64,000 nucleotides of DNA from Quercus robur (lineage: Eukaryota; Streptophyta; Magnoliopsida; Fagales; Fagaceae): positions 48,524,290-48,588,289 of the forward strand of contig NC_065541.1 of the NCBI RefSeq assembly GCF_932294415.1, written 5' to 3'. How positions within the stretch are numbered: position 1 is the stretch's first letter; the number at the start of each line of letters is the position of its first letter. Both the position numbers and the translations under genes were made by a program. Shown here piece by piece: positions 1 through 64,000 of the stretch. The notes under the pieces are model-generated. The model saw only the letters and a list, made by a program, of their open reading frames with translations. It ran no database searches and was not told the origin of the DNA.

Positions 1-129
1 AAACTTCTCAGCCTCTTCAGCTGGAAAGTATGGCGCAAGCAAGCAATCACTCTCACATTTCCGGCGTAGCATCCTACAAGCAGCGCACGGTTGGTGAGCC
101 CTGCCTTGTGCTACCACTTGGAAACCCAT
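1..129 (-). CDS. LOB-domain (LBD) transcription factor, 5' part only
   Basis: The first 43 codons of a minus-strand gene run off the left edge of the window. The translation has a short N-terminus and then the LOB zinc-finger-like C block, with cysteines at residues 15, 18, 25 and 29. This is exactly the CX2CX6CX3C spacing, followed by LAPYFPAEEAEKF, the usual continuation towards the GAS block. LBD proteins are plant-specific nuclear DNA-binding regulators of lateral organ boundaries and development. The ATG at 127-129 is the only plausible start and lies 14 codons before the first cysteine, as is usual. The GAS block, leucine-zipper-like region and C-terminus are outside the window, so subclass and intactness cannot be judged. 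Confidence 0.9.
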   Translation of the reverse strand, partial: MGFQVVAQGRAHQPCAACRMLRRKCESDCLLAPYFPAEEAEKF

Positions 130-1390
130 ATTTTTCCTTTGAAATGCAAGGTTGAGGAGTGGAAACTTATAAGTATATATAACAGAAGAAGAAGAAGAAG
201 AAGATATCAGTAAGATGTTGATGGAGTAACTAGTTTCTTTGGGGTGCTAAAATTTCAAAGTTAAGTGCAAGGAAGTTGGGGAGGCGGCCACTTAGTACAC
301 GTCTAATTTGATCACTATGTTGAAAAAAATGTTGTGATATCTCAGTGTTAGGACAGTAGTGAACCTAACAAGCAGTACTGGCACAAAAGCTAGGATTTTT
401 CAAACACACTGTTGATATTGGAGACATAACTTAGTCTCTATCCAATGAAGAAATTTCCTGTTTGGTGACATCCAACTTCTGTCTTAACTGGCTGTCATAC
501 ATACAGAATTTGAAAAAAAATTGCCTAATTTGCCAGTTTGGACTTTGGAAGGGTTTTTTTTGTTTTGCCTTAGAAGGTAGATAATTTTGTTTTTAGAAGG
601 AAGAAGAATATTTTCCCCCAATGGGAATATAATTCAGAATTCGCAATGATTCTATTGGGACACATCATTAAGCTTATCACAATCCTTGAGATGAGCTCCA
701 ATTCATGCACTTTAGTCAAACTTATCTTCTGCAAGTTTTGATTTTTCTCGTATTGTATATTTTTGTTACTCATGTAGAAAATCTTTAAATTGTGATTAAA
801 TTCCATGACTCTATCATTAGTTTCAATGCCCACGTGTTTTTGATCATTTCATGACCAGCCGTAGCTAGATTTTGGACCGCGACTGGAATGCAAGTCTCCA
901 CGAAAGTTCCTAAAAGATTTGAAATTGTTGGATCAGTCATAATTCATCAACAATTAAACAAGTCTTAAACGTTTAGAAGGAGTTAGTTATCTAATTGAAT
1001 TGTTTTACCTATACATCTTTGGTTAAATCTGGCCGGTCCTTGGTGGATTTTGGATATATATTTTATAGCATTATATTAATTGATTAATATATTTTATTTG
1101 TAACTTAATTTATTACGAAAATACAAGGAAAATATATCATATTCATCAGTCTATTTAGGGTTCGAAACTGTAAAATAAAAGCAAAAGAAAGAAGGGAAAA
1201 TAATATAGTATTTTTTTTTCTCTACAAAATAAAAGAACATTATTATTATGTTTGAAAAATGATAAAAACGTATTCTTTATGCTACAACTTGTTATTTTTC
1301 AACTTGTGTTTAAACAATTAAATTGATTTATCAATTTACATGTTTTATTATCAGTTTAGTTTAGTTTTTTGGATTCTATATATTTATATG
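130..1390. other. AT-rich upstream region of the LBD gene
   Basis: No convincing gene. It should hold the promoter and 5' leader of the LBD gene, which is read leftward. A GAA microsatellite lies at about 184-203, just upstream of the start codon on the gene's strand. No clear TATA box could be assigned. Confidence 0.5.
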
Positions 1391-1487
1391 AGAGATACGA
1401 CGTCTACAACATTTTTACAACAAATCACAGGTGGTTAGTTGTTATTGTTTTAAATGTTGTAAAAATGTTGTAGACATATCATTTCTC
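1391..1487. repeat. Short palindromic MITE-like repeat
   Basis: The two ends are inverted copies of each other. GTCTACAACATTTTTACAAC near the left end recurs in reverse complement near the right end, around a short centre. Diverged relatives occur near 1,985-2,168 and 56,140-56,300. I found no clear target duplication. Confidence 0.6.
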
Positions 1488-1513
1488 TATTTATATACAT
1501 TAATAATTGTTCA

Positions 1514-1516
<3 letters not shown>

Positions 1517-1574
<58 letters not shown>
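1517..1574. repeat. (CT)n-(TA)n compound microsatellite
   Basis: An uninterrupted CT tract runs directly into a TA tract, which also forms the left flank of the MITE beginning at 1,575. Confidence 0.95.
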
Positions 1575-1963
1575 GGGTTGGGTTTAAATTACAGTTGATG
1601 TAACTCTAAGTAATGTTACACCACTCAATATTTTTTAATTTGATGCGAATTTTGAAAAATCTACCGTTAGATTATATTATCTTCTTATATTTTCCATAAT
1701 TTTAAGTTGATCAAAGATTTATAGCCATGTCATCAATCAATTTTTTAAATTCAAATTTTTGTAGTTTAAAATAATACATAAAAGATTAGTTTATGGATTA
1801 AATGGTAAATAACATCCAATTGACATGAAAATTGGCATGATTATTAAGAACATATAGAACATATAATTCACGAGTGAAATTTTCAAAATATGAATTCTAT
1901 AATAAGTTATTGGGTGGTGTAACATTACTTAGAGTTACATTAGGTGTAACTTAAACCCAATCC
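1575..1963. mobile_element. MITE with ~55-bp terminal inverted repeats
   Basis: The left end starts GGGTTGGGTTTAAATTACAG. The reverse complement of the right end starts GGATTGGGTTTAAGTTACAC, and the match continues for about 55 bp. The interior is AT-rich with no coding capacity. TA repeats flank both ends, so a Mutator-type 9-bp duplication is possible but ambiguous. Confidence 0.85.
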
Positions 1964-2599
1964 ATATATATATTGAGTTGAAAAGTGTTATATTCATAAC
2001 ATTTTTACAATATTTTCACAACAAATCATAGATGATAAGTTGTTACCGGTTCTAATTTGAACCATTATTGAAAGTACATTTTTGCCCACCAATAACCGTT
2101 AATAACAATAACAACCTGCCACTTAAAATTTATTGTGAAGATGTTTTTGACATAACATTTCTCTATTAAGTTTGCTAATTTTGCTATTGAGTTACGTATT
2201 CTTTTGATTATTTGCATAAAATTTTTATTTATCTTGAAAAAAAGAAAAAGAAATATATTGTGTCTAATATTGTATATTTCTAACGTATATACACACGTAT
2301 AATGACGTACATATATTATTTATAAACATCTAAAGATTGACTAATCCATCCTACTTTCAATTTTTTTTCTCCCTACAATAAGTTTGGTCTTGTCAGGCGG
2401 AAAAAGAAAAAGAAAAAAAAAAGGTGTTTGGTCATGTCGGTCTCTAAAATTCTTCTAAAAAATTGTCGGTCTCTAAAAAAAAATTACACTTTTTTTGAAT
2501 TTTCTTACTCATAGATCTCAAAAAATTATATTATTAAGAAAAATTTTGCTTCAAATAGAGAACCATGCGTACAATTTTTCAAACAAATCATCTTAGTCT
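1964..2599. other. AT-rich spacer with MITE-related debris
   Basis: The stretch 1,985-2,168 resembles the small MITE family at 56,140-56,300 (shared 'caaatcatagatgataagtt'-type centre and similar ends). The rest shows no gene or clear repeat. Confidence 0.4.
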
Positions 2600-3099
2600 A
2601 AAATGCTGAGGTTATAGAGTGGCCTCACGACCAAGGTAGATGAAAATAAATCATTCAAGGAGGATAACGATAAGAGAAGCTACCGAAATTTTTTAATTTA
2701 CTAAAAAAAAAAAGTCTAACTACCTTCAGATTCCAAGCATGGAGTTCGAGTTGTGAATTCATTGTTAATAACAAGAGCAACACTAACAAATAGATTGCTG
2801 TTTGTATATCCTTTTATATAAAAAAAAGAATGCTGTTTGTATCCAAATAGAATGATGGTGTAATGAGAGAAATCAGAACAGCCTTACAAATTGCAATCAC
2901 AAAACCATATGTCTATATTCAGTAACAAATGAGCTTTTCATCTGGTAAACAAATTGAACATATTCAATAATTTATAAGAAAACATTCAAGGAGCAAGAAA
3001 GCTCCAGCAAGTGTAAGAACTTGATCTTTACATGATCTTCTGTGACAAAAACTGGAGTCAGTGAGAGTAAAATGTGAGCAAAGGTTCTCTTGTTCTTAG
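2600..3099. repeat. Duplicated 3' flank of the KLCR gene (unit 1)
   Basis: This stretch matches about 46,800-47,349, immediately downstream (on the minus strand) of the intact KLCR gene. Shared blocks include the 'caaggagcaagaaagctcca' segment and the 'aaaactgaagtcagtgagag'-like segment. It marks the left edge of the duplicated segment. Confidence 0.75.
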
Positions 3100-4733
3100 T
3101 CAATTCTTGAAACCAAATCCAGACCACCTTTCAGTTCCCTCCTTTACCCTATTTGGGTTGGGATCAAGAATATTCTCAAGTGATTTTCCCTTTCTGTTCC
3201 AGGTCCTTCTGGCTTCTTTCAAAAGCCCTAGTAGACTTATTTTTCTCATCCTCGGCATCTGGATTTGTTGTTCCAAACTTTTCTTCTCCCACCTTGAGAA
3301 TGTACTACAGTGAGCCTGTTTGGATAGGCTGTTAACAAAGCCTTAACACGCGTTTTAGCCAAAACGTGATTTTGTAAATTGTTTGGCTACACAAAATCAG
3401 CACGTTTGTGTTTTTTAAACCTAGATTTTTTTTTTTCACATTTTAGAAAGAACTGCTTTTCTCTAATTTTTCAGAAACGCAATTTGAGTTATCGCTAATT
3501 TTTTCTTCAGAAAATCAAAATAACGCCAATGATATTTTTAATTACTGAATAAAAGCTCCCATGTATATCTCCTATGTTCTCTCAGTCATTCTGCCATTCT
3601 CTGTAGGTTCTCTGTTCTTGCTTCTGCTTTGTTTGACGTCGCTGCTCTTGATCTTGCTTGCCACGTAACCATTCTCCGTTACCCCTCTATTGATTTTATG
3701 TTATAGATTTGGGCTTTTTGCTTGGTGGTTACATGATTGTTTGAAATCAAAATTTTAGAACTTATTTTGACTGATGGATTTGTTGCTGCTGCTATTTTTG
3801 TTTCTTCATGGGTTGTGGATTTAATTGGGGTTTTGGCTACTTTTGAGACATGCCCATTTTGGGTTTTGGTTAGAATTATTGCTTTAAATTTGTAGACATA
3901 TAGATATTGTTGGAATCAGAACTCCGTGTTTTTTTTTTTTTTTTTTTGGGTGAGATTAGGAATAAATGGATAAAGGAGTTTTCTTTATTCTGTTTCTCAT
4001 TCAAAAATCAAGATTGTGTTTGGAATTTACACCAAAAACAACAATTTTTAATATAGTTTATCCAAACACTTATTGTGTCTTTAAAATTAAAAAACACATT
4101 TTTTTTTCTTCACATTTTTACCAAATGCTTATTTGTGGTTTTTAAAATTATGTTTACAAAACATTGTTTTTCAAAACATATTTTTTAAAACAGATTATCC
4201 AAACGGACCCAGTATCTCAATAAAATCAACCACCCATTAATAAATACCAAAATTCTGTAACATAGCAGCTCAAAAACAGAGGGCACTAAAATCTTAAAGG
4301 GGGAAAGTAAGAACAAGGTTAAGATAATTTCTCCAAGTAATTGTTTATTTATTTTATTTTTTTGGGGTGGGGAGTGGAGTTGGGATGCTATAGCTTTAGA
4401 GATCTCTTATTAACTAACCCACAAAACCTGTATAGGATAGGGGGCTGTTCTGCAATGCTACAATACATGCCCAAATTTAACTGCGCGCAAGCCAATCCCA
4501 ACTGGTTCAGCACCATTCCAAAGAAGGCTGATTTCTTCTCCCCATTGGAATGAAGCTTAGCTATATCACTCTCAAAAGAGTTCGAGCCTTGCCATGCATC
4601 CCATGATCCCAATCATGTAGAACATCACACCCATCTACGCATCTATACCTGCAATCATGCAATGCTGCCGGTCATATCCTCCAATAACTTCACGGCCTTC
4701 TCCAAGAACTTCACTGCCTCCTCAGCTAAGTAT
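3100..4733 (-). pseudogene. KLCR pseudogene 1 (exon 3, shortened intron 2, parts of exon 2)
   Basis: Read on the minus strand, this is a broken copy of the KLCR gene at 47,350-50,294. Exon 3 lies at 3,100-3,311 plus 4,214-4,240 and is split by a MITE at 3,312-4,210. Intron 2 is reduced to about 130-200 bp. Exon 2 follows with two large gaps relative to the intact gene, one joining intron 2 directly to the last third of exon 2 and one of roughly 525 bp inside exon 2. The copy ends at the exon 2 acceptor region. Exon 1 is absent, and a U3 snoRNA gene lies where it would be. No functional protein is possible. Confidence 0.88.
3312..4210. mobile_element. 899-bp MITE inserted in KLCR pseudo-exon 3
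   Basis: The ends are inverted repeats (GAGCCTGTTTGGATAGGCTG against GGGTCCGTTTGGATAATCTG) flanked by AGT on both sides. The intact gene has the uninterrupted sequence at the matching position in exon 3, so the insertion point is exact. The 3-bp duplication and G-rich terminus fit a PIF/Harbinger-type non-autonomous element, although AGT is not the usual TTA target. The interior is AT-rich and non-coding. Confidence 0.85.
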
Positions 4734-4943
4734 CTACCATTTCCAAAGTCAATTGACAGGCAAAAACTTCTAGAATATGATCAGACATCACTTAGGCATT
4801 TTTTCAAACACATTGCAACTTAAAGCCTTAGACCAAGCGATTCAATTATAAAAAAAAAAGAAAAGAAAAGAATAAAAACTCACAGAGTTTAGGGATGATT
4901 ATGATTGTGATCTTTGAAGAGAGCAAAAAAGATTTTTGAAGCC

Positions 4944-5155
4944 TGTCAGACAGCCGTGCGACCATCCCAACCAGCTGAAGCAAGTTGAGAACGATCCCCT
5001 ACAGTTCGGTACCTCTAACAGAGGCAACGAGGCCGTTAATCACGCTCTGATCGCACGGCCATGGTTCATCCACCAGGTTTGGGGTCCTATCTCCTTAGTG
5101 AGCAAGGATACAGAGGTACGATCCTATAGAACAGATCCTGTTCAAGTAAGGTCGT
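4944..5155 (-). ncRNA. U3 snoRNA gene, copy 1
   Basis: On the minus strand the RNA begins ACGACCTTACTTGAACAGG, followed by GATCTGTTCTATAGGATCG. These are the plant U3 5' domain and box A that base-pair with pre-18S rRNA and its leader. Downstream are a C'-like box in GGATGAAC, a box-B-like GAGCGTGATTAAC, the stem GCCGTGCG/CGCACGGC and box D GTCTGA near the 3' end. The length of about 212 nt fits plant U3. U3 guides early 18S rRNA processing in the nucleolus as part of the small-subunit processome. A T-run just downstream (about 4,927-4,935 on the minus strand) suits Pol III termination. By eye this copy differs from copy 2 at about six positions. The exact 3' end is inferred from family length. 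Confidence 0.95.
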
Positions 5156-5177
5156 GCCCTCTCAACTTAGTTTACTC

Positions 5178-5220
5178 CTAATAAACCAAAGTTCTACTTA
5201 CTATCTGGTCGATATGGGAC
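5178..5220 (-). promoter_or_regulatory. U3 promoter, copy 1: USE and TATA-like box
   Basis: The minus strand has GTCCCATATCG (5,210-5,220), one base from the plant snRNA upstream sequence element RTCCCACATCG. A TATA-like TTTATTAG (about 5,178-5,186) follows some 24 nt later and ends about 23 nt before the RNA start. Spacing of about 24 nt is the Pol III type known for plant U3 and U6; Pol II snRNA genes have about 34 nt. Confidence 0.88.
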
Positions 5221-6164
5221 AGTGTTGTTTGGTTTGAATCAAACTACTTGTTCGTGGACAAAAATACCCCCATTTCTCCGGACCAATTAGGACAGATGTA
5301 TCTGAGAGACTGAGACCCGTGGTCTGAAGCGTCTGATCCTATTTCCTATGTTAGTTAATAAAATCTTTCTTTTCAGATAAAAATAAAAATTTTCTGATCC
5401 TATTACTTTTTTTTTGAGCAATTCTGATCCTATTACTGCAACAGTAACAATAATAAGAAAAATTGGGATCAAATATGGGTCCTCAATATACTAGCTAGAG
5501 TTATAACTACCTCCCGCTATGGCTAAGCAACTATGACATACCATTTTTTTGATAATCCTATGACATACCAATTTGGGTGGTGCCCCTAACTTCATTTTTA
5601 TTAACATTTTTTTTTTTTTTAATATGTGAGTGTTCATAGAGCATCTATGTTTAGAAACTATTTTTTTTTTCCATTATTTTCTGTTTTCGAAAACAATTTT
5701 CTATTTTTGAAAGTAAAAAACTTGTTTGGCAACCTAAAATAAAAAGAAAACAAAAATTGTTCTAAAAACTCAATTTGTGAAAGAAACTGAAAACATGCAA
5801 AATGCTGTTTTCAATTTCTAATTTTTAAAATTCAATGAAAATATGCATTTAATGTAATGAATTTATCTCGTTTAATGAATTAGCATTAAAGTTCAAATCC
5901 TAGTAACAACATATTTTAGTATTTTCTATTTTTTCTTCAAAAAACTTTTTTTTTTTTTTTTTTAATTTTAACTAACCAAACATGTTTATGATTTCAAAAA
6001 TATAAGAAAATTGTTTTTTCTTTATATTCCCAAAAACAAGTTTTTGAAAATAGAAAACAAAAACTGTTACCAAACATAATCTAATTATTCTCCAAGTATG
6101 TATAGTTTTTTGTCCTATATGCTCGGCATAAATGATTTAGACTCACGATCTTAAGAATCACTTA
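5221..6164. repeat. Shared unit spacer (unit 1)
   Basis: No gene. The segments 'ctatggctaagcaactatga' (about 5,518) and 'gtttttgtcctatatgctcg' (about 6,105) recur in diverged form near 20,520 and 41,620. About 5,650-6,080 is an AT-rich block absent from the other units and is probably another small insertion, whose ends I could not fix. Confidence 0.6.
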
Positions 6165-6805
6165 GGCTACGTTTGGTTGGAGTGAAAATAGGGAGAATGA
6201 AAAATAGGGAAGAGAAAATAAGAGAGAGTTTGGGTAGAAAAGGTATTTGGTTGGAATCATTTTGGAGGAGATAAAATAGTGGGGTTTAGCTGTTTTCTCC
6301 CCAAGCCCCCCATTTTTTAGCCCCCAAATTGGAGAGAAAATGGGGAGGAGATGTGGTTGGATTAAAATGACTTATCTACCCCTTTCTTTGCTACGTTAAA
6401 ACTTTTTTTTTTTCCCTTTTTCATTTATGGGTTCTTTGGTCTCACGTTGAATTTTTTTTTTTTCCTTTTTTTTAATCATTTTTTGGATTTTTTGCTACTC
6501 ACATTTAAACTCCTCTTTTTTTTTTTTTGGTTGCTCTGTATGCAGTTGTGGTCCATACTTTGAATCATTTAGAGTTGAACCATTTTTTCTTTTTATTTTA
6601 CCTTTATAAAATATTTATATAAAAAAGTTATGTAATAGGAGTATGAGAGTAAATTTATACAAACTCTATTTTCTATCCCTCCACTTTTCTACCCTCCAAC
6701 CAAATACAAATGAGGGAAGTTAAAATATCTTCTATCTTCCCGCTTTTCCATCCTCTCTCAATTTTCTATCCTCTCACTTTTCCATCCTCCCAACCAAACA
6801 GACTC
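6165..6805. mobile_element. 641-bp PIF/Harbinger-type MITE
   Basis: The terminal inverted repeats GGCTACGTTTGGTTGG and GAGTCTGTTTGGTTGG are flanked by TTA on both sides. Unit 3 reads straight across this site near 20,925, which gives an empty-site comparison. The interior has no coding capacity. Confidence 0.85.
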
Positions 6806-7583
6806 TTAATACTTGAAAATTATTAGATACACCTCACAATTGGGTTGGGTTAATCTAGTTGAGGTCAAAACGGGTCATCCTAAATGAGTTGTAGGCAAAT
6901 TAAGTTGATTGGGTTATGGGTTGCTTTGTATTTTTTCACAAGCAAAAATCAATAATAATAAATGAACAAGAAAAATGTTAAATGTCAAAAGTAAATAAAA
7001 AAAATAGTTAAAAATAAATGTTATATAATACATAGATCTTAAACATACAATTCAATATTCTCTAATGATATTATCATCACAAAAGTTAGGTGATTTGTCT
7101 TTATAAAATATTTATATAAAAAAGTTATGTAATAGGAGTATGAGAGTAACTCTATTTTCTATCCCTCCACTTTTCTACCCTCCAACCAAATACAAATGAG
7201 GGAAGTTAAAATATCTTCTATCTCCCCGCTTTTCCATCCTCTCTCAATTTTCTATTCTCTCACTTTTCCATACTCTCAACCAAACGGACTCTTAATGCTT
7301 GAAAATTATTAGATACACCTCACAATTGGGTTGGGTTAATCTAGTTGAGGTCAAAAAGGGTCATCCTAAATGAGTTGCGGGCAAATTGAGTTGATTGGGT
7401 TATGGGTTGCTTTGTATTTTTTTCACATGCAAAAATCAATAAGAATAAATGAACAAGAAAAATGCTAAATGTCAAAAGTAAATAAAAAAAATAGTTAAAA
7501 ATAAAAGTTATATAATACATAGATCTTAAACATACAATTCAATATTCTCTAATGATATTATCATCACAAAAGTTAGGTGATTT
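6602..7583. repeat. Tandem duplication, period 497 bp
   Basis: Positions 6,602-7,098 are repeated at 7,099 to about 7,583, with the second copy lacking a few bases. Each copy includes the right end of the MITE and the spacer beyond it, so the duplication came after the MITE insertion. The copies differ at only scattered positions and look young. Confidence 0.9.
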
Positions 7584-9290
7584 GTTGTTAAGTGCCCAAA
7601 AAGGCAAAACAAAATAGTTTTGGTTTTTAAAAGATTTCTTACATTAAAAATAAATCCACAAAATCAAAAAAGATAGAAATTTTTTTTATATTAAAAATAG
7701 AACAATTAGTGCCCATAACTTTGGTGGCATTCTCGGGCTACATACAGGTTCCTTTGATTCTCATCCTCTAAGATATAGACTTTGTTCAACTTAAAAACAG
7801 TGAAAAAGATGTTAATTTACTTGCAACAGATAAGACTTACAATGCAAGAATCTTATGAGTTTTATTGCAAAAATTCGAGGTTCAAACCAATGCTTTGAAC
7901 CTTTTATCACATCAAAGGACATAAAAATGTTGTTTTGGTCTAAGCTACTTAATGCTTGCAAAATTTATATTGTAAGCTTAGTTTCTCTAAATCTTATTGC
8001 CCCATGGTCAAACTAGAAAGAAATGGTGGCTACTATTTGATTCAACATGGTCATTACCAACGGAATGATTGAGGTCATGTTACATTTACATGGTTTAGCA
8101 TTTAGAATGATTTGCTAAATTTGTTTAGTCTGATTTTTTTCTTTAAAAAAATTGTTTAAAAAAGGGGTTGGGTTGCAGGTTAGATGGGTTGGCCCAACTC
8201 AACCTAAGAGGAAAAAAAAAGGTTTGGTACGACTCAACCCGTTTTTACTCTGGGTAAAAAATTATTGGAATTAGGTTGTGTTAATAGATTTGGGTCCAAT
8301 TTTACCAGGACTACTATTAAACGAACCCTTTAGGGTTGTTTGATGATTTTAGTTTCATACCCTTCCCTTGTCATTGACAAATAGTATTAGATAAGGGTAA
8401 AATTTAGGTTTCTTAGGTGTTGTATTATAGGTTTCCCAATTAAATTCAACTATGTGGTTGTCCTTGAGAAAAATAACATTTTTTTTGGTGTCACATTAGT
8501 CAATACAACCATATGATCGAATTTAATTGGAAAACTTAAGGAATAAGACTTGAGGACCAATAACTAAATTTTGTGAGGCAAATTGCTTTTTCCCCTCCTT
8601 AAGTATAGGGTAGTTGTTATTTACTTATTTTCCCTTTCAATTTAAAAAGTGAGAATATCCTCCATTTAACTTTAACTTTTTGTCATAAGTACTTTGCCCA
8701 CTCCGTTAGTATTTTCAATCAAATTAGTGGATTTGTGTTCAAACCTACACTAAAGTAACTTTAGTACCTTCCACACGTTGTTATTATAGTTAGTATTTTC
8801 AATCACATAAGCTGATTTTTATTAAAACTCACACTAAAGTAACTTTACCTTCCACACGTTGCTATAGTTTGTGTTGTGGGGGGGGGGGGGGGGGCGGGGG
8901 GGGGGGGGGGGTGTGGAGGGGGGATTGAAAGTGTTGAATAATTTTTTATTTTTTATTTTTGAGCAGAAATACTGACATATTTCATTAAACAGAAATTAGT
9001 CATAATCGGCATCCTCCATCCACATTGAAAGAACGCTAACACGTTTAATAAAGTTGTGAGCTACAAATTGTTAAATACTTAATGGTTGCAATGCTCGAGT
9101 AGATTAAAATCATATATATTTCATAATTAAATGTTTTCATACAGTTCATTTTAGTCTAAGGTTAAGTTTGGTAACTCAACTCAAAATGCATTTTTTATAG
9201 ATTTCTAGGTATGAAAATGAATTTTGCTATTTTTGTGCTTGTTTGGTAAAATTTTGTTGGGACACAAATTGGCAGAGAGGGCTATCAGCA
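7584..9290. repeat. Shared unit spacer with MITE remnant and long G tract
   Basis: No gene. Positions 7,584-8,900 match unit 3 (about 21,230-21,463 plus 23,391-25,060) apart from later insertions. About 8,395-8,545 belongs to a MITE-like family also seen near 43,340-43,510 and 59,163-59,345. A nearly pure G tract lies at about 8,878-8,912. From 9,090 the sequence matches the starts of units 3 and 4. Confidence 0.7.
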
Positions 9291-9489
9291 ATGCCGACAT
9301 CAATTGCCATGCTAGATTCATAATCTCCCTTTGCCTCAAAAATGAGAGCCATAAGACGTCAATGATCAATCAGTTGCTTCTTCAAGGGATGCTGGTGCAG
9401 TATGTTCCCTATGGATTTCAAGAGTCTACTTACAGAAGCTCTCTACCTCGTCAAATTGCATTGCTTGAATATGGGCCTCAGCTAGGTAC
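9291..9489 (-). pseudogene. KLCR pseudogene 2a (5' part of exon 2)
   Basis: Read on the minus strand, this matches the first part of exon 2 of the intact gene (about 48,850-49,092), including the acceptor junction. It has an internal deletion of several dozen bases and added bases that break the frame. Units 3 and 4 carry the same deletion. Confidence 0.85.
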
Positions 9490-9918
9490 CTGACATTTCC
9501 AGGCAATGCAGTTATGCTACTAAACAAAGGGAGGTGTGAACTCAAAACACCACTACTACACAAAGGGAGATGTGAACTCAAACCCCAATGAATCAAAGCC
9601 CCAAAAAGAAAACTTTTAACTCTGCTTACTCACATTCAAATGACAAGAACCCAAAAACTGACATTTTAAAAGAAGGCGAACAACCACATCTCACCCCATT
9701 AAAAGTCACAATAGAGCATGACAGACATTGACAGTCCTTATTTCTTTTCATAACATCAAAACAGTCACAACAGAACATGACAGTCGTTATTTCTTTTCCT
9801 CCCAGAATAACATGAAAACACTACTTAATAATTTTATCAAACACGTTGTGTACATGCATTTTTGCATCAAATTCATAAAGCAAATAATCTGATCGAGCTT
9901 ATTAATAAAGCAATGCAT
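9490..9918. repeat. Intron-like unit spacer between KLCR pieces
   Basis: No gene. The block with 'gaacccaaaaactgacattt' and 'cgaacaaccacatctcaccc' recurs in units 3 (about 15,820) and 4 (about 33,560). It may be altered intron 1, but it does not obviously match intron 1 of the intact gene. Confidence 0.6.
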
Positions 9919-10400
9919 TTTTGCTGTTACAAACTTTTCTTCTCACACCTTGAGAATGCATTACAGTCTCATTAATAAAAACCAAAATTCTATAACATAG
10001 CAGCTCAAAAACTGAGGGCACTAAAATCTTAAAGGGGGAAGTAAGAACAAGGTTAAGATATTTGTTATCCACAATTCTCCAAGTATCTTTTTTTTGTGGG
10101 GGTGGGGTGTTGCGGGGGGAAGGGGGAATTGGGATGCCATAGCTTCGGAGTTCTCTTATTAACTAATCCACAAAACCTCTATATGTCAGGGGGCTGTTCT
10201 GCAATGCGACAATACATGCACAAATTTAACTGCGTGCAGCCAATCCCAACTGGTTCAACACCATTCCAAAGAAGGCTGATTTCTTCTCCCATTGGAATGA
10301 AGCTTAGCTATATCACTCTCAAAAGATTTCGAGTCTTGCTGTGCATCCCAATCATGTAGAACATCACACCCATCTACGCTTCTATCCCTTCAATCATGCA
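9919..10400 (-). pseudogene. KLCR pseudogene 2b (exon 3 tail, intron 2, end of exon 2)
   Basis: On the minus strand this contains the end of exon 2, joined by the same deletion as in unit 1 to a shortened intron 2, and then the start of exon 3. It lies between piece 2a and the U3 gene, so the pieces are out of gene order and rearranged. A G-rich stretch lies at about 10,097-10,127. Confidence 0.85.
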
Positions 10401-10436
10401 AATCAAATTGGCGAGAGCAAAAAGATTTTTGAAGCC

Positions 10437-10648
10437 TGTCAGACAGCCGTGCGACCATCCCAACCAGCCGAAGCCAGTTGAGAACGATCCTCTACAGTTC
10501 GGTGCCTCTAACAGAGGCAACGAGGCCGTTAATCACGCTCTGATCGCACGGCCATGGTTCATCCACCAGGTTTGGGGTCCTGTCTCCTTTGTGAGCAAGG
10601 ATACAGAGGTACGATCCTATAGAACAGATCCTGTTCAAGTAAGGTCGT
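10437..10648 (-). ncRNA. U3 snoRNA gene, copy 2
   Basis: A full-length U3 on the minus strand with the same 5' domain, box A, GGATGAAC, GAGCGTGATTAAC, closing stem and box D as copy 1. By eye it differs from copy 3 at only two positions in 212. A T-rich stretch follows box D, as expected for Pol III termination. It looks functional. Confidence 0.95.
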
Positions 10649-10671
10649 GCTCTCTCAACTTAGTTTACTCC

Positions 10672-10713
10672 TAATAAACCAAAGTTTTGGTTACTATCTT
10701 GTCGATATGGGAC
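10672..10713 (-). promoter_or_regulatory. U3 promoter, copy 2
   Basis: The USE GTCCCATATCG lies at 10,703-10,713 and the TATA-like TTTATTAG at about 10,671-10,678 on the minus strand, with the same spacing as copy 1. Confidence 0.87.
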
Positions 10714-10748
10714 AATGTTGTTTGGTTTGAATCATACAACGTTTTACA

Positions 10749-10780
<32 letters not shown>

Positions 10781-11430
10781 TTTGGTTGAAAACAACGTTT
10801 TACATATTTAGTTATATATAAATAGAGAAGCCAATCAGATTCTTTATTTACAGAGATATTCTTCGGCCTATTTAAGGGTCTCAAAGGGCTGTTCTGAAAT
10901 ATTTACACTGGTCTGAGTTTTATTTGTAAAAGGCTAAGGCCTAGTTCCCTATAAAGTTTCTATTTTATAGAAGCTTGGCTTGGTTGTATCTTTGAACAGA
11001 AAGCTATTCAATCAAGAGTTGGGACCTCTTTTCATTGTTCTGCCAATAAATCAACTTTATTTTTTTAGTAGTGTTGAGTTTGTTGTGTTTTCTGATAAAA
11101 AAATTAAATCAGTGGCCTTTTGGGCTGCATCATTTCAGGTGGTAAAAAGGAAAGAAATAGAGGTTTAAATATTAATCTGTGAACAGTGCACAGAGAAGAA
11201 GAAAAAAGAAGGAAAAAAAAGCCTAATCATTCATATATTGAGTTGACTTTAACTTGATATCTTAGTAGTTAGTATATCTTGAGGGTTTATATTGAACAAA
11301 CAGATAAATATCCAAATATGGGTGAAAAACTCTCCAGCGTGTTGGTTGCCTTTTTTAATGGTTATAATTTTTTAAATGTTTAATCATTTTCTTTATTATG
11401 ATTTATCTAATCTATTGCTATTATATTTTA
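10714..11430. other. AT-rich spacer, no gene seen
   Basis: A TA microsatellite lies at about 10,749-10,772. Nothing else is recognisable except that this should contain the left part of the decayed Harbinger element that follows. Confidence 0.4.
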
Positions 11431-13304
11431 GGTGTCATTTATATGGATTACAATGATTATATTGATAATAGTGATAATGATCATTCTTATGATGTGGAAA
11501 ATGATGAACATGATTGATGATGATTTGATCGTCAGTTGATTATGATCGTCCAGATGAAGCTGTTCCTCGCCAGATCAATCTTCTGCACCCCGTGGACGAA
11601 CGAAAGGAAGTAGTTCGCCGGCGTTGTGCCTGCAAAAAGGTCTCCGATGCCAAAGTTAGAAAGATTGACAAAGGAGAACAATGGGAGTAATTTGCTAGAG
11701 TGTTTTCTTACCCTGCCCCTTTCGGGGTTTAGCTTTTTTATATGTGTGCTTGCAGGTCCTTTCTTCTAGCCGTTGGTGGAGTCTTGATGGAGGCTTTAAT
11801 TTAGCCTAGTAACGTCTTTGCTGGGTGTTAATGATGAGCTGCCATTCCCAACAGTCTGAAGGTTGATTAATGTCTTGTAACCGCTCCGCGAAGAGTGGGA
11901 ACGAGTGTTCGGATGTTTGAGCGACGACCTTCTCTCTTTGGACGATTTTATCAAGATCGTCCCTATCTTGCCATGTATGGACGATTACCATTTTGGTCGG
12001 GCGCATCAATGATGATGAAGAATTATATGATCTTGTTGTTGCTGAATGTCATGCTGCAGTGATATATTATATGAAATATATTGATAAACAACCTTGTAAA
12101 GATTTTGAACAACCTTGTTTGACGGGTAATGAAACGAAATGTCATGAAATGTTTAGAATGAAGTCACATGTTATCTTCTAGTTGTGTAATGTTTTATAAC
12201 ATACATATGGACTTCGGCACACAAGACATATTAGACTTGAAGAGTCAGTAGGTATATGTTTGATGATACTTGGACAAAGAGCATGTAATTGGTTGGTTCA
12301 AGAAAGATTTCAACACTTTGATGAGACTATACATAGACATTTTCATAGAGTTTTGAAGCGTCTTAACATAATGTCAATGGATATTCTCAAGTCTTCTGAC
12401 TCTACATTTAGTTTAGTTCCAAGACACATATAAAAAAATCCATTATACATGCCACACTTTCAGGTATTCATTTCATACATTCTAATTTGCTTCTAATATT
12501 TGTTAGGATTATTTCCTAAGTAACTAAAATTTATGTTCTATTATAGGACTGTATTGGTGCCATTGATGGTACACATATCCAAGTTGTTGTTGGAGACGAC
12601 AAGAAAGCTCCAGATTATAATAGAAAGGATGTTTTTAATGTGATGGCAACATGTGATTTTGATTACTTTTCACATTTGTTATAGCTGGATGGGAAGGTGT
12701 AGCATATGATAAACGTATATTCTTAGATGCTATCCATTGATAATTTGTCTACTTTCCAAAACCACTATTAGGTATATATTATTTTTATATATTAAATATG
12801 TATGAAGGATATTATTTACGTACATCTTACATATATTTTTTTCTTTTACTAGGAAAATATTATTTAGTTGATATTGGATATCCCTTAAAGAAAGGATATT
12901 TGCCACCTTAAAAGGGATAGAGGTACCATCTTTTAGATTTTCAACAAGCTAGTCGAGGGAATCACATAGAAGAGAGATTTAACTATGTTCACTCATCACT
13001 TAGAAGTGCGATTGAGCAAACTTTTGGAGTGTGGAAGAATAGATGGAAAATTTTGAAGCAAATGCCATCTTATGACATTAAGGACCAAAGAAACATTATA
13101 GTTGCTACTTGTGTTTTGCATAATTTTATTAGGAAACATGATAGGGAGGATGAGGGATTCAATTGGGATGAGCATGACTTGGACAGACCAAGAAGCAATA
13201 GTAGTAGAGTAGGTAGTAACAGACAGGCAAACGTTGAAAATATACAAGATGAGGAGATAAAATTTGTTCGTGACAAGATAGCTCGGTCCATTTGTGGGTT
13301 GTGA
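11431..13304 (+). pseudogene. PIF/Harbinger transposase pseudogene (DDE_Tnp_4, HARBI1-like)
   Basis: Plus-strand pieces match a Harbinger nuclease in order. An acidic N-terminus lies at about 11,440-11,515. A segment with ECHAAVIYYMKYIDKQPCK follows at about 12,010-12,180, and one with ICLMILGQRACNWLVQERFQ at about 12,250-12,430. DCIGAIDGTHIQVVV, the first catalytic Asp region, is at about 12,547-12,590 after an intron-like gap. SAIEQTFGVWKNRWKIL and a C-terminal tail ending in SICGL run from 13,000 to 13,304. Several stops and frameshifts break it (for example after MKSHVIF and in the middle of the DDE domain), and an unrelated element is inserted at about 11,522-12,005. The element termini were not found. 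Confidence 0.85.
11522..12005. mobile_element. Probable solo LTR or LTR fragment inside the Harbinger pseudogene
   Basis: About 485 bp with a base composition unlike its surroundings interrupt the transposase between its acidic N-terminus and the next conserved segment. It contains a stretch typical of plant Gypsy LTRs (GTGCCTGCAAAAAGGTCTCC). The ends lie within GATGAT repeats, so the target duplication is ambiguous. Fossil; no coding region. Confidence 0.5.
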
Positions 13305-14187
13305 ACAATATTTTTATTATTTCTATTTTGGTTTTTAATATTTTGGATAAGAACTTTTTTATTATTATTATAATGGATTGTCTAGTTTTGATATTGTTGG
13401 CAATGAACATTTTAATATAATTATTTTCTTAATCATTTTAATATCTTTCTCTTGATGAGTTTAAAAAAAATTTAATTTAATATTTTTGGCGATGAACATA
13501 TCTTTCTCTTGGAGTGTTTGAGTTATATTTCTCATTTTAGGGTATTTAAATACTGAATTTAGAGAACTCATCTTGCCAGTTTTTAGTTTTCAAATAACAT
13601 TGTTCAATGACACTTTTGTAAATATTTGGAAAATTGTGAGACCCACAATTTGACAATACCCAACAAGTTTTCTTTCTCTCTCCAGACTTTTCTTTTTTTC
13701 TTTTTCCCTCTCTTGCACACTGTTTTTGAATATTCTTTATTCTTCTTCTTTCTTTCTTTTATTCTTTTTATTTTCCTCTCTTTTGAATGCTGCTACTCTC
13801 TCTTCTTCTTCTCTTTTTTCTTTTTCCTGGTTTAGATGACTTGTGATGCAATTTGGCTTCTTTCATTGTATTCCCATGCTATTTTCTCTCGGCCCCTCTT
13901 TACTAGTTTTCTCATTGTAATTTTTTCTTTTGCTTCTTGTCTGGAGAACGGGTTTGCTAGATCCCAGTTGTATAATACTTATTCTTTGGATTCATTAATA
14001 AATTTTTGTCTTAACTAAAAAAAATAGTAATTTGGCTTTGATTCAGTTGTTTCGGTGAATTGTTCAAGCTTGGACTTGCAGAGGAGAGAGATCGGATGGA
14101 GAGGAAAGAGAGAAAATAAATAAATAATTACATTTTACTGATCATATTAGAAAAATTACACTTTTTCTTTAAAATACCAATACATAC
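13305..14187. other. Spacer with pyrimidine-rich stretch, no gene
   Basis: A T/C-rich low-complexity tract fills about 13,660-13,830. Open frames there reflect composition only. Confidence 0.45.
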
Positions 14188-14959
14188 TGTGGGGGGACGA
14201 GGATCCAAAAAAGCTAATAGGATAGGTAGGGGCATTTCCGATGAGGTAAACTTCATGGAATATTGGCGGTATGCCCCTAGAGAGTACTCACCTAACTTGA
14301 GAAGATGTTGAACTACCACAGTTGACAAGGGCACCGAGGACTCCTACCTAACCTCAAAAAGTTAAGAGTCAGGGGTGAAGGGAGCATGGTGCAACTCGAG
14401 GGAGAAAAAGGGTGACTTAGCATTAAACAAGGAAAAGAAGAAAAATGAAGGAAAAAACTGCCATCCCCTCTGCATTAAATGCACTATAACCACTTAACTG
14501 GCCGCATTAATGGAGAAATAACATGAATAGTGCTCACACAGCCCACACCTTGGTGTAAAACCTTTTAGCAAGGTCTTGATGGGACAAGTATTAAGAGAGA
14601 TTGATCCTAACCCTCCAAATGTAAAGTCTAGATGCATTTTGGCTAAGTGATATAAAGCCAAGAAACATTTGGATCTAGGGGAGTTCTTTTTGGGGGAGAA
14701 AGAAAGAACAGAGAGAGATTATCCAATTGTAACCTATTCCTTGGACCAAACCTGTGGACAGACACTTAGCCATTTAAGGGCTTTTTCTAGTTGAATATTT
14801 TTACTACACACCTAAGATTGGTCTGACTATTAATTTTTGTCATAGAATGGGTATTTAAAGGTTGACCTTGCACTCCACCTCTAAAAATGAATTGTGTAAG
14901 CAAATAGTAATACAATTATAACTTGCTTATTTCCTTGTTTTTACTTTTTGCTTGCCACA
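14188..14959 (+). mobile_element. Solo LTR, 772 bp, target duplication CATAC
   Basis: The block starts TGTGGGG, ends CCACA and is flanked on both sides by CATAC (14,183-14,187 and 14,960-14,964). A TATA-like GATATAAAG lies at about 14,651. There is no internal coding region, as expected after recombination between two LTRs. It shares blocks ('gcattaaatgca', 'gccgcattaatg', 'gatgggacaagta'-like) with the LTR at 44,728-45,507, so the two belong to one family. The perfect target duplication suggests moderate age. Confidence 0.9.
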
Positions 14960-15285
14960 CATACCAAACACACAATTATGTTTTTTTACTTTTAAAAAAA
15001 TGTTATTAGAAATATGGTATCAAACACATTTTTTGCATTATGAGTACTTTAAACACGTGTTTTCACAATATTTTTTAAACCACAGTTTTCACATCATTTT
15101 GAACAATACTTAAAATCTACTACCAAACAAGCCCTTAATGTGGCTTTAAAAATAGAAAACATATATATTCACATTGTTACCAAACGCTTATTTATGGTTT
15201 TTAAAATGGTGTTTGCAAAACGCACGTTTTAAAAACGCTAGTTTTTAAAACGCACATTTTGAAAGAGCTTATCCAAACAAGCCCT
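14960..15285. mobile_element. Right ends of two Harbinger-type MITEs
   Basis: ACCAAACAAGCCC followed by TTA ends one element at about 15,135. ATCCAAACAAGCCC followed by TAA ends a second at about 15,282. The second resembles the right half of the MITE at 3,312-4,210. The matching left ends were not found. Confidence 0.55.
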
Positions 15286-15416
15286 AAGTTTGGTAACTCA
15301 ACTCAAAATGCATTTTTATAGATTTCTAGGTATGAAAATGAATTTTGCTATTTTTTGTGCTTGTTTGGTAAATTTTGTTGGGACACAAAATTGGCAGAGA
15401 GGCTATGAGCAATGCC

Positions 15417-15611
15417 GACATCAATTGCTATGCTAGATTCATAATCTCCCTTTGCCTAAAAAATGAGAGCTATAAGTCGTCAATGATCAATCAGTTGCTT
15501 CTTCGAGGGATGCTGATGCAGTATGCTCCCTATGGATTTCAAGAGTCTCCTTACAGAAGCTCTCTACCTCATCAAATTGCATTTGCTTGAACTTGGGCCT
15601 CAGCTAAGTAC
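15417..15611 (-). pseudogene. KLCR pseudogene 3 (5' part of exon 2)
   Basis: The same piece of exon 2 as in units 2 and 4, read on the minus strand and ending at the acceptor. It carries the shared internal deletion and cannot encode protein. By eye about 14 of 215 positions differ from unit 2. Confidence 0.85.
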
Positions 15612-16138
15612 CTGCCATTTCCAGGCGATGCAGTTATGCTACTAAACAAAGGGAGGCGTGAACTCAAAAGTATACAATTATCTATACACCACTACTACAC
15701 AAAGGGAGGCGTGAACTCAAAAGTATCCAATTATCTATACACCACTACCACACAAAGGGAGGCGTGAACTCAAAAGTATACAATTATCTATAGCTCTGCT
15801 AACGCATATTCAAATGACAAGAACCCAAAAACTGACATTTTAAAAGAAGGCGAACAACCACATCTCACCCCATTAAAAGTCACAACAGTGCATGACAGTC
15901 GTTATTTCTCTTCCTCCTAGAATAACATCAAAACACTGCTTAGGAATTTTATCAAACACGTTGTGTTACTTGTGTGCATGCATTTTTGCATCAAATTAGT
16001 AGAGAAAACAATCACCACATTGCAACCTAAAGCCTTAAACCAAGCAATTCAATCCAAGAAAAGAGAAGATTAAAAAAAAAAACTCAGAGAGTTTAGGGAT
16101 ATTGTGATTTGTGAAGAGAGCAAAAATATTTTGAAGCC
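15612..16138. repeat. Intron-like unit spacer with short triplicated motif
   Basis: The segment 'aaagggaggcgtgaactcaa' followed by 'aagtatacaattatctata'-type sequence occurs three times between about 15,648 and 15,790, a local tandem triplication. The rest matches the spacers of units 2 and 4. Confidence 0.7.
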
Positions 16139-16350
16139 TGTCAGACAGCCGTGCGACCATCCCAACCAGCCGAAGCCAGTTGAGAACGATCCTCTACAGT
16201 TCGGTGCCTCTAACAGAGACAACGAGGCCGTTAATCACGCTCTGATCGCACGGCCATGGTTCATCCACCAGGTTTGGGGTCCTGTCTCCTTAGTGAGCAA
16301 GGATACAGAGGTACGATCCTATAGAACAGATCCTGTTCAAGTAAGGTCGT
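16139..16350 (-). ncRNA. U3 snoRNA gene, copy 3
   Basis: Full-length U3 on the minus strand with intact 5' domain, box A, C'-like and B-like boxes, closing stem and box D. A T-run lies just after the 3' end. It is nearly identical to copy 2. Confidence 0.95.
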
Positions 16351-16371
16351 GCCCTCTTAATTTATTTTACT

Positions 16372-16415
16372 ACTAATAAGCCAAAGTTCTGGTTACTATC
16401 TTGTCGATATGGGAC
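16372..16415 (-). promoter_or_regulatory. U3 promoter, copy 3
   Basis: The USE GTCCCATATCG lies at 16,405-16,415. The TATA-like element, CTTATTAG at about 16,373-16,380, differs by one base from that of copies 1 and 2 and is slightly weaker. Confidence 0.83.
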
Positions 16416-16593
16416 AATGTTGTTTGGTTTGAATCAAACTACATGTCCGTGGACAAAAAAATCTTCTGATCCTATTCCTGCAACAATAACAACAAATTAA
16501 TTAATTAATTAATTAAGAAAAAAAAAACGGGGATTAAATATGGGTCTTCAAGAGACTACCGAGAGCCTGTTTCGTGTATTATTTTTAATAGAA

Positions 16594-19500
16594 CTAGTCG
16601 CTAACCCGTGCGATGCACGGGAAAACTATTATGTATGTTGAAGTTAACAATTATTTGTCTCTTCCTCTTTGATTGTTTATTAAGATTCCAGCCTCAGAAT
16701 TTTCTATCCTTGATATAAAACATTAAATTACATAATGAAAAATATAAATCAAACTTAAATTTAAATTCAAATTCAAATTCAAATCCTTAACATCCTTAAT
16801 TATCCAATAAATATATGAAACACAAATTTAAAGAACTACTTAATTAATATTTGAAATAAATTGAAAGCCAACTTTAAAGTATTATTTGTATTTTCTTCCT
16901 TTGTTGTTTCACAGTAGCCACTGAATAACTCCTTTTATTTTCCTTGATTACAGATGTTGGTGTGAGTTGTACATTGCTTTCAACATCAACTTTTTGAAAC
17001 TTTGTAGAATCACCATCTTATTATCACATTCATTTGAAATACTACTGATGTAAGCCTGTCAATAGAATAGGTTGAGAAATCTATTAGAAACAAACACATA
17101 AAGAACAAACACAAAGATAACCAAGACAAAACCCTCAAACCCACATTGCTCCTTTTATAGAACTTGACATACAAAACAGAAAATTGGTTATATCATAGGT
17201 GCTAAAAAGTACTTAATACAGACAGTTATTTAAAAACAATGCAGAAAATTATTCAAAACAATGCAGATTTTATGAAATAGTGCAGTGCAGTGCAGTACAG
17301 TGCAGATTTTTATGAAACAGTGCAGTGTAAATTTTGGTTGTAAAAAAAAATGCAGATTCTAGATGTAAAATAGTGCAGATTTTATGTAGAAAAATAGTGC
17401 AGAAAAATAACGTTTTGAAGAAGAAAACTTTTTTAAAAATTGGATCCATAGACCAAATTTTACACATAGAGAACAAACACAAAGATAACCAAGACAAAAC
17501 CTTCAAACCCACATTACTCCTTTTATAGCACTTGACATACGAAACCTAATTTATTTAGATTCGAATACATGTTAGAAACAAAAATCCCAAAGCCAAAACC
17601 TATTAGTAAAATCACATACCAACCAATACAACAAATTAAATCATAGGAACAAATAACAGTGCTCCTTTTATAGAACTTAACATAAATAAAATAAATCCTA
17701 AAGCCAAAGCCTATTAGTAAAATCACCTATCAAACTATACAAATTTTAAGCCATGAATTGCGATTGTAACAAATAATCTCTAAAAATACACTATTTATAA
17801 TATAGGGTTCTGTATTTGCCAACATACTTGAAAAATGTAGAGGTCCATGGGTAGGAAGTATCGGAATTTGGGGGAGAAATAATTTGGGGGAGACATTAAA
17901 AGTCACAAACCAAAACAATGCAGAATTAAAACCTTTTATATAGGCAGCAATGCATCAACCACACACTAATAACACTAAAAGAAAATTACACAATTAACTT
18001 TTCATATATACATTACTAATTAAATTCACACACATGCTCAATGTTTCGGTATCATATTTCACTAAACAATCAATGAGTAAAATAAGAAACATAGAAATAT
18101 GATACACACCAACATTGATGTAATACACTAAAAAAAATAGAACTAACATAGTGATGACAATGCAAGAATACACAGAAGGTTCATTTCACTTATAAATGGC
18201 CTCGCTAAATGGTCAACAACAGAAGAGACATATGACAGAGAAAGCACAAGATTAAAGCTACTACAAAAGAAAATGAGCATTTTGAACTTACCAGTTACCA
18301 GTACTGCCCAAAAACAATGTAAAGTATGAAAAATCAGCAGATCCAAAGAGAATATATATTGGAAACTTAATTGGATTAGGAATCTCTCCACTTATGACTG
18401 TCAACCTTAGCATCAAAACTTCTCTCTTCTTGTATCCATCTGGGTTGGAAGAAACACAATGAGAAAGAAACATAAATCTTGCATACTTTCATGAGTTGGA
18501 GGACCCTAAAATCATCATTAACATATATCACAAATTACAATGAGAAAGAAACATTGTTAAATCTACATTGAAAATTTAAACACTGCCAAAATTCAAACAT
18601 TTTTTGAGGGCTGAGTTATTGTTTTTCATAATTATAGTTGTCGGATGCTTTGGCTAGGTAATTTGACACATATTGATTTGAACTTAAAGCATCTCTTGAA
18701 ATAGCCACCACTATAGAAGGATCTTATAAATTATTGAGAAACAAAGACTTTTAATTTTTTTTTTCAATCAATTAAACAAATAAATGCATACCTAATAAAA
18801 TCAATCTAAACCATGATATAAGGTTGGTACAAAATCAAGGAAGACAATAAGCAAACAATTTTATATTTGAGAATTATAAAAGAATCTACTAAATTGAATT
18901 GATTATAGATTATAACTAAGCTTTCTTAGTCCATTAGTTATTCACTGATAAACACAATCCAAAACAAACTTGGACTATGTTAAGGTCAAAAGCTATCTTT
19001 ATAACCCATGCCTCCAAGCCAGGCATTTTGTCAAACACTTTGAGGATGATGGGGTTGGCCTCTTTTCTCTTCTCATGCAGTGAAGAACTGTTAGAACTAC
19101 GGGTTTCCATTATTTATTAAACAATCCAAAATTAGAAAAAGAGAGATAGAGATAGACCTGATGCCAACGGTGACAACCAAAAAGGCAACCACACCTCTGC
19201 TAGGATTCAGTTGGCATTGGGACTGAGTAATTGGCATCATCATCATTACCTGAAACTGAAACTCAAAAAATAAGATTTAGAGAAAATCATAGAGAAAGAA
19301 TTTCTTGAGACTAACCTACCCAAACCTTCAAAACAGAAATAAATTCGCCACAAAATGCAAAATAGCAGTAGCCCCAACATAACATTCCACAGTCTAGCAT
19401 ATAAAAAACCGAAAGATTATATTACCCATTAAACTTGTTTACTGTTTCATAATGTACAAAACTAACTTATGTTTACAATGCCTGTATAATAAATTATAGA

Positions 19501-19961
19501 AAAGGAAAACCAATGTAAGATAAATACAACAAAAAATACCATACATCAAACCAAAACAAACCCAGAATCAAAACCAAATTAAAGAATCCTAGGAAAATAA
19601 AAATCCAATAAAAATTGCATTAAAAAACAATTCAATACCAGGATTTTAATGATTCTTCTTTGGTATAACTCTGACAACAAAGGAAGAAGAAGATGTAGAA
19701 ACTCTGCAAAAAACAAAAAATCAATTAAGAGGAAAGAGAAAAAGGAAAGAAGCACACCACAAAGCAACGATCGGGTTTTCTGAAGGACGGCTCAATCGGC
19801 TGGGTCGGACTAATGGACGGGCTAGGAGGCAATTGTGGAGGCCACTTTCGCCTTCAACGGTGGCGATGTCAACAACCCTGGTTAGATTCAGAGAAAGGTG
19901 AGAGATAAAGACCGATGGCGTTTGGGATTGAAATTCAGAGTTGGGTTTTGGGGAGAAAGGT

Positions 19962-20002
<41 letters not shown>

Positions 20003-20206
20003 TCAGCGTAGGGTTTGTGGGTACTGGGTATCGGGTTTGCTTTTTATGATTTTGGAAAAATATTTTGGGCTTCTTATTGTTATTTTTTATAATTTAATTA
20101 ATGTTTTTTTTATAATTTAATTAATGTTTTTTTTTTAAATTTAATTAATGTTGATGTAGAAAATTGTGGAAGCTTCAAAAGCTTTGGTTTTATATATATA
20201 TATAGA
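16594..20206 (-). mobile_element. Non-autonomous Helitron, 3.6 kb
   Basis: On the minus strand the element starts TCTATATATATATATA after an A. It ends with the hairpin CCCGTGC-ATC-GCACGGG, then TTAGCGA and CTAG, followed by T. These are the standard Helitron hallmarks: 5' TC, a subterminal 3' hairpin, 3' CTRR and insertion between A and T without duplication. I saw no Rep/helicase coding sequence. The interior includes short tandem TGCAG-rich repeats at about 17,270-17,410 and a GA microsatellite at about 19,968-19,999. A possible captured gene segment at about 19,000-19,950 was not identified. Confidence 0.88.
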
Positions 20207-21463
20207 TGACTAAGGTTGTGTACGGAGAAAAGTTGAAAAAAAAAAAGTAAATTTTTTACTATCTAATTTATTTTTACTGTTATTCATACGTCTAGTACTT
20301 TTTGGTACTATTTATGGATTCCACTATACTATTTCAATTACCATTTAGCTTTATTTACAATATTTAGTAAAAAAATTTTAATTTCAACTAAATAAGTTAT
20401 TCCCAAATAAACTCTAAATTATATGTTGATCTTCAACCTTTGCAACACTCTTCCTCTTTATGGAATGGACATCAATTGTGAACAAAATATGTAACATAGA
20501 ACATAGACATACAACCTACCACTATGGCTGAGCGACTATGAGATATGGCATACAATTTTGGTTGGTGCCCTTAACTTCTATTTGATTAACTTTTTATTTT
20601 TATTTTTTAATAATATGTGGGTGTTGATAGAGCATCTAATCGAATCTAATTAAGTGTAGTTTTTTTTTTGGATAAATTTCAACCTATGACATCCTCTTCC
20701 GATGATCATACTTTTTATTGTCAAATCAAGACACCAATAATTTTTTGTGTAGGCAGAGATTGAACTTCAGATATCTTATTCAATCATCAGAGACTTTACT
20801 GGTTGAGTTAATTTTTTGTATAGTTTTTTGTCTTATACACATCGGGTATATAATAAATTAAAGGAAAAATCACTTAAGTTGATCCTAGATTATTGCATAA
20901 AAGACTTAAATTCATGATATTATGGGTCACTTAATGCTTGAAAATTATTAGAGAGACCTCACAATTGGGTCGGGTTAATAGAGTTTAGATCAAAATGGGT
21001 CATCCTAAACAAGTTGCAAGCAAATTGAGTTGACTGCGTTATGGGTTGACTCATATTTTTTTCACATGCAAAAATAAATAATAATAATAAATGAACAAGA
21101 AAAATGCTAAATGTCAAAAAAAAAAAATAGTAAAAAATAAAAAGTTAAATAATACATAGATTCTTAAGCTTACACAATTCAATGTTCGCTAACGATATTA
21201 TCATCATAAAAGTTAGGTGATTTGTCATTGAGTACCTAAAAAGGCAAAAACAAAATAGTTTTGATTTTTTAAAGATTTCTTACATTAAAAAAACCATAAA
21301 ATTAAAAATAGAAATTAGGTGCCCATAAATTTGGTGGCATTCTCGCGCGACATACTCATTCCTTTGAGTCTCATCCTCTAAGATATAAAATTTGTTCAAA
21401 TTGGAAACAATGAAAAAGATGTTGGCTTACTTGCAACAGATGAGGCTGACAATGCAAAAATCT
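20207..21463. repeat. Unit 3 spacer
   Basis: No gene. About 20,515-20,600 and 20,930-21,463 match unit 1 at about 5,515 and 7,290-7,840. The 20,207-20,510 part contains AT-rich MITE-like sequence. Confidence 0.65.
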
Positions 21464-23390
21464 TGTTGAGGGCCATTTGTAAGAGCCCAGGCAGATAGAA
21501 AGAAAGTCCAATAATAAGGGCAACAAGGAATTGACAAAATAGATAGCAAAAAACCATTAGGCCCAAGCGGCAGGAATAATGGATCACAGGCCCAACAAAT
21601 AAACAAATGAGTCTTGAAGAGGCAAGTGGGCTCAAAGAAGCCCGAAAAGAAAGAAATAGCATCCCATGGGCAGTGTATGAGGTAGAAAAGCGAGAAAGGG
21701 CCGCCGCAGGCCCAAGACAATGCAAACTAAAAGAGTAAGGGGTTTATGGCAGGCCTATGAATCCCAAGGATGAGAATAAGGTTATTGGGCCAGGGAAGCC
21801 CAATGAAATTAGTAAAAAGCCCATGGGAGTGTGGAATTAGCAAACAGGCCGGGGAAGCCCAAAGAAAGCAAACAGGCCGTGGATGCCCAAAGGAAAGCCC
21901 AAAGGGACATAGGAGCCCATAAGTAAAAGCAAAATAGTGGCCATGACAAGCCACTAAAAGAAGGAATAAACGGCTGGCCCAAAAGAGGCCCAGCAGGATT
22001 AAGTTATTACGGCAAGAATAACAGTACAACATTGTAAGAAATAAAGAAAACCAAGAGTGGGCCAAAGAAATGAAAGACCCATCATCAGACAAAGTCCAGC
22101 TCTTGAATGGAGCGGGAAAACAAAGAAAAGCCCACATAAAAGGCCAGAAAACACGGACGGAGAGTCTCCAGATTACGGCAAACGCATGAGCAGCAGGCAG
22201 ACTTTTGGACATATCTGAAAGGAAAGCACGCACAAGGCCTAGGCACCACCAGCCTATACCCAACCAATATGGGACGTGGTGGGGCCATGGGTCAGAGGTA
22301 AGAGGTAAAGGGGGTATGGTTTGGTGGTGGGGAGAGGGGAAAAGACCTATTTTGCGGCTCCTGCCCAAGCCCTTTTGGGAGGTACGTCTTGCTGGGATGA
22401 CAAACCACCCAAAAGAGGCAAGGTTAAGGGGGGAACCGTTAGGTGCATGCCTTGAGGAAAAGAGAGAGAAAGCATTTATGCTGTGGCAGGTAAGAGTGCT
22501 ACGGTGGACTGACGAATGAAACAAACCTGCCGTTGCCTGGCAAAGGTGAGACACACAGACGAACCCTTTGGTGGTCGGCAAGTACGCCTAGACTAGACAA
22601 AAGCGGTTAAGGGGCAAAGTGGCAAAACATTGGCCACGGCAGGCACTATAAAAGGGCCCTTGCCATGCCCTGAAAACAGGATCGAAAAACAGAGGGCATT
22701 CACGGAGTAAAAGAAAAACAGAGTAAAAGAAAACAAGAGAAAGAAAAGAAAAAGATAAGAGAGAAAAATAGAGGAAAGAATAGAGGAAATTGAGGAAAAA
22801 AGAGAGATAATACAATGGGCATGCACCAGTAGGTCGGTTTCCCTCTCTCCCCCTTCAAATCCTGCTCTCTTCCAAAACGTAACAAGGATTCCTTTTGGGC
22901 AATAACCATTCAAGTCTGACTCCCTCAAAGCCATTAATCCCCACGGTAGGATCTTTTCCTGGGAGATTATTTGCATTGAGAGGAGGCGTTCTCCCCTCTT
23001 TGGTTTTGCTTCAGCGGACCAAACTTAAAACTTGATTTATGCCCGTTCTTGATTAGTTCATATTATTTTCTTTCTCCTTTACTTTCTCTGTAAATGACAT
23101 TATCATGACTGTAATCATGTTTTATAAGTAGGGATTACTTGGCCATTTTTGTTAAATAGTCAGAATACTCTGTTTTGCTATTATTATTATATCTGTCTGC
23201 CGTAACTCATCTGAAACAGTTTTGCTTGCCGTAAGCCTACTCCTGGCAGACGAGGCATAGTTTGTGCACAAACTGGCCCAAGTTGAGTTAAAATTGGACC
23301 GGCCCCAACTCCCTTACTCAGAAACATTCGGGCCCATTACCGCAGGAGGCAGCCCAGCCCAACGCACAATACGCAAAAAAAGCCCCTACA
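21464..23390 (+). mobile_element. Solo LTR, 1,927 bp, target duplication AATCT
   Basis: The block starts TGTTGAGGG, ends CCCCTACA and is flanked by AATCT on both sides (21,459-21,463 and 23,391-23,395). Unit 1 reads uninterrupted across the same point at about 7,845, so this is a clean insertion with an empty-site copy in the same window. The core promoter TATAAAAG lies at 22,647-22,654 on the plus strand. The length and GC-rich sequence suggest a large Gypsy-type element. No internal region remains. Confidence 0.92.
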
Positions 23391-23874
23391 AATCTTATGA
23401 GTTTTATTGGAAATTTGAGGTTCAAACCAATGCTTTGAGTCTTTTATCATATCAAAGGATGTAAAAATGTTGTTTCAGTCTAAGTTTACCATATTGAGTT
23501 TATATTGTAAGCTCAATTTCTCTAAATCTTGTTGACCCGTAGTCAAAGTAGAAAGAAAACTTTATGGTGGCCACTATTTGATTCAATGTAGTCATTACAT
23601 ATGGAATGATTGATGTCATGTTACATTTACATGGTTTAGCATTTGGAATGATTTGCTAACTTTGTCTAGTTTGATTTAAATTTAAAAAAAAAGTTTTAAA
23701 AAAGGGGTTGGGTCGCAGGTTAGACAGGTTAGCCTAACTCGACCTAAAAGGAAAAAAAAAAAGGTTTGGTACGGGTCAACCTGTTTTTAGTTTGAGTAAA
23801 AAATTATTGGATTTGGGTCAAGCTAATAGATCTGGATCCAATTTTACCAGGTCTACTATTAAACAAACCCTTTA
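23391..23874. repeat. Unit 3 spacer continued
   Basis: It matches unit 1 at about 7,850-8,330. No gene. Confidence 0.75.
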
Positions 23875-24702
23875 GAGTCCGTTTGGTTGGAAGAGTGGAA
23901 AAGTGAGAGGATAGAAAATGGTGGGAGAGTGGAAAAGTGAGAGGATAGAAAAGATTTTAATTTCCCCAATTTTTGTTTGGTTGGGAGTGGAAAAGTGGAG
24001 GGATGGAAAAAATGTGTTTGTATATGTATAAGTTTACTCATATATCCTTGTTAAAAAATGATGCCTATTAAAACAAAAAAAAGTGACAAAAAAAAAGTAA
24101 TCACCCAAATTTATTAGGAAATAAAAATCATATCTAGAAAAAAAAATCACGTCTAAACAAAAAACAAAAACAAAAAATCACAAAAGAAAGCAAAAGAGAA
24201 AAAAGAAAAAAAAGAAGAGCAACTAGACGGAGCTTGCCCAGGAAATCAAAAGGAAAAAGAAAAAGAAGTAAGAAGCCTACCCAGGAAATCAAAAGGAAAA
24301 AGAAGAATAAGTAAGAGGCAACGTCCAAACCAGAAGAATAAAAAAAGAAAAAGAAAAAGTAAGAGGCAACATCCAAACTATAAGAAAAGAAAAAAAAAAA
24401 AAAAAAAAAAAGGCGACGTATAGATCACACCAAAAAAAAAAAAAAAAAGAGCAACGGATTGGACAAGCCCATGTGTAAGTGTACATGGACATTTTCATCA
24501 TTTACCTATCAAATTCCTCCCACTTAGTTTCCTCTTCATTTTGGAGAGAACATTTTGGTGGGCCCGGGGAGAAAACACTTGAGCCCCACTAATTTTTTTC
24601 CCTCCCCTCCCTCCAACGAAATACTCACCAAAAAAGCTTTCATTCCCATTTTTTCTTCAAAGATTTCTATACACTCTATTTCACCTCAAAACAAACACAC
24701 TC
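23875..24702. mobile_element. 828-bp PIF/Harbinger-type MITE
   Basis: The ends GAGTCCGTTTGGTTGG and the reverse complement of the right end GAGTGTGTTTGTTTTG are inverted repeats flanked by TTA. Unit 1 shows the empty site at about 8,325. The interior holds several A-rich tracts. Confidence 0.82.
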
Positions 24703-25770
24703 TTAGGGTTGATTGATGATTATAGTTTCGTACCCTTCATTAGTCATTGACAAATAGTATTAGATTGGGGTAAAATTTAGGTTTCTTAGGTATTGTATTA
24801 TAGGTTTTTCAATTAAATTCAACTAAATTTTGTGAAGCAAATTGCACTTTCCCCTCCTTAAGTATAGGGTAGTTGTTATATCCCCCTTCAGATTAAAAAG
24901 TGAGAATATCCTCTATTTAACTCTAACTTTTCTTACTAAGTATTTTATCCACTCTGTTAGTATTTTCAATCACATTAGCGGATTTGTGTTCAAACCCACA
25001 CTAAAGTAACTTCAGTACCTTCCACACGTTTTTATAGTCAGGGGGAACATTGAAATTGTAAAATACTTTAATGGTTGCAAATGATAATCCATCATAATGT
25101 TATTTTATTAAAAAAAAAATTATCAGCCCTTACGTTGCCACATTTATATTTTGGCGAATTACAATCCATCAATTTTTGTAATTGTATTATTATTTTTATG
25201 TTTAAGTACTGAATACATTTTTTTTATTAGGTTGGTGTCATCTATATATATTTATATTAATGCACAAAGTTCAAAGAAAGTCCCATTAGATTCTTAATTG
25301 AATTTTAAATTTTGTACCACGTCTCATATAAGTTTTTGAATTTTTATACTAAGTGAGTTATTGTATCAATTAAATTTTCTTAATTTTGCTATTAAACGCG
25401 AAAACCAAAAAGACTACAATAAAAACTTGGCTTAAGTACAATGCATCCAGCCATTAGGATGGCAACACATGACAATTTTTAGAGGGATAAAATGTACTTC
25501 AGATCTGTTTGAATACTGTTTATTTGGTTGGAAATTGAAAACAATAAAAAAAAAATTAAAATATTACTGTTGATTGGCCGGTACTGTTTAAGAGGCCCTG
25601 GTTCCAAAAAAAAAAAAAACGAGAGATAGAGTGGGAGAGAAGGTCCATAACGCAGAGAGAGAGAGATCTGAATTGCACCACCGTCAGGCTGGCCTTCTGT
25701 CAAAGCTCTGGTTAAGATGTAGAAACAATTGAAACTCTGGTGGTGAGAACTTCTCACTGAGAAGGGGTAT
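24703..25770. other. End of unit 3 spacer, then unassigned AT-rich sequence
   Basis: 24,703 to about 25,070 matches unit 1 at about 8,330-8,880. Beyond that I see only AT-rich sequence and an A-tract near 25,605. Confidence 0.5.
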
Positions 25771-25774
25771 TCTC

Positions 25775-26095
25775 TTTACTATAGAAACAAGTTTCACAAA
25801 AGCTATTATTGAGAGCGATTCTCTGCAGGTAGTTACAGCTCTTCAGAATCCTACAGAGAATTCATCCTTACTGGGCCATGTCAATGAAGATGCTAGGTTG
25901 GCTGCAATGTCAAGCATGAAGCAAACCACGCAGTACATATATTGGCGTGAAAGGTCTTAATACACGGTTCTTAAAACGTTTGGTTGGGGGCAACTCCCTT
26001 ATCTATTGTAGACGTTGTTCAAAAGGATTTGATGTAATTAGTTTTCAGTTTCATTTTTCAATGAAAGAAATTTCCAGTTCTCAAAAAAAAAAAAA
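25775..26095 (+). mobile_element. Probable LINE 3' end (RNase H fragment and poly-A)
   Basis: A plus-strand frame reads DSLQVVTALQNPTENSSLLGH, similar to the RNase H domain at the end of plant L1 elements. It is followed by a short non-coding stretch, a poly-A run at about 26,083 and a GAA microsatellite to about 26,131. It is too short and broken to place further. Confidence 0.45.
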
Positions 26096-26131
26096 AAGAA
26101 GAAGAAGAAGAAGAAGAAGAAGAAGAAGAAG

Positions 26132-26510
26132 ACAAGTCTAATGTCCCTCAAAATTTTATATTTATATTATGGGGCAAAGTTTGGGTCCAATGTTTGGGAT
26201 TCTATTTGTTGATTCTGTTTGTTTTTCTGTGTTGAAGCCAAATATGTTGCTGCAACAATGTCATTCTTGGATTCTAAATCATCCTCTCATGGTGGAACCA
26301 CAAAGTACAAAGCCTACCATTAAATTAGACGTGATTGTCAATGCACGCAATCAACGTTTAGACCTCATTTTGATGGAAAAAAAAATCAAAAATCAAATGT
26401 AGAATCTGAGTTGGATTTTTTTTTCTTCCTTTTTCGTAGCAAAATTACTCTATAGTAAAATTTGATTCACACGATGTTGTGTCTCTAAATGAATCTAGAA
26501 TTAGTTGCAG
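26132..26510. other. Unassigned spacer
   Basis: Open frames here show no recognisable motif. It could hold the degraded 5' part of the SOD fragment that follows. Confidence 0.35.
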
Positions 26511-26901
26511 AATTAAGGCTGTCTGGCATTATCTACTTCACCCAAGAAGGAGATGGTAACTTGAAATTGCTGTTATTTTATTAAGGAAATGTAAATTTCT
26601 ATTTTCTTATTTAAAGTGATAATTTTCATTTCAAAAACTTTCAGGCCTAGCTACAGCAACGGGAAATATTTATGGTCTTTATACCTGCACTTCATGGCTT
26701 CCATGTGCATGCTCTTGGGGATACAACAAACGGTTGCATGTCCCATTCGTATATTTCAATGAACATAATGTTTGTATCTTTCTATCTAAAGCATTTAGGG
26801 GAGAAGAGAAGTAAAGAGTCCCCACTTTGTTCCAATAAAATGCCATTTTGTCTTGTTCTAACTATCTGCTTGCAGTACCAAAATTCAATCCTGATGGCAA
26901 G
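26511..26901 (+). pseudogene. Cu/Zn superoxide dismutase pseudogene fragment, introns retained
   Basis: Three exon pieces lie in the right order. Positions 26,511-26,555 give LRLSGIIYFTQEGD and end at a donor GTAAC. Positions 26,645-26,742 give [18 protein letters not shown], the copper-site signature of cytosolic-type SOD. Positions 26,876-26,901 give FNPDGK and lie between an intact acceptor and donor. The middle exon has a +1 frameshift just before the signature, and the donor after GCMS is lost. Retained introns show this is a duplicated genomic fragment and not a processed copy. Upstream and downstream exons were not found. Confidence 0.85.
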
Positions 26902-27076
26902 GTTAGCACAATTCAATCCTAATATGCCCCATATCGGTTTGCTGAATTATAATTGCAGAGCCACTCCTTTTAGCTTTCGTAGGATGTTTCTGTTTATTTT
27001 GTTTAGATATTTTCAGACTCCAAAGTGTGATAGATATAATTGTTTCAAACAAGGGATTTGCTTCTCTAAATTCCTG

Positions 27077-27420
27077 TAGGGATGGCAATTTTTCCCCGCC
27101 CCGCTTGACCCGCCCCTCCCCGCTTCGCCCCGTGTGGGTTTTCCCCGCCCCGCAAAGGTGGTGGGGCGGGGATGGGGCGAGATTTTAGACCCACACCACG
27201 GGGCGGGGCGGGGATGGGTTTACACTTTTTAGACCCACCCCGCCCCGCCCCATCCCCGCCCCGCCTCGCATTAATAAGGGTTAAATTGTAATATTATTGT
27301 ACCCTAAAACCCTACTATTTAAACAAAAATATCATCAGCTTATTTTATTCTACCTAACGTGGCTCTACCTCTTTTTTCTCTCTAGCAAAGTTGGAAATAA
27401 GGTACCGATTTTAACTTCTT

Positions 27421-27452
<32 letters not shown>

Positions 27453-28046
27453 GTCTTTATTGGAAACAAATTTATATACTATTGAATTGATGATTTCATT
27501 CATGATTCATACGGTCTTTCTCAACTTACTTTTCATCATGAACATAATATAATTTTTTTTAATGAGTTACGGGTTTGTGGCTCTAAATATGTGTCTGTGT
27601 CATTGTTTTTGTAATTTTGTGTGGGCATTTGGCTGCTTAACAACACTTTTTCTTTAAGCTTGTTAAAATTTTATTTTATCATGTTATGAGATTTTTGTTG
27701 TGATATTGTCTTGTTAAACATTTAGATAATATTATTTAGTTTTTGCTAAAAATTAGTTTGATTTGATAGGATAAATTTATTTTTAATTTCAAGTATATTT
27801 TTATTATTGAAACATGTCATTTTATTTGAAAAAATGGTAATAGTTGTAGGGAAAATTAACAAGAAATAAAGTTTTACGGTGTAGGGCGGGGCTTCGCGGG
27901 TCTTTGCGGGGCCTTAAGGGGCGGGGATGGGGTAAGAAATTTTCCCCGTCATGCGGGGCGGGGCGGGGATGGGGCAAGAAAAATCCATACGGGGTGGGGG
28001 CGAAGATCTCATCCTTCGGCCCCGCCCCGCCCCATTGCCATCCCTA
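27077..28046. mobile_element. GC-rich hAT-type MITE, 970 bp
   Basis: The terminal inverted repeats begin TAGGGATGGCAA at both ends. They are flanked by the 8-bp duplication AATTCCTG (27,069-27,076 and 28,047-28,054), which is diagnostic of hAT elements. The subterminal parts are packed with CCCCGCCCCGC-type motifs on both sides, while the centre is AT-rich. No transposase. Confidence 0.9.
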
Positions 28047-28301
28047 AATTCCTGTACTTCTCTAAATAGTGCATTTTTAGCATGTTTGAATTGGGATTTT
28101 GTTAATTTGTTAAAAGTGTGTGTATATATAATGCTGAAGTTAATATTTTAGAATTCAAATTGAATCAAAATTAGTTTCTAATTATAGTATAATTTTGTAC
28201 CACGTGTCTAATTTAATGTTTTTTTTAAATTTTAGTGCCAAGTAATCCCCATTTGTAATTTTCCATTTCATGCATAAGCACGAGTTACATTATTTTTATT
28301 A

Positions 28302-29492
28302 TCTATATATATATATATATAAAGCACCACAATTTTCCACGTCAGCACAACACAATATTTAAAAAATAAAATTAAAAACACTATTTTTCTCTCCAAAACC
28401 CGATACTTATCTTCTTTTTTTTCTTTTTCTTTTTTTGGATAAAATCTGATATTTTAAGCTGAGTTTAATCTAAAGATTATTATTATTTTTTTTAAATCTG
28501 CAATAAAAGGATAAGTATCTGCTTTATTGCAATAAACCCAAAAACAAAGTTAACTAATTTTTTAAAAACCCTACAACCAAACTTCTTGAACCCTACGTTA
28601 TAGAATATAATTTGTTTATTTCAAAATCTTTTGATTATGCGTTAATTTATTTTTTGCTATTATATATTAGATAACAACAAAAAATTGAATATATATCACC
28701 ATATGCCACAAAGATGATTATTAAAAAAAAAAAAAATCTGCAATAAAAGGATAAGTATCAGCTTTATTGCAATAAACCCAAAAAAAAAAGTTAATTAATT
28801 TTTTAAAAACCCTACAACCAAACTTCTTGAACTTTACGTTATAGAATATAATTTTTTTATTTCAAAATCTTAGCCTCTACTGGCACCACAATTTTCCATA
28901 TCAGCACAACACAATATTTAAAAAATAAAATTAAAAACACTATTTTTTTCTCCAAAACCCGATACTTATCTTCTTTTTTTTCTTTTTCTTTTTTTGGATA
29001 AAATTTGATATTTTAAGCTGAGTTTAATCTAAAGATTATTTATTTATTTTTTTAAATCTGCAATAAAAGGATAAGTATCTGCTTTATTGCAATAAACCCA
29101 AAAACAAAGTTAACTAATTTTTTAAAAACCCTACAACCAAACTTCTTGAACCCTACGTTATAGAATATAATTTGTTTATTTCAAAATCTTTTGATTATGT
29201 GTTAATTTATTTCTTGCTATTATATATTAGATAACAACAAAAAATTAAATATATATCACCATATGCCACAAAGATGATTATTTTAAAATAAAAAAAAAAT
29301 CTGCAATAAAAGGATAAGTATCGGCTTTATTGCAATAAACCCAAAAAAAAAAAAGTTAATTAATTTTTTAAAAACCCTACAACCAAACTTCTTGAACTCT
29401 ACGTTATAGAATATAATTTTTTTATTTCAAAATCTTTTGATTATGCGTTAATTTATTTTTTGCTATTATATATTAGATAACAACAAAAAACT

Positions 29493-29549
<57 letters not shown>

Positions 29550-29866
29550 CATATGCCACACTCGTACATACCATTATGTCCTGGTGCTATTCAAACTCAT
29601 AAATTTATTTGGGACTCTAATTCTATCACTTAATTTTTTTTAAATAATATAATTTTCTATCAAATATACATACATATATATATATATATATATACACGTA
29701 TTTCTTTAATTTTATTTGTTGGCATTTTGAAAGTTTTAATATCTACATTTTTGCGTTAGTTATTGCAATATCTGAACATGTTTAGCAGATGTCAACGGTT
29801 ATACCATGAATTATATATTCTTTTAAAGATAAACTATTTTTCTCTTGTATTTCTCTATTGTGTAGT

Positions 29867-29915
<49 letters not shown>

Positions 29916-30200
29916 TTTTTTTTTTTTGTTTCAAAATTTTCTAGGCAATAAATCTTCTTATTCTTTAATATTTTTTGGCATTTCAAAAATTTTAATATCT
30001 GAAACCAATTGGTAGATTTTTCACAAGATATTACACGTTCAAACAATGACTTCTTTATCAAATCGTAATAAAAATTGAAGTGAAACAGGAGAAATTCATG
30101 AAATCGTATAGTTTCATAATCAATTTAAAATTTTATATAATTATTTTATTCTATTACACAAACAAGTAGGTTCCCGTGCATAGCACGGGTTTGCGACTAG
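28302..30200 (+). mobile_element. Non-autonomous Helitron, 1.9 kb, same family as 16,594-20,206
   Basis: It starts TCTATATATATATATATA after an A and ends with the hairpin CCCGTGC-ATA-GCACGGG, TTTGCGA and CTAG followed by T. The termini match the first Helitron, but the orientation is opposite. The interior consists of repeats: a stretch beginning 'gcaccacaattttcca' at 28,323 returns at about 28,880, and a block beginning 'ctgcaataaaaggataagta' occurs four times (about 28,498, 28,737, 29,058, 29,300). AC/AT microsatellites lie at about 29,495-29,546 and 29,868-29,915. Confidence 0.88.
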
Positions 30201-30350
30201 TTATTATTATTTTGATACCAGGCAAAGAGATAACATCACATTACAAAATTTGGAGTCTGTCTTGCTGAATTAGCAAGTTTCCTGCTTTCAGCTAATTCAA
30301 AGTCTGAAGTTCTAAAAAAAACAACTAGAGTAGAGTATTGCTTAATAACA
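30201..30350. other. Short spacer
   Basis: Nothing recognisable. Confidence 0.4.
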
Positions 30351-30884
30351 TTATATATATATCTCTTCTAATAAAGTTTCAATCCACCAAGGCCAGTGAG
30401 TCTTAGACCTCCAAAAGAGTTGGATTTCCTTACTATTAGTTAGGATCGCCACTCTTTGAAGACCCAGATGAGCTGTGTAGAGAAGCGCCTCACAGATCGC
30501 AGCAAACTTTGTTTTCTTAGGATATTGGAATGCTGTGAGAAAGGCTTTTCTGGCAAGCTGGCTTCCTTCCTTTGATTTACCTATCAAGGAAGCACCTCTT
30601 CTTCCTCTAATCAAACTTCTGGAAATTTCAACTTGACACAACAATTGCCAATCCTCTTGGTAAGGCCAGGCAGGAGTAAGATGCTAGATGTCTCCTTTTG
30701 TTGTTTGTTCTTGACTCGTAAAATTTTCAATAAAAGCAACATTGCACTTGCGAGTTAAAGCAGTTGAGATTAGCATAACCTCATTTATATTGGGTAATTT
30801 TCCTTCAAAGACGATGCCATATACACCAAAGGGTGACAAATAAGGTAGGAATGCAGTTCTTGATTCGATGTTTTGTTGGAGCAT
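30351..30884 (-). pseudogene. RNase H-like fragment (plant non-LTR type)
   Basis: On the minus strand, frames reading KFAAICEALLYTAHLGLQRV and AILTNSKEIQLFW resemble the beta-alpha part of the RVT_3-type RNase H found in plant LINEs, where the acidic residue precedes EALL and the next lies in 'TNS' (normally TDS or SDS). A second frame upstream may be the preceding part. Whether this came from a LINE or a host gene is unclear. Confidence 0.4.
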
Positions 30885-31475
30885 TTTAATATTAAATAAT
30901 CAAAATGAATAAATGTTACAACATAAATGTAAATATGTGAGAGTGAATATGGAAGATGAGGAGTTAGTGAAAATGTTTAATTCCACATTGAAAATGAGAG
31001 AGACTATTTTATTTTTTTTAATTGTGGTGATTAATGGGCTAACATGAATTGTCTCAGATATTGGGCTAGATACGTGTGCAAGAGGAAGGTGAAGGGTGGA
31101 GGTATCAGAAATGGAAATGAATTAGCCTCTTGGCAAGGACGGGTGTTCTTTCTAGTGGAGTTTTGGGCTTGAACAATTTGTGCAAAGGTTGTTCTATCCA
31201 TACGATACTTGTTGGGCTGTTGTATCTTGGGAGAGACAAGTCAGAGAAGGTCTGCATTAGTTACAAAGTTTAACCAACCAATGGCTTGAATCTCCTTAAA
31301 GAGAGCGAATGCCGCGCCTCAGTCCAAATAGTATTATGTAATTTCTTTCTTTAAATTAGTAAAATTCAGAAGTACTATTCAGTTTCTTTTTGTGTTATTT
31401 CCATTGTCATTATGTTAGCACCAACATGTTCCTTTTGGCTTCCTTGGATCCAATTACTTATCCAATCAGTTATGG
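30885..31475. other. Unassigned spacer
   Basis: No gene seen. About 31,395-31,455 is an imperfect copy of sequence found to the right of the next LTR at about 32,322 and again at about 32,682. Confidence 0.45.
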
Positions 31476-32320
31476 TGTGGTAGGGATTTTTGTTTGTTTT
31501 TAGACCTCTTAAAACCACAATCAGATTAACCTAGGTAATTAGCCAAGTGATTACTTAGTCAAATTATCAAATCTAGGTTAACACACATATATCATATTAT
31601 TGTAAAGTGCAGAAAATAAAAAACACAACAATATGATAACCTAGGAAAACCAAACCGGTAAAAAACCTGGGGAGGATTTAACCTAGCTATCCTCAAGGTA
31701 AACTGAATCCACTATGAAAGAATTGAAGTTTATACAATAGTGACTTAGACCACTAACATCCTATTACTACCTCGAATAGGAAATTTACTACCACGACCAC
31801 GTGACAGCTCTGAGTCCACGGACTACTTCTTTCTTGGATTTCCAGCAAGTACAACTGCTTGTATATCTTTAAGTTCTTGAATCTGTAACTGAATTGATCA
31901 CCAAGTTCTTGACATAGTCTTAAATCTTGGAAACCCTAAGTATGTGTGAAGGTAACCACCTCTTGATCTCACAAAAGATTCACACACACAGTATAAGGAG
32001 CAACCTAAAACATGGTTAGGGTTTTCCTTTTTATACTTAGGGCAAAACATAAAACCCTATACGTCAAACGGGCTTGGGTTGAGTTGGAAATTCTGCAGAA
32101 AAAACAATTTGCATGACTTTCGACTGATCGAGTCTAATTCTTGATCGATTGAGCCAGACAGATTTACACAATAAATCCTACAACAACTTGATTCCAACTT
32201 TACATAAAAAGCATATACTTTTAGCAAGTCTAAACAAAACTAAAACATTTTGATCATGGTTTGCCAATATTACAAAATAGGGTTCTAATATATTAGTTCC
32301 TAATTCCTTAGAACCTAACA
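31476..32320 (-). mobile_element. Solo LTR, probably Copia, 845 bp
   Basis: On the minus strand it starts TGTTAGGTTCTAAGG and ends CCCTACCACA, with a TATA-like AGTATAAAAAGG at about 32,030. No matching 5-bp duplication flanks it. Instead a roughly 60-bp imperfect repeat lies on both sides, so the locus was rearranged after or during insertion. No coding region is present. Confidence 0.7.
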
Positions 32321-32828
32321 ATTTCCATTGTCATTGTGTTAGCACCAACATGTTCCTTTTGGCTTCCTTGGATCCAGTTATTTAAGAAACAGGTGGTCTA
32401 AAGTTTCCCTATCTTCTTGACATGCTAGTTAATATATAGTAGAAAAGTGCTCATGCAATACCAGTGGATTTGCATGACTTTCGACTGATCGAGTCTAATT
32501 CTTGATTGATCGAGCCAGACAGATTTACACAATAAATCTTACAACAACTCGATTCCAACTTTACATAAAAAGCATATACTTTTAGCAAGTCTAAACAAGA
32601 CTAAAACATTTTGATCATAGTTTGCCAAAATTACAAAATAGAGTTCTAATATATTAGTTCCTAATTCCTTAGAACCTAACAATTTCCATTGTCATTGTGT
32701 TAGCACCAACATGTTCCTTTTGGCTTCCTTGGATCCAGTTATTTAAGAAACAGGCGGTCTAAAGTTTCCCTATCTTCTTGACATGCTAGTTAATATATAG
32801 TAGAAAAGTGCTCATGCAATACCAGTGG
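32107..32828. repeat. Tandem duplication, period 361 bp
   Basis: Positions 32,107-32,467 and 32,468-32,828 are near-identical. The unit joins the first 210 bp or so of the LTR (in its own sense) to about 150 bp of flank, so the duplication came after the LTR insertion. The copies differ at only a few positions. Confidence 0.9.
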
Positions 32829-33261
32829 CGACTCCAAGAATTTTATTTAGGGGTGGTCATTAAAAAAATTTAATAAAAATAAAATTTGAATATATAAACA
32901 TCACAAAATAAAAACATACGCAAATACATAAAGTTTTAAAATTTCATTTCACAAGTTTTTATATTTTGAAATCGTTGTTGATATGATAGTTTCACTATTA
33001 ATGTTATTTGCTACATTTTTTTCAACCCTGATTAACCCTTGGTGACCGCCCCTATGCAATGCACGAGTAAATTAAAATCATAAATATATATCATAATTAA
33101 TTTTTTTCAAACAACTCATTTTAGTCTAAGGTTAAGTTTGGTAACTCAACTCAAAATGCATTTTATAGATTTCTAGGTATGAAAATGAATTTTGTTATTT
33201 TTGTGCTTGTTTGGTAAATTTTGTTGGGACACAAATTGGCAGAGAGGCTATCAGCAATGCC
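32829..33261. other. Spacer and start of unit 4
   Basis: 32,829 to about 33,050 is unassigned, possibly a transposon remnant. From 33,060 the sequence matches unit 2 from about 9,090 and unit 3 from about 15,285. Confidence 0.6.
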
Positions 33262-33456
33262 GACATCAATTGCTACGCTATATTCATAATCTCCCTTTGC
33301 CTCAAAAATGAGAGCCATAAGACGTCAATGATCAATCAGTTGCTTCTTCAATGGATGCTGTGGCAGTATGCTCTCTATGGATTTCAGGAGTCTCCTTACA
33401 GAAGCTCTCTACCTCATCAAATTGCATTTGCTTGAACATGGGCCTCAGCAAAGTAC
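33262..33456 (-). pseudogene. KLCR pseudogene 4 (5' part of exon 2)
   Basis: The same exon 2 piece with the same internal deletion as units 2 and 3, on the minus strand and ending at the acceptor region. The intron-like spacer follows to about 33,870. Confidence 0.85.
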
Positions 33457-33881
33457 CTGCCATTTCCAGGCAATGCAGTTATGCTACCAAACAAAGGGAG
33501 GCGTGAACTCAAAAGTATACAATTATCTATAACTCTGCTTACGCATATTCAAATGACAAGAACCCAAAAACTGACATTTTAAAAGAAGGCGAACAACCAC
33601 ATCTCACCCCATTAAAAGTCACAACAGAGCATGACAGTCGTTATTTCTCTTCCTCCTAGAATAACATCAAAACACTGCTTAGGAATTTTATCAAACACTT
33701 TGTGTTACTTGTGTACATGCATTTTTGCATCAAATTAGTAGAGGAAACAATCACCACATTGCAACTTAAAGCCTTAAACCAAGCAATTCAATCCAAAAAA
33801 AATAGAAGATTAAAAAAAAAAAAAACTCAGACAGTTTAGGGATATTGTGATTTGTGAAGAGAGCAAAAAGATTTTGAAGCC

Positions 33882-34094
33882 TGTCAGACAGCCCGTGCGA
33901 CCATCCCAACCAGCCGAAGCCTGTTGAGAACGATCCTCTACAGTTCGGTGCCTCAAACAGAGTCAACGAGGCCGTTAATCACGCTCTGATCGCACGGCCA
34001 TGGTTCATCCACCAGGTTTGGGGTCCTGTCTCCTTAGTGAGCAAGGATACAGAGGTACGATCCTATAGAACAGATCCTGTTCAAGTAAGGTCGT
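33882..34094 (-). ncRNA. U3 snoRNA gene, copy 4 (slightly altered)
   Basis: U3 on the minus strand with an intact 5' domain and box A and box D present. It has one extra base in the 3' half of the closing stem (after GTGCG... near 33,893) and three or four substitutions. The extra base would bulge the stem. It may be a weaker or pseudogenic copy. The promoter is present. Confidence 0.9.
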
Positions 34095-34115
34095 GCCCTC
34101 TCAAGCTGCTTCGCT

Positions 34116-34159
34116 CTAAATAAACTAAAGTTCTACTTACTATCTGGTCGATATGGGAC
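34116..34159 (-). promoter_or_regulatory. U3 promoter, copy 4
   Basis: The USE GTCCCATATCG lies at 34,149-34,159. The TATA-like element reads AGTTTATTTAG at about 34,116-34,126 and differs from that of the other copies. Confidence 0.8.
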
Positions 34160-34338
34160 AGTGTTGTTTGGTTTGAATCAAACTACTTGCTCGTGGACAA
34201 AAATGCCCCTTTAAACCTTCCCACTTCTGTCATTGCTGGCTGCACAAGGACAAAAATACCCCGGCTCCTCCGATCAATTACAATTAGGACAGATGGTGTC
34301 TTGGGCCCGTGGTATGATCCTCTGACTGTGACAATAAC

Positions 34339-34387
<49 letters not shown>

Positions 34388-34538
34388 TTATGTGCATACA
34401 TTAAGTTCTTCAATTATATCCAAGTTTTTTTGGTAGATTAAATTTAATTATTCTTGAAAAAAATAACATTGTGTGTTTTATTGGATAATACATCTAATTG
34501 TTTAAATTTAATTGGAGAACACAATATACAACACCTAA
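34160..34538. repeat. Unit 4 spacer with TA microsatellite
   Basis: A TA tract lies at about 34,341-34,380. Sequence related to the MITE remnant at 8,395-8,545 lies at about 34,450-34,535. No gene. Confidence 0.6.
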
Positions 34539-35189
34539 GAGCATCCCCATTTAGGTTGCTAAATTTACTTTGCCGTGTACAGCAAAGAAGCCAAACTCAA
34601 AATAATTTGAGTATTAGCTACAGTGACCTACTTTTAAAAAAGAAAAAAATTTAATGTCTGGTGTTAAAAAAATAATATTTTAATGTGTTGGTTATGATTG
34701 TTATTTAGAGCATTCGTATCAGCTCTTGGATAGTTGTGTATAAATGTGTAAAATACACATTTTGACCATTTTTACACATTTTGAAGCAAAAAATACACTA
34801 CATCAGTCTTTGCAAAATCATGTAAACTCGTGTATAATTTTCAACGAGCTACAGTACCCGTGTAAATTTACACGGGCACTGTAGCCCGTTTATAACTTAA
34901 AATAATATTATATGTACAGTATTATATGTACAGCAATGCCTCATTTTCGCTCTTTTTTTTCTCTCTCATCTCACTGAGCACACCAACGCCTCTCTCAGTC
35001 TCAGCTTCCCTCTCCCTTTTGAGTTCTTCCTCTCATATTCTTTTGCTCATTCTCATCACCGAATTCTTTTGCTCATTCTCATCACCATGGGAAATAAAAT
35101 GTGATCGGTTTAGGAGTTTTGCAGTTCCGATGAGGAGGGTGGATCATTGGGTTGACGGAATCTTCTATATTGACAGACATTGGGGCTGA

Positions 35190-37582
35190 TTTCTTTAAAA
35201 AAGGTATGGGTTTTTCTCATTGAGATTTTAGAGTTTTTTGGTTTCAATCAAGATTCTTGGGAGTTTCTCTAAACTAATTTTTTTGGGGGTTTCTTGTTTC
35301 AAATTTTTTCTGGTTTGGGGTTTTTTTTTATGGATTCTTCGGAGCACACCCGAAGTTATTTTTGAGAGCTGGTGTGCTGTTTTAGTACCTCCATGGGATA
35401 GTTCTACATAAATGAGTTTTAATTTATGAACTTTGTTCTTGATAGGTCAAAAAAGTTTCAATCTACGTTTTAATTTATGAACTTTGCTCTGTCTGATGTT
35501 CATAGTTACAGAGTTCTAGCTGATTTACTGTGTGGATATTTGGTTGTTAGCTTTATTACCGTGATTACCTTGTATTTGGTTAGTTAGCTGCTGAGATTTT
35601 GTGCCTGGTCAGTGTGTATGTATAATTGGACTTGGCTGTGTAGTTTAGCTGGTTTTGTCAAGTTGTTGTTTGGGGTAGCTTGCCCTGTATTGTAGCCTTT
35701 GGCTGTTGTGGCTGGTTTTGTTGCTTAGCAAAAGTCACTAGATTATCGGGCGGGTGTATTGGGTCTTGTCTGGGCAACGTAAACTAGTCATTTTCCATTT
35801 CCACTAACATTTTCTTATTCGCATATTATTGGCAGTATCTCTTTTTAAGGTGCAATTATGTTGTGTTAATGATTTATCGTTGCATTTCTGGCTAAATCTA
35901 TGACAATGAATCAAGAGATCATATCCCAGTCCCCCATGGGTCTGATTTGAATTGGGAGGTGGGGATTGTGGTTTGAGAATAAAAAGAGATGAGGGCTTCT
36001 TTGTCCAAGTTCTTTAGTAATTTTTCTTTTACTACATTTTCAGATTATGTATATATCACATGCTTATAGTCATAGATAAAGATAATTCCAAGACATGCCA
36101 GTTCTCGTTGGTTTAGGTGGTAGTGGAACTTTAATTGAGATATGCAACAAAAAGTCTCTGGTTGTTCTTCTTGAATGAACACTCTGATGACTTGAGAGAC
36201 TTTCAAAAAAAGACAAGCGAATACTAAACAGTGATTGTTAACTGATTTATTGATTTTGGGACCCCCTTTGGGGGGTGGTTATGGTGATAGATTGAATGAA
36301 ATTCTCAACCCCTAAAGTTTGAAATAATCAAATCTTTAAGTTAGGTAACTGAATTTGAAAGCTCTTTCAAAAGGGTCAACCTCAACCTCAATTGCAAAAG
36401 TCTTAGTAACAACTACTTCCATGCCGGTAAACATTTGTCTCTCTCAAAATTCCTAGAACTGCAGATCATAAGGAATTTACTGCAGATCATAAGGAATTTA
36501 GTACATAAGGTAGTCTAGAGATGTCTGCTGTGTTAAGCTATATGATATTAATTTCAATTTACAAATATTGGAGACACATTATTTATTCCCTTGGTGATTT
36601 TTTTTGTTTATTACTGTTCTCCATTTATAAGGATCAATGTTCTCTGTGGATAACTGGTTCAAAACCTAGGCTTAATATGTTGGTATTGAATAAGCTTTAG
36701 TGGGAAGTAGGAAGTGGGAACACTATACAAATAATTATAGTGCTGTATCTAGAATGTCATCTTGTTCTGAGTTTTGTGACCTCCATTTTATTTTTAATGA
36801 GTAGAATATGATAATATGGCATCTCATCTTAGATACAACCTAAACTACTCATTTTCCCCAACCAAAAAGAAAGCCATATAATGCTGTGGAATAGGACAAT
36901 CTTGCACTAAAATGTTTAACCAAAAATAGATCATTGGAAGTATTTTTTTATTTTTTCATTTTATACTAAATAGTTGTTTCTCTAATTGGTTGCTTGTATG
37001 GAAAATAAAAGGAATTTAAATTTGGAAGAGAAGAAAGTTTGGAATAAAAAGAAAAATATTCATAAAGAAAAGATGTAATATGTACATTTCAATATAGGAA
37101 GGAATTTAGCATTTTTGTCTGTGAATTTAGCATTTGATATAAACATTTTAGTACCATGCGTTCTTTATTGTATTCTTTTAAATTTCATTCTTACACATGG
37201 ATTTTACTAAAATTTATTTGCAATATGGCGGCTACCCAAGTACTTATTAAAAAAAAAAAAAATGATGCCTAGCAAGTTAGAATTCCATGTGGGTTTTATC
37301 TTGTGTTTGAGGTTTGAGGTTTGAGGTTGAATACTTATTATTTCTATGGTTGAATTCCATGCTCTCAATTCTATTGCTTTGAGGTTTGATTTGCTTGTGT
37401 TTGTACATGAATTGGTCAATGAATTAGACCATAAGGGTGCTTGGTTATGAATTAGACCATAAGGGTGCTTCATCTATGCTTGGTTGTGGTTGAATTCCAT
37501 GCTCTCAATGCCTTTTCTTTTTTGTTTTCAATTTTGTTGCTTATTAGTGCTGCTTCTAAATTACTTTGGTGTTTGTTAGGTG
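35190..37582. other. Non-coding interior of the Harbinger-type element
   Basis: No coding sequence seen. It may hold 5' leader exons and introns for the Myb/SANT gene. A 3' splice-site-like TTTGTTAG lies directly before its start codon. A short direct repeat ('aattagaccataagggtgct') occurs twice near 37,425-37,470. Confidence 0.45.
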
Positions 37583-38721
37583 ATGGACTCACAAAATCAA
37601 AATCCCTTCTTCCTTGACATTTTACAAGACAATGAACAAGGTTTTGAGTCTTTTGACAGCAGTAATTTGATGTCCACTTCGCATTCAGACGTCAATGTCC
37701 ATCAATCTCCACCCCAAGTTGAAATGGGACAATCTATACCCCCTATTGCAAAAAAATCAACTACTAAGAGAGGTCAACGGGGAATCAACTTCACCATAGA
37801 TGAAGACATTAAGCTAGTGTCGGCGTGGCTCAATGTTAGCTTAGATGCCGTGACATCGACGGACCAAAAACACACAACATTTTGGGAGAGAATTTGGTCT
37901 ACCTTCCACAATGACAAGAAATTTAACCGCACTAAGGATTCTTTAAATAGTCGGTGGTCAACAATTCAAAGGGAGACCAACAAGTTCTGTGGATGCTTGG
38001 CCCAAATTGAGAATCAGAATGAAAGCGGTAAAACTGAGCATGACAAGATATTTAAACTCAACATTTAATATGTATTGTACATCAAAACACTTTTAGTTTT
38101 ATGATTCTTATTATTTTCAATTTTTTACTTTTGTAGATTGAAGATGCAAAAACTATGTATCAAATTAATTGCAAAAATGCATTTCAATTGGAGCATTGTT
38201 GGAGAATTTTGAGGAATGAAGCTAAGTGGTTGATTCTAAGAGATAGTTTGAAGGCCCGCACAAGACAACCAGCCACACAACCAGCCACACAATCCTTTGC
38301 AAGCTCAATAAATGTAGATGAAGATAATGAAGAGATGAACTCCGGCGAAACCTTAGAGAGACCTATAGGCAAGAAGGCCAAAAAGGAGAAATTAAAGAAA
38401 AGAAAGAATTGTGATGACGTGATCCCAACACTTTCCTCCCAATTGGACGAAATCAAGGAAGAAAAGAGAAGAATGCATGAGGAGAAAAAGGAAAGTATGC
38501 GCATTGCATTAGAAGAACGAAGAGAGGCAATGCGCATTGCATCCGAAGAACGAAGAGAGTTGATTCGTATCAAGGAAGAGAAGAATGAAGTAGAAAAGAG
38601 GAAAATGGAAGATGAACTTATGATGAAAGATACAAGAACTATGGATCCTGAACAAAAAGAATACATTCGTCTACGTCGTTTGGAAATCTTGGAGAGGTTA
38701 AGGTCTAAATATGCATCATAA
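37583..38721 (+). CDS. Harbinger accessory Myb/SANT-like DNA-binding protein (two exons, probably defective)
   Basis: Exon 1 (37,583-38,047) has an acidic N-terminus, then a Myb/SANT-like domain at about residues 65-140 with TIDEDIKLVSAWLN, FWERIW and SRWSTIQRETNKF. Exon 2 (38,137-38,721) continues with AFQLEHCWRILRNEAKW, the No-apical-meristem-associated C-terminal motif, then a long charged coiled coil rich in EERREAMRIA-type repeats, and ends at TAA. PIF/Harbinger elements use such a protein with the transposase to bind their ends. The acceptor TTTTGTAG is intact. The position expected for the donor reads AAG/ATATTT, not AAG/GTATTT, so splicing is probably lost and a truncated protein of about 161 residues would result. 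The ATG at 37,583 is preceded by a splice-acceptor-like sequence. Confidence 0.82.
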
Positions 38722-38959
38722 TGGAATATTATTATTGACAATATCATCAAGTAATTTTTTGTATATTGCAAAAATACTAGCACATAATTTTTTGTAGTCT
38801 TTACTTGTGCAAGGAAATAGATGCAATGTTGTAAATTTTGTATTGTGCTGGTTGTACTTGCTGATTTTATTTGTTGTAAATGTTATTTGAATGTAAATAT
38901 GCTATTTTATTGGTTGCTAATTTTATTAGTTGTATATGCTATTTTTCTGCACTTTCTCA
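38722..38959. other. 3' flank of the Myb/SANT gene
   Basis: AT-rich with TTGTA-type motifs. It may contain the poly-A signal. Nothing else seen. Confidence 0.4.
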
Positions 38960-39910
38960 ACAGGTTGCTGTACTTGCATTGTGTTATTTTTCTGCATAAT
39001 GTTATTTTTCTGCATAATTATATTTTTGCATAGTGTTATTGTTCTGCATAATGTTATTTTTCTGCAGTGTCACTTTTCTGCATAGTGTCATTTTTCTGCA
39101 TAGTGTTATTGTTCTGCAGTGTTCTTTTTCTGCATACTGTTACTTTTTTGCATAATGTGATTTTTCTGCATAATGTGATTTTTCTGCATAATTATTTTTC
39201 TGCATAGTGTTATTGTTCTGCAGTGTTATTTTTCTGCATACTGTCATTTTTCTGCATAATGTGATTTTTCTGCATAATTATTTTTCTGCATAGTGTCATT
39301 TTTCTGCATACTGTGATTTTTCTGCATAATTATTTTTCTGCATAGTATTATTTTTCTGCATAGTGTCACTTTTCTGCATAGTATCATTTTTCTGCAGTGT
39401 TAATTTTTCTGCATAATGTGATTTTTCTGCATAATTATTTTTCTGCATACTGTTATTTTTCTGCATAGTGTCATTTTTCTGCATAGTGTTATTGTTCTGC
39501 AGTGTTATTTTTCTGCATACTGTTATTTTTCTGCATATTGTCATTTTTCTGCATAATGTGATTTTTCTGCATAATTATTTTTCTGCATAGTGTCATTTTT
39601 CTGCATAGTGTCACTTTTCTGCATAATGTCATTTTTCTGCATACTGTTATTTTTCTGCATACTATTATTTTTCTGCAGTGTTATTTTTCTGCATACTGTT
39701 ATTTTTCTGCATAATGTGATTTTTCTGCATAATTATTTTTCTGCATAGTGTTATTTTTCTACATAGTGTCATTTTTCTGCAGTGTTATTTTTCTACATAC
39801 TGTTATTTTTCTGCATACTGTTATTTTTCTGTATAATGTGATTTTTCTGCATACTGTCATTTTTCTGAATTCTGCAGACATGATTTTCTGCATAGTTCTA
39901 CATTACTTTT
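38960..39910. repeat. Minisatellite, ~18-bp unit TTTTTCTGCATAGTGTCA
   Basis: About fifty imperfect copies of a TTTTTCTGCATA core with variable 4-7-bp linkers. The long open frames here on both strands are only a product of the repeat. Confidence 0.95.
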
Positions 39911-40194
39911 CTGCTGTTAGCAGGGGGTTAAATACCCCTGTTTGAGATAAAGAAAGAAAAATTATTGTTCTACATGGTTCTACATTATTGTTCTACTGTG
40001 TTTTAAATTATTGAATAACTATAAATTATGAGTGGACTTTTACTAAATGAATTATTAGGTATAGAATGTCAATGTATGGTAGAAAAGGTGTTTGCTTTAG
40101 GCTACATATACTGATTTACTAAACCGAATGGAATAGATAATTTTGTCAAAGTGGGTGGAAATTAGAGAGAAAATGGTCATATTTATAGAGCAAG

Positions 40195-40456
40195 AATGTG
40201 ACTTGAGTTTGAATTTCAAAAATTTGACCTTTAGGTTTGAATTTACCATTGGGTTTAAAGTTAAAAAATATGACATTTAGGTTTGAATTTACAATTTGGT
40301 TTAAAGTTAAAAAAAAATATGACCTTTAGGTTTGAATTTACCATTGGATTTAAAGTTAAAAAAAAATATGACCTTTAGGTTTGAATTTATCATTGGGTTT
40401 AAAGTTTAAAAAAAAAAATGATCTTTAGGTTTGAATTTACCATTGGGTTTAAAGTT

Positions 40457-40517
<61 letters not shown>

Positions 40518-40775
40518 CATTTAGGTTTGAATTTACCATTGGCTTTAAAGTTAAAAAAAATGACATTTAGGTTTGAATTTATCATTGGGTTTAAAGTTAA
40601 AAAAAATATGATCTTTAGGTTTGAATTTACCATTGGGTTTAAAGTTAAAAAAAAAAAAAATATGACTTTTAGGTTTGAATTTACCATTGGATTTAAAGTT
40701 AAAAAAATATGACATTTATGTTTGAATTTACCATTGGGTTTAAAGTTAGGTTTGAATTTACCGTTTGAATTTCAA
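40195..40775. repeat. Tandem repeat with core TTTAGGTTTGAATTTACCAT
   Basis: About twelve copies of a 45-60-bp unit with A-rich linkers of varying length, including a TA microsatellite at about 40,472-40,515. Confidence 0.93.
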
Positions 40776-40834
40776 AATTATGATCGGTGGATATAACAAT
40801 AAAAATTATGATCGTTGGTCCAAAAAAAAAAAAT

Positions 40835-41180
40835 GACCGTTGATCGGAGACATCGATTCAATAGCATCAATTTGGTTACCGATTCTAGTAATACGGTGGT
40901 CGGAGACATCGATTCAACATTATCAATTCGGTCACCGATTCTAGTAATACGGTGGTCGGAGACATCGATTCGGCGACGATCGTCGAAGACATCAATTTGG
41001 CGGCGGTCGTCGGAGACATAGATTCGGCGACGGTCGTCGTAAGACATCGATTCGACGGCGGTCGTCGGAGACACTATTACAACAATCGGCCCACCGGTGA
41101 TGGCAGTACAATGGTAGGAGACACCAATCCGGTGGGCCATCGAACCTCCACCACAAGCGGCTCTATTGGCCAAGCCACCG
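40835..41180. repeat. GC-richer tandem repeat with core GTCGGAGACATCGATTC
   Basis: Eight or so degenerate copies of a 25-70-bp unit. The open frames here come from the repeat. It differs in composition from the AT-rich blocks on either side. Confidence 0.85.
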
Positions 41181-41571
41181 GTGTTAGTAGTTTACTTAAA
41201 ATATAAGTTTAAATTAAAAAAGTATAACCATTAGTGAAAATAATAAAAAATTGATGAATAATGAATATTTTATTGAATAGTCTTGTAAAATAGATAAACT
41301 GATGTGAGTGTTTTGTAAAAGTAATGGTGTAAAATAGAAAAAATAGGTTTTTTGTGTAAAATAGACGGAATCTTTTAGACGAGCTGATGTGAATGCCCTT
41401 ATTGTGTTTGATATATTATTTTATTGTATTGTGTATATTATTTTAATATGTTGAATATTAAAATAAAATCTTTGATGTTGGATGTATTATAAAATATGGT
41501 GTTAAAATAGATAAAGTCGTGTTTTGAGTTGTTAAAAGCTACATTTTTTAGCTTTCTTACTATGAATGCTC

Positions 41572-41805
41572 TAAGATCATGTATCTAATTTTTACCTTAT
41601 TCATAACAAAGTGACTATGAGTAATTAGTTATGACATACCATTTTGGTTGGTGCCCTTAACTTATTCTTCTTTTTTAAATGTAAGTGTTCTCAGAGCATC
41701 TATTTAATCTACGGATAAGTGTAGTTTTTTGTCCCATACACATTGGGAATACAAATAAGGAGAAATCTCTAAAGTTGATCCCAAAGTATTTGAATGAAAG
41801 ACTTA
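41572..41805. repeat. Unit 4 spacer
   Basis: It matches units 1 and 3 at about 5,520 and 20,520. No gene. Confidence 0.7.
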
Positions 41806-42097
41806 GGAGGTGTTTGAATTTCTAGTTTCCATAACTCATATCTCTATTTTCAGTTTTTGTTTCCATTACTCAATTCTCTGATTTTTTAGTGATAAGTTAT
41901 GGAAACTAAAAACACATTTTAGGTATTTTCAGTTTCCATAACTCTGTTTTCAATGGCATTTTCATAATTAAACCCACAACATGGGTCCCATAGTCAGAGC
42001 AAAGTCACACCAGCCCACCTTTTGCAATGGCTCTCTTTGCCAAACACATTCTCAGTTCGTTCTTTCTTTCTTTCTTTCTTTCTTTTTTTTCTTTTTT

Positions 42098-42135
<38 letters not shown>

Positions 42136-42221
42136 CCTGCCTTTCTCATCTCAAACCCATTAAAAAAAAAAAAAAATCAAGAAACAAACTTTTCTTTCTC
42201 TGTTCTTTGCTGCAAGCATCT

Positions 42222-42255
<34 letters not shown>

Positions 42256-43198
42256 CGCCTTTCTCATCTCAGACCCATTAAAAAAATCAAAAAACATAAG
42301 CACGGAGGAACGATGGCGATTGGAACTTCCACGGGCACGGATCAGTCTTTTAGCACACAACATCGACGGATAAAGGGTTGGGTGATGGTGGAGATTGACG
42401 GCGCTGGGTGGCGGTGGAGATCGGCGCCGCAAGTCCAGACCGTGATTTTCGCTGCTGGGTTCGTGGAGGGGTTTGGGAGAATAATACGGGAAAAACGAAG
42501 AGAAAATCAAAGCAAAAAACGAAGACAAACCCAGTTGACTAACCCACTCAAAATCAATCTCAACACAAAAAATTCCAACACAATTAACATTGAAACCTCT
42601 AGGAAATGAAACACATAAATCCAGAAAAATATAAAAATCCGCATTAAAAGAAACAAACAAACAAACCCAGAATAGTTTGGGCAAAATCTGATGCCAACAA
42701 ACCCAGAACAGTCTCACGCCATTCGATGCCAACAACAGCGGTGGATTCTTTGTCTCGAGGTTCTGCGCTGACCAATCTTTCCTCCGCTAAACTACTAGGC
42801 TGAGCCGCCGGTGCAAACCTTGTCGGTCACCAACGTTCACGGCATGATCTGCTTGTGAGTTTGTGAGCTTCGGCCCCTGGTGGAGAAGAAGGCTGAGCTT
42901 GTGAGCTTAGTGGTAGAGAGTGTAGGGTGAAGAGAGAGAGAGAGTAACAGGGGTGAAGGGAAAATGAGAGAAGAGAAAATGGTGGGGAATGGTTCCGTGG
43001 ATAAGCTTAACAGGAGGACTGACCAAGTTACAGGAATAGGTCCCACAAAAATCAGAAAAGTGTGAGTGATGAAAAGCTGAGTTATGCGGGCCAAACGGGT
43101 GTAATTAAAAAATTTAGATATTTTAAATGATGAGTGATGAGTAACGAAAATTGAGTGAAGAGTGACGAGTGATGATAAAAAAAAATCCAAACAAGCCC
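41806..43198. mobile_element. 1.4-kb Harbinger-type non-autonomous element
   Basis: The ends GGAGGTGTTTGAATTT and GGGCTTGTTTGGATTT (inverted) are flanked by TTA. Units 1 and 3 show the site without it. Subterminal ATAACTCA/GTAATGGA-type repeats occur at both ends. Long T tracts lie at 42,075-42,135 and 42,223-42,255. A GC-richer stretch at about 42,300-42,480 looks like a captured host fragment but has no recognisable domain. Confidence 0.8.
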
Positions 43199-44727
43199 TT
43201 AAACTCATGATCTCATGGATCATGTAACACTTTAAAACAATTAGACAAGCCCTTTAGGGTTGATTGGTGATCGTTAATTGATCCACAATGGATTCATACT
43301 CTTCATTAGTCATTGACAAATAGAATTAAAAAGGAGGTAAAATTTAAGTATAGTTTCTTAAGTGTTGTATTGTATGTTTTCCAATTAAATTCAATTCTGT
43401 AGTTGTACTTAAGAAAGATAACATTGTTTGTACTGCATTAATCAATACAACCACATGGTTAAATTTAATTAAGAAACTTAAGGTACAACATTTAAAGTAC
43501 AATACATGTATTTTTTTTAAGGAAAATTGCACTTTTCCTTTCTTAAATATATGACAACTGCAATGCCCCCATTTTTAGAAACATACATTGATTTGTATCC
43601 AAACCCGCATTAAATTAACTTTAGTATTCTTCCCATTTTGTTATAGTTAGCGTGGGGGTGGGGGGAAGAGGAAAATTGCAATTGTTGAATACTTAATGGT
43701 TGCAGATTACAATATTTAACAAAGATATGCATTTTTTTCATTTGTGCTTGTTTGGTAAATTTTGTTGAGACACAAAGAATTCATTTTTCTTAGAATGTAC
43801 TCCTCTTCTTATTTACTAAAACAATTCTAGGATGCATTTCTCATTCTCATTAAGTGAGTCGGGTGTTGTGACCACACCTACAAATCTATCTTTTATTCTC
43901 AGCAAAAAAAGTTCTCCCCATTGTAAGCTATAACTGAACTCCTTTTGCCATTATCCTCCTCATTTTTACTAAAATCGAGGATTCTCATTTTAACCTCTCA
44001 TTCTAGTTTTTACGAAAAGGTTAGAGGACTCATTTAAGCACAATTCACAGGCTCAAATGATCTTTCTCCTCTTTGTTTTCTCTTCTCTCTTTTCCTTCTC
44101 AAGTCCTCTCCGTCAAAACTAAACTCCTAATCCTCCCATTCATCTTCGTCCACCTCGACCTTGAAAGGTGTCTCAGGTTGAGTTGAGGCAACAAAACAAC
44201 ACAAAGAGGAGCTAGTCAAGAAATAAAGGAAAGTTAAGGAGGTGTTGAAGTACCATGGTCGTGCAAAGAGGAGGATGAGTACAAGAGTATATGATGCTCA
44301 TGATGATTACAAATCACGATGATTCGATCATCATGAAAATGAAGGAAGATGAGGAATTTGCTTAGATGATCATTGTGGATAACTTGTCAATCAATCGTTT
44401 CCCAAAAAGGTGGCTCCAGGTCTCTTTTTAGGAATGCCTAGCTTTTATATTAGGAAATTGTGAATTTTGTGGTGAATTTCAAATGTTTTAGATAGTTAGG
44501 TTTCTTTTTCTTTGCTTTGTGGCACGGATACAAATTTACGATGAGGCAGATTTTTTTGTGGTGTTTGGAGGTGGGTACGAAATTTCTTAAATTTTTTAAA
44601 AAAAAATTGTAAAAAATTGGTTGACATTAAAAATAAATAAATAAATTGGGGAACATGTATCTAGTAAATATTATTTTATTTGAAAAATTATTATGTAAAA
44701 AATTATCTTATTTAGGAAAATTACATC
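43199..44727. other. End of unit 4, then unassigned sequence
   Basis: 43,199 to about 43,800 matches the unit spacer (compare 8,330-9,260 and 24,703-25,070). About 43,800-44,727 has no recognisable gene. Confidence 0.55.
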
Positions 44728-45507
44728 TGTAGGGGTAAAATTCCCAAGTCAACAATGGGCCTTGGGCCCCGCACGGAGTCCAGCCATGACCAAAAGGAAA
44801 AAGGGAGACCAAAAGACTTCCAGCCCAACCCTGTTGATCCCAACTTATTTAAAAAGACGTCCGAGGAGGAATGTCTCTTCGGACACACCAAATACGGGCC
44901 CAATATGCGCCCCATCCACAGTGAAGAATCATCCCAAACAAATGTGGGTAGTAGGATGAGCCTCACAAAGCAGGAAGAAGGAAGAAAATGTAAGACGTCT
45001 AGGGGGAGACCACAACTGTCGCATTAAATGCAAGGAAGCTACTTTTCCAGCCGCATTAATGTGGAAAAGACAGGCGAACAGTGTTACATTGGCTAATGCA
45101 ACTCACAGAAAGATAAGGTGGATGTCCGATGGGACAGGCACTCAAGTGAAAGTCTAGATGGTTAACAAGTGTAAGACTCTTATCAATTTAAGGAGGTTAT
45201 ATAAGAGAAGGAAATCCCCATGAAGAAGGGATCGGAAATTGGAAAACAAAAAGGAGATAGGAAGAAAGAGCAAGGCAATAGTTTTTGATCAGAACCAGAG
45301 GTGCACCCATACGTTTATTCGGACTAAGTATCCTGTGGATATTAAGGAGATATTCTTACGTTCAAACTACTACATGACATGCAATTAACTAACGTTCACT
45401 TCGTCCAGTCCTAGTTTTGTAACCCGTTCTCTACAAATTCATTGTCTAAGATCCTTTGGGCCAGAACCACCTACTTTTGGGCCTGGGCCCCAAAGACAGA
45501 CCTTACA
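44728..45507 (+). mobile_element. Solo LTR, 780 bp, same family as 14,188-14,959
   Basis: It starts TGTAGGGG and ends CCTTACA, with flanks ACATC and ACAAC (a target duplication with one mismatch). A TATA box, TTATATAAG, lies at about 45,197. It shares blocks and length with the LTR at 14,188. No internal region. Confidence 0.8.
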
Positions 45508-46799
45508 ACAACTTATCCACTTATGGTTTGTCCCGAATTTAAATTATCTATTTATGGCTTGAAATTTGACACTTTACCCACTTAAACTCTATTATGTTAA
45601 GCTTCCATTACCCACCTCTTTATTTTTTTTGTTAAAAAACAAATTTTAATAAAAAACATGACACAAAACATTTCAAAAGGTTAGGGTTTGAAGAAATCTT
45701 TTCACACTATATCAAGTTGCCCATAACTTATATGCAAATTTGCAACAGAAAATGTTATAAAAAAAGAAAAAAGAAAATTGAGGATTTAATTTTACTTTTT
45801 ATTTTTAAAAAAAGGACCTTACTTGGCAATACCCTTCAGCGCAACGTTAGTAGACATTGTATTCTGCACTGCCATTTTGACAATAATGAGAAACTAATTA
45901 AAATCACAAACCCAATACACAAAATGTAACACTGTCATTTTCGAAATTTCAGACCGAACAATAAGAAAATTTTTTGAAAAAACAAAAAGACCCACTTGAT
46001 CTGTTCATTAATCTCGGCCTCATGTTCATAGAATATTTCGGGCGAGCAAAAGAGAGTTGTGGGACTGAGAATAAGATCAAGCTCTTTCTTAACCTCTTCA
46101 AAGAGTTGTGGGACAGTGGCCTCCCATTTTTTCAGTAATTGTACATTTTTGAAAAAACCAAAATACATTGTATGATCTTTTGCGTTTTGTGTTATGTCTT
46201 TAGTGGAGTTTAAGTTCTCTCTCTCCCAAACCCAACCAATATTCATGCTCTATTTTATTTTTTCTTTATTTATTTATTTTTTGTCTTTTAGGCTAATACT
46301 GGATGTTTGCTTCATTTTGATGGGTTTGTCACAAAAAGCTTTCACAATTAGAACTTTGTTTGAGAGAAGTTTTGATATTAATTCGTATTTGTTTGAATTT
46401 TTTTATGTAATGTTCATCCATCTTTTGCAAAATTTTAAACCCTAGTTTTTTGATATATTTTATGTTATATTTTTGAATTAAAAGTAATGTAATTTGCCTT
46501 ATTAAAAATATTGTAATTTTCTTGTTACTGAAAATTGTAGAAATTGTTTAATTATAACTTTGTGAAAGAACATTGCTTTTTTATACATGACTTTTTATAT
46601 GTATTTGGAATAGGGTTATATGCATGTAAAATTAAATAGTTATTTTTAAAAAAATGATATTTGGGATACATCACCTTGTTATGAAAAAAAAACTACAATC
46701 CGCTAGAATGTATTCCAACTACATTCCACTAGAATACATTATGTGAGAAGAGTTACTAAACAGTAAAACCTACTTAAAGGCTAAAACGCTTAGGCAGTA
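45508..46799. other. AT-rich intergenic region
   Basis: No gene supported. A minus-strand frame at 45,935-46,246 has fairly ordinary composition but no family motif. Confidence 0.4.
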
Positions 46800-47349
46800 A
46801 TGGATGAAAACAATTCATTCAAGGAGGGTTATGATAAGAGAAGTCACTGAAATTGTTTAATTTAAAATATATAATTAAAAAAAAAATACCCAAAAGACCA
46901 ACCCACCTTCAGATTACATGCATGGAGGGACTGTTGGAGTAGTGAATTTTTGTTTAATAATAAAAGCAACACTAACAATTGAATGAATAGAATGTTTGAC
47001 TGTTTCAGGTCGATCTGTTTATGGCCCAAACCCGTAAAACCCCCAGTCATTTTCGTAGGTCGTGTCAAACATTGACACCCCTAAATGATAGTAATCGGCG
47101 AAACAAAAACAGCCTGACAAATTGCAATTACAAAACTATATTCACTAGCATATGAGCATTTCATCCAGTAAACAAATTCAATATTTTATAAGAAAACATT
47201 CAAGGAAATATAATAAATTAAAATTAAAAAGTGGAAATTAATTATTAAGGAGCAAGAAAGCTCCAGCAATTGTAAGAACTTGATCTTCTACATGAAAAAA
47301 ACTGAAGTCAGTGAGAGGAAAAGGTCAGAAGAGGTTATCTTATTCTTAG
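46800..47349. other. KLCR 3' flank
   Basis: It corresponds to 2,600-3,099 in unit 1. About 46,996-47,083 is absent from unit 1 and looks like a small insertion. Poly-A signals of the gene should lie here, read leftward. Confidence 0.6.
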
Positions 47350-50294
47350 TTAATTCTTGAAACCAAATCCAGACCACTTTTTAGTTCCCTCTTTCTTCCT
47401 ATTTGAGTTGGAATCAAGAAGATTTTCAAGTGATTTTCCCTTTCTGTTCCGAGTCCTTTTGGTGTCTTTCAAAAGCTCTACTAGCCTCATTTTCTCATCT
47501 TCAGCATCTGGATTTGCTGTTCCAAGCTTTTGTTCTCTCACCTTGAGGATGTATTCCAGTATCTCAATAGCATCTTCCACCCTGTAATAAATACCAAAAC
47601 TCTGTAACATAAGGCACTAAAATTATAAAGGGACAAGTACGAACAAGGTTCAGATATTATGTATACACAATTCTATGAGTATCTTCTTTGAGCTGTATAG
47701 GTCAGTGGCAGTGGGCTGTTCTGCAATATCAAAATGCATGCACTAATTTTCAATGGTTAACATTCATACAAGATGAGATAGGCTACCAAAAGAAGGGGGA
47801 AAATATAAGTATATCAGTATGTCTCAAATGGTTAAATGATAATAATCCTGGAAAACATGACTGATTGCGATTAGAGCTTCAGAGTACAAGACAACAGAAG
47901 GCTCACTTAAAGGTTATGAAGACTTGATGTGATGTGATCAGGTGAGTACCACCCCCTAGGGGTTTGAAGATTGTAAATGCCTTCAGAAATAATCAGGGTG
48001 TGCAAGATACTTATATATGCATATGCATGATGAGAACAATCACGGACCTGTCTAAAATAACAATATTACAAGAGAGAGGAACAGGACAAAAAGGTGATTC
48101 AGCAGAAAAACTTAAGACATAGCAAACAAAAGGCTAAGAAAGAACTAAAGACAAGCTTGAAATGATCATGAAAGAATGCTCACCTTCCCATGGCATCATA
48201 AGCTGCTGCAAGATTGCTATAAACTCCAATTGTGTTCAAGTGAAATGAGCCGCATTCCTGCTCTAGTATCTCCCTTGCTTCTTCAAACAACCTGGCAGCC
48301 TCATCTATCTTGTACAACTGCACGCAAGCCAATCCCATCTGATTCAACACTATTCCAAAGAAGGCTGACTTCTTCTCCCCATTGGAATGAAGCTTAGCTA
48401 TAGCACTCTCAAAAGAGTTCCGAGCCTTGCCATACATCCCAATCATGTAGAACAACACACCCATTTGTGCTTCTATCCCTGCAATTGTGCTTTGCTGCCC
48501 AGGGGTATCCTCCAATAACTTCACTGCCTTTTCCAAGAGCTTCAGTGCCTCCTCCGGCTCATTTATGGCTTCATAGATGGCTGAGATTTCAGTCAACCCA
48601 CTGGCAACTTCCTCAGATGTGGCGCCTGGAACAGGTTTTGAATATATCCTCATGGCATTCTCACAGTATGATTTGGACTCTCTTAACTTGCCTGTCTTGT
48701 AGTAGAGGTCAGCAAGGTGAATATAGACTGATGCTACAGAAGGGTGATTGTCACCCCTTGTGGATTTGAAGACTGTAAGTGCCTTCTGGTAGGAAAAAAT
48801 AGCCTCATCAAATCGGCAGAGAGACAAGTAAACATCACCTATGCTAACATCAATTGCTGCAACCTCATTATCTTTACCATTGGCAATCATTGACATGCTA
48901 GCAAGGACAAGGTGCTCAAGTGCAGATTCATAATCTCCCTTTGCCTCACAAATGAGAGCCAGAAGACGTCGATCAGCTGCTTCTTCAAGGGATGCTGGTG
49001 CTGTATGCTTCCTATGAATTTCAAGAGTTTTCTTACAGAAGCTCTCTGCTTCATCAAATTGCATTGCTTGAACATGGGCCTCAGCTAAGTACCTGCCATT
49101 TCCGAAGTCAATTTTTTTATCATTGCCATGCATAACATAATATTAATTAATATATTATTATATTCTACCTATTTCGACCACCACATTTGGGCCAAAATGG
49201 ATGTATTTAGTGCTCAAAATTTTCAAAATTAGGACTGTTTGGTATGACATTTTGAGCAACAATTTTTAGTTTTTAAACAACATTATACTATTTTTATCCA
49301 CTTTCTCACTTACATGTATTTTCAAAAAATACAATCAACGTTACCAAACAGACTCTAACCATTGTAGTTATGAATTATGATAAAACTCTGAGGTGATGCA
49401 TGGGTTATGACTTGTGTGTGAAGAATGAGAGCTCAATAAATAAGTTCTACCAAGGTAGTAGATAAAAAAAAAAAATCATTAATAAAACTAGGAATAATTT
49501 ATTAAATTTATTTATTTAGCCATAAAAAAAAAAGTTATAATTTAATTCGGCTAGGAGGTGAAAGATATGTTGGGCCCAATTGCCCAAATCTCAATGCAAC
49601 GGCCAAGCGCACGTTAGCACCCCATAACATCACAAGCTAAAGTGAGCCGTTAGCAACTAGTTACAAAATAAAAGGTACGGACCGTTTGCGGAGCTTACCT
49701 ACAAGTCTCTGCAACTGTCGGATCCGATTCACCCAGAGTCTCAATCTGGATCTGCAACCCCGACCCGTAACACGAAATGGACTTGTCCACCCGCCCCAGC
49801 ATCGAATACGTGTCCCCAAGCTGCATGTACCCGGAGAACCTAGCAAGCGCAAGATCCGACCCGTTTTCAGGATCCGTAACCTCAACGGACCGCTCCAGAA
49901 CCGGAACCGCCTCCTCAAACCGACCCAAACTACAGTAAATCGAGGCCACAATATGCAGACTCATCACCAGCTCAACCCCATGACCCGAACCCGAACAATT
50001 CTCGAACGAAATGGAGGCCCGGAGAGCATAGTCCAACGCCTTATTCGGGTTATCACCCGAAGCCATAGCGTCACGGGCGAGCTTCAACAGAAACGGACCC
50101 TTATCCGGGTTCTCGAGCGAGGAATCCGTAGTGGGTACCTTTTCCGGAGTCTTCTTTCCGGGCCGGGTTCGTGAATTGGAGGGAGACGGGCTTTTGTTGG
50201 AACATCCATTAATCCGGGTCGGGTCTCCGGGTATGAAAATGGGTACGGACGGTGTCTGAGGTGGTGTTTGCTGCACTGAGACTAAACCCGGCAT
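47350..50294 (-). CDS. Kinesin light chain-related TPR protein (KLCR/CMU type)
   Basis: Three exons on the minus strand: 50,294-49,699, 49,092-48,184 and 47,581-47,350. Both introns are GT-AG (donors GTAAGC and GTGAGC) and both interrupt an AGG arginine codon in the same phase, giving 578 residues. The first ~65 residues are Pro/Ser-rich and basic. A TPR superhelix follows from about residue 66 to 515, with repeats such as SIYCSLGRFEEAVPVLERS, DVYLSLCRFDEAIFSYQKAL and NLAAAYDAMGR-VEDAIEILE. The C-terminus is Lys/Arg/Asn-rich. In Arabidopsis, KLCR/CMU proteins bind cortical microtubules and IQD scaffolds and keep microtubules in place during cellulose synthesis. That role is known from the family, not seen here. 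The start at MPGLVSV was chosen because the frame upstream has no earlier ATG. It is the intact relative of the pseudogene pieces in all four units. Confidence 0.93.
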
Positions 50295-50809
50295 CGTTTC
50301 AAACTCACTGAACCCACAAGCCACAAGCCACAATTCCAAATGGGTATGGATAAATGTGGTTTGAGATGTTAGGATTGAAAAAAGAGGTGACTTTACTTGT
50401 GAGTTGTGAGAGTGAAGAAAGGAATTTTGTCTTTGTGGGTGAGTGAATGAGTGAGTGGGTGGGTGGGTGGGTGGGTATATTTTTATATTGTAGTATAGCC
50501 TATAGGGAATTGATTAGTGGGGACGGTGGGGGTGGTGGTGGTGGTGGTGGTGGTGGTGGTGGAGAAGTGTTGCTTGGAAGAGACTCCTAATGATGAAGGA
50601 GTTTGGGTACTTTAATTTGATAACAAGCTTTAGAATGAAAAAGGGAAGGAAAAGAGAAACAAAATCCATGTCTATTCACATGAAGGGGCTTTCATGAGAC
50701 GTTCTGTGTCTCTGAGTGTGTGTCGTACTTTGAGCCAGGAAGGAGCCTCCTCTCATTCTCCTGCTCTTTTTCTTTGCGGATAATTTACATTATTCTCCTG
50801 TACTGTGTG

Positions 50810-50842
<33 letters not shown>

Positions 50843-51690
50843 TTGAGAATCATACTGTGTGTGCTTGTTTAGCTTCAAATTTACACTACAGGATGGTTTT
50901 GAAGACTTTGTGCTAAGTAAATTCTAACACACTTTTTCACATTTTAAACAATATATAATATTTTTATACATTTTTTTATCCACACGTATATCAAAAACAC
51001 TCAAATAACATTATTCAAATTCTTCTACCAAATGGACTCTTTACCTTTGAAAATTTTGAATTACTTTTCAAGCATCTTGTCTTTCATTTATTTTTAAGAA
51101 AAAAAAATAAAATACACTTTTGGTCTAAGAAATATTTTTTTAAAAATTTTATAAGAAAAGAAAAAATAACTTATTTTTTTAACAGTTTTTATATTTCTCA
51201 TAAAAATTGTATTAAAACTTTTCTATTAATAATTGATTTAGGGGCACCCGTTAAGATAATCCTATTATTAATTGAAAACTAGGGCCTAGGTTGTAATCAT
51301 GCTTACACAGAGAAACATTCAAAAGCAATAATCATGAGGTGATCTTAACTAGATCAATGAGGTAGTCATTTCAATTTTTGCACTGAGTATTGTTAATGAA
51401 TTACTTGACGCCAAAGTTAAAGAAATTAAAATAGAAATTTGGCACAAAATTATACTACAATTACAAGTTAATTTTGATTTTCATTGGATTTCAAGATAAT
51501 ATATATAATATCAAAGCTCAAGTAATTTAACACTTAATATATTTCAATACTAAATTATACTTAATATTTTTATTTTTGCGTTAAAAAGAAAACCAATACA
51601 AAAAAAGTATTGTCTTTGTTAAATTTTAACTAAAACCATGAAAATTTCAAATTATTTAATTTATTTCAATTAACTCTCTTAATGAGTTTC
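50295..51690. promoter_or_regulatory. KLCR upstream region with GGT microsatellites
   Basis: The probable promoter and 5' leader of the minus-strand KLCR gene. It contains GTGG repeats at about 50,449-50,475, a GGT repeat at about 50,527-50,563 and a T tract at about 50,811-50,840. I could not pick a TATA box with confidence. The rest is AT-rich with no gene. Confidence 0.5.
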
Positions 51691-52135
51691 TATAACGACC
51701 TAAGGAAAAGCGCTAGCTACATCTGCGCTATATCTCAAAAGGACTAGTCACAATTGAGGCTCTTTGTAATTGTTAATAAAACCCAATTTAACCCAATAAA
51801 TACCCGATGTGGGACTCATCACACACCCATACATATCACACAATCAATCAAATTGGGGTATCACAATCTCTCCCACTTAAATCCCTAACGTCCTCGTTAG
51901 GGTCCACTTTGTGAGTAGTGTCTCTGAGCCCACATGGGGTTACCGGACCGGCTCTGATACCACATGTAACGACCCAAGGAAAAGAGCTAGTTATATCTGC
52001 GCTATACCTCAAAAGAACTAGTCACAATTGAGGTTCCTTGTAGTTGTTAATAAAGCCCAGTTCAACCTAGTAAATACCCGATATGGGACTCATTACACAC
52101 ACACATCACACAATCAATCAAATTGAGGCATCACA
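51691..52135 (-). mobile_element. TRIM (terminal-repeat retrotransposon in miniature), complete
   Basis: Direct terminal repeats at 51,691-51,865 (175 bp) and 51,965-52,135 (171 bp) flank a 99-bp centre, and GTTTC is duplicated on both sides. Read on the minus strand, the centre begins with TGGTATCAGAGCC, the primer-binding site for initiator Met-tRNA, two bases after the repeat. It ends with the purine tract AAGTGGGAGAGAT. No protein is encoded, as is normal for TRIMs. All the parts look present, and the element is a fossil or passenger. Confidence 0.93.
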
Positions 52136-53177
52136 GTTTCTATTATAACTAAAAGTAAGATTCGAGCAGATTGAGCGGTTGTTGTACATGCCTAAGTGGC
52201 ACAACTTTTGTTGCAAAATTTAGAGAAGGGAAGCGATTATTTGCTAGGTGTTTTAGTTCCATTTATGCCAATGGGAGATTGGCTCAACTATGCTAGGCTG
52301 GCAGCTCGACAAGAGTATCTTGTCTAATAAAGAAATAGCTCGAGCTAGATCAGTCTAACATAGTTGGAAAACAATGAAATTCCACAAATTCCTCATATAG
52401 AAAGTCATTTAAATCCCAATCAATCATTGGGATTCATGGGATGGATCGTTACTGCAATGAGACATTTCCATAAGAGATTAAGAGTGAAGAACATGCCATG
52501 TTTCAAATTTGAAAGTCCAAGCTTGGATAACAAAGTGAATTTCACCCACAACAAGCACAAAAAATGGACAATTAATTGAAAAACATATAAAAATCTTTGC
52601 CCTTAATCATATCCACTTGGTAGACTATAAGAAAATACTTAAGCATCAAAGAGTTACTTGTTGATCCAATTTTTGTGACTCTTTACGTGTTCTCTGTTCT
52701 TGTTGACTAGTGTTTATGGATGGACTGGGGTCATTCCAATAATCAATTGTATCACCGTGAAAATATGAGAAGTCAAGCCTCTAGTTAATTTTTCATCTAA
52801 ATGCTTTATAAATAGTATTTTTGAACATTTATAAACAATGTAAAATTGCAAAGTGTAAGGCCCATCAAAAAAAAATTGCAAAGTGTATGAACTATGACAA
52901 GTGGGATGGCATGTACATAAACTAATATTTCTTCTTGTTAAAAAAAGGGGAAAAAAATTGAAAGATCGAAACAAAGTACTGTAATTGATTACTTGGTTTT
53001 TTTTTTTGGCTGAATAATTGATTACTTGGTTGCTCACAAACCTGTCTGCTGCCTTACATTCTAAGCTATTGGGCCTATTGGTGGATTTCCCTTCTAGTTC
53101 AGATATTTGTTTCCACTTCCTTGGGTCAGAAATTATGTTTCATAATGAGTAAAAAATAGCAAAATAGAGAGAAACAA
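52136..53177. other. AT-rich spacer, no gene seen
   Basis: Short open frames show no motif. About 52,860-52,900 and 52,980-53,040 hold small local duplications. Confidence 0.4.
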
Positions 53178-53248
53178 TGCGCATCCAGGGAATCGAACCC
53201 TGGTCAGTACCGTGGGAGGGTACTATGATACCACTACACCAGATGCGC
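53178..53248 (-). tRNA. tRNA-Gly (anticodon CCC)
   Basis: On the minus strand GCGCATC pairs with GATGCGC to form the acceptor stem, with A as the discriminator base. The A box TGGTGTAGTGGT and B box GGTTCGATTCC are perfect. The anticodon stem GTACC/GGTAC closes a 7-nt loop CTCCCAC with CCC at positions 34-36. The T stem CCAGG/CCTGG is intact. The length of 71 nt is normal for tRNA-Gly. The gene lacks an intron and looks functional. Confidence 0.96.
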
Positions 53249-53487
53249 TTCCCGTTGTCAGTCATTGTGCTTATTTGTAAATAACGGAAATTTATTTCCA
53301 ACCGGTTCTACTTTTGTCCATATTGTAGTTGCACTCTAGCGAGTTGGATTTGGTTTACTAAGATAGTCAAGCAAGCTAACGCGCATGCATGAACAATCAA
53401 TATTTGAAAGTTGAGCAATTCTTTATCAAAGTCCAACCAAAACTTTGAAATTCAATGTTAATCTTTAAAAAAATCCATATTGTTCAG
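53249..53487. other. tRNA upstream spacer
   Basis: Nothing recognisable. Confidence 0.4.
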
Positions 53488-55678
53488 GGTTTGCTAAAAA
53501 AAACTGAAGTGCAGGATGATATAAATGGGGTGTCGATTTGCCGTAATGGTCCTAAAGTATCTCATCTTTTTTTTTTTTTTTTCTTTTCTGATGATAGAGT
53601 CCTATTTTGTCGATCCAAGGAGGAGGAATGCCAAACTATTCTAGATTTGTTAGCAATCTATGAAAGAGGGTCGGGGCAAAAAATTAATAGAGAGAAAACC
53701 AATATTTTCTTTAGTTCAAATACTTTTCCACAGGTTCAAAGCAATATCCAGCAACTCCTTAAGTACCGGCCATTCAACAATATGAGAAATATTTAGGTTT
53801 GCCGGCTTTAGTGGGGAGAGCTAAGAAACAAAGTTTCATCTACCTAAAGGAGAGGGTTTGGAGGAAGCACCAAGGGTGGAAGGAAAAAATCCTTTCTCAT
53901 GCAGGCAGAGAAGTGTTGATAAAATCGGTAATTCAGGCTATCCCCACATATACTATGAGTTGTTTCAAACTCCCTAAGGGGTTGGTGAAAGAGTTGGAGG
54001 TTTTGATTAGAAAATTTTTGTCGGGATATAATGGGGATAGTAGAAAGGTTCATTGGGTGAATTGGAAGCGCTTATGTGAGGCCAAAGAAGTTGGGGGTTT
54101 GGGCTTCAAAGAGATTGAGAAGTTTATTGACTCATTATTGGATAAGCAGGTGTGGCGCATGATAAACAACCCAAACTCCCTTTGCCACAGGGTATTCAAA
54201 GCAAGATTTTTCCCAGATTGCTCAATCCTAGATGACAAAGTCTCTACCATTGGTTCATATGCATGGAAGAGTATTCTAGGAGCTAGAGATGTGATCCGTA
54301 GGGGTATGGTGTGGAGGATAGGGAATGGGCAAGATGTGAGAATAAAAGAGGACAGATGGCTTCCGATTAAATCCAATAGAACTGCTATATCACCCTTTAC
54401 TTCAGTCCAGCCCGACACAAAGGTGTGCTCTTTGATCAATCATGAATTAGGAATGTGGAAATCTGACGTGGTGGAAAGGCTTTTCCTCCCCCATGAAGCT
54501 TCCTTGATTTTGGGAATCCCTCTGAGTCTTCGAATGCCTCCTGATGATATTACATGGGGTTTAACCCTAATGGTATTTTTTTCAACTAAAAGTGCCTACA
54601 AAATACTAGTTGCTTTGGACAGTAGTGGTGAGGCAGGTAGCTCTTCCCCTGATCCCCAGCTGAAATTTTGGAAGAGTTTATGGTCCTTGAGGGTGCCGAA
54701 CAAAGTGAAACACTTCGCTTGGCGTGCTTGTACTAACGCCCTCCTCACAATGGTTAATCTCTAACATAGACATATCAGCACCACTGACCTCTGTGAGCAA
54801 TGCACGACTAAACCCGAGGACACCCTTCATGCATTGTGGGCGTGTAGCAAGCTAGAAGAAGTCTGGCGCACTCTGTCTTGGACTCTTCTTGCTGCCCAGG
54901 CCCGCCCACTGACCTTTAACGCTTTATTGGATTGTTTTTTGCAGGTGAAGGACAATTTCAGAAAGGAGATTTTTATAATGACAGCATGGACAATATGGAA
55001 CCGTCGAAACGCTCTGAAATTTGGGCGTCCAACGATACCGGTAGCCAACATCATCCCAAGAGCAGGTTCTCTTCTTCAGGAGTTCGTGTCAGCTCAAGAA
55101 GTTCTAGACGAGTCCCCATCTGTTGCGGTCTCATCTCAGTGGCAACCTCCGGAGTTCCCATACTACAAAGTCAAGTTCGATGTGGTGGTTTTCAAAGCAA
55201 GCTCCTCAGCTAGGATTGGCGTGATCATCCGAGACAGCAGTGGCAATGCAATTGGTGCTCTCTTAGTCCCAACCCCACTCTCTAATTCAATTGCAGTAAT
55301 GGAAGCGCTCGCTTGTTGAAGGGTGGTTCTATTCACCAAGGAAATTGGGCTCAGACGAATAATTGTTGAAGGTGATTCTGCAGTGGTCATTCAGGCTGTC
55401 ATCCAAGGCAATTCAATGTCAGCGGAGTATGGAAACATTATTGAAGATATCAGGATTCTAGCTGCTGATTTTGATTTTATTCATTTCATTCATGTCAAAC
55501 GCAACTGTAATGTAGTTGCTGATGCTCTCGCCAAGAAGGCTAAAGTTTTACCGGACCTAGTTGTTTGGCTAGAGGATGTACCAGAGGACATTGCTCCTCT
55601 CCTTTTGTTTGATGTTCCTTAATTAAGTTTTTCCTCCCTGGACCTCATGGTCCGGGTTCTCAAAAAAAAAAAAAAAAA
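53488..55678 (+). mobile_element. 5'-truncated L1-type LINE, broken
   Basis: The sequence begins inside the reverse transcriptase with GLLKKTEVQDDINGVSICRN and the catalytic block, here SDD in place of ADD after a lengthened T-run. It runs through the RT thumb (QYEKYLGLPALVGR; SHAGREVLIKSVIQAIPTYT), a zinc-finger-type zf-RVT region (VPNKVKHFAWRACTNALL, about 54,680-54,860) and an RNase H domain (IIVEGDSAVVIQAV; CNVVADALAKKA). It ends with a poly-A tail at about 55,660-55,678. One frameshift near 53,775 and stops at 54,762 and 55,317 disable it. No target duplication was found. Confidence 0.93.
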
Positions 55679-57120
55679 CTTGTGGCTGTGGTGAGTGAGC
55701 ATCACTATGTATTTTAGTTTTAACCTGTTTGCTATTAAAAAAAAAAGTTTGCTAGATTTTCAAATACTAATATTTGTTTGGTTGAGCGTTGAGGTGTCGT
55801 TTGAAAAAAAATCCTAGGGGAAAAAAATAGTAACAATAGAAACAATGGGTGAAGTTTTGTTGTTACTTGGCATTGGCATCAACCTCTCTCTCTCTCTCTC
55901 ATATAGTAGTACTTCAAAAGAGTCTAGAAGTATTCTTGAAAAAAAAAAGGCTAAATTATTAATTAATTCTACCAAGTCGAAATTAAAATACAATTTAATC
56001 CTCCATCAAAAAAAAAAAAAAAAAATGCAATTTAATCCGTCAATTATTAATTGTGTGAAATTATGTTATCAAATTTTAAAATCAAGTTAATTTCATCTTA
56101 AAAGCTCATTTTCATTTAATTAGATTTTAACCTAGAGAAATACTATGTTCACAACACTCTCACAATAAATTTTAAATGATAAGTTGTTATTAGTTGTTAT
56201 AGGTGGACAAAAAAATAAAGTTAGTTGTGAATTTAAATTAGAACTAATAATTTACAATTTAAAATTTATTGTGAAAATGTTATAGATGTATTGAAAACTA
56301 ATGTATGTGACAAATTGAACATACATTACAAGATTATTGTAAAAAGTGTAAAATGTTAAAAATCAAGTCAAATTTCAACTAATAATTTTGTTAAAATATG
56401 AATTGTGAGGAAACCAAAGATGACATTGCCTTCTTTTTTTTAATAATCGATAACACAGTTATAAAAAGACAATTTGAACAACAATACTCTTGTTAAAGGA
56501 AAGTCGGCTACATTATTTTTATTTTTATTTTTTGAGAGAGAGTCAGCTACATTATTAAATTACAAATTTTTTGACATAATGATATCTACTTAATTTTAAA
56601 AATGGTGTGACTATTAAATTCACAAAATTAACAATTGCGATCAAAATTCCAATAATTATAGAGAAAAAATTTGAACAAAAATTCTGCTATTAAAGGAGAG
56701 ACGACTACGTTATTGAAATATCTACTTTTTTTTTTTTTTTTTTTTTTTTGCTAAACTATTGAAATATCTACTTTTTTTTAGAAATATTGAAATATCTACT
56801 TGATTTCAAAGGTGGAGTGACCATTAAATTCATAAAAGTAACAATTGCGATCAAAATTGAGCTTTGTCCAATAATTGATAGCCAAATTAGTAATTTGACC
56901 AATTCAAGAAAAAGAAAAAAAGAAAAAAATATATATATTAGCAGCTTCCGGTCACTGATAAAACAAAACAAAAAAAAGGCATTGGTCGGTTACATTTTGC
57001 AAAAAACAACACATCGATTCTCACAAAGATTCTACTCTCTCTTTCTCTCTCTCAGCCTCTGACAAATTCGCAAGGAAGAAAAAGAAAAAGCAAAAAGCAA
57101 AAAGCAAAAGCAAAAGAGTA
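55679..57120. other. Intergenic region and promoter of the small gene
   Basis: 56,140-56,300 belongs to the small MITE family seen at 1,391-1,487 and 1,985-2,168. Two similar stretches, about 56,580-56,710 and 56,770-56,870, repeat 'aacaattgcgatcaaaatt' and its neighbours. A TATA-like ATATATATTAG lies at about 56,930, and a CT-rich stretch at about 57,030-57,055 sits before the small gene, as in many plant 5' leaders. Confidence 0.5.
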
Positions 57121-57441
57121 ATGGAGAAAGAGAACAACAACGAAAACAATAGCAATAGCAATAGCAATAGCAGCAGCAGCAACAACAACAACAACTGGAG
57201 CATGATAACGTGCGACAAGCTGGACAGGGTGGCGAACTGGGTGGGGTCCAACGTGGCCTCCGCCTTCTTCGCCTCCTTGGAACGCTGTTCCTGCATCAAC
57301 CTCAGCACCACCGATCTCGACGACAGCGACGGCGCCGACGAGTCCCACGATCTCCCTCTCATCTTCTCCAACGACAGCCACAGCCACAGCCCCAACCCCA
57401 ATCCTAAACCCAACCCTGTCGTCGCCGCCGTTTCCAATTAG
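57121..57441 (+). CDS. Small conserved-looking protein of unknown function
   Basis: A single open frame of 106 residues, with much higher GC than its flanks and the start context AGTAATGG. The N-terminus is a run of Asn/Ser. A hydrophobic, probably helical core at about residues 28-62 ([20 protein letters not shown] followed by [18 protein letters not shown]) looks like the conserved part. The tail is acidic and then His/Ser/Asn/Pro-rich. No signal peptide is evident. The composition and the CT-rich leader argue for a real gene. I recall similar short unnamed plant proteins but cannot assign a function. An intron in the 3' untranslated region is possible. Confidence 0.72.
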
Positions 57442-58354
57442 CTCCCACGCACACGATTCTCTCTATACATATAGGGGTTTGTTCATTGTTTCTTTCTGCG
57501 TTTCATTTCTTCTCTTTCAATATGGATTGTACTTATGCGTACGCACGCTTCTATTATAGGAAAAAACAAAAACAAAAATATATATATATGGGGTTTCGAT
57601 TTGGTGCGATGATTGATTGATAATTTCTGTCGAATTGGATTGGGAATTTTGAGATCTTACGAATTGTGGGTTGACTCAATCTATGTGAGTTGGATTATGA
57701 CTTGAATTCCTTTGTTTGATTGTGAATTTTGTAATGTTGAGCTGCATAATTTTTAGTTTAGTTCTGTATTTCTTGTAAGCTAATTTTATGTGAATGGTTT
57801 GTTCTTTTTTCTGTGTGTTTCCTTACTCAGAGGAATTAAAATCTTTTTGTTACTAATAAAATGCAATTTGCTTCTGATGCTGGGTTTAGAATCTACCGGT
57901 GTTCTCCTTTCTGTTGCTTCTTTTTGGGGGAAATTTGCAATTCTATGACATTTGTGTTGGCACCTATGTTTTGGGTCCTAGTTATTCTTCAAAGGTTGAG
58001 AGTCTTGCATTAGATATTTGGTTCTTTATGGGGAATGCGTGACTGAATAATACCTTTGAATATTTTATTATGTATTGTAATTGGCTTTCCCTTCTCCTTT
58101 TGGTTACCATAGTGAGTGAACTTCTCCAATTGCATTTGTTCCCTGTCATTGTAACCCCGAGGGGTAGCACAATCAACCTTGGATCGCATCTTATGAAGTG
58201 TAGGTCCTTAGGGCCAAAACTTGTATTCAAAAAAAAAAAACCCATCATTTTATATGTCCCATTTTTAGCTTTGTTTTCCATGGTATATATCTTGAACATG
58301 CTCTGTTCGGCTGCAATCAGAATGGTGTTCCACAACATATTTTCCAATAATTCC
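57442..58354. other. 3' untranslated region and downstream sequence of the small gene
   Basis: T-rich, with several AATAAA-like signals (for example about 57,856). Open frames here have no motif. Confidence 0.45.
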
Positions 58355-58945
58355 ATGAATCCATAACGATCATGTAAATGAACTTATGAATATATGCATA
58401 CATCTGCCATTTTAATGTTGATATATGGATCCATTAAATTATTGGAAGTCAATGATGACTTGCCAATTGAGCCAGGCACTTCCTTCTCTTATAAGTAATT
58501 GAGTTTTGTGTATTGTACTGCTTTTGACCTGGTCCATGGAAGTCAGTGATGACTTGCCAATTGAGCTAGGCACCTCCTCCCCTTATAAGTAATTGAGTTT
58601 TGTGTATTGTACTGCTTTTAACCTGGTCCTTGGAAGTCAATGATGGCTTGCCAATTGAGCTAGGCACCTCCTCCCCTTATAAGTAATTGAGTTTTGTGTA
58701 TTTTACTGTTTTTAACCCGGTCAAAACCTGAATCCATAACTGTATTGTAAATGAACTTATGAATATATGCATACGTCTGCCATTTTAATGTTGATATATG
58801 GATCCATGGAATTATTGGAAGCCAATGATGACTTGCCAATTGAGCTAGTCACCTCCTTCCCTTATAATTGCTAAGTGGAGGGTAAGGTCGTGGGTTTAAG
58901 GCTCATCGGGTGCATGTGTTTTTTACCAATAAAAAAAGATGGAAG
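58355..58945. repeat. Tandem array with ~92-bp unit, SINE-like end
   Basis: The unit with 'gatgacttgccaattgagct' and 'aattgagttttgtgtattgt' is repeated three times from about 58,446. The whole left flank (58,355-58,445) recurs at about 58,733-58,830. The last copy runs into GTGGGTTTAAGGCTCATCGG, which resembles a degenerate tRNA B box, so a tRNA-derived SINE may lie at the base of the array. Confidence 0.75.
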
Positions 58946-59162
58946 TAGATGATGATTTACTTCTACTTATGCAATATGGCTGGGCTAGAAAGCTTTTGAC
59001 CTTTTTATCCTCTTCAAATGGGAAAACAGAGAAAGAAAGTTAAGAAACTAACAGGTCATGTACTCTTGTAGTTAGGTTGGTTTTGATTTTACCTCTTTTC
59101 TCTTATCTGGTTGCTAAAGCAATGAGACTTCTGGTATTGTTGCTTTTCCTGGCCATTACAAA

Positions 59163-59345
59163 ACTTAAGTACATTTCCTTAGGTGTTCTACATTAGGTTC
59201 CCCAATTAAATTCAAACACATAGCTCTATTGAATTTAATTTTCCTTGAGAAAGATAACAATGTTTATATTGTATCAATCAATGGCCATGTGTTTGATTTT
59301 AATTGGGGAACCTAATGCACAACACCTAAGGAAATGAACCTAAGT
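59163..59345. mobile_element. 183-bp palindromic MITE
   Basis: The two halves are inverted copies over about 60 bp: CATTTCCTTAGGTGTT and CATTAGGTTCCCCAATTAA occur in both orientations. Related but more diverged copies lie near 8,395-8,545, 34,450-34,535 and 43,340-43,510. Confidence 0.88.
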
Positions 59346-60100
59346 TTTACCATTTTTATTTATGTATTGAGCTAAAGTGTTGAATCTTAAGAGTCACCAG
59401 ACTCATTACAAGTAGAAATATATATGTAATGTGGACATTTTGCTCATGTGGCATTGAGCTCAAACATTGACATTTTTCATGGATGGAGCATCCAATGCAT
59501 GTCACTCTGTAGACCTGAAATGATTATCACTGTCTTGATCAGTTTATGTGCAGTGTAACGTAGCCAGAATCTGTAGTGGCATTAAGAGGAAGAAAAGGTT
59601 CTCTGGAAGGGAGCTTTTCTCCTCAGTCCTGAGAGGAATTTTTTCATTAACATATTATATGGATATTTACGTAGGGTTCTGCAGTATGGCGGATTCTGGG
59701 TATACACAGAGGAATATGGAACCTACTTTCCATCTGTATTGGGGATGAAGAATATATGCTTTCTTTGGAGAATTGACAAAGAATATATCAGAATTGAAGC
59801 TTTTTTCTAGTATGATGTGGCTTGAGTTTCATGTGATATTTAGTCAATTTCTGAGGCCCTTCTCTGTTTACAGTCACACACGGGGGATTTATTTCCCCTC
59901 TAAAACTCCGCCATAGCACAACACACACAGAAAAATGGTTTTCTATGCATGAGCACAACTTACTTAACCCGTTGAACATGAATGCCCCTAAATTACTTGA
60001 CAATTAGTTTTGGCAGGTGGTGTCAATTGTCCATAGATTTTACTGGTAGAGGCGAGTCTAAAGAGTTCTTCTTTAGAAAGATTCCGTACATTGTTTAAAA
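59346..60100. other. Spacer, possible non-coding exon
   Basis: About 59,553-59,760 follows a pyrimidine/GTGCAG acceptor-like sequence and is less AT-rich. It might be an untranslated exon, but nothing proves it. Confidence 0.3.
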
Positions 60101-60265
60101 AAAAAAGTCAGGAGTTGGTTGGCAAAAAGTGGTGTAAACAAATGTGGATTGAAATCTTGACATTAAAATGATAATTTGTTAAAAAAAAAATGTCAAGAGT
60201 TGGTAGGCAAAAAGTGGTGGATACAAATGTGGATTGAAATCTTGACATTAAAATGGTAATTTGTT
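60101..60265. repeat. Tandem duplication, ~82 bp
   Basis: Two near-identical copies of a stretch containing 'gtggattgaaatcttgacat' follow each other, each preceded by an A tract. Confidence 0.85.
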
Positions 60266-62020
60266 AGGCTTAGTGGCTTGTCATGGTGATCTCGTGTTAT
60301 TAAAATTTAAACCAAAGGTCTTAGCTGCAAGTGCAACATCTGACAAAATTAATTAAATGTTTTCATATTCTGTCAATGTTTCTTGTAAAAGCTATTGCTC
60401 CATCCTACTCGTTACCTAGAGCCCTAACTTTGTAATGTTTGATTCTCTGAAGAACTGAAGACAATCTGATAAATAAGCATTGCATATGCCAATAAAAATG
60501 TTTTCCATACCAGTAGAAAACAATGGGCTGTGGAAGATTTTACCACTGTTTTTAAACTGAAGCAAATGTATGTACGGGCTTTTGTTATACAACAGTCAAC
60601 AGATGATTGCTTTAACAGCGTAACTACAAAAAAAGTGTCACCTACGACTGAAAAGTGAAAACAAGTGGAAAAAGGGGAATGAAAGCCCACATACATTTAA
60701 GTGTCACAAGTAAAACTCACTTTGCAGATAAAAATAAACCGGCAAAGTCTGAACGTCGCAGCAGCAGCTGTATACTAAGGCTTGCGACACATTTTTTCCC
60801 GTTTACAACTAAATATGATTGCGAAAGCAGAAACATCAACATCAATCTAGCCACGCAAAAATCACTTATCTTTATGGTCTCTCCAGCAAATGAGCATCAA
60901 GATGCAGCGGCGGATGATGTACAGCCTTGCTCGCTTCTCTTTCAAAACCCCACTTGAACTTTGAACTTTGCATCGTCTCCTCAGCCGAAAAGCCTGCCAT
61001 CCCATGCTCCTTAATAATAAGTCTCCCTCCAGCTCCCTCTCTCTCTCTCTCTCTCTCTCTCAGTTGCTTTTGTACAAAAGAACTTATTATTATTATTATT
61101 AGTAGAACATCAAGAAGAAAAGCAAACCTTAATAATCACTTGTGGGTCCCTCTTTCATTGACTGGTCCTAGCTTCCTTTTTTCTTAATACTATTTACAGA
61201 GAAATTTGTGGGAGAGGTTACAGTAGTTAGTTACATTGTTTTGTCTTTGCATGAGTGCTGTTAGGTTTATACATTACTGCCTTAATTTGATTGAGGTTGG
61301 TGTTAGGAATGTTGTACTTGTGGCATCCTTAGAAGCTCTGCTGAGGACTTTAGAGCCAGGTTTCAGCTTTCATATGCTGCCTTTTGGCTACAGTGTCTCA
61401 GCATTTGGGGAGGAGTCTATGGTCTATACTTAATTATTACCTAGCTACCTCTTTGTTATTATTATAGTAAGCTGATGAGGTCATTAATCAGTGAAGAAGG
61501 CTTTTGGTGTCAATCTTCACCATCACCTACTTTGGCAGTACATGAAGATGGTGACTGACTGGTGAGGGCTGCCTTGTTGTGTAATCAGGATCTAATAAAA
61601 GGGTTGTCATTTTTTTAGCATAATCGTTATCCATCCAATGCGAGTATTTATTCATTCTCTGTTTCAGCTGAAGCAGAAAAAATTATTTTATGAGACCGTC
61701 TTATACGGCCACTTTTACATTCATAATATATGAGTTTCACAAGTGATGAATGTTATGTGATGAAGATACACTTTGTTGATTCAATAAATTGTTTTTAATT
61801 CATTCTCTTCTTTTGCACTGAGTAGAAAAGATTATTTTATGAGACTGCATTATAGAATGCTTTTCAAAAAATTATTTTATGAGACCGCATTATAGAATGC
61901 TTTTCACATGATATGTAAGTCCCACAAATGGTGTGGGACTCATCAAATGTGTGAAGAACCTTCCATGAGACAGTCTCAAGAAATTCTTACTTTTCTAAAA
62001 CTTTGAAAATCTTATAAAAG
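60266..62020. other. Intergenic sequence with microsatellites and a short repeat
   Basis: A CT repeat lies at about 61,037-61,060 and a TTA repeat at about 61,084-61,100. About 61,690-61,920 holds three partial copies of 'attattttatgagaccgcat'. No gene is supported. Confidence 0.4.
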
Positions 62021-62267
62021 CAAGGTAGTCAATACCGTATCGGTATGCATATCGGTATCGAAACATCAACATTTCGTATTGGTTTAAATACCGGCCGTAC
62101 CGGCCATACCAGCTAATTTCAAGCAATATTGGCTGGTACAAAAAAAAGTTTTTTTATTTTTATTTTTTTTTAATTGATACTAAAGTCTAAAACCATGAAT
62201 AATTAGTTCTGAATTGAGGAAATGTTTGATGGTAAACTTTTATATTTATTATAATACACACACATAC

Positions 62268-62307
<40 letters not shown>

Positions 62308-62431
62308 TTTATTTATAAATATAAAAAATAGTAGTAAACCTGAAACGGTACACCGGTATTGACCAATATCCGAAATATATCATATCAATGGCCAAACCAG
62401 TACAATCTCTGGTATGGTATTGACTTCCTTA
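62021..62431. mobile_element. hAT-type MITE, 411 bp
   Basis: The ends CAAGGTAGTCAATACCGTA and (inverted) GTAAGGAAGTCAATACCATA are flanked by TATAAAAG and CATAAAAG, an 8-bp duplication with one mismatch. The CAAGG terminus suits hAT. The centre has a TA/CA microsatellite. Confidence 0.78.
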
Positions 62432-63229
62432 CATAAAAGTAGAATTCAAATTTCCTTTCAAGTTGTTCTTATTGGATCCAAAGGAAAAATGAAAATGTGG
62501 CAACTAGTGGGCTCATGGATTACTATTAGGTCTATTAGTGTTAGCTAATTTCATGTCAAATATTTTCTTAGTAATTTACAAAATTTTCATGTATTGAGCT
62601 TCATTTGAGTTGTAATTGCATTGATACAAGAGGATCAAGAGTTAAAGTTGGTAGTGCAACAATATGTATCTCGCTCAATCAAAATCTTATTGTCAAGCAA
62701 ATTTTGAGCGAGTTTAATAGATTTCAAAAATTAGTTAGGTAGAATGTTTCGCTTGAAATTCGATCGAGTGAGGTGGCACTTGAGAAAAACTTGTTAGCCT
62801 TTTTCTTCGTTGTTCTCAAATCCAATTGCACATTTTTATTGTCTCATGAAGCCATGAAATCTAACCCTAATTCAAAGTAGAGAGGAGAGATTACCCATTC
62901 CATTGTAGAGAAACTCAGAGTAACTTTCATACCTTCACCCTCTCCAAATTACCTTACACATTGAGAGGAGATCAAATCCAACACTCCCATTTACCCTTGT
63001 GAGCCATGGATTGAGTGATTGGTGCTAGAAATCACAAAGATTATCTCTAAACTTTACACACTGATACACCATAAATCCAAAAACCTGGTGAATGTGTGCG
63101 CTTGTAAAGTGTGATTAATACAATGTCACACCATGAATGAAAAAAAAAAATCACATGTATTAATTCCAATTCAAATACATCCAATATTTGTGGTCAATAA
63201 TACTATAATGGTCTACATAATCCCAAACT
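62432..63229 (-). mobile_element. Unassigned sequence, possible LTR of the Copia fragment
   Basis: It lies directly downstream, on the minus strand, of the Copia pol fragment, where a 3' LTR would be expected. I could not fix LTR ends. Confidence 0.3.
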
Positions 63230-63850
63230 CCTAACATGAGACACATAAGTATCTTGAAATTTAGGCTTTGTCAGAGAATCTACTAGACTAAAACCTCGTA
63301 GTGATATATTTGAGGTCTACTTCTTAACGACCATATCTTGTATGTAGTGATAATATGATATCTATGTATTTGGTAATTCAATGATATTTGGGATCCTTAG
63401 TATAGACAACAGCTGTCATACTACCACAATATATGGTCACAAGATTATCAGCATATGTGACCATATGTAATTGCGAAAAGAATTTCCTCAACCAAGTTGC
63501 CTCCTAAGTAGATAGATCAATCCATGGTTGCTCTGTACTAATCTAACAAATTGCTCCTTTACAGAGCAAAAATGCTTACCTCAATATTGTGGATTTATGC
63601 TTAGCTAGATCACTACTCGAATATCACTATAACCAAATAAGCACAAATCTCCATTTGATAACCAAGTGTGTCAACTACTATTCCTTTGAGGTATCAGTGT
63701 ATACTGTTTGATCAATTTCCAATGAGCAAGTTTGGGATTTGATAGAAAACTATTGGCAAATCCAAAGATATAATATACATCGAGATCGAGTTTAGTACAC
63801 ATCATAGCGCATATTAGACTACCCACAACACTAGAATATTTAACACCCAT
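63230..63850 (-). mobile_element. Decayed Ty1/Copia pol fragment
   Basis: The minus-strand translation carries short blocks typical of the end of Copia pol: a VGSLMCAM block followed by FLSNPKLAHWKLIKQYTL, then blocks from the RNase H domain. Many breaks make it an old fossil. It may continue past the right edge. Confidence 0.65.
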
Positions 63851-64000
63851 CTCTTACCTTTTTTTTTTTCTTTAGTTTTGGGACACATTTCTAGGTTTAA
63901 GGTTTTGCCTTTATAAACATGAGTGTTAATGGGTTTGCAGTTATGCATTTTTGAGACGTTTTAAAATCTTCTTAATGTAAGTCTGTTGAGACAAACTAAG

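Follow-up and report, generated by a model that had tools for sequence, protein, structure and literature searches.

Four plant U3 snoRNA genes among KLCR-like pseudogene fragments in a 64-kb stretch of the Quercus robur genome

Four full-length plant U3 snoRNA genes (copies a to d) were identified in the 64-kb window, i.e., the whole stretch of Quercus robur DNA that was analyzed. With a probability of roughly 85%, they are dicot-type U3 genes driven by polymerase III, which were duplicated together with a KLCR-like pseudogene and have been kept by use and/or by gene conversion. Direct support for this reading comes from the identity of the RNA, the boxes, the promoter and terminator signals, the duplicated flanks, and the better conservation of the RNA in most of the tested pairs.

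The window was scanned with Rfam at the gathering thresholds, which gave five matches: four to Plant_U3 (RF01847, cut-off 80 bits) and one to a tRNA. The U3 matches are all located on the minus strand at 4940..5155 (copy a, 216 nt, 190.6 bits), 10433..10648 (copy b, 216 nt, 194.9 bits), 16135..16350 (copy c, 216 nt, 196.7 bits), and 33878..34094 (copy d, 217 nt, 183.6 bits). Each covers the model positions 1–221 of 221 with E-values from 1.3e-50 to 1.5e-54 and scores over 100 bits above the gathering cut-off. Distances of 5.5, 5.7, and 17.7 kb separate consecutive genes, which places the four copies within 30 kb. A permissive Rfam scan detected no further U3 in the window, and a blastn search of the window with copy c returned, beyond the four genes, just one match of 18 nt (E 0.46). 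The presence of four full-length plant U3 snoRNA sequences in the window is confirmed.

An initial annotation of this DNA had placed U3 on the minus strand of the four blocks and had proposed a covariance-model match as the check, which was passed at all four loci with full-length matches. The best-matching family is RF01847 and not RF00012, which had been named as the plant U3 model. The predicted 5′ ends (5155, 10648, 16350, and 34094) were exact, and the predicted 3′ ends were 4 nt short in all copies. An annotation based on proteins would indeed miss such genes, but the point is trivial, because a routine Rfam scan finds them. As a whole, the interpretation as a cluster of four U3 genes is supported.

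The four blocks had also been described as resembling open reading frames on the plus strand, and stop-free frames of 87, 104, 100, and 81 aa indeed span copies a, b, c, and d, respectively. On the strength of these frames the blocks could be regarded as protein-coding, but this is extremely improbable and was rejected, since no family was found in Pfam for the one frame scanned there or in NCBIfam, a prokaryote-oriented library, for any of the four. The frames are accounted for by the conserved RNA on the opposite strand.

The strings used for the box search were derived from the U3 copies themselves and the box positions were computed, so that independent evidence comes from the covariance model. 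Each of the elements which we take to be the boxes A′, A, C′, B, C, and D is present a single time in every copy, and always in this order, in line with the earlier claim that boxes A and D are in place. Box D (GTCTGA) lies at RNA positions 205–210 in copies a, b, and c and at 206–211 in copy d, which carries one inserted G at RNA position 200, 5′ of this box. Box C′ reads GGATGAA in the copies vs. UGAUGAA in the Rfam consensus, and one base of box C is changed in copy a. Stem pairs that are kept by copy c are broken in each of copies a, b, and d. The positions distinguishing the copies are 59, 67, 132, 140, 145, 158, 173, 174, 180, and 200 in RNA numbering.

Plant U3 and U6 genes transcribed by polymerase III have an upstream sequence element (USE) and, about three helical turns on, a TATA-like box near −30 (PMC9845283). 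All four U3 genes carry a USE-like element GTCCCATATCG at −65 to −55, followed after a 24-nt gap by a TATA-like box that begins at −30 and reads TTTATT in copies a, b, and d and CTTATT in copy c. The distance between the two elements is 33 bp from centre to centre, i.e., about three turns. The promoter blocks are located on the minus strand at 5156..5270 (copy a, USE at 5210–5220), 10649..10740 (copy b, USE at 10703–10713), 16351..16459 (copy c, USE at 16405–16415), and 34095..34209 (copy d, USE at 34149–34159). At the other end of each gene, a run of five or six T begins 9–10 nt beyond the 3′ end of the RF01847 model. In copy a it is a T6 run at 4925..4930 on the minus strand, likely a polymerase III terminator, and in copies b, c, and d it is a T5 run at 10423, 16126, and 33869, beginning 10, 9, and 9 nt beyond the end of the model, respectively. 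The layout of polymerase III type 3 genes, with its USE–TATA spacing and 3′ T run, is thereby found in all four copies, and the spacing of about three turns makes polymerase III the likely enzyme. The promoter had been announced as snRNA-type, which agrees with the USE and TATA-like box of all four copies, and the distance between the two elements matches the polymerase III subclass.

Compared with the published USE consensus RTCCCACATCG, which a review places at −70 (PMC9845283), the element of the U3 genes deviates by one base, identically in all four copies, which carry ATATCG instead of ACATCG, and starts at −65. When the pattern was widened to RTCCCAYATCG and one mismatch was allowed, 8 matches were obtained in the window vs. 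a mean of 1.25 in 100 shuffles, none of which reached 8. Six of the matches are exact, four at the U3 genes and two in an LTR element described below, and those with one mismatch are located at 22265 on the minus strand and at 26926 on the plus strand.

The only KLCR-like copy in the window without visible breakage is a TPR gene at 48183..50294 on the minus strand, in which two exon-like stretches are open, 49698–50294 and 48183–49142. Its TPR content was confirmed by Pfam (TPR_12, E-values 9.3e-10 and 2e-43); the name KLCR is the one used in the initial annotation. Broken fragments of exon 2 of this gene were found by tblastn downstream of all four U3 genes and on the same strand, as had been stated in describing the U3 genes as embedded in KLCR debris. 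The 3′ part of the exon is represented downstream of copy a at 4478..4726 (58% identity, stops) and downstream of copy b at 10182..10394 (38% identity, stops), and the 5′ part at 9266..9500 in unit b (stop and frameshift), at 15490..15622 in unit c (frameshift), and at 33217..33467 in unit d (stop and frameshifts). The description of the array as decayed fits these fragments, which have stops or frameshifts, but not the U3 genes, which are whole in all four cases.

Self-alignment of the units in all six pairs shows that upstream homology breaks off 92 to 115 nt before the U3 gene. Downstream, homology extends over hundreds of bases in the pair c-d and resumes in copy b after a fragment of the TPR gene. 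Because of this pairwise homology of the flanks, the array is read as a set of local duplications, which were probably stretched later by insertions; a DDE transposase fragment lies at 12921–13304 between units b and c. A retroposed origin of the copies was rejected, since promoter and terminator were duplicated along with the RNA.

Substitutions in the RNA and in the duplicated flank were compared using the best alignment of each of four pairs out of six, i.e., all but a-c and a-d. The RNA is significantly better conserved in three of these four: b-c (2/216 substitutions vs. 37/588 in the flank, p 0.0007), b-d (4/216 vs. 41/609, p 0.005), and a-b (6/216 vs. 36/415, p 0.004). It is not in c-d, the most alike pair, with 3/216 vs. 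26/623 (p 0.054) or, in a second count, 3/216 vs. 28/692 (p 0.083). As the pairs share sequences, these tests are not independent of each other. Measured against the 92 bases upstream, the RNA of the six pairs gives p-values between 6e-7 and 0.052. For a-c and a-d, raw counts just downstream of the gene gave 22/119 and 20/122 differences vs. 6/216 and 8/216 in the RNA, respectively. Since conservation of the RNA in c-d does not clearly exceed that of the flank, one of these two copies could be young, with selection yet to act on it.

Instead of selection on each copy, gene conversion or unequal exchange at U3 may account for the likeness of the copies, and we regard the chances of this as evenly balanced. 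Downstream of the gene, c-d is the most alike of the three comparable pairs (5/127 differences vs. 22/119 for a-c and 20/122 for a-d), while upstream it is the second most different of all six (16/92; upstream vs. downstream p 0.0018). A switch of partners within or at the gene would leave c and d alike downstream yet divergent upstream, and at the four upstream positions that are informative (−67, −52, −42, and −41), a goes with d and b with c. Against this, such sites number just four, 7 of the 16 upstream differences between c and d are changes in d alone, and the corresponding comparison for a-d is not significant (9/92 vs. 20/122, p 0.23). Furthermore, conversion alone leaves the kept spacing, terminator, and boxes unexplained. 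These patterns can fairly be read as an exchange of partners or as conversion at U3, but they are suggestive only. An extension of it, which we consider improbable, would make U3 itself the recombination joint: c with a b-type and d with an a-type promoter would have been joined to a shared downstream segment, with the KLCR debris riding along and both the dosage of U3 and the variety of promoters being kept.

It is also conceivable, if rather doubtful, that only some of the copies are active, most likely c and b, and that a and d are recent or declining pseudogenes which still look whole. These two have the lowest scores (190.6 and 183.6 bits) and additional mismatched stem pairs, d has the inserted G near box D and seven changes of its own in the promoter between −32 and −12, and the title of a 1990 report on a tomato U3 locus names tandemly repeated pseudogenes. 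However, none of the four copies has lost the promoter elements, the spacing between them, the boxes, or the terminator run, and even the lowest score is more than 100 bits above the gathering score.

According to the preferred reading, that of four genuine U3 genes, polymerase III would transcribe each gene from its USE and TATA-like promoter. The transcript would begin at the A of ACGACC and end about 10 nt beyond the mature 3′ end, at the T5–T6 run. U3 RNA pairs with the 5′ spacer of the pre-rRNA and with 18S sequences and drives early cleavages. The RNA of about 216 nt would enter the U3 snoRNP that guides early pre-rRNA cleavage and the release of 18S, and nothing in the four copies suggests a function other than that of ordinary U3. 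They probably arose by local duplication of a segment with one U3 gene beside a KLCR-like pseudogene, and insertions and deletions would later have spread the units and broken the parts of the protein gene. We propose that the U3 genes were preserved intact by being in use, by gene conversion that keeps the copies alike, or by both. The use of polymerase III, the expression, the snoRNP assembly, and this order of events are what we infer.

The two USE-pattern sites at 51805 and 52079 fall in the two LTRs of an element of 445 bp on the minus strand (52135–51691) and were rejected as small-RNA genes for this reason. The LTRs are 171 and 175 bp long, the ends are TG..CA and TG..TA, and a 5-bp target duplication (GAAAC) is present. 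The sequence TGGTATCAGAGC just after the first LTR is presumably a typical initiator-tRNA primer site. The LTR at 51691–51865 contains the exact published USE consensus and the other one the ATATCG form; in both, the gap from the USE to a TTTATT is exactly 24 nt, the same as at the U3 genes, and TTTT runs lie shortly downstream. On both strands of the window, the widened USE with a TATA-like hexamer 22–26 nt on occurs at just six places, the four U3 genes and the two LTRs, and TATA-like hexamers begin at about 0.7% of the window positions. Rfam gave four matches at the element, all far below the gathering scores (best E 1.6). By descent, the two LTRs count as one observation, and the pairing of USE and TATA-like box in them may be due to chance; an LTR element with this pair is more unusual than the U3 cluster itself. 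A group of miniature LTR elements named TRIMp3 (Cassandra, Ajax, and Helenus) has been proposed, whose polymerase III promoters derive from 5S rRNA or tRNA, and the terms “snRNA,” “TATA,” and “upstream sequence element” are absent from the main text of that paper (PMC10886601). An LTR element with a promoter of the U3/U6 type would, if true, be a further kind beside them, and none is named in the titles or abstract beginnings among the matches listed.

U3 genes in multiple copies are already known, as is a tandem U3 locus, and the cluster is of an ordinary, well-known sort. Judging by its title, the 1990 report of Kiss and Solymosy is said to concern a tomato U3 locus with tandemly repeated pseudogenes. 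As far as this title goes, it is a local tandem arrangement of U3 in a dicot, as here, but the title names pseudogenes, whereas all four copies here look complete. The grape genes VvU3.1 and VvU3.2, which have ENSRNA identifiers, are described with a USE and a TATA-like box (PMC7917103). They share with the copies described here the RNA family, the length, this promoter type, and the first base A, and what differs from plant U3 genes such as these is the grouping of four genes into 30 kb, with KLCR-like debris attached to every one of them, and the ATATCG of the USE where the published form has ACATCG. In Arabidopsis, snRNA genes with USE and TATA are likewise clustered in small groups of duplicates (U1-U4, U2-U5, and tandem U2 and U5 groups), but the spacers quoted are <200 to 300 nt long, in contrast to 5.5, 5.7, and 17.7 kb between the U3 genes (PMC545797). 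For Euglena, multi-copy U3 genes are reported, and tandem U3 genes were sought and not found (PMC2784804). Among the matches listed from open-licence PMC papers, no title or abstract beginning describes a plant U3 cluster.

The cluster leaves the picture of U3 biology unchanged. It provides four native promoters of the kind used for the expression of guide RNAs, and it bears on the survival of an essential RNA gene in decaying, transposon-rich DNA. Finally, the four copies can be told apart and lend themselves to the question of how many U3 genes are really in use in a plant.

The four U3 snoRNA genes (RF01847) on the minus strand share an upstream sequence element (USE), which is followed after 24 nt by a TATA-like box. 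The 19 bases a short way 5′ of the USE, at about -86 to -68 relative to the U3 5′ end, are identical in all four copies (e.g., window 5223-5241), the block having been chosen post hoc, whereas 17 of the 66 positions between -66 and -1 are variable. In dicots, the sequence 5′ of the USE is described as being without importance (PMC9845283).

A dense tandem array with units of 16-18 bp is located at 38905-39914, and additional short-unit arrays are found at 40208-40793 and 42056-42303. The minus strand carries a tRNA-Gly (CCC) gene at 53178-53248, which was detected with Rfam (61.8 bits) and also with ARAGORN. The open frame at 53763-54764 (plus strand) matches the zf-RVT domain weakly, at 28.2 bits against a cut-off of 27.5, and is probably a retrotransposon remnant, which we infer to be of the LINE type. 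Matches to MIR2606 were obtained on both strands of 59160-59348 (91.5 and 87.8 bits, below the gathering score of 139.7), and this region is probably a palindromic MITE-like repeat.

Finally, the minus strand at 51691-52135 holds a TRIM-like, miniature LTR element that spans 445 bp and is flanked by a 5-bp target duplication (GAAAC). Both of its LTRs contain the USE of plant snRNA genes, one with the published consensus RTCCCACATCG and the other with the ATATCG form, which deviates by one base. Each USE is followed after 24 nt by TTTATT, the same arrangement as in the U3 genes of the window. The element is thus possibly a TRIM whose polymerase III promoter is of the U3/U6 type. This candidate promoter would differ from those of the TRIMs described in PMC10886601, which are of the 5S and tRNA types.
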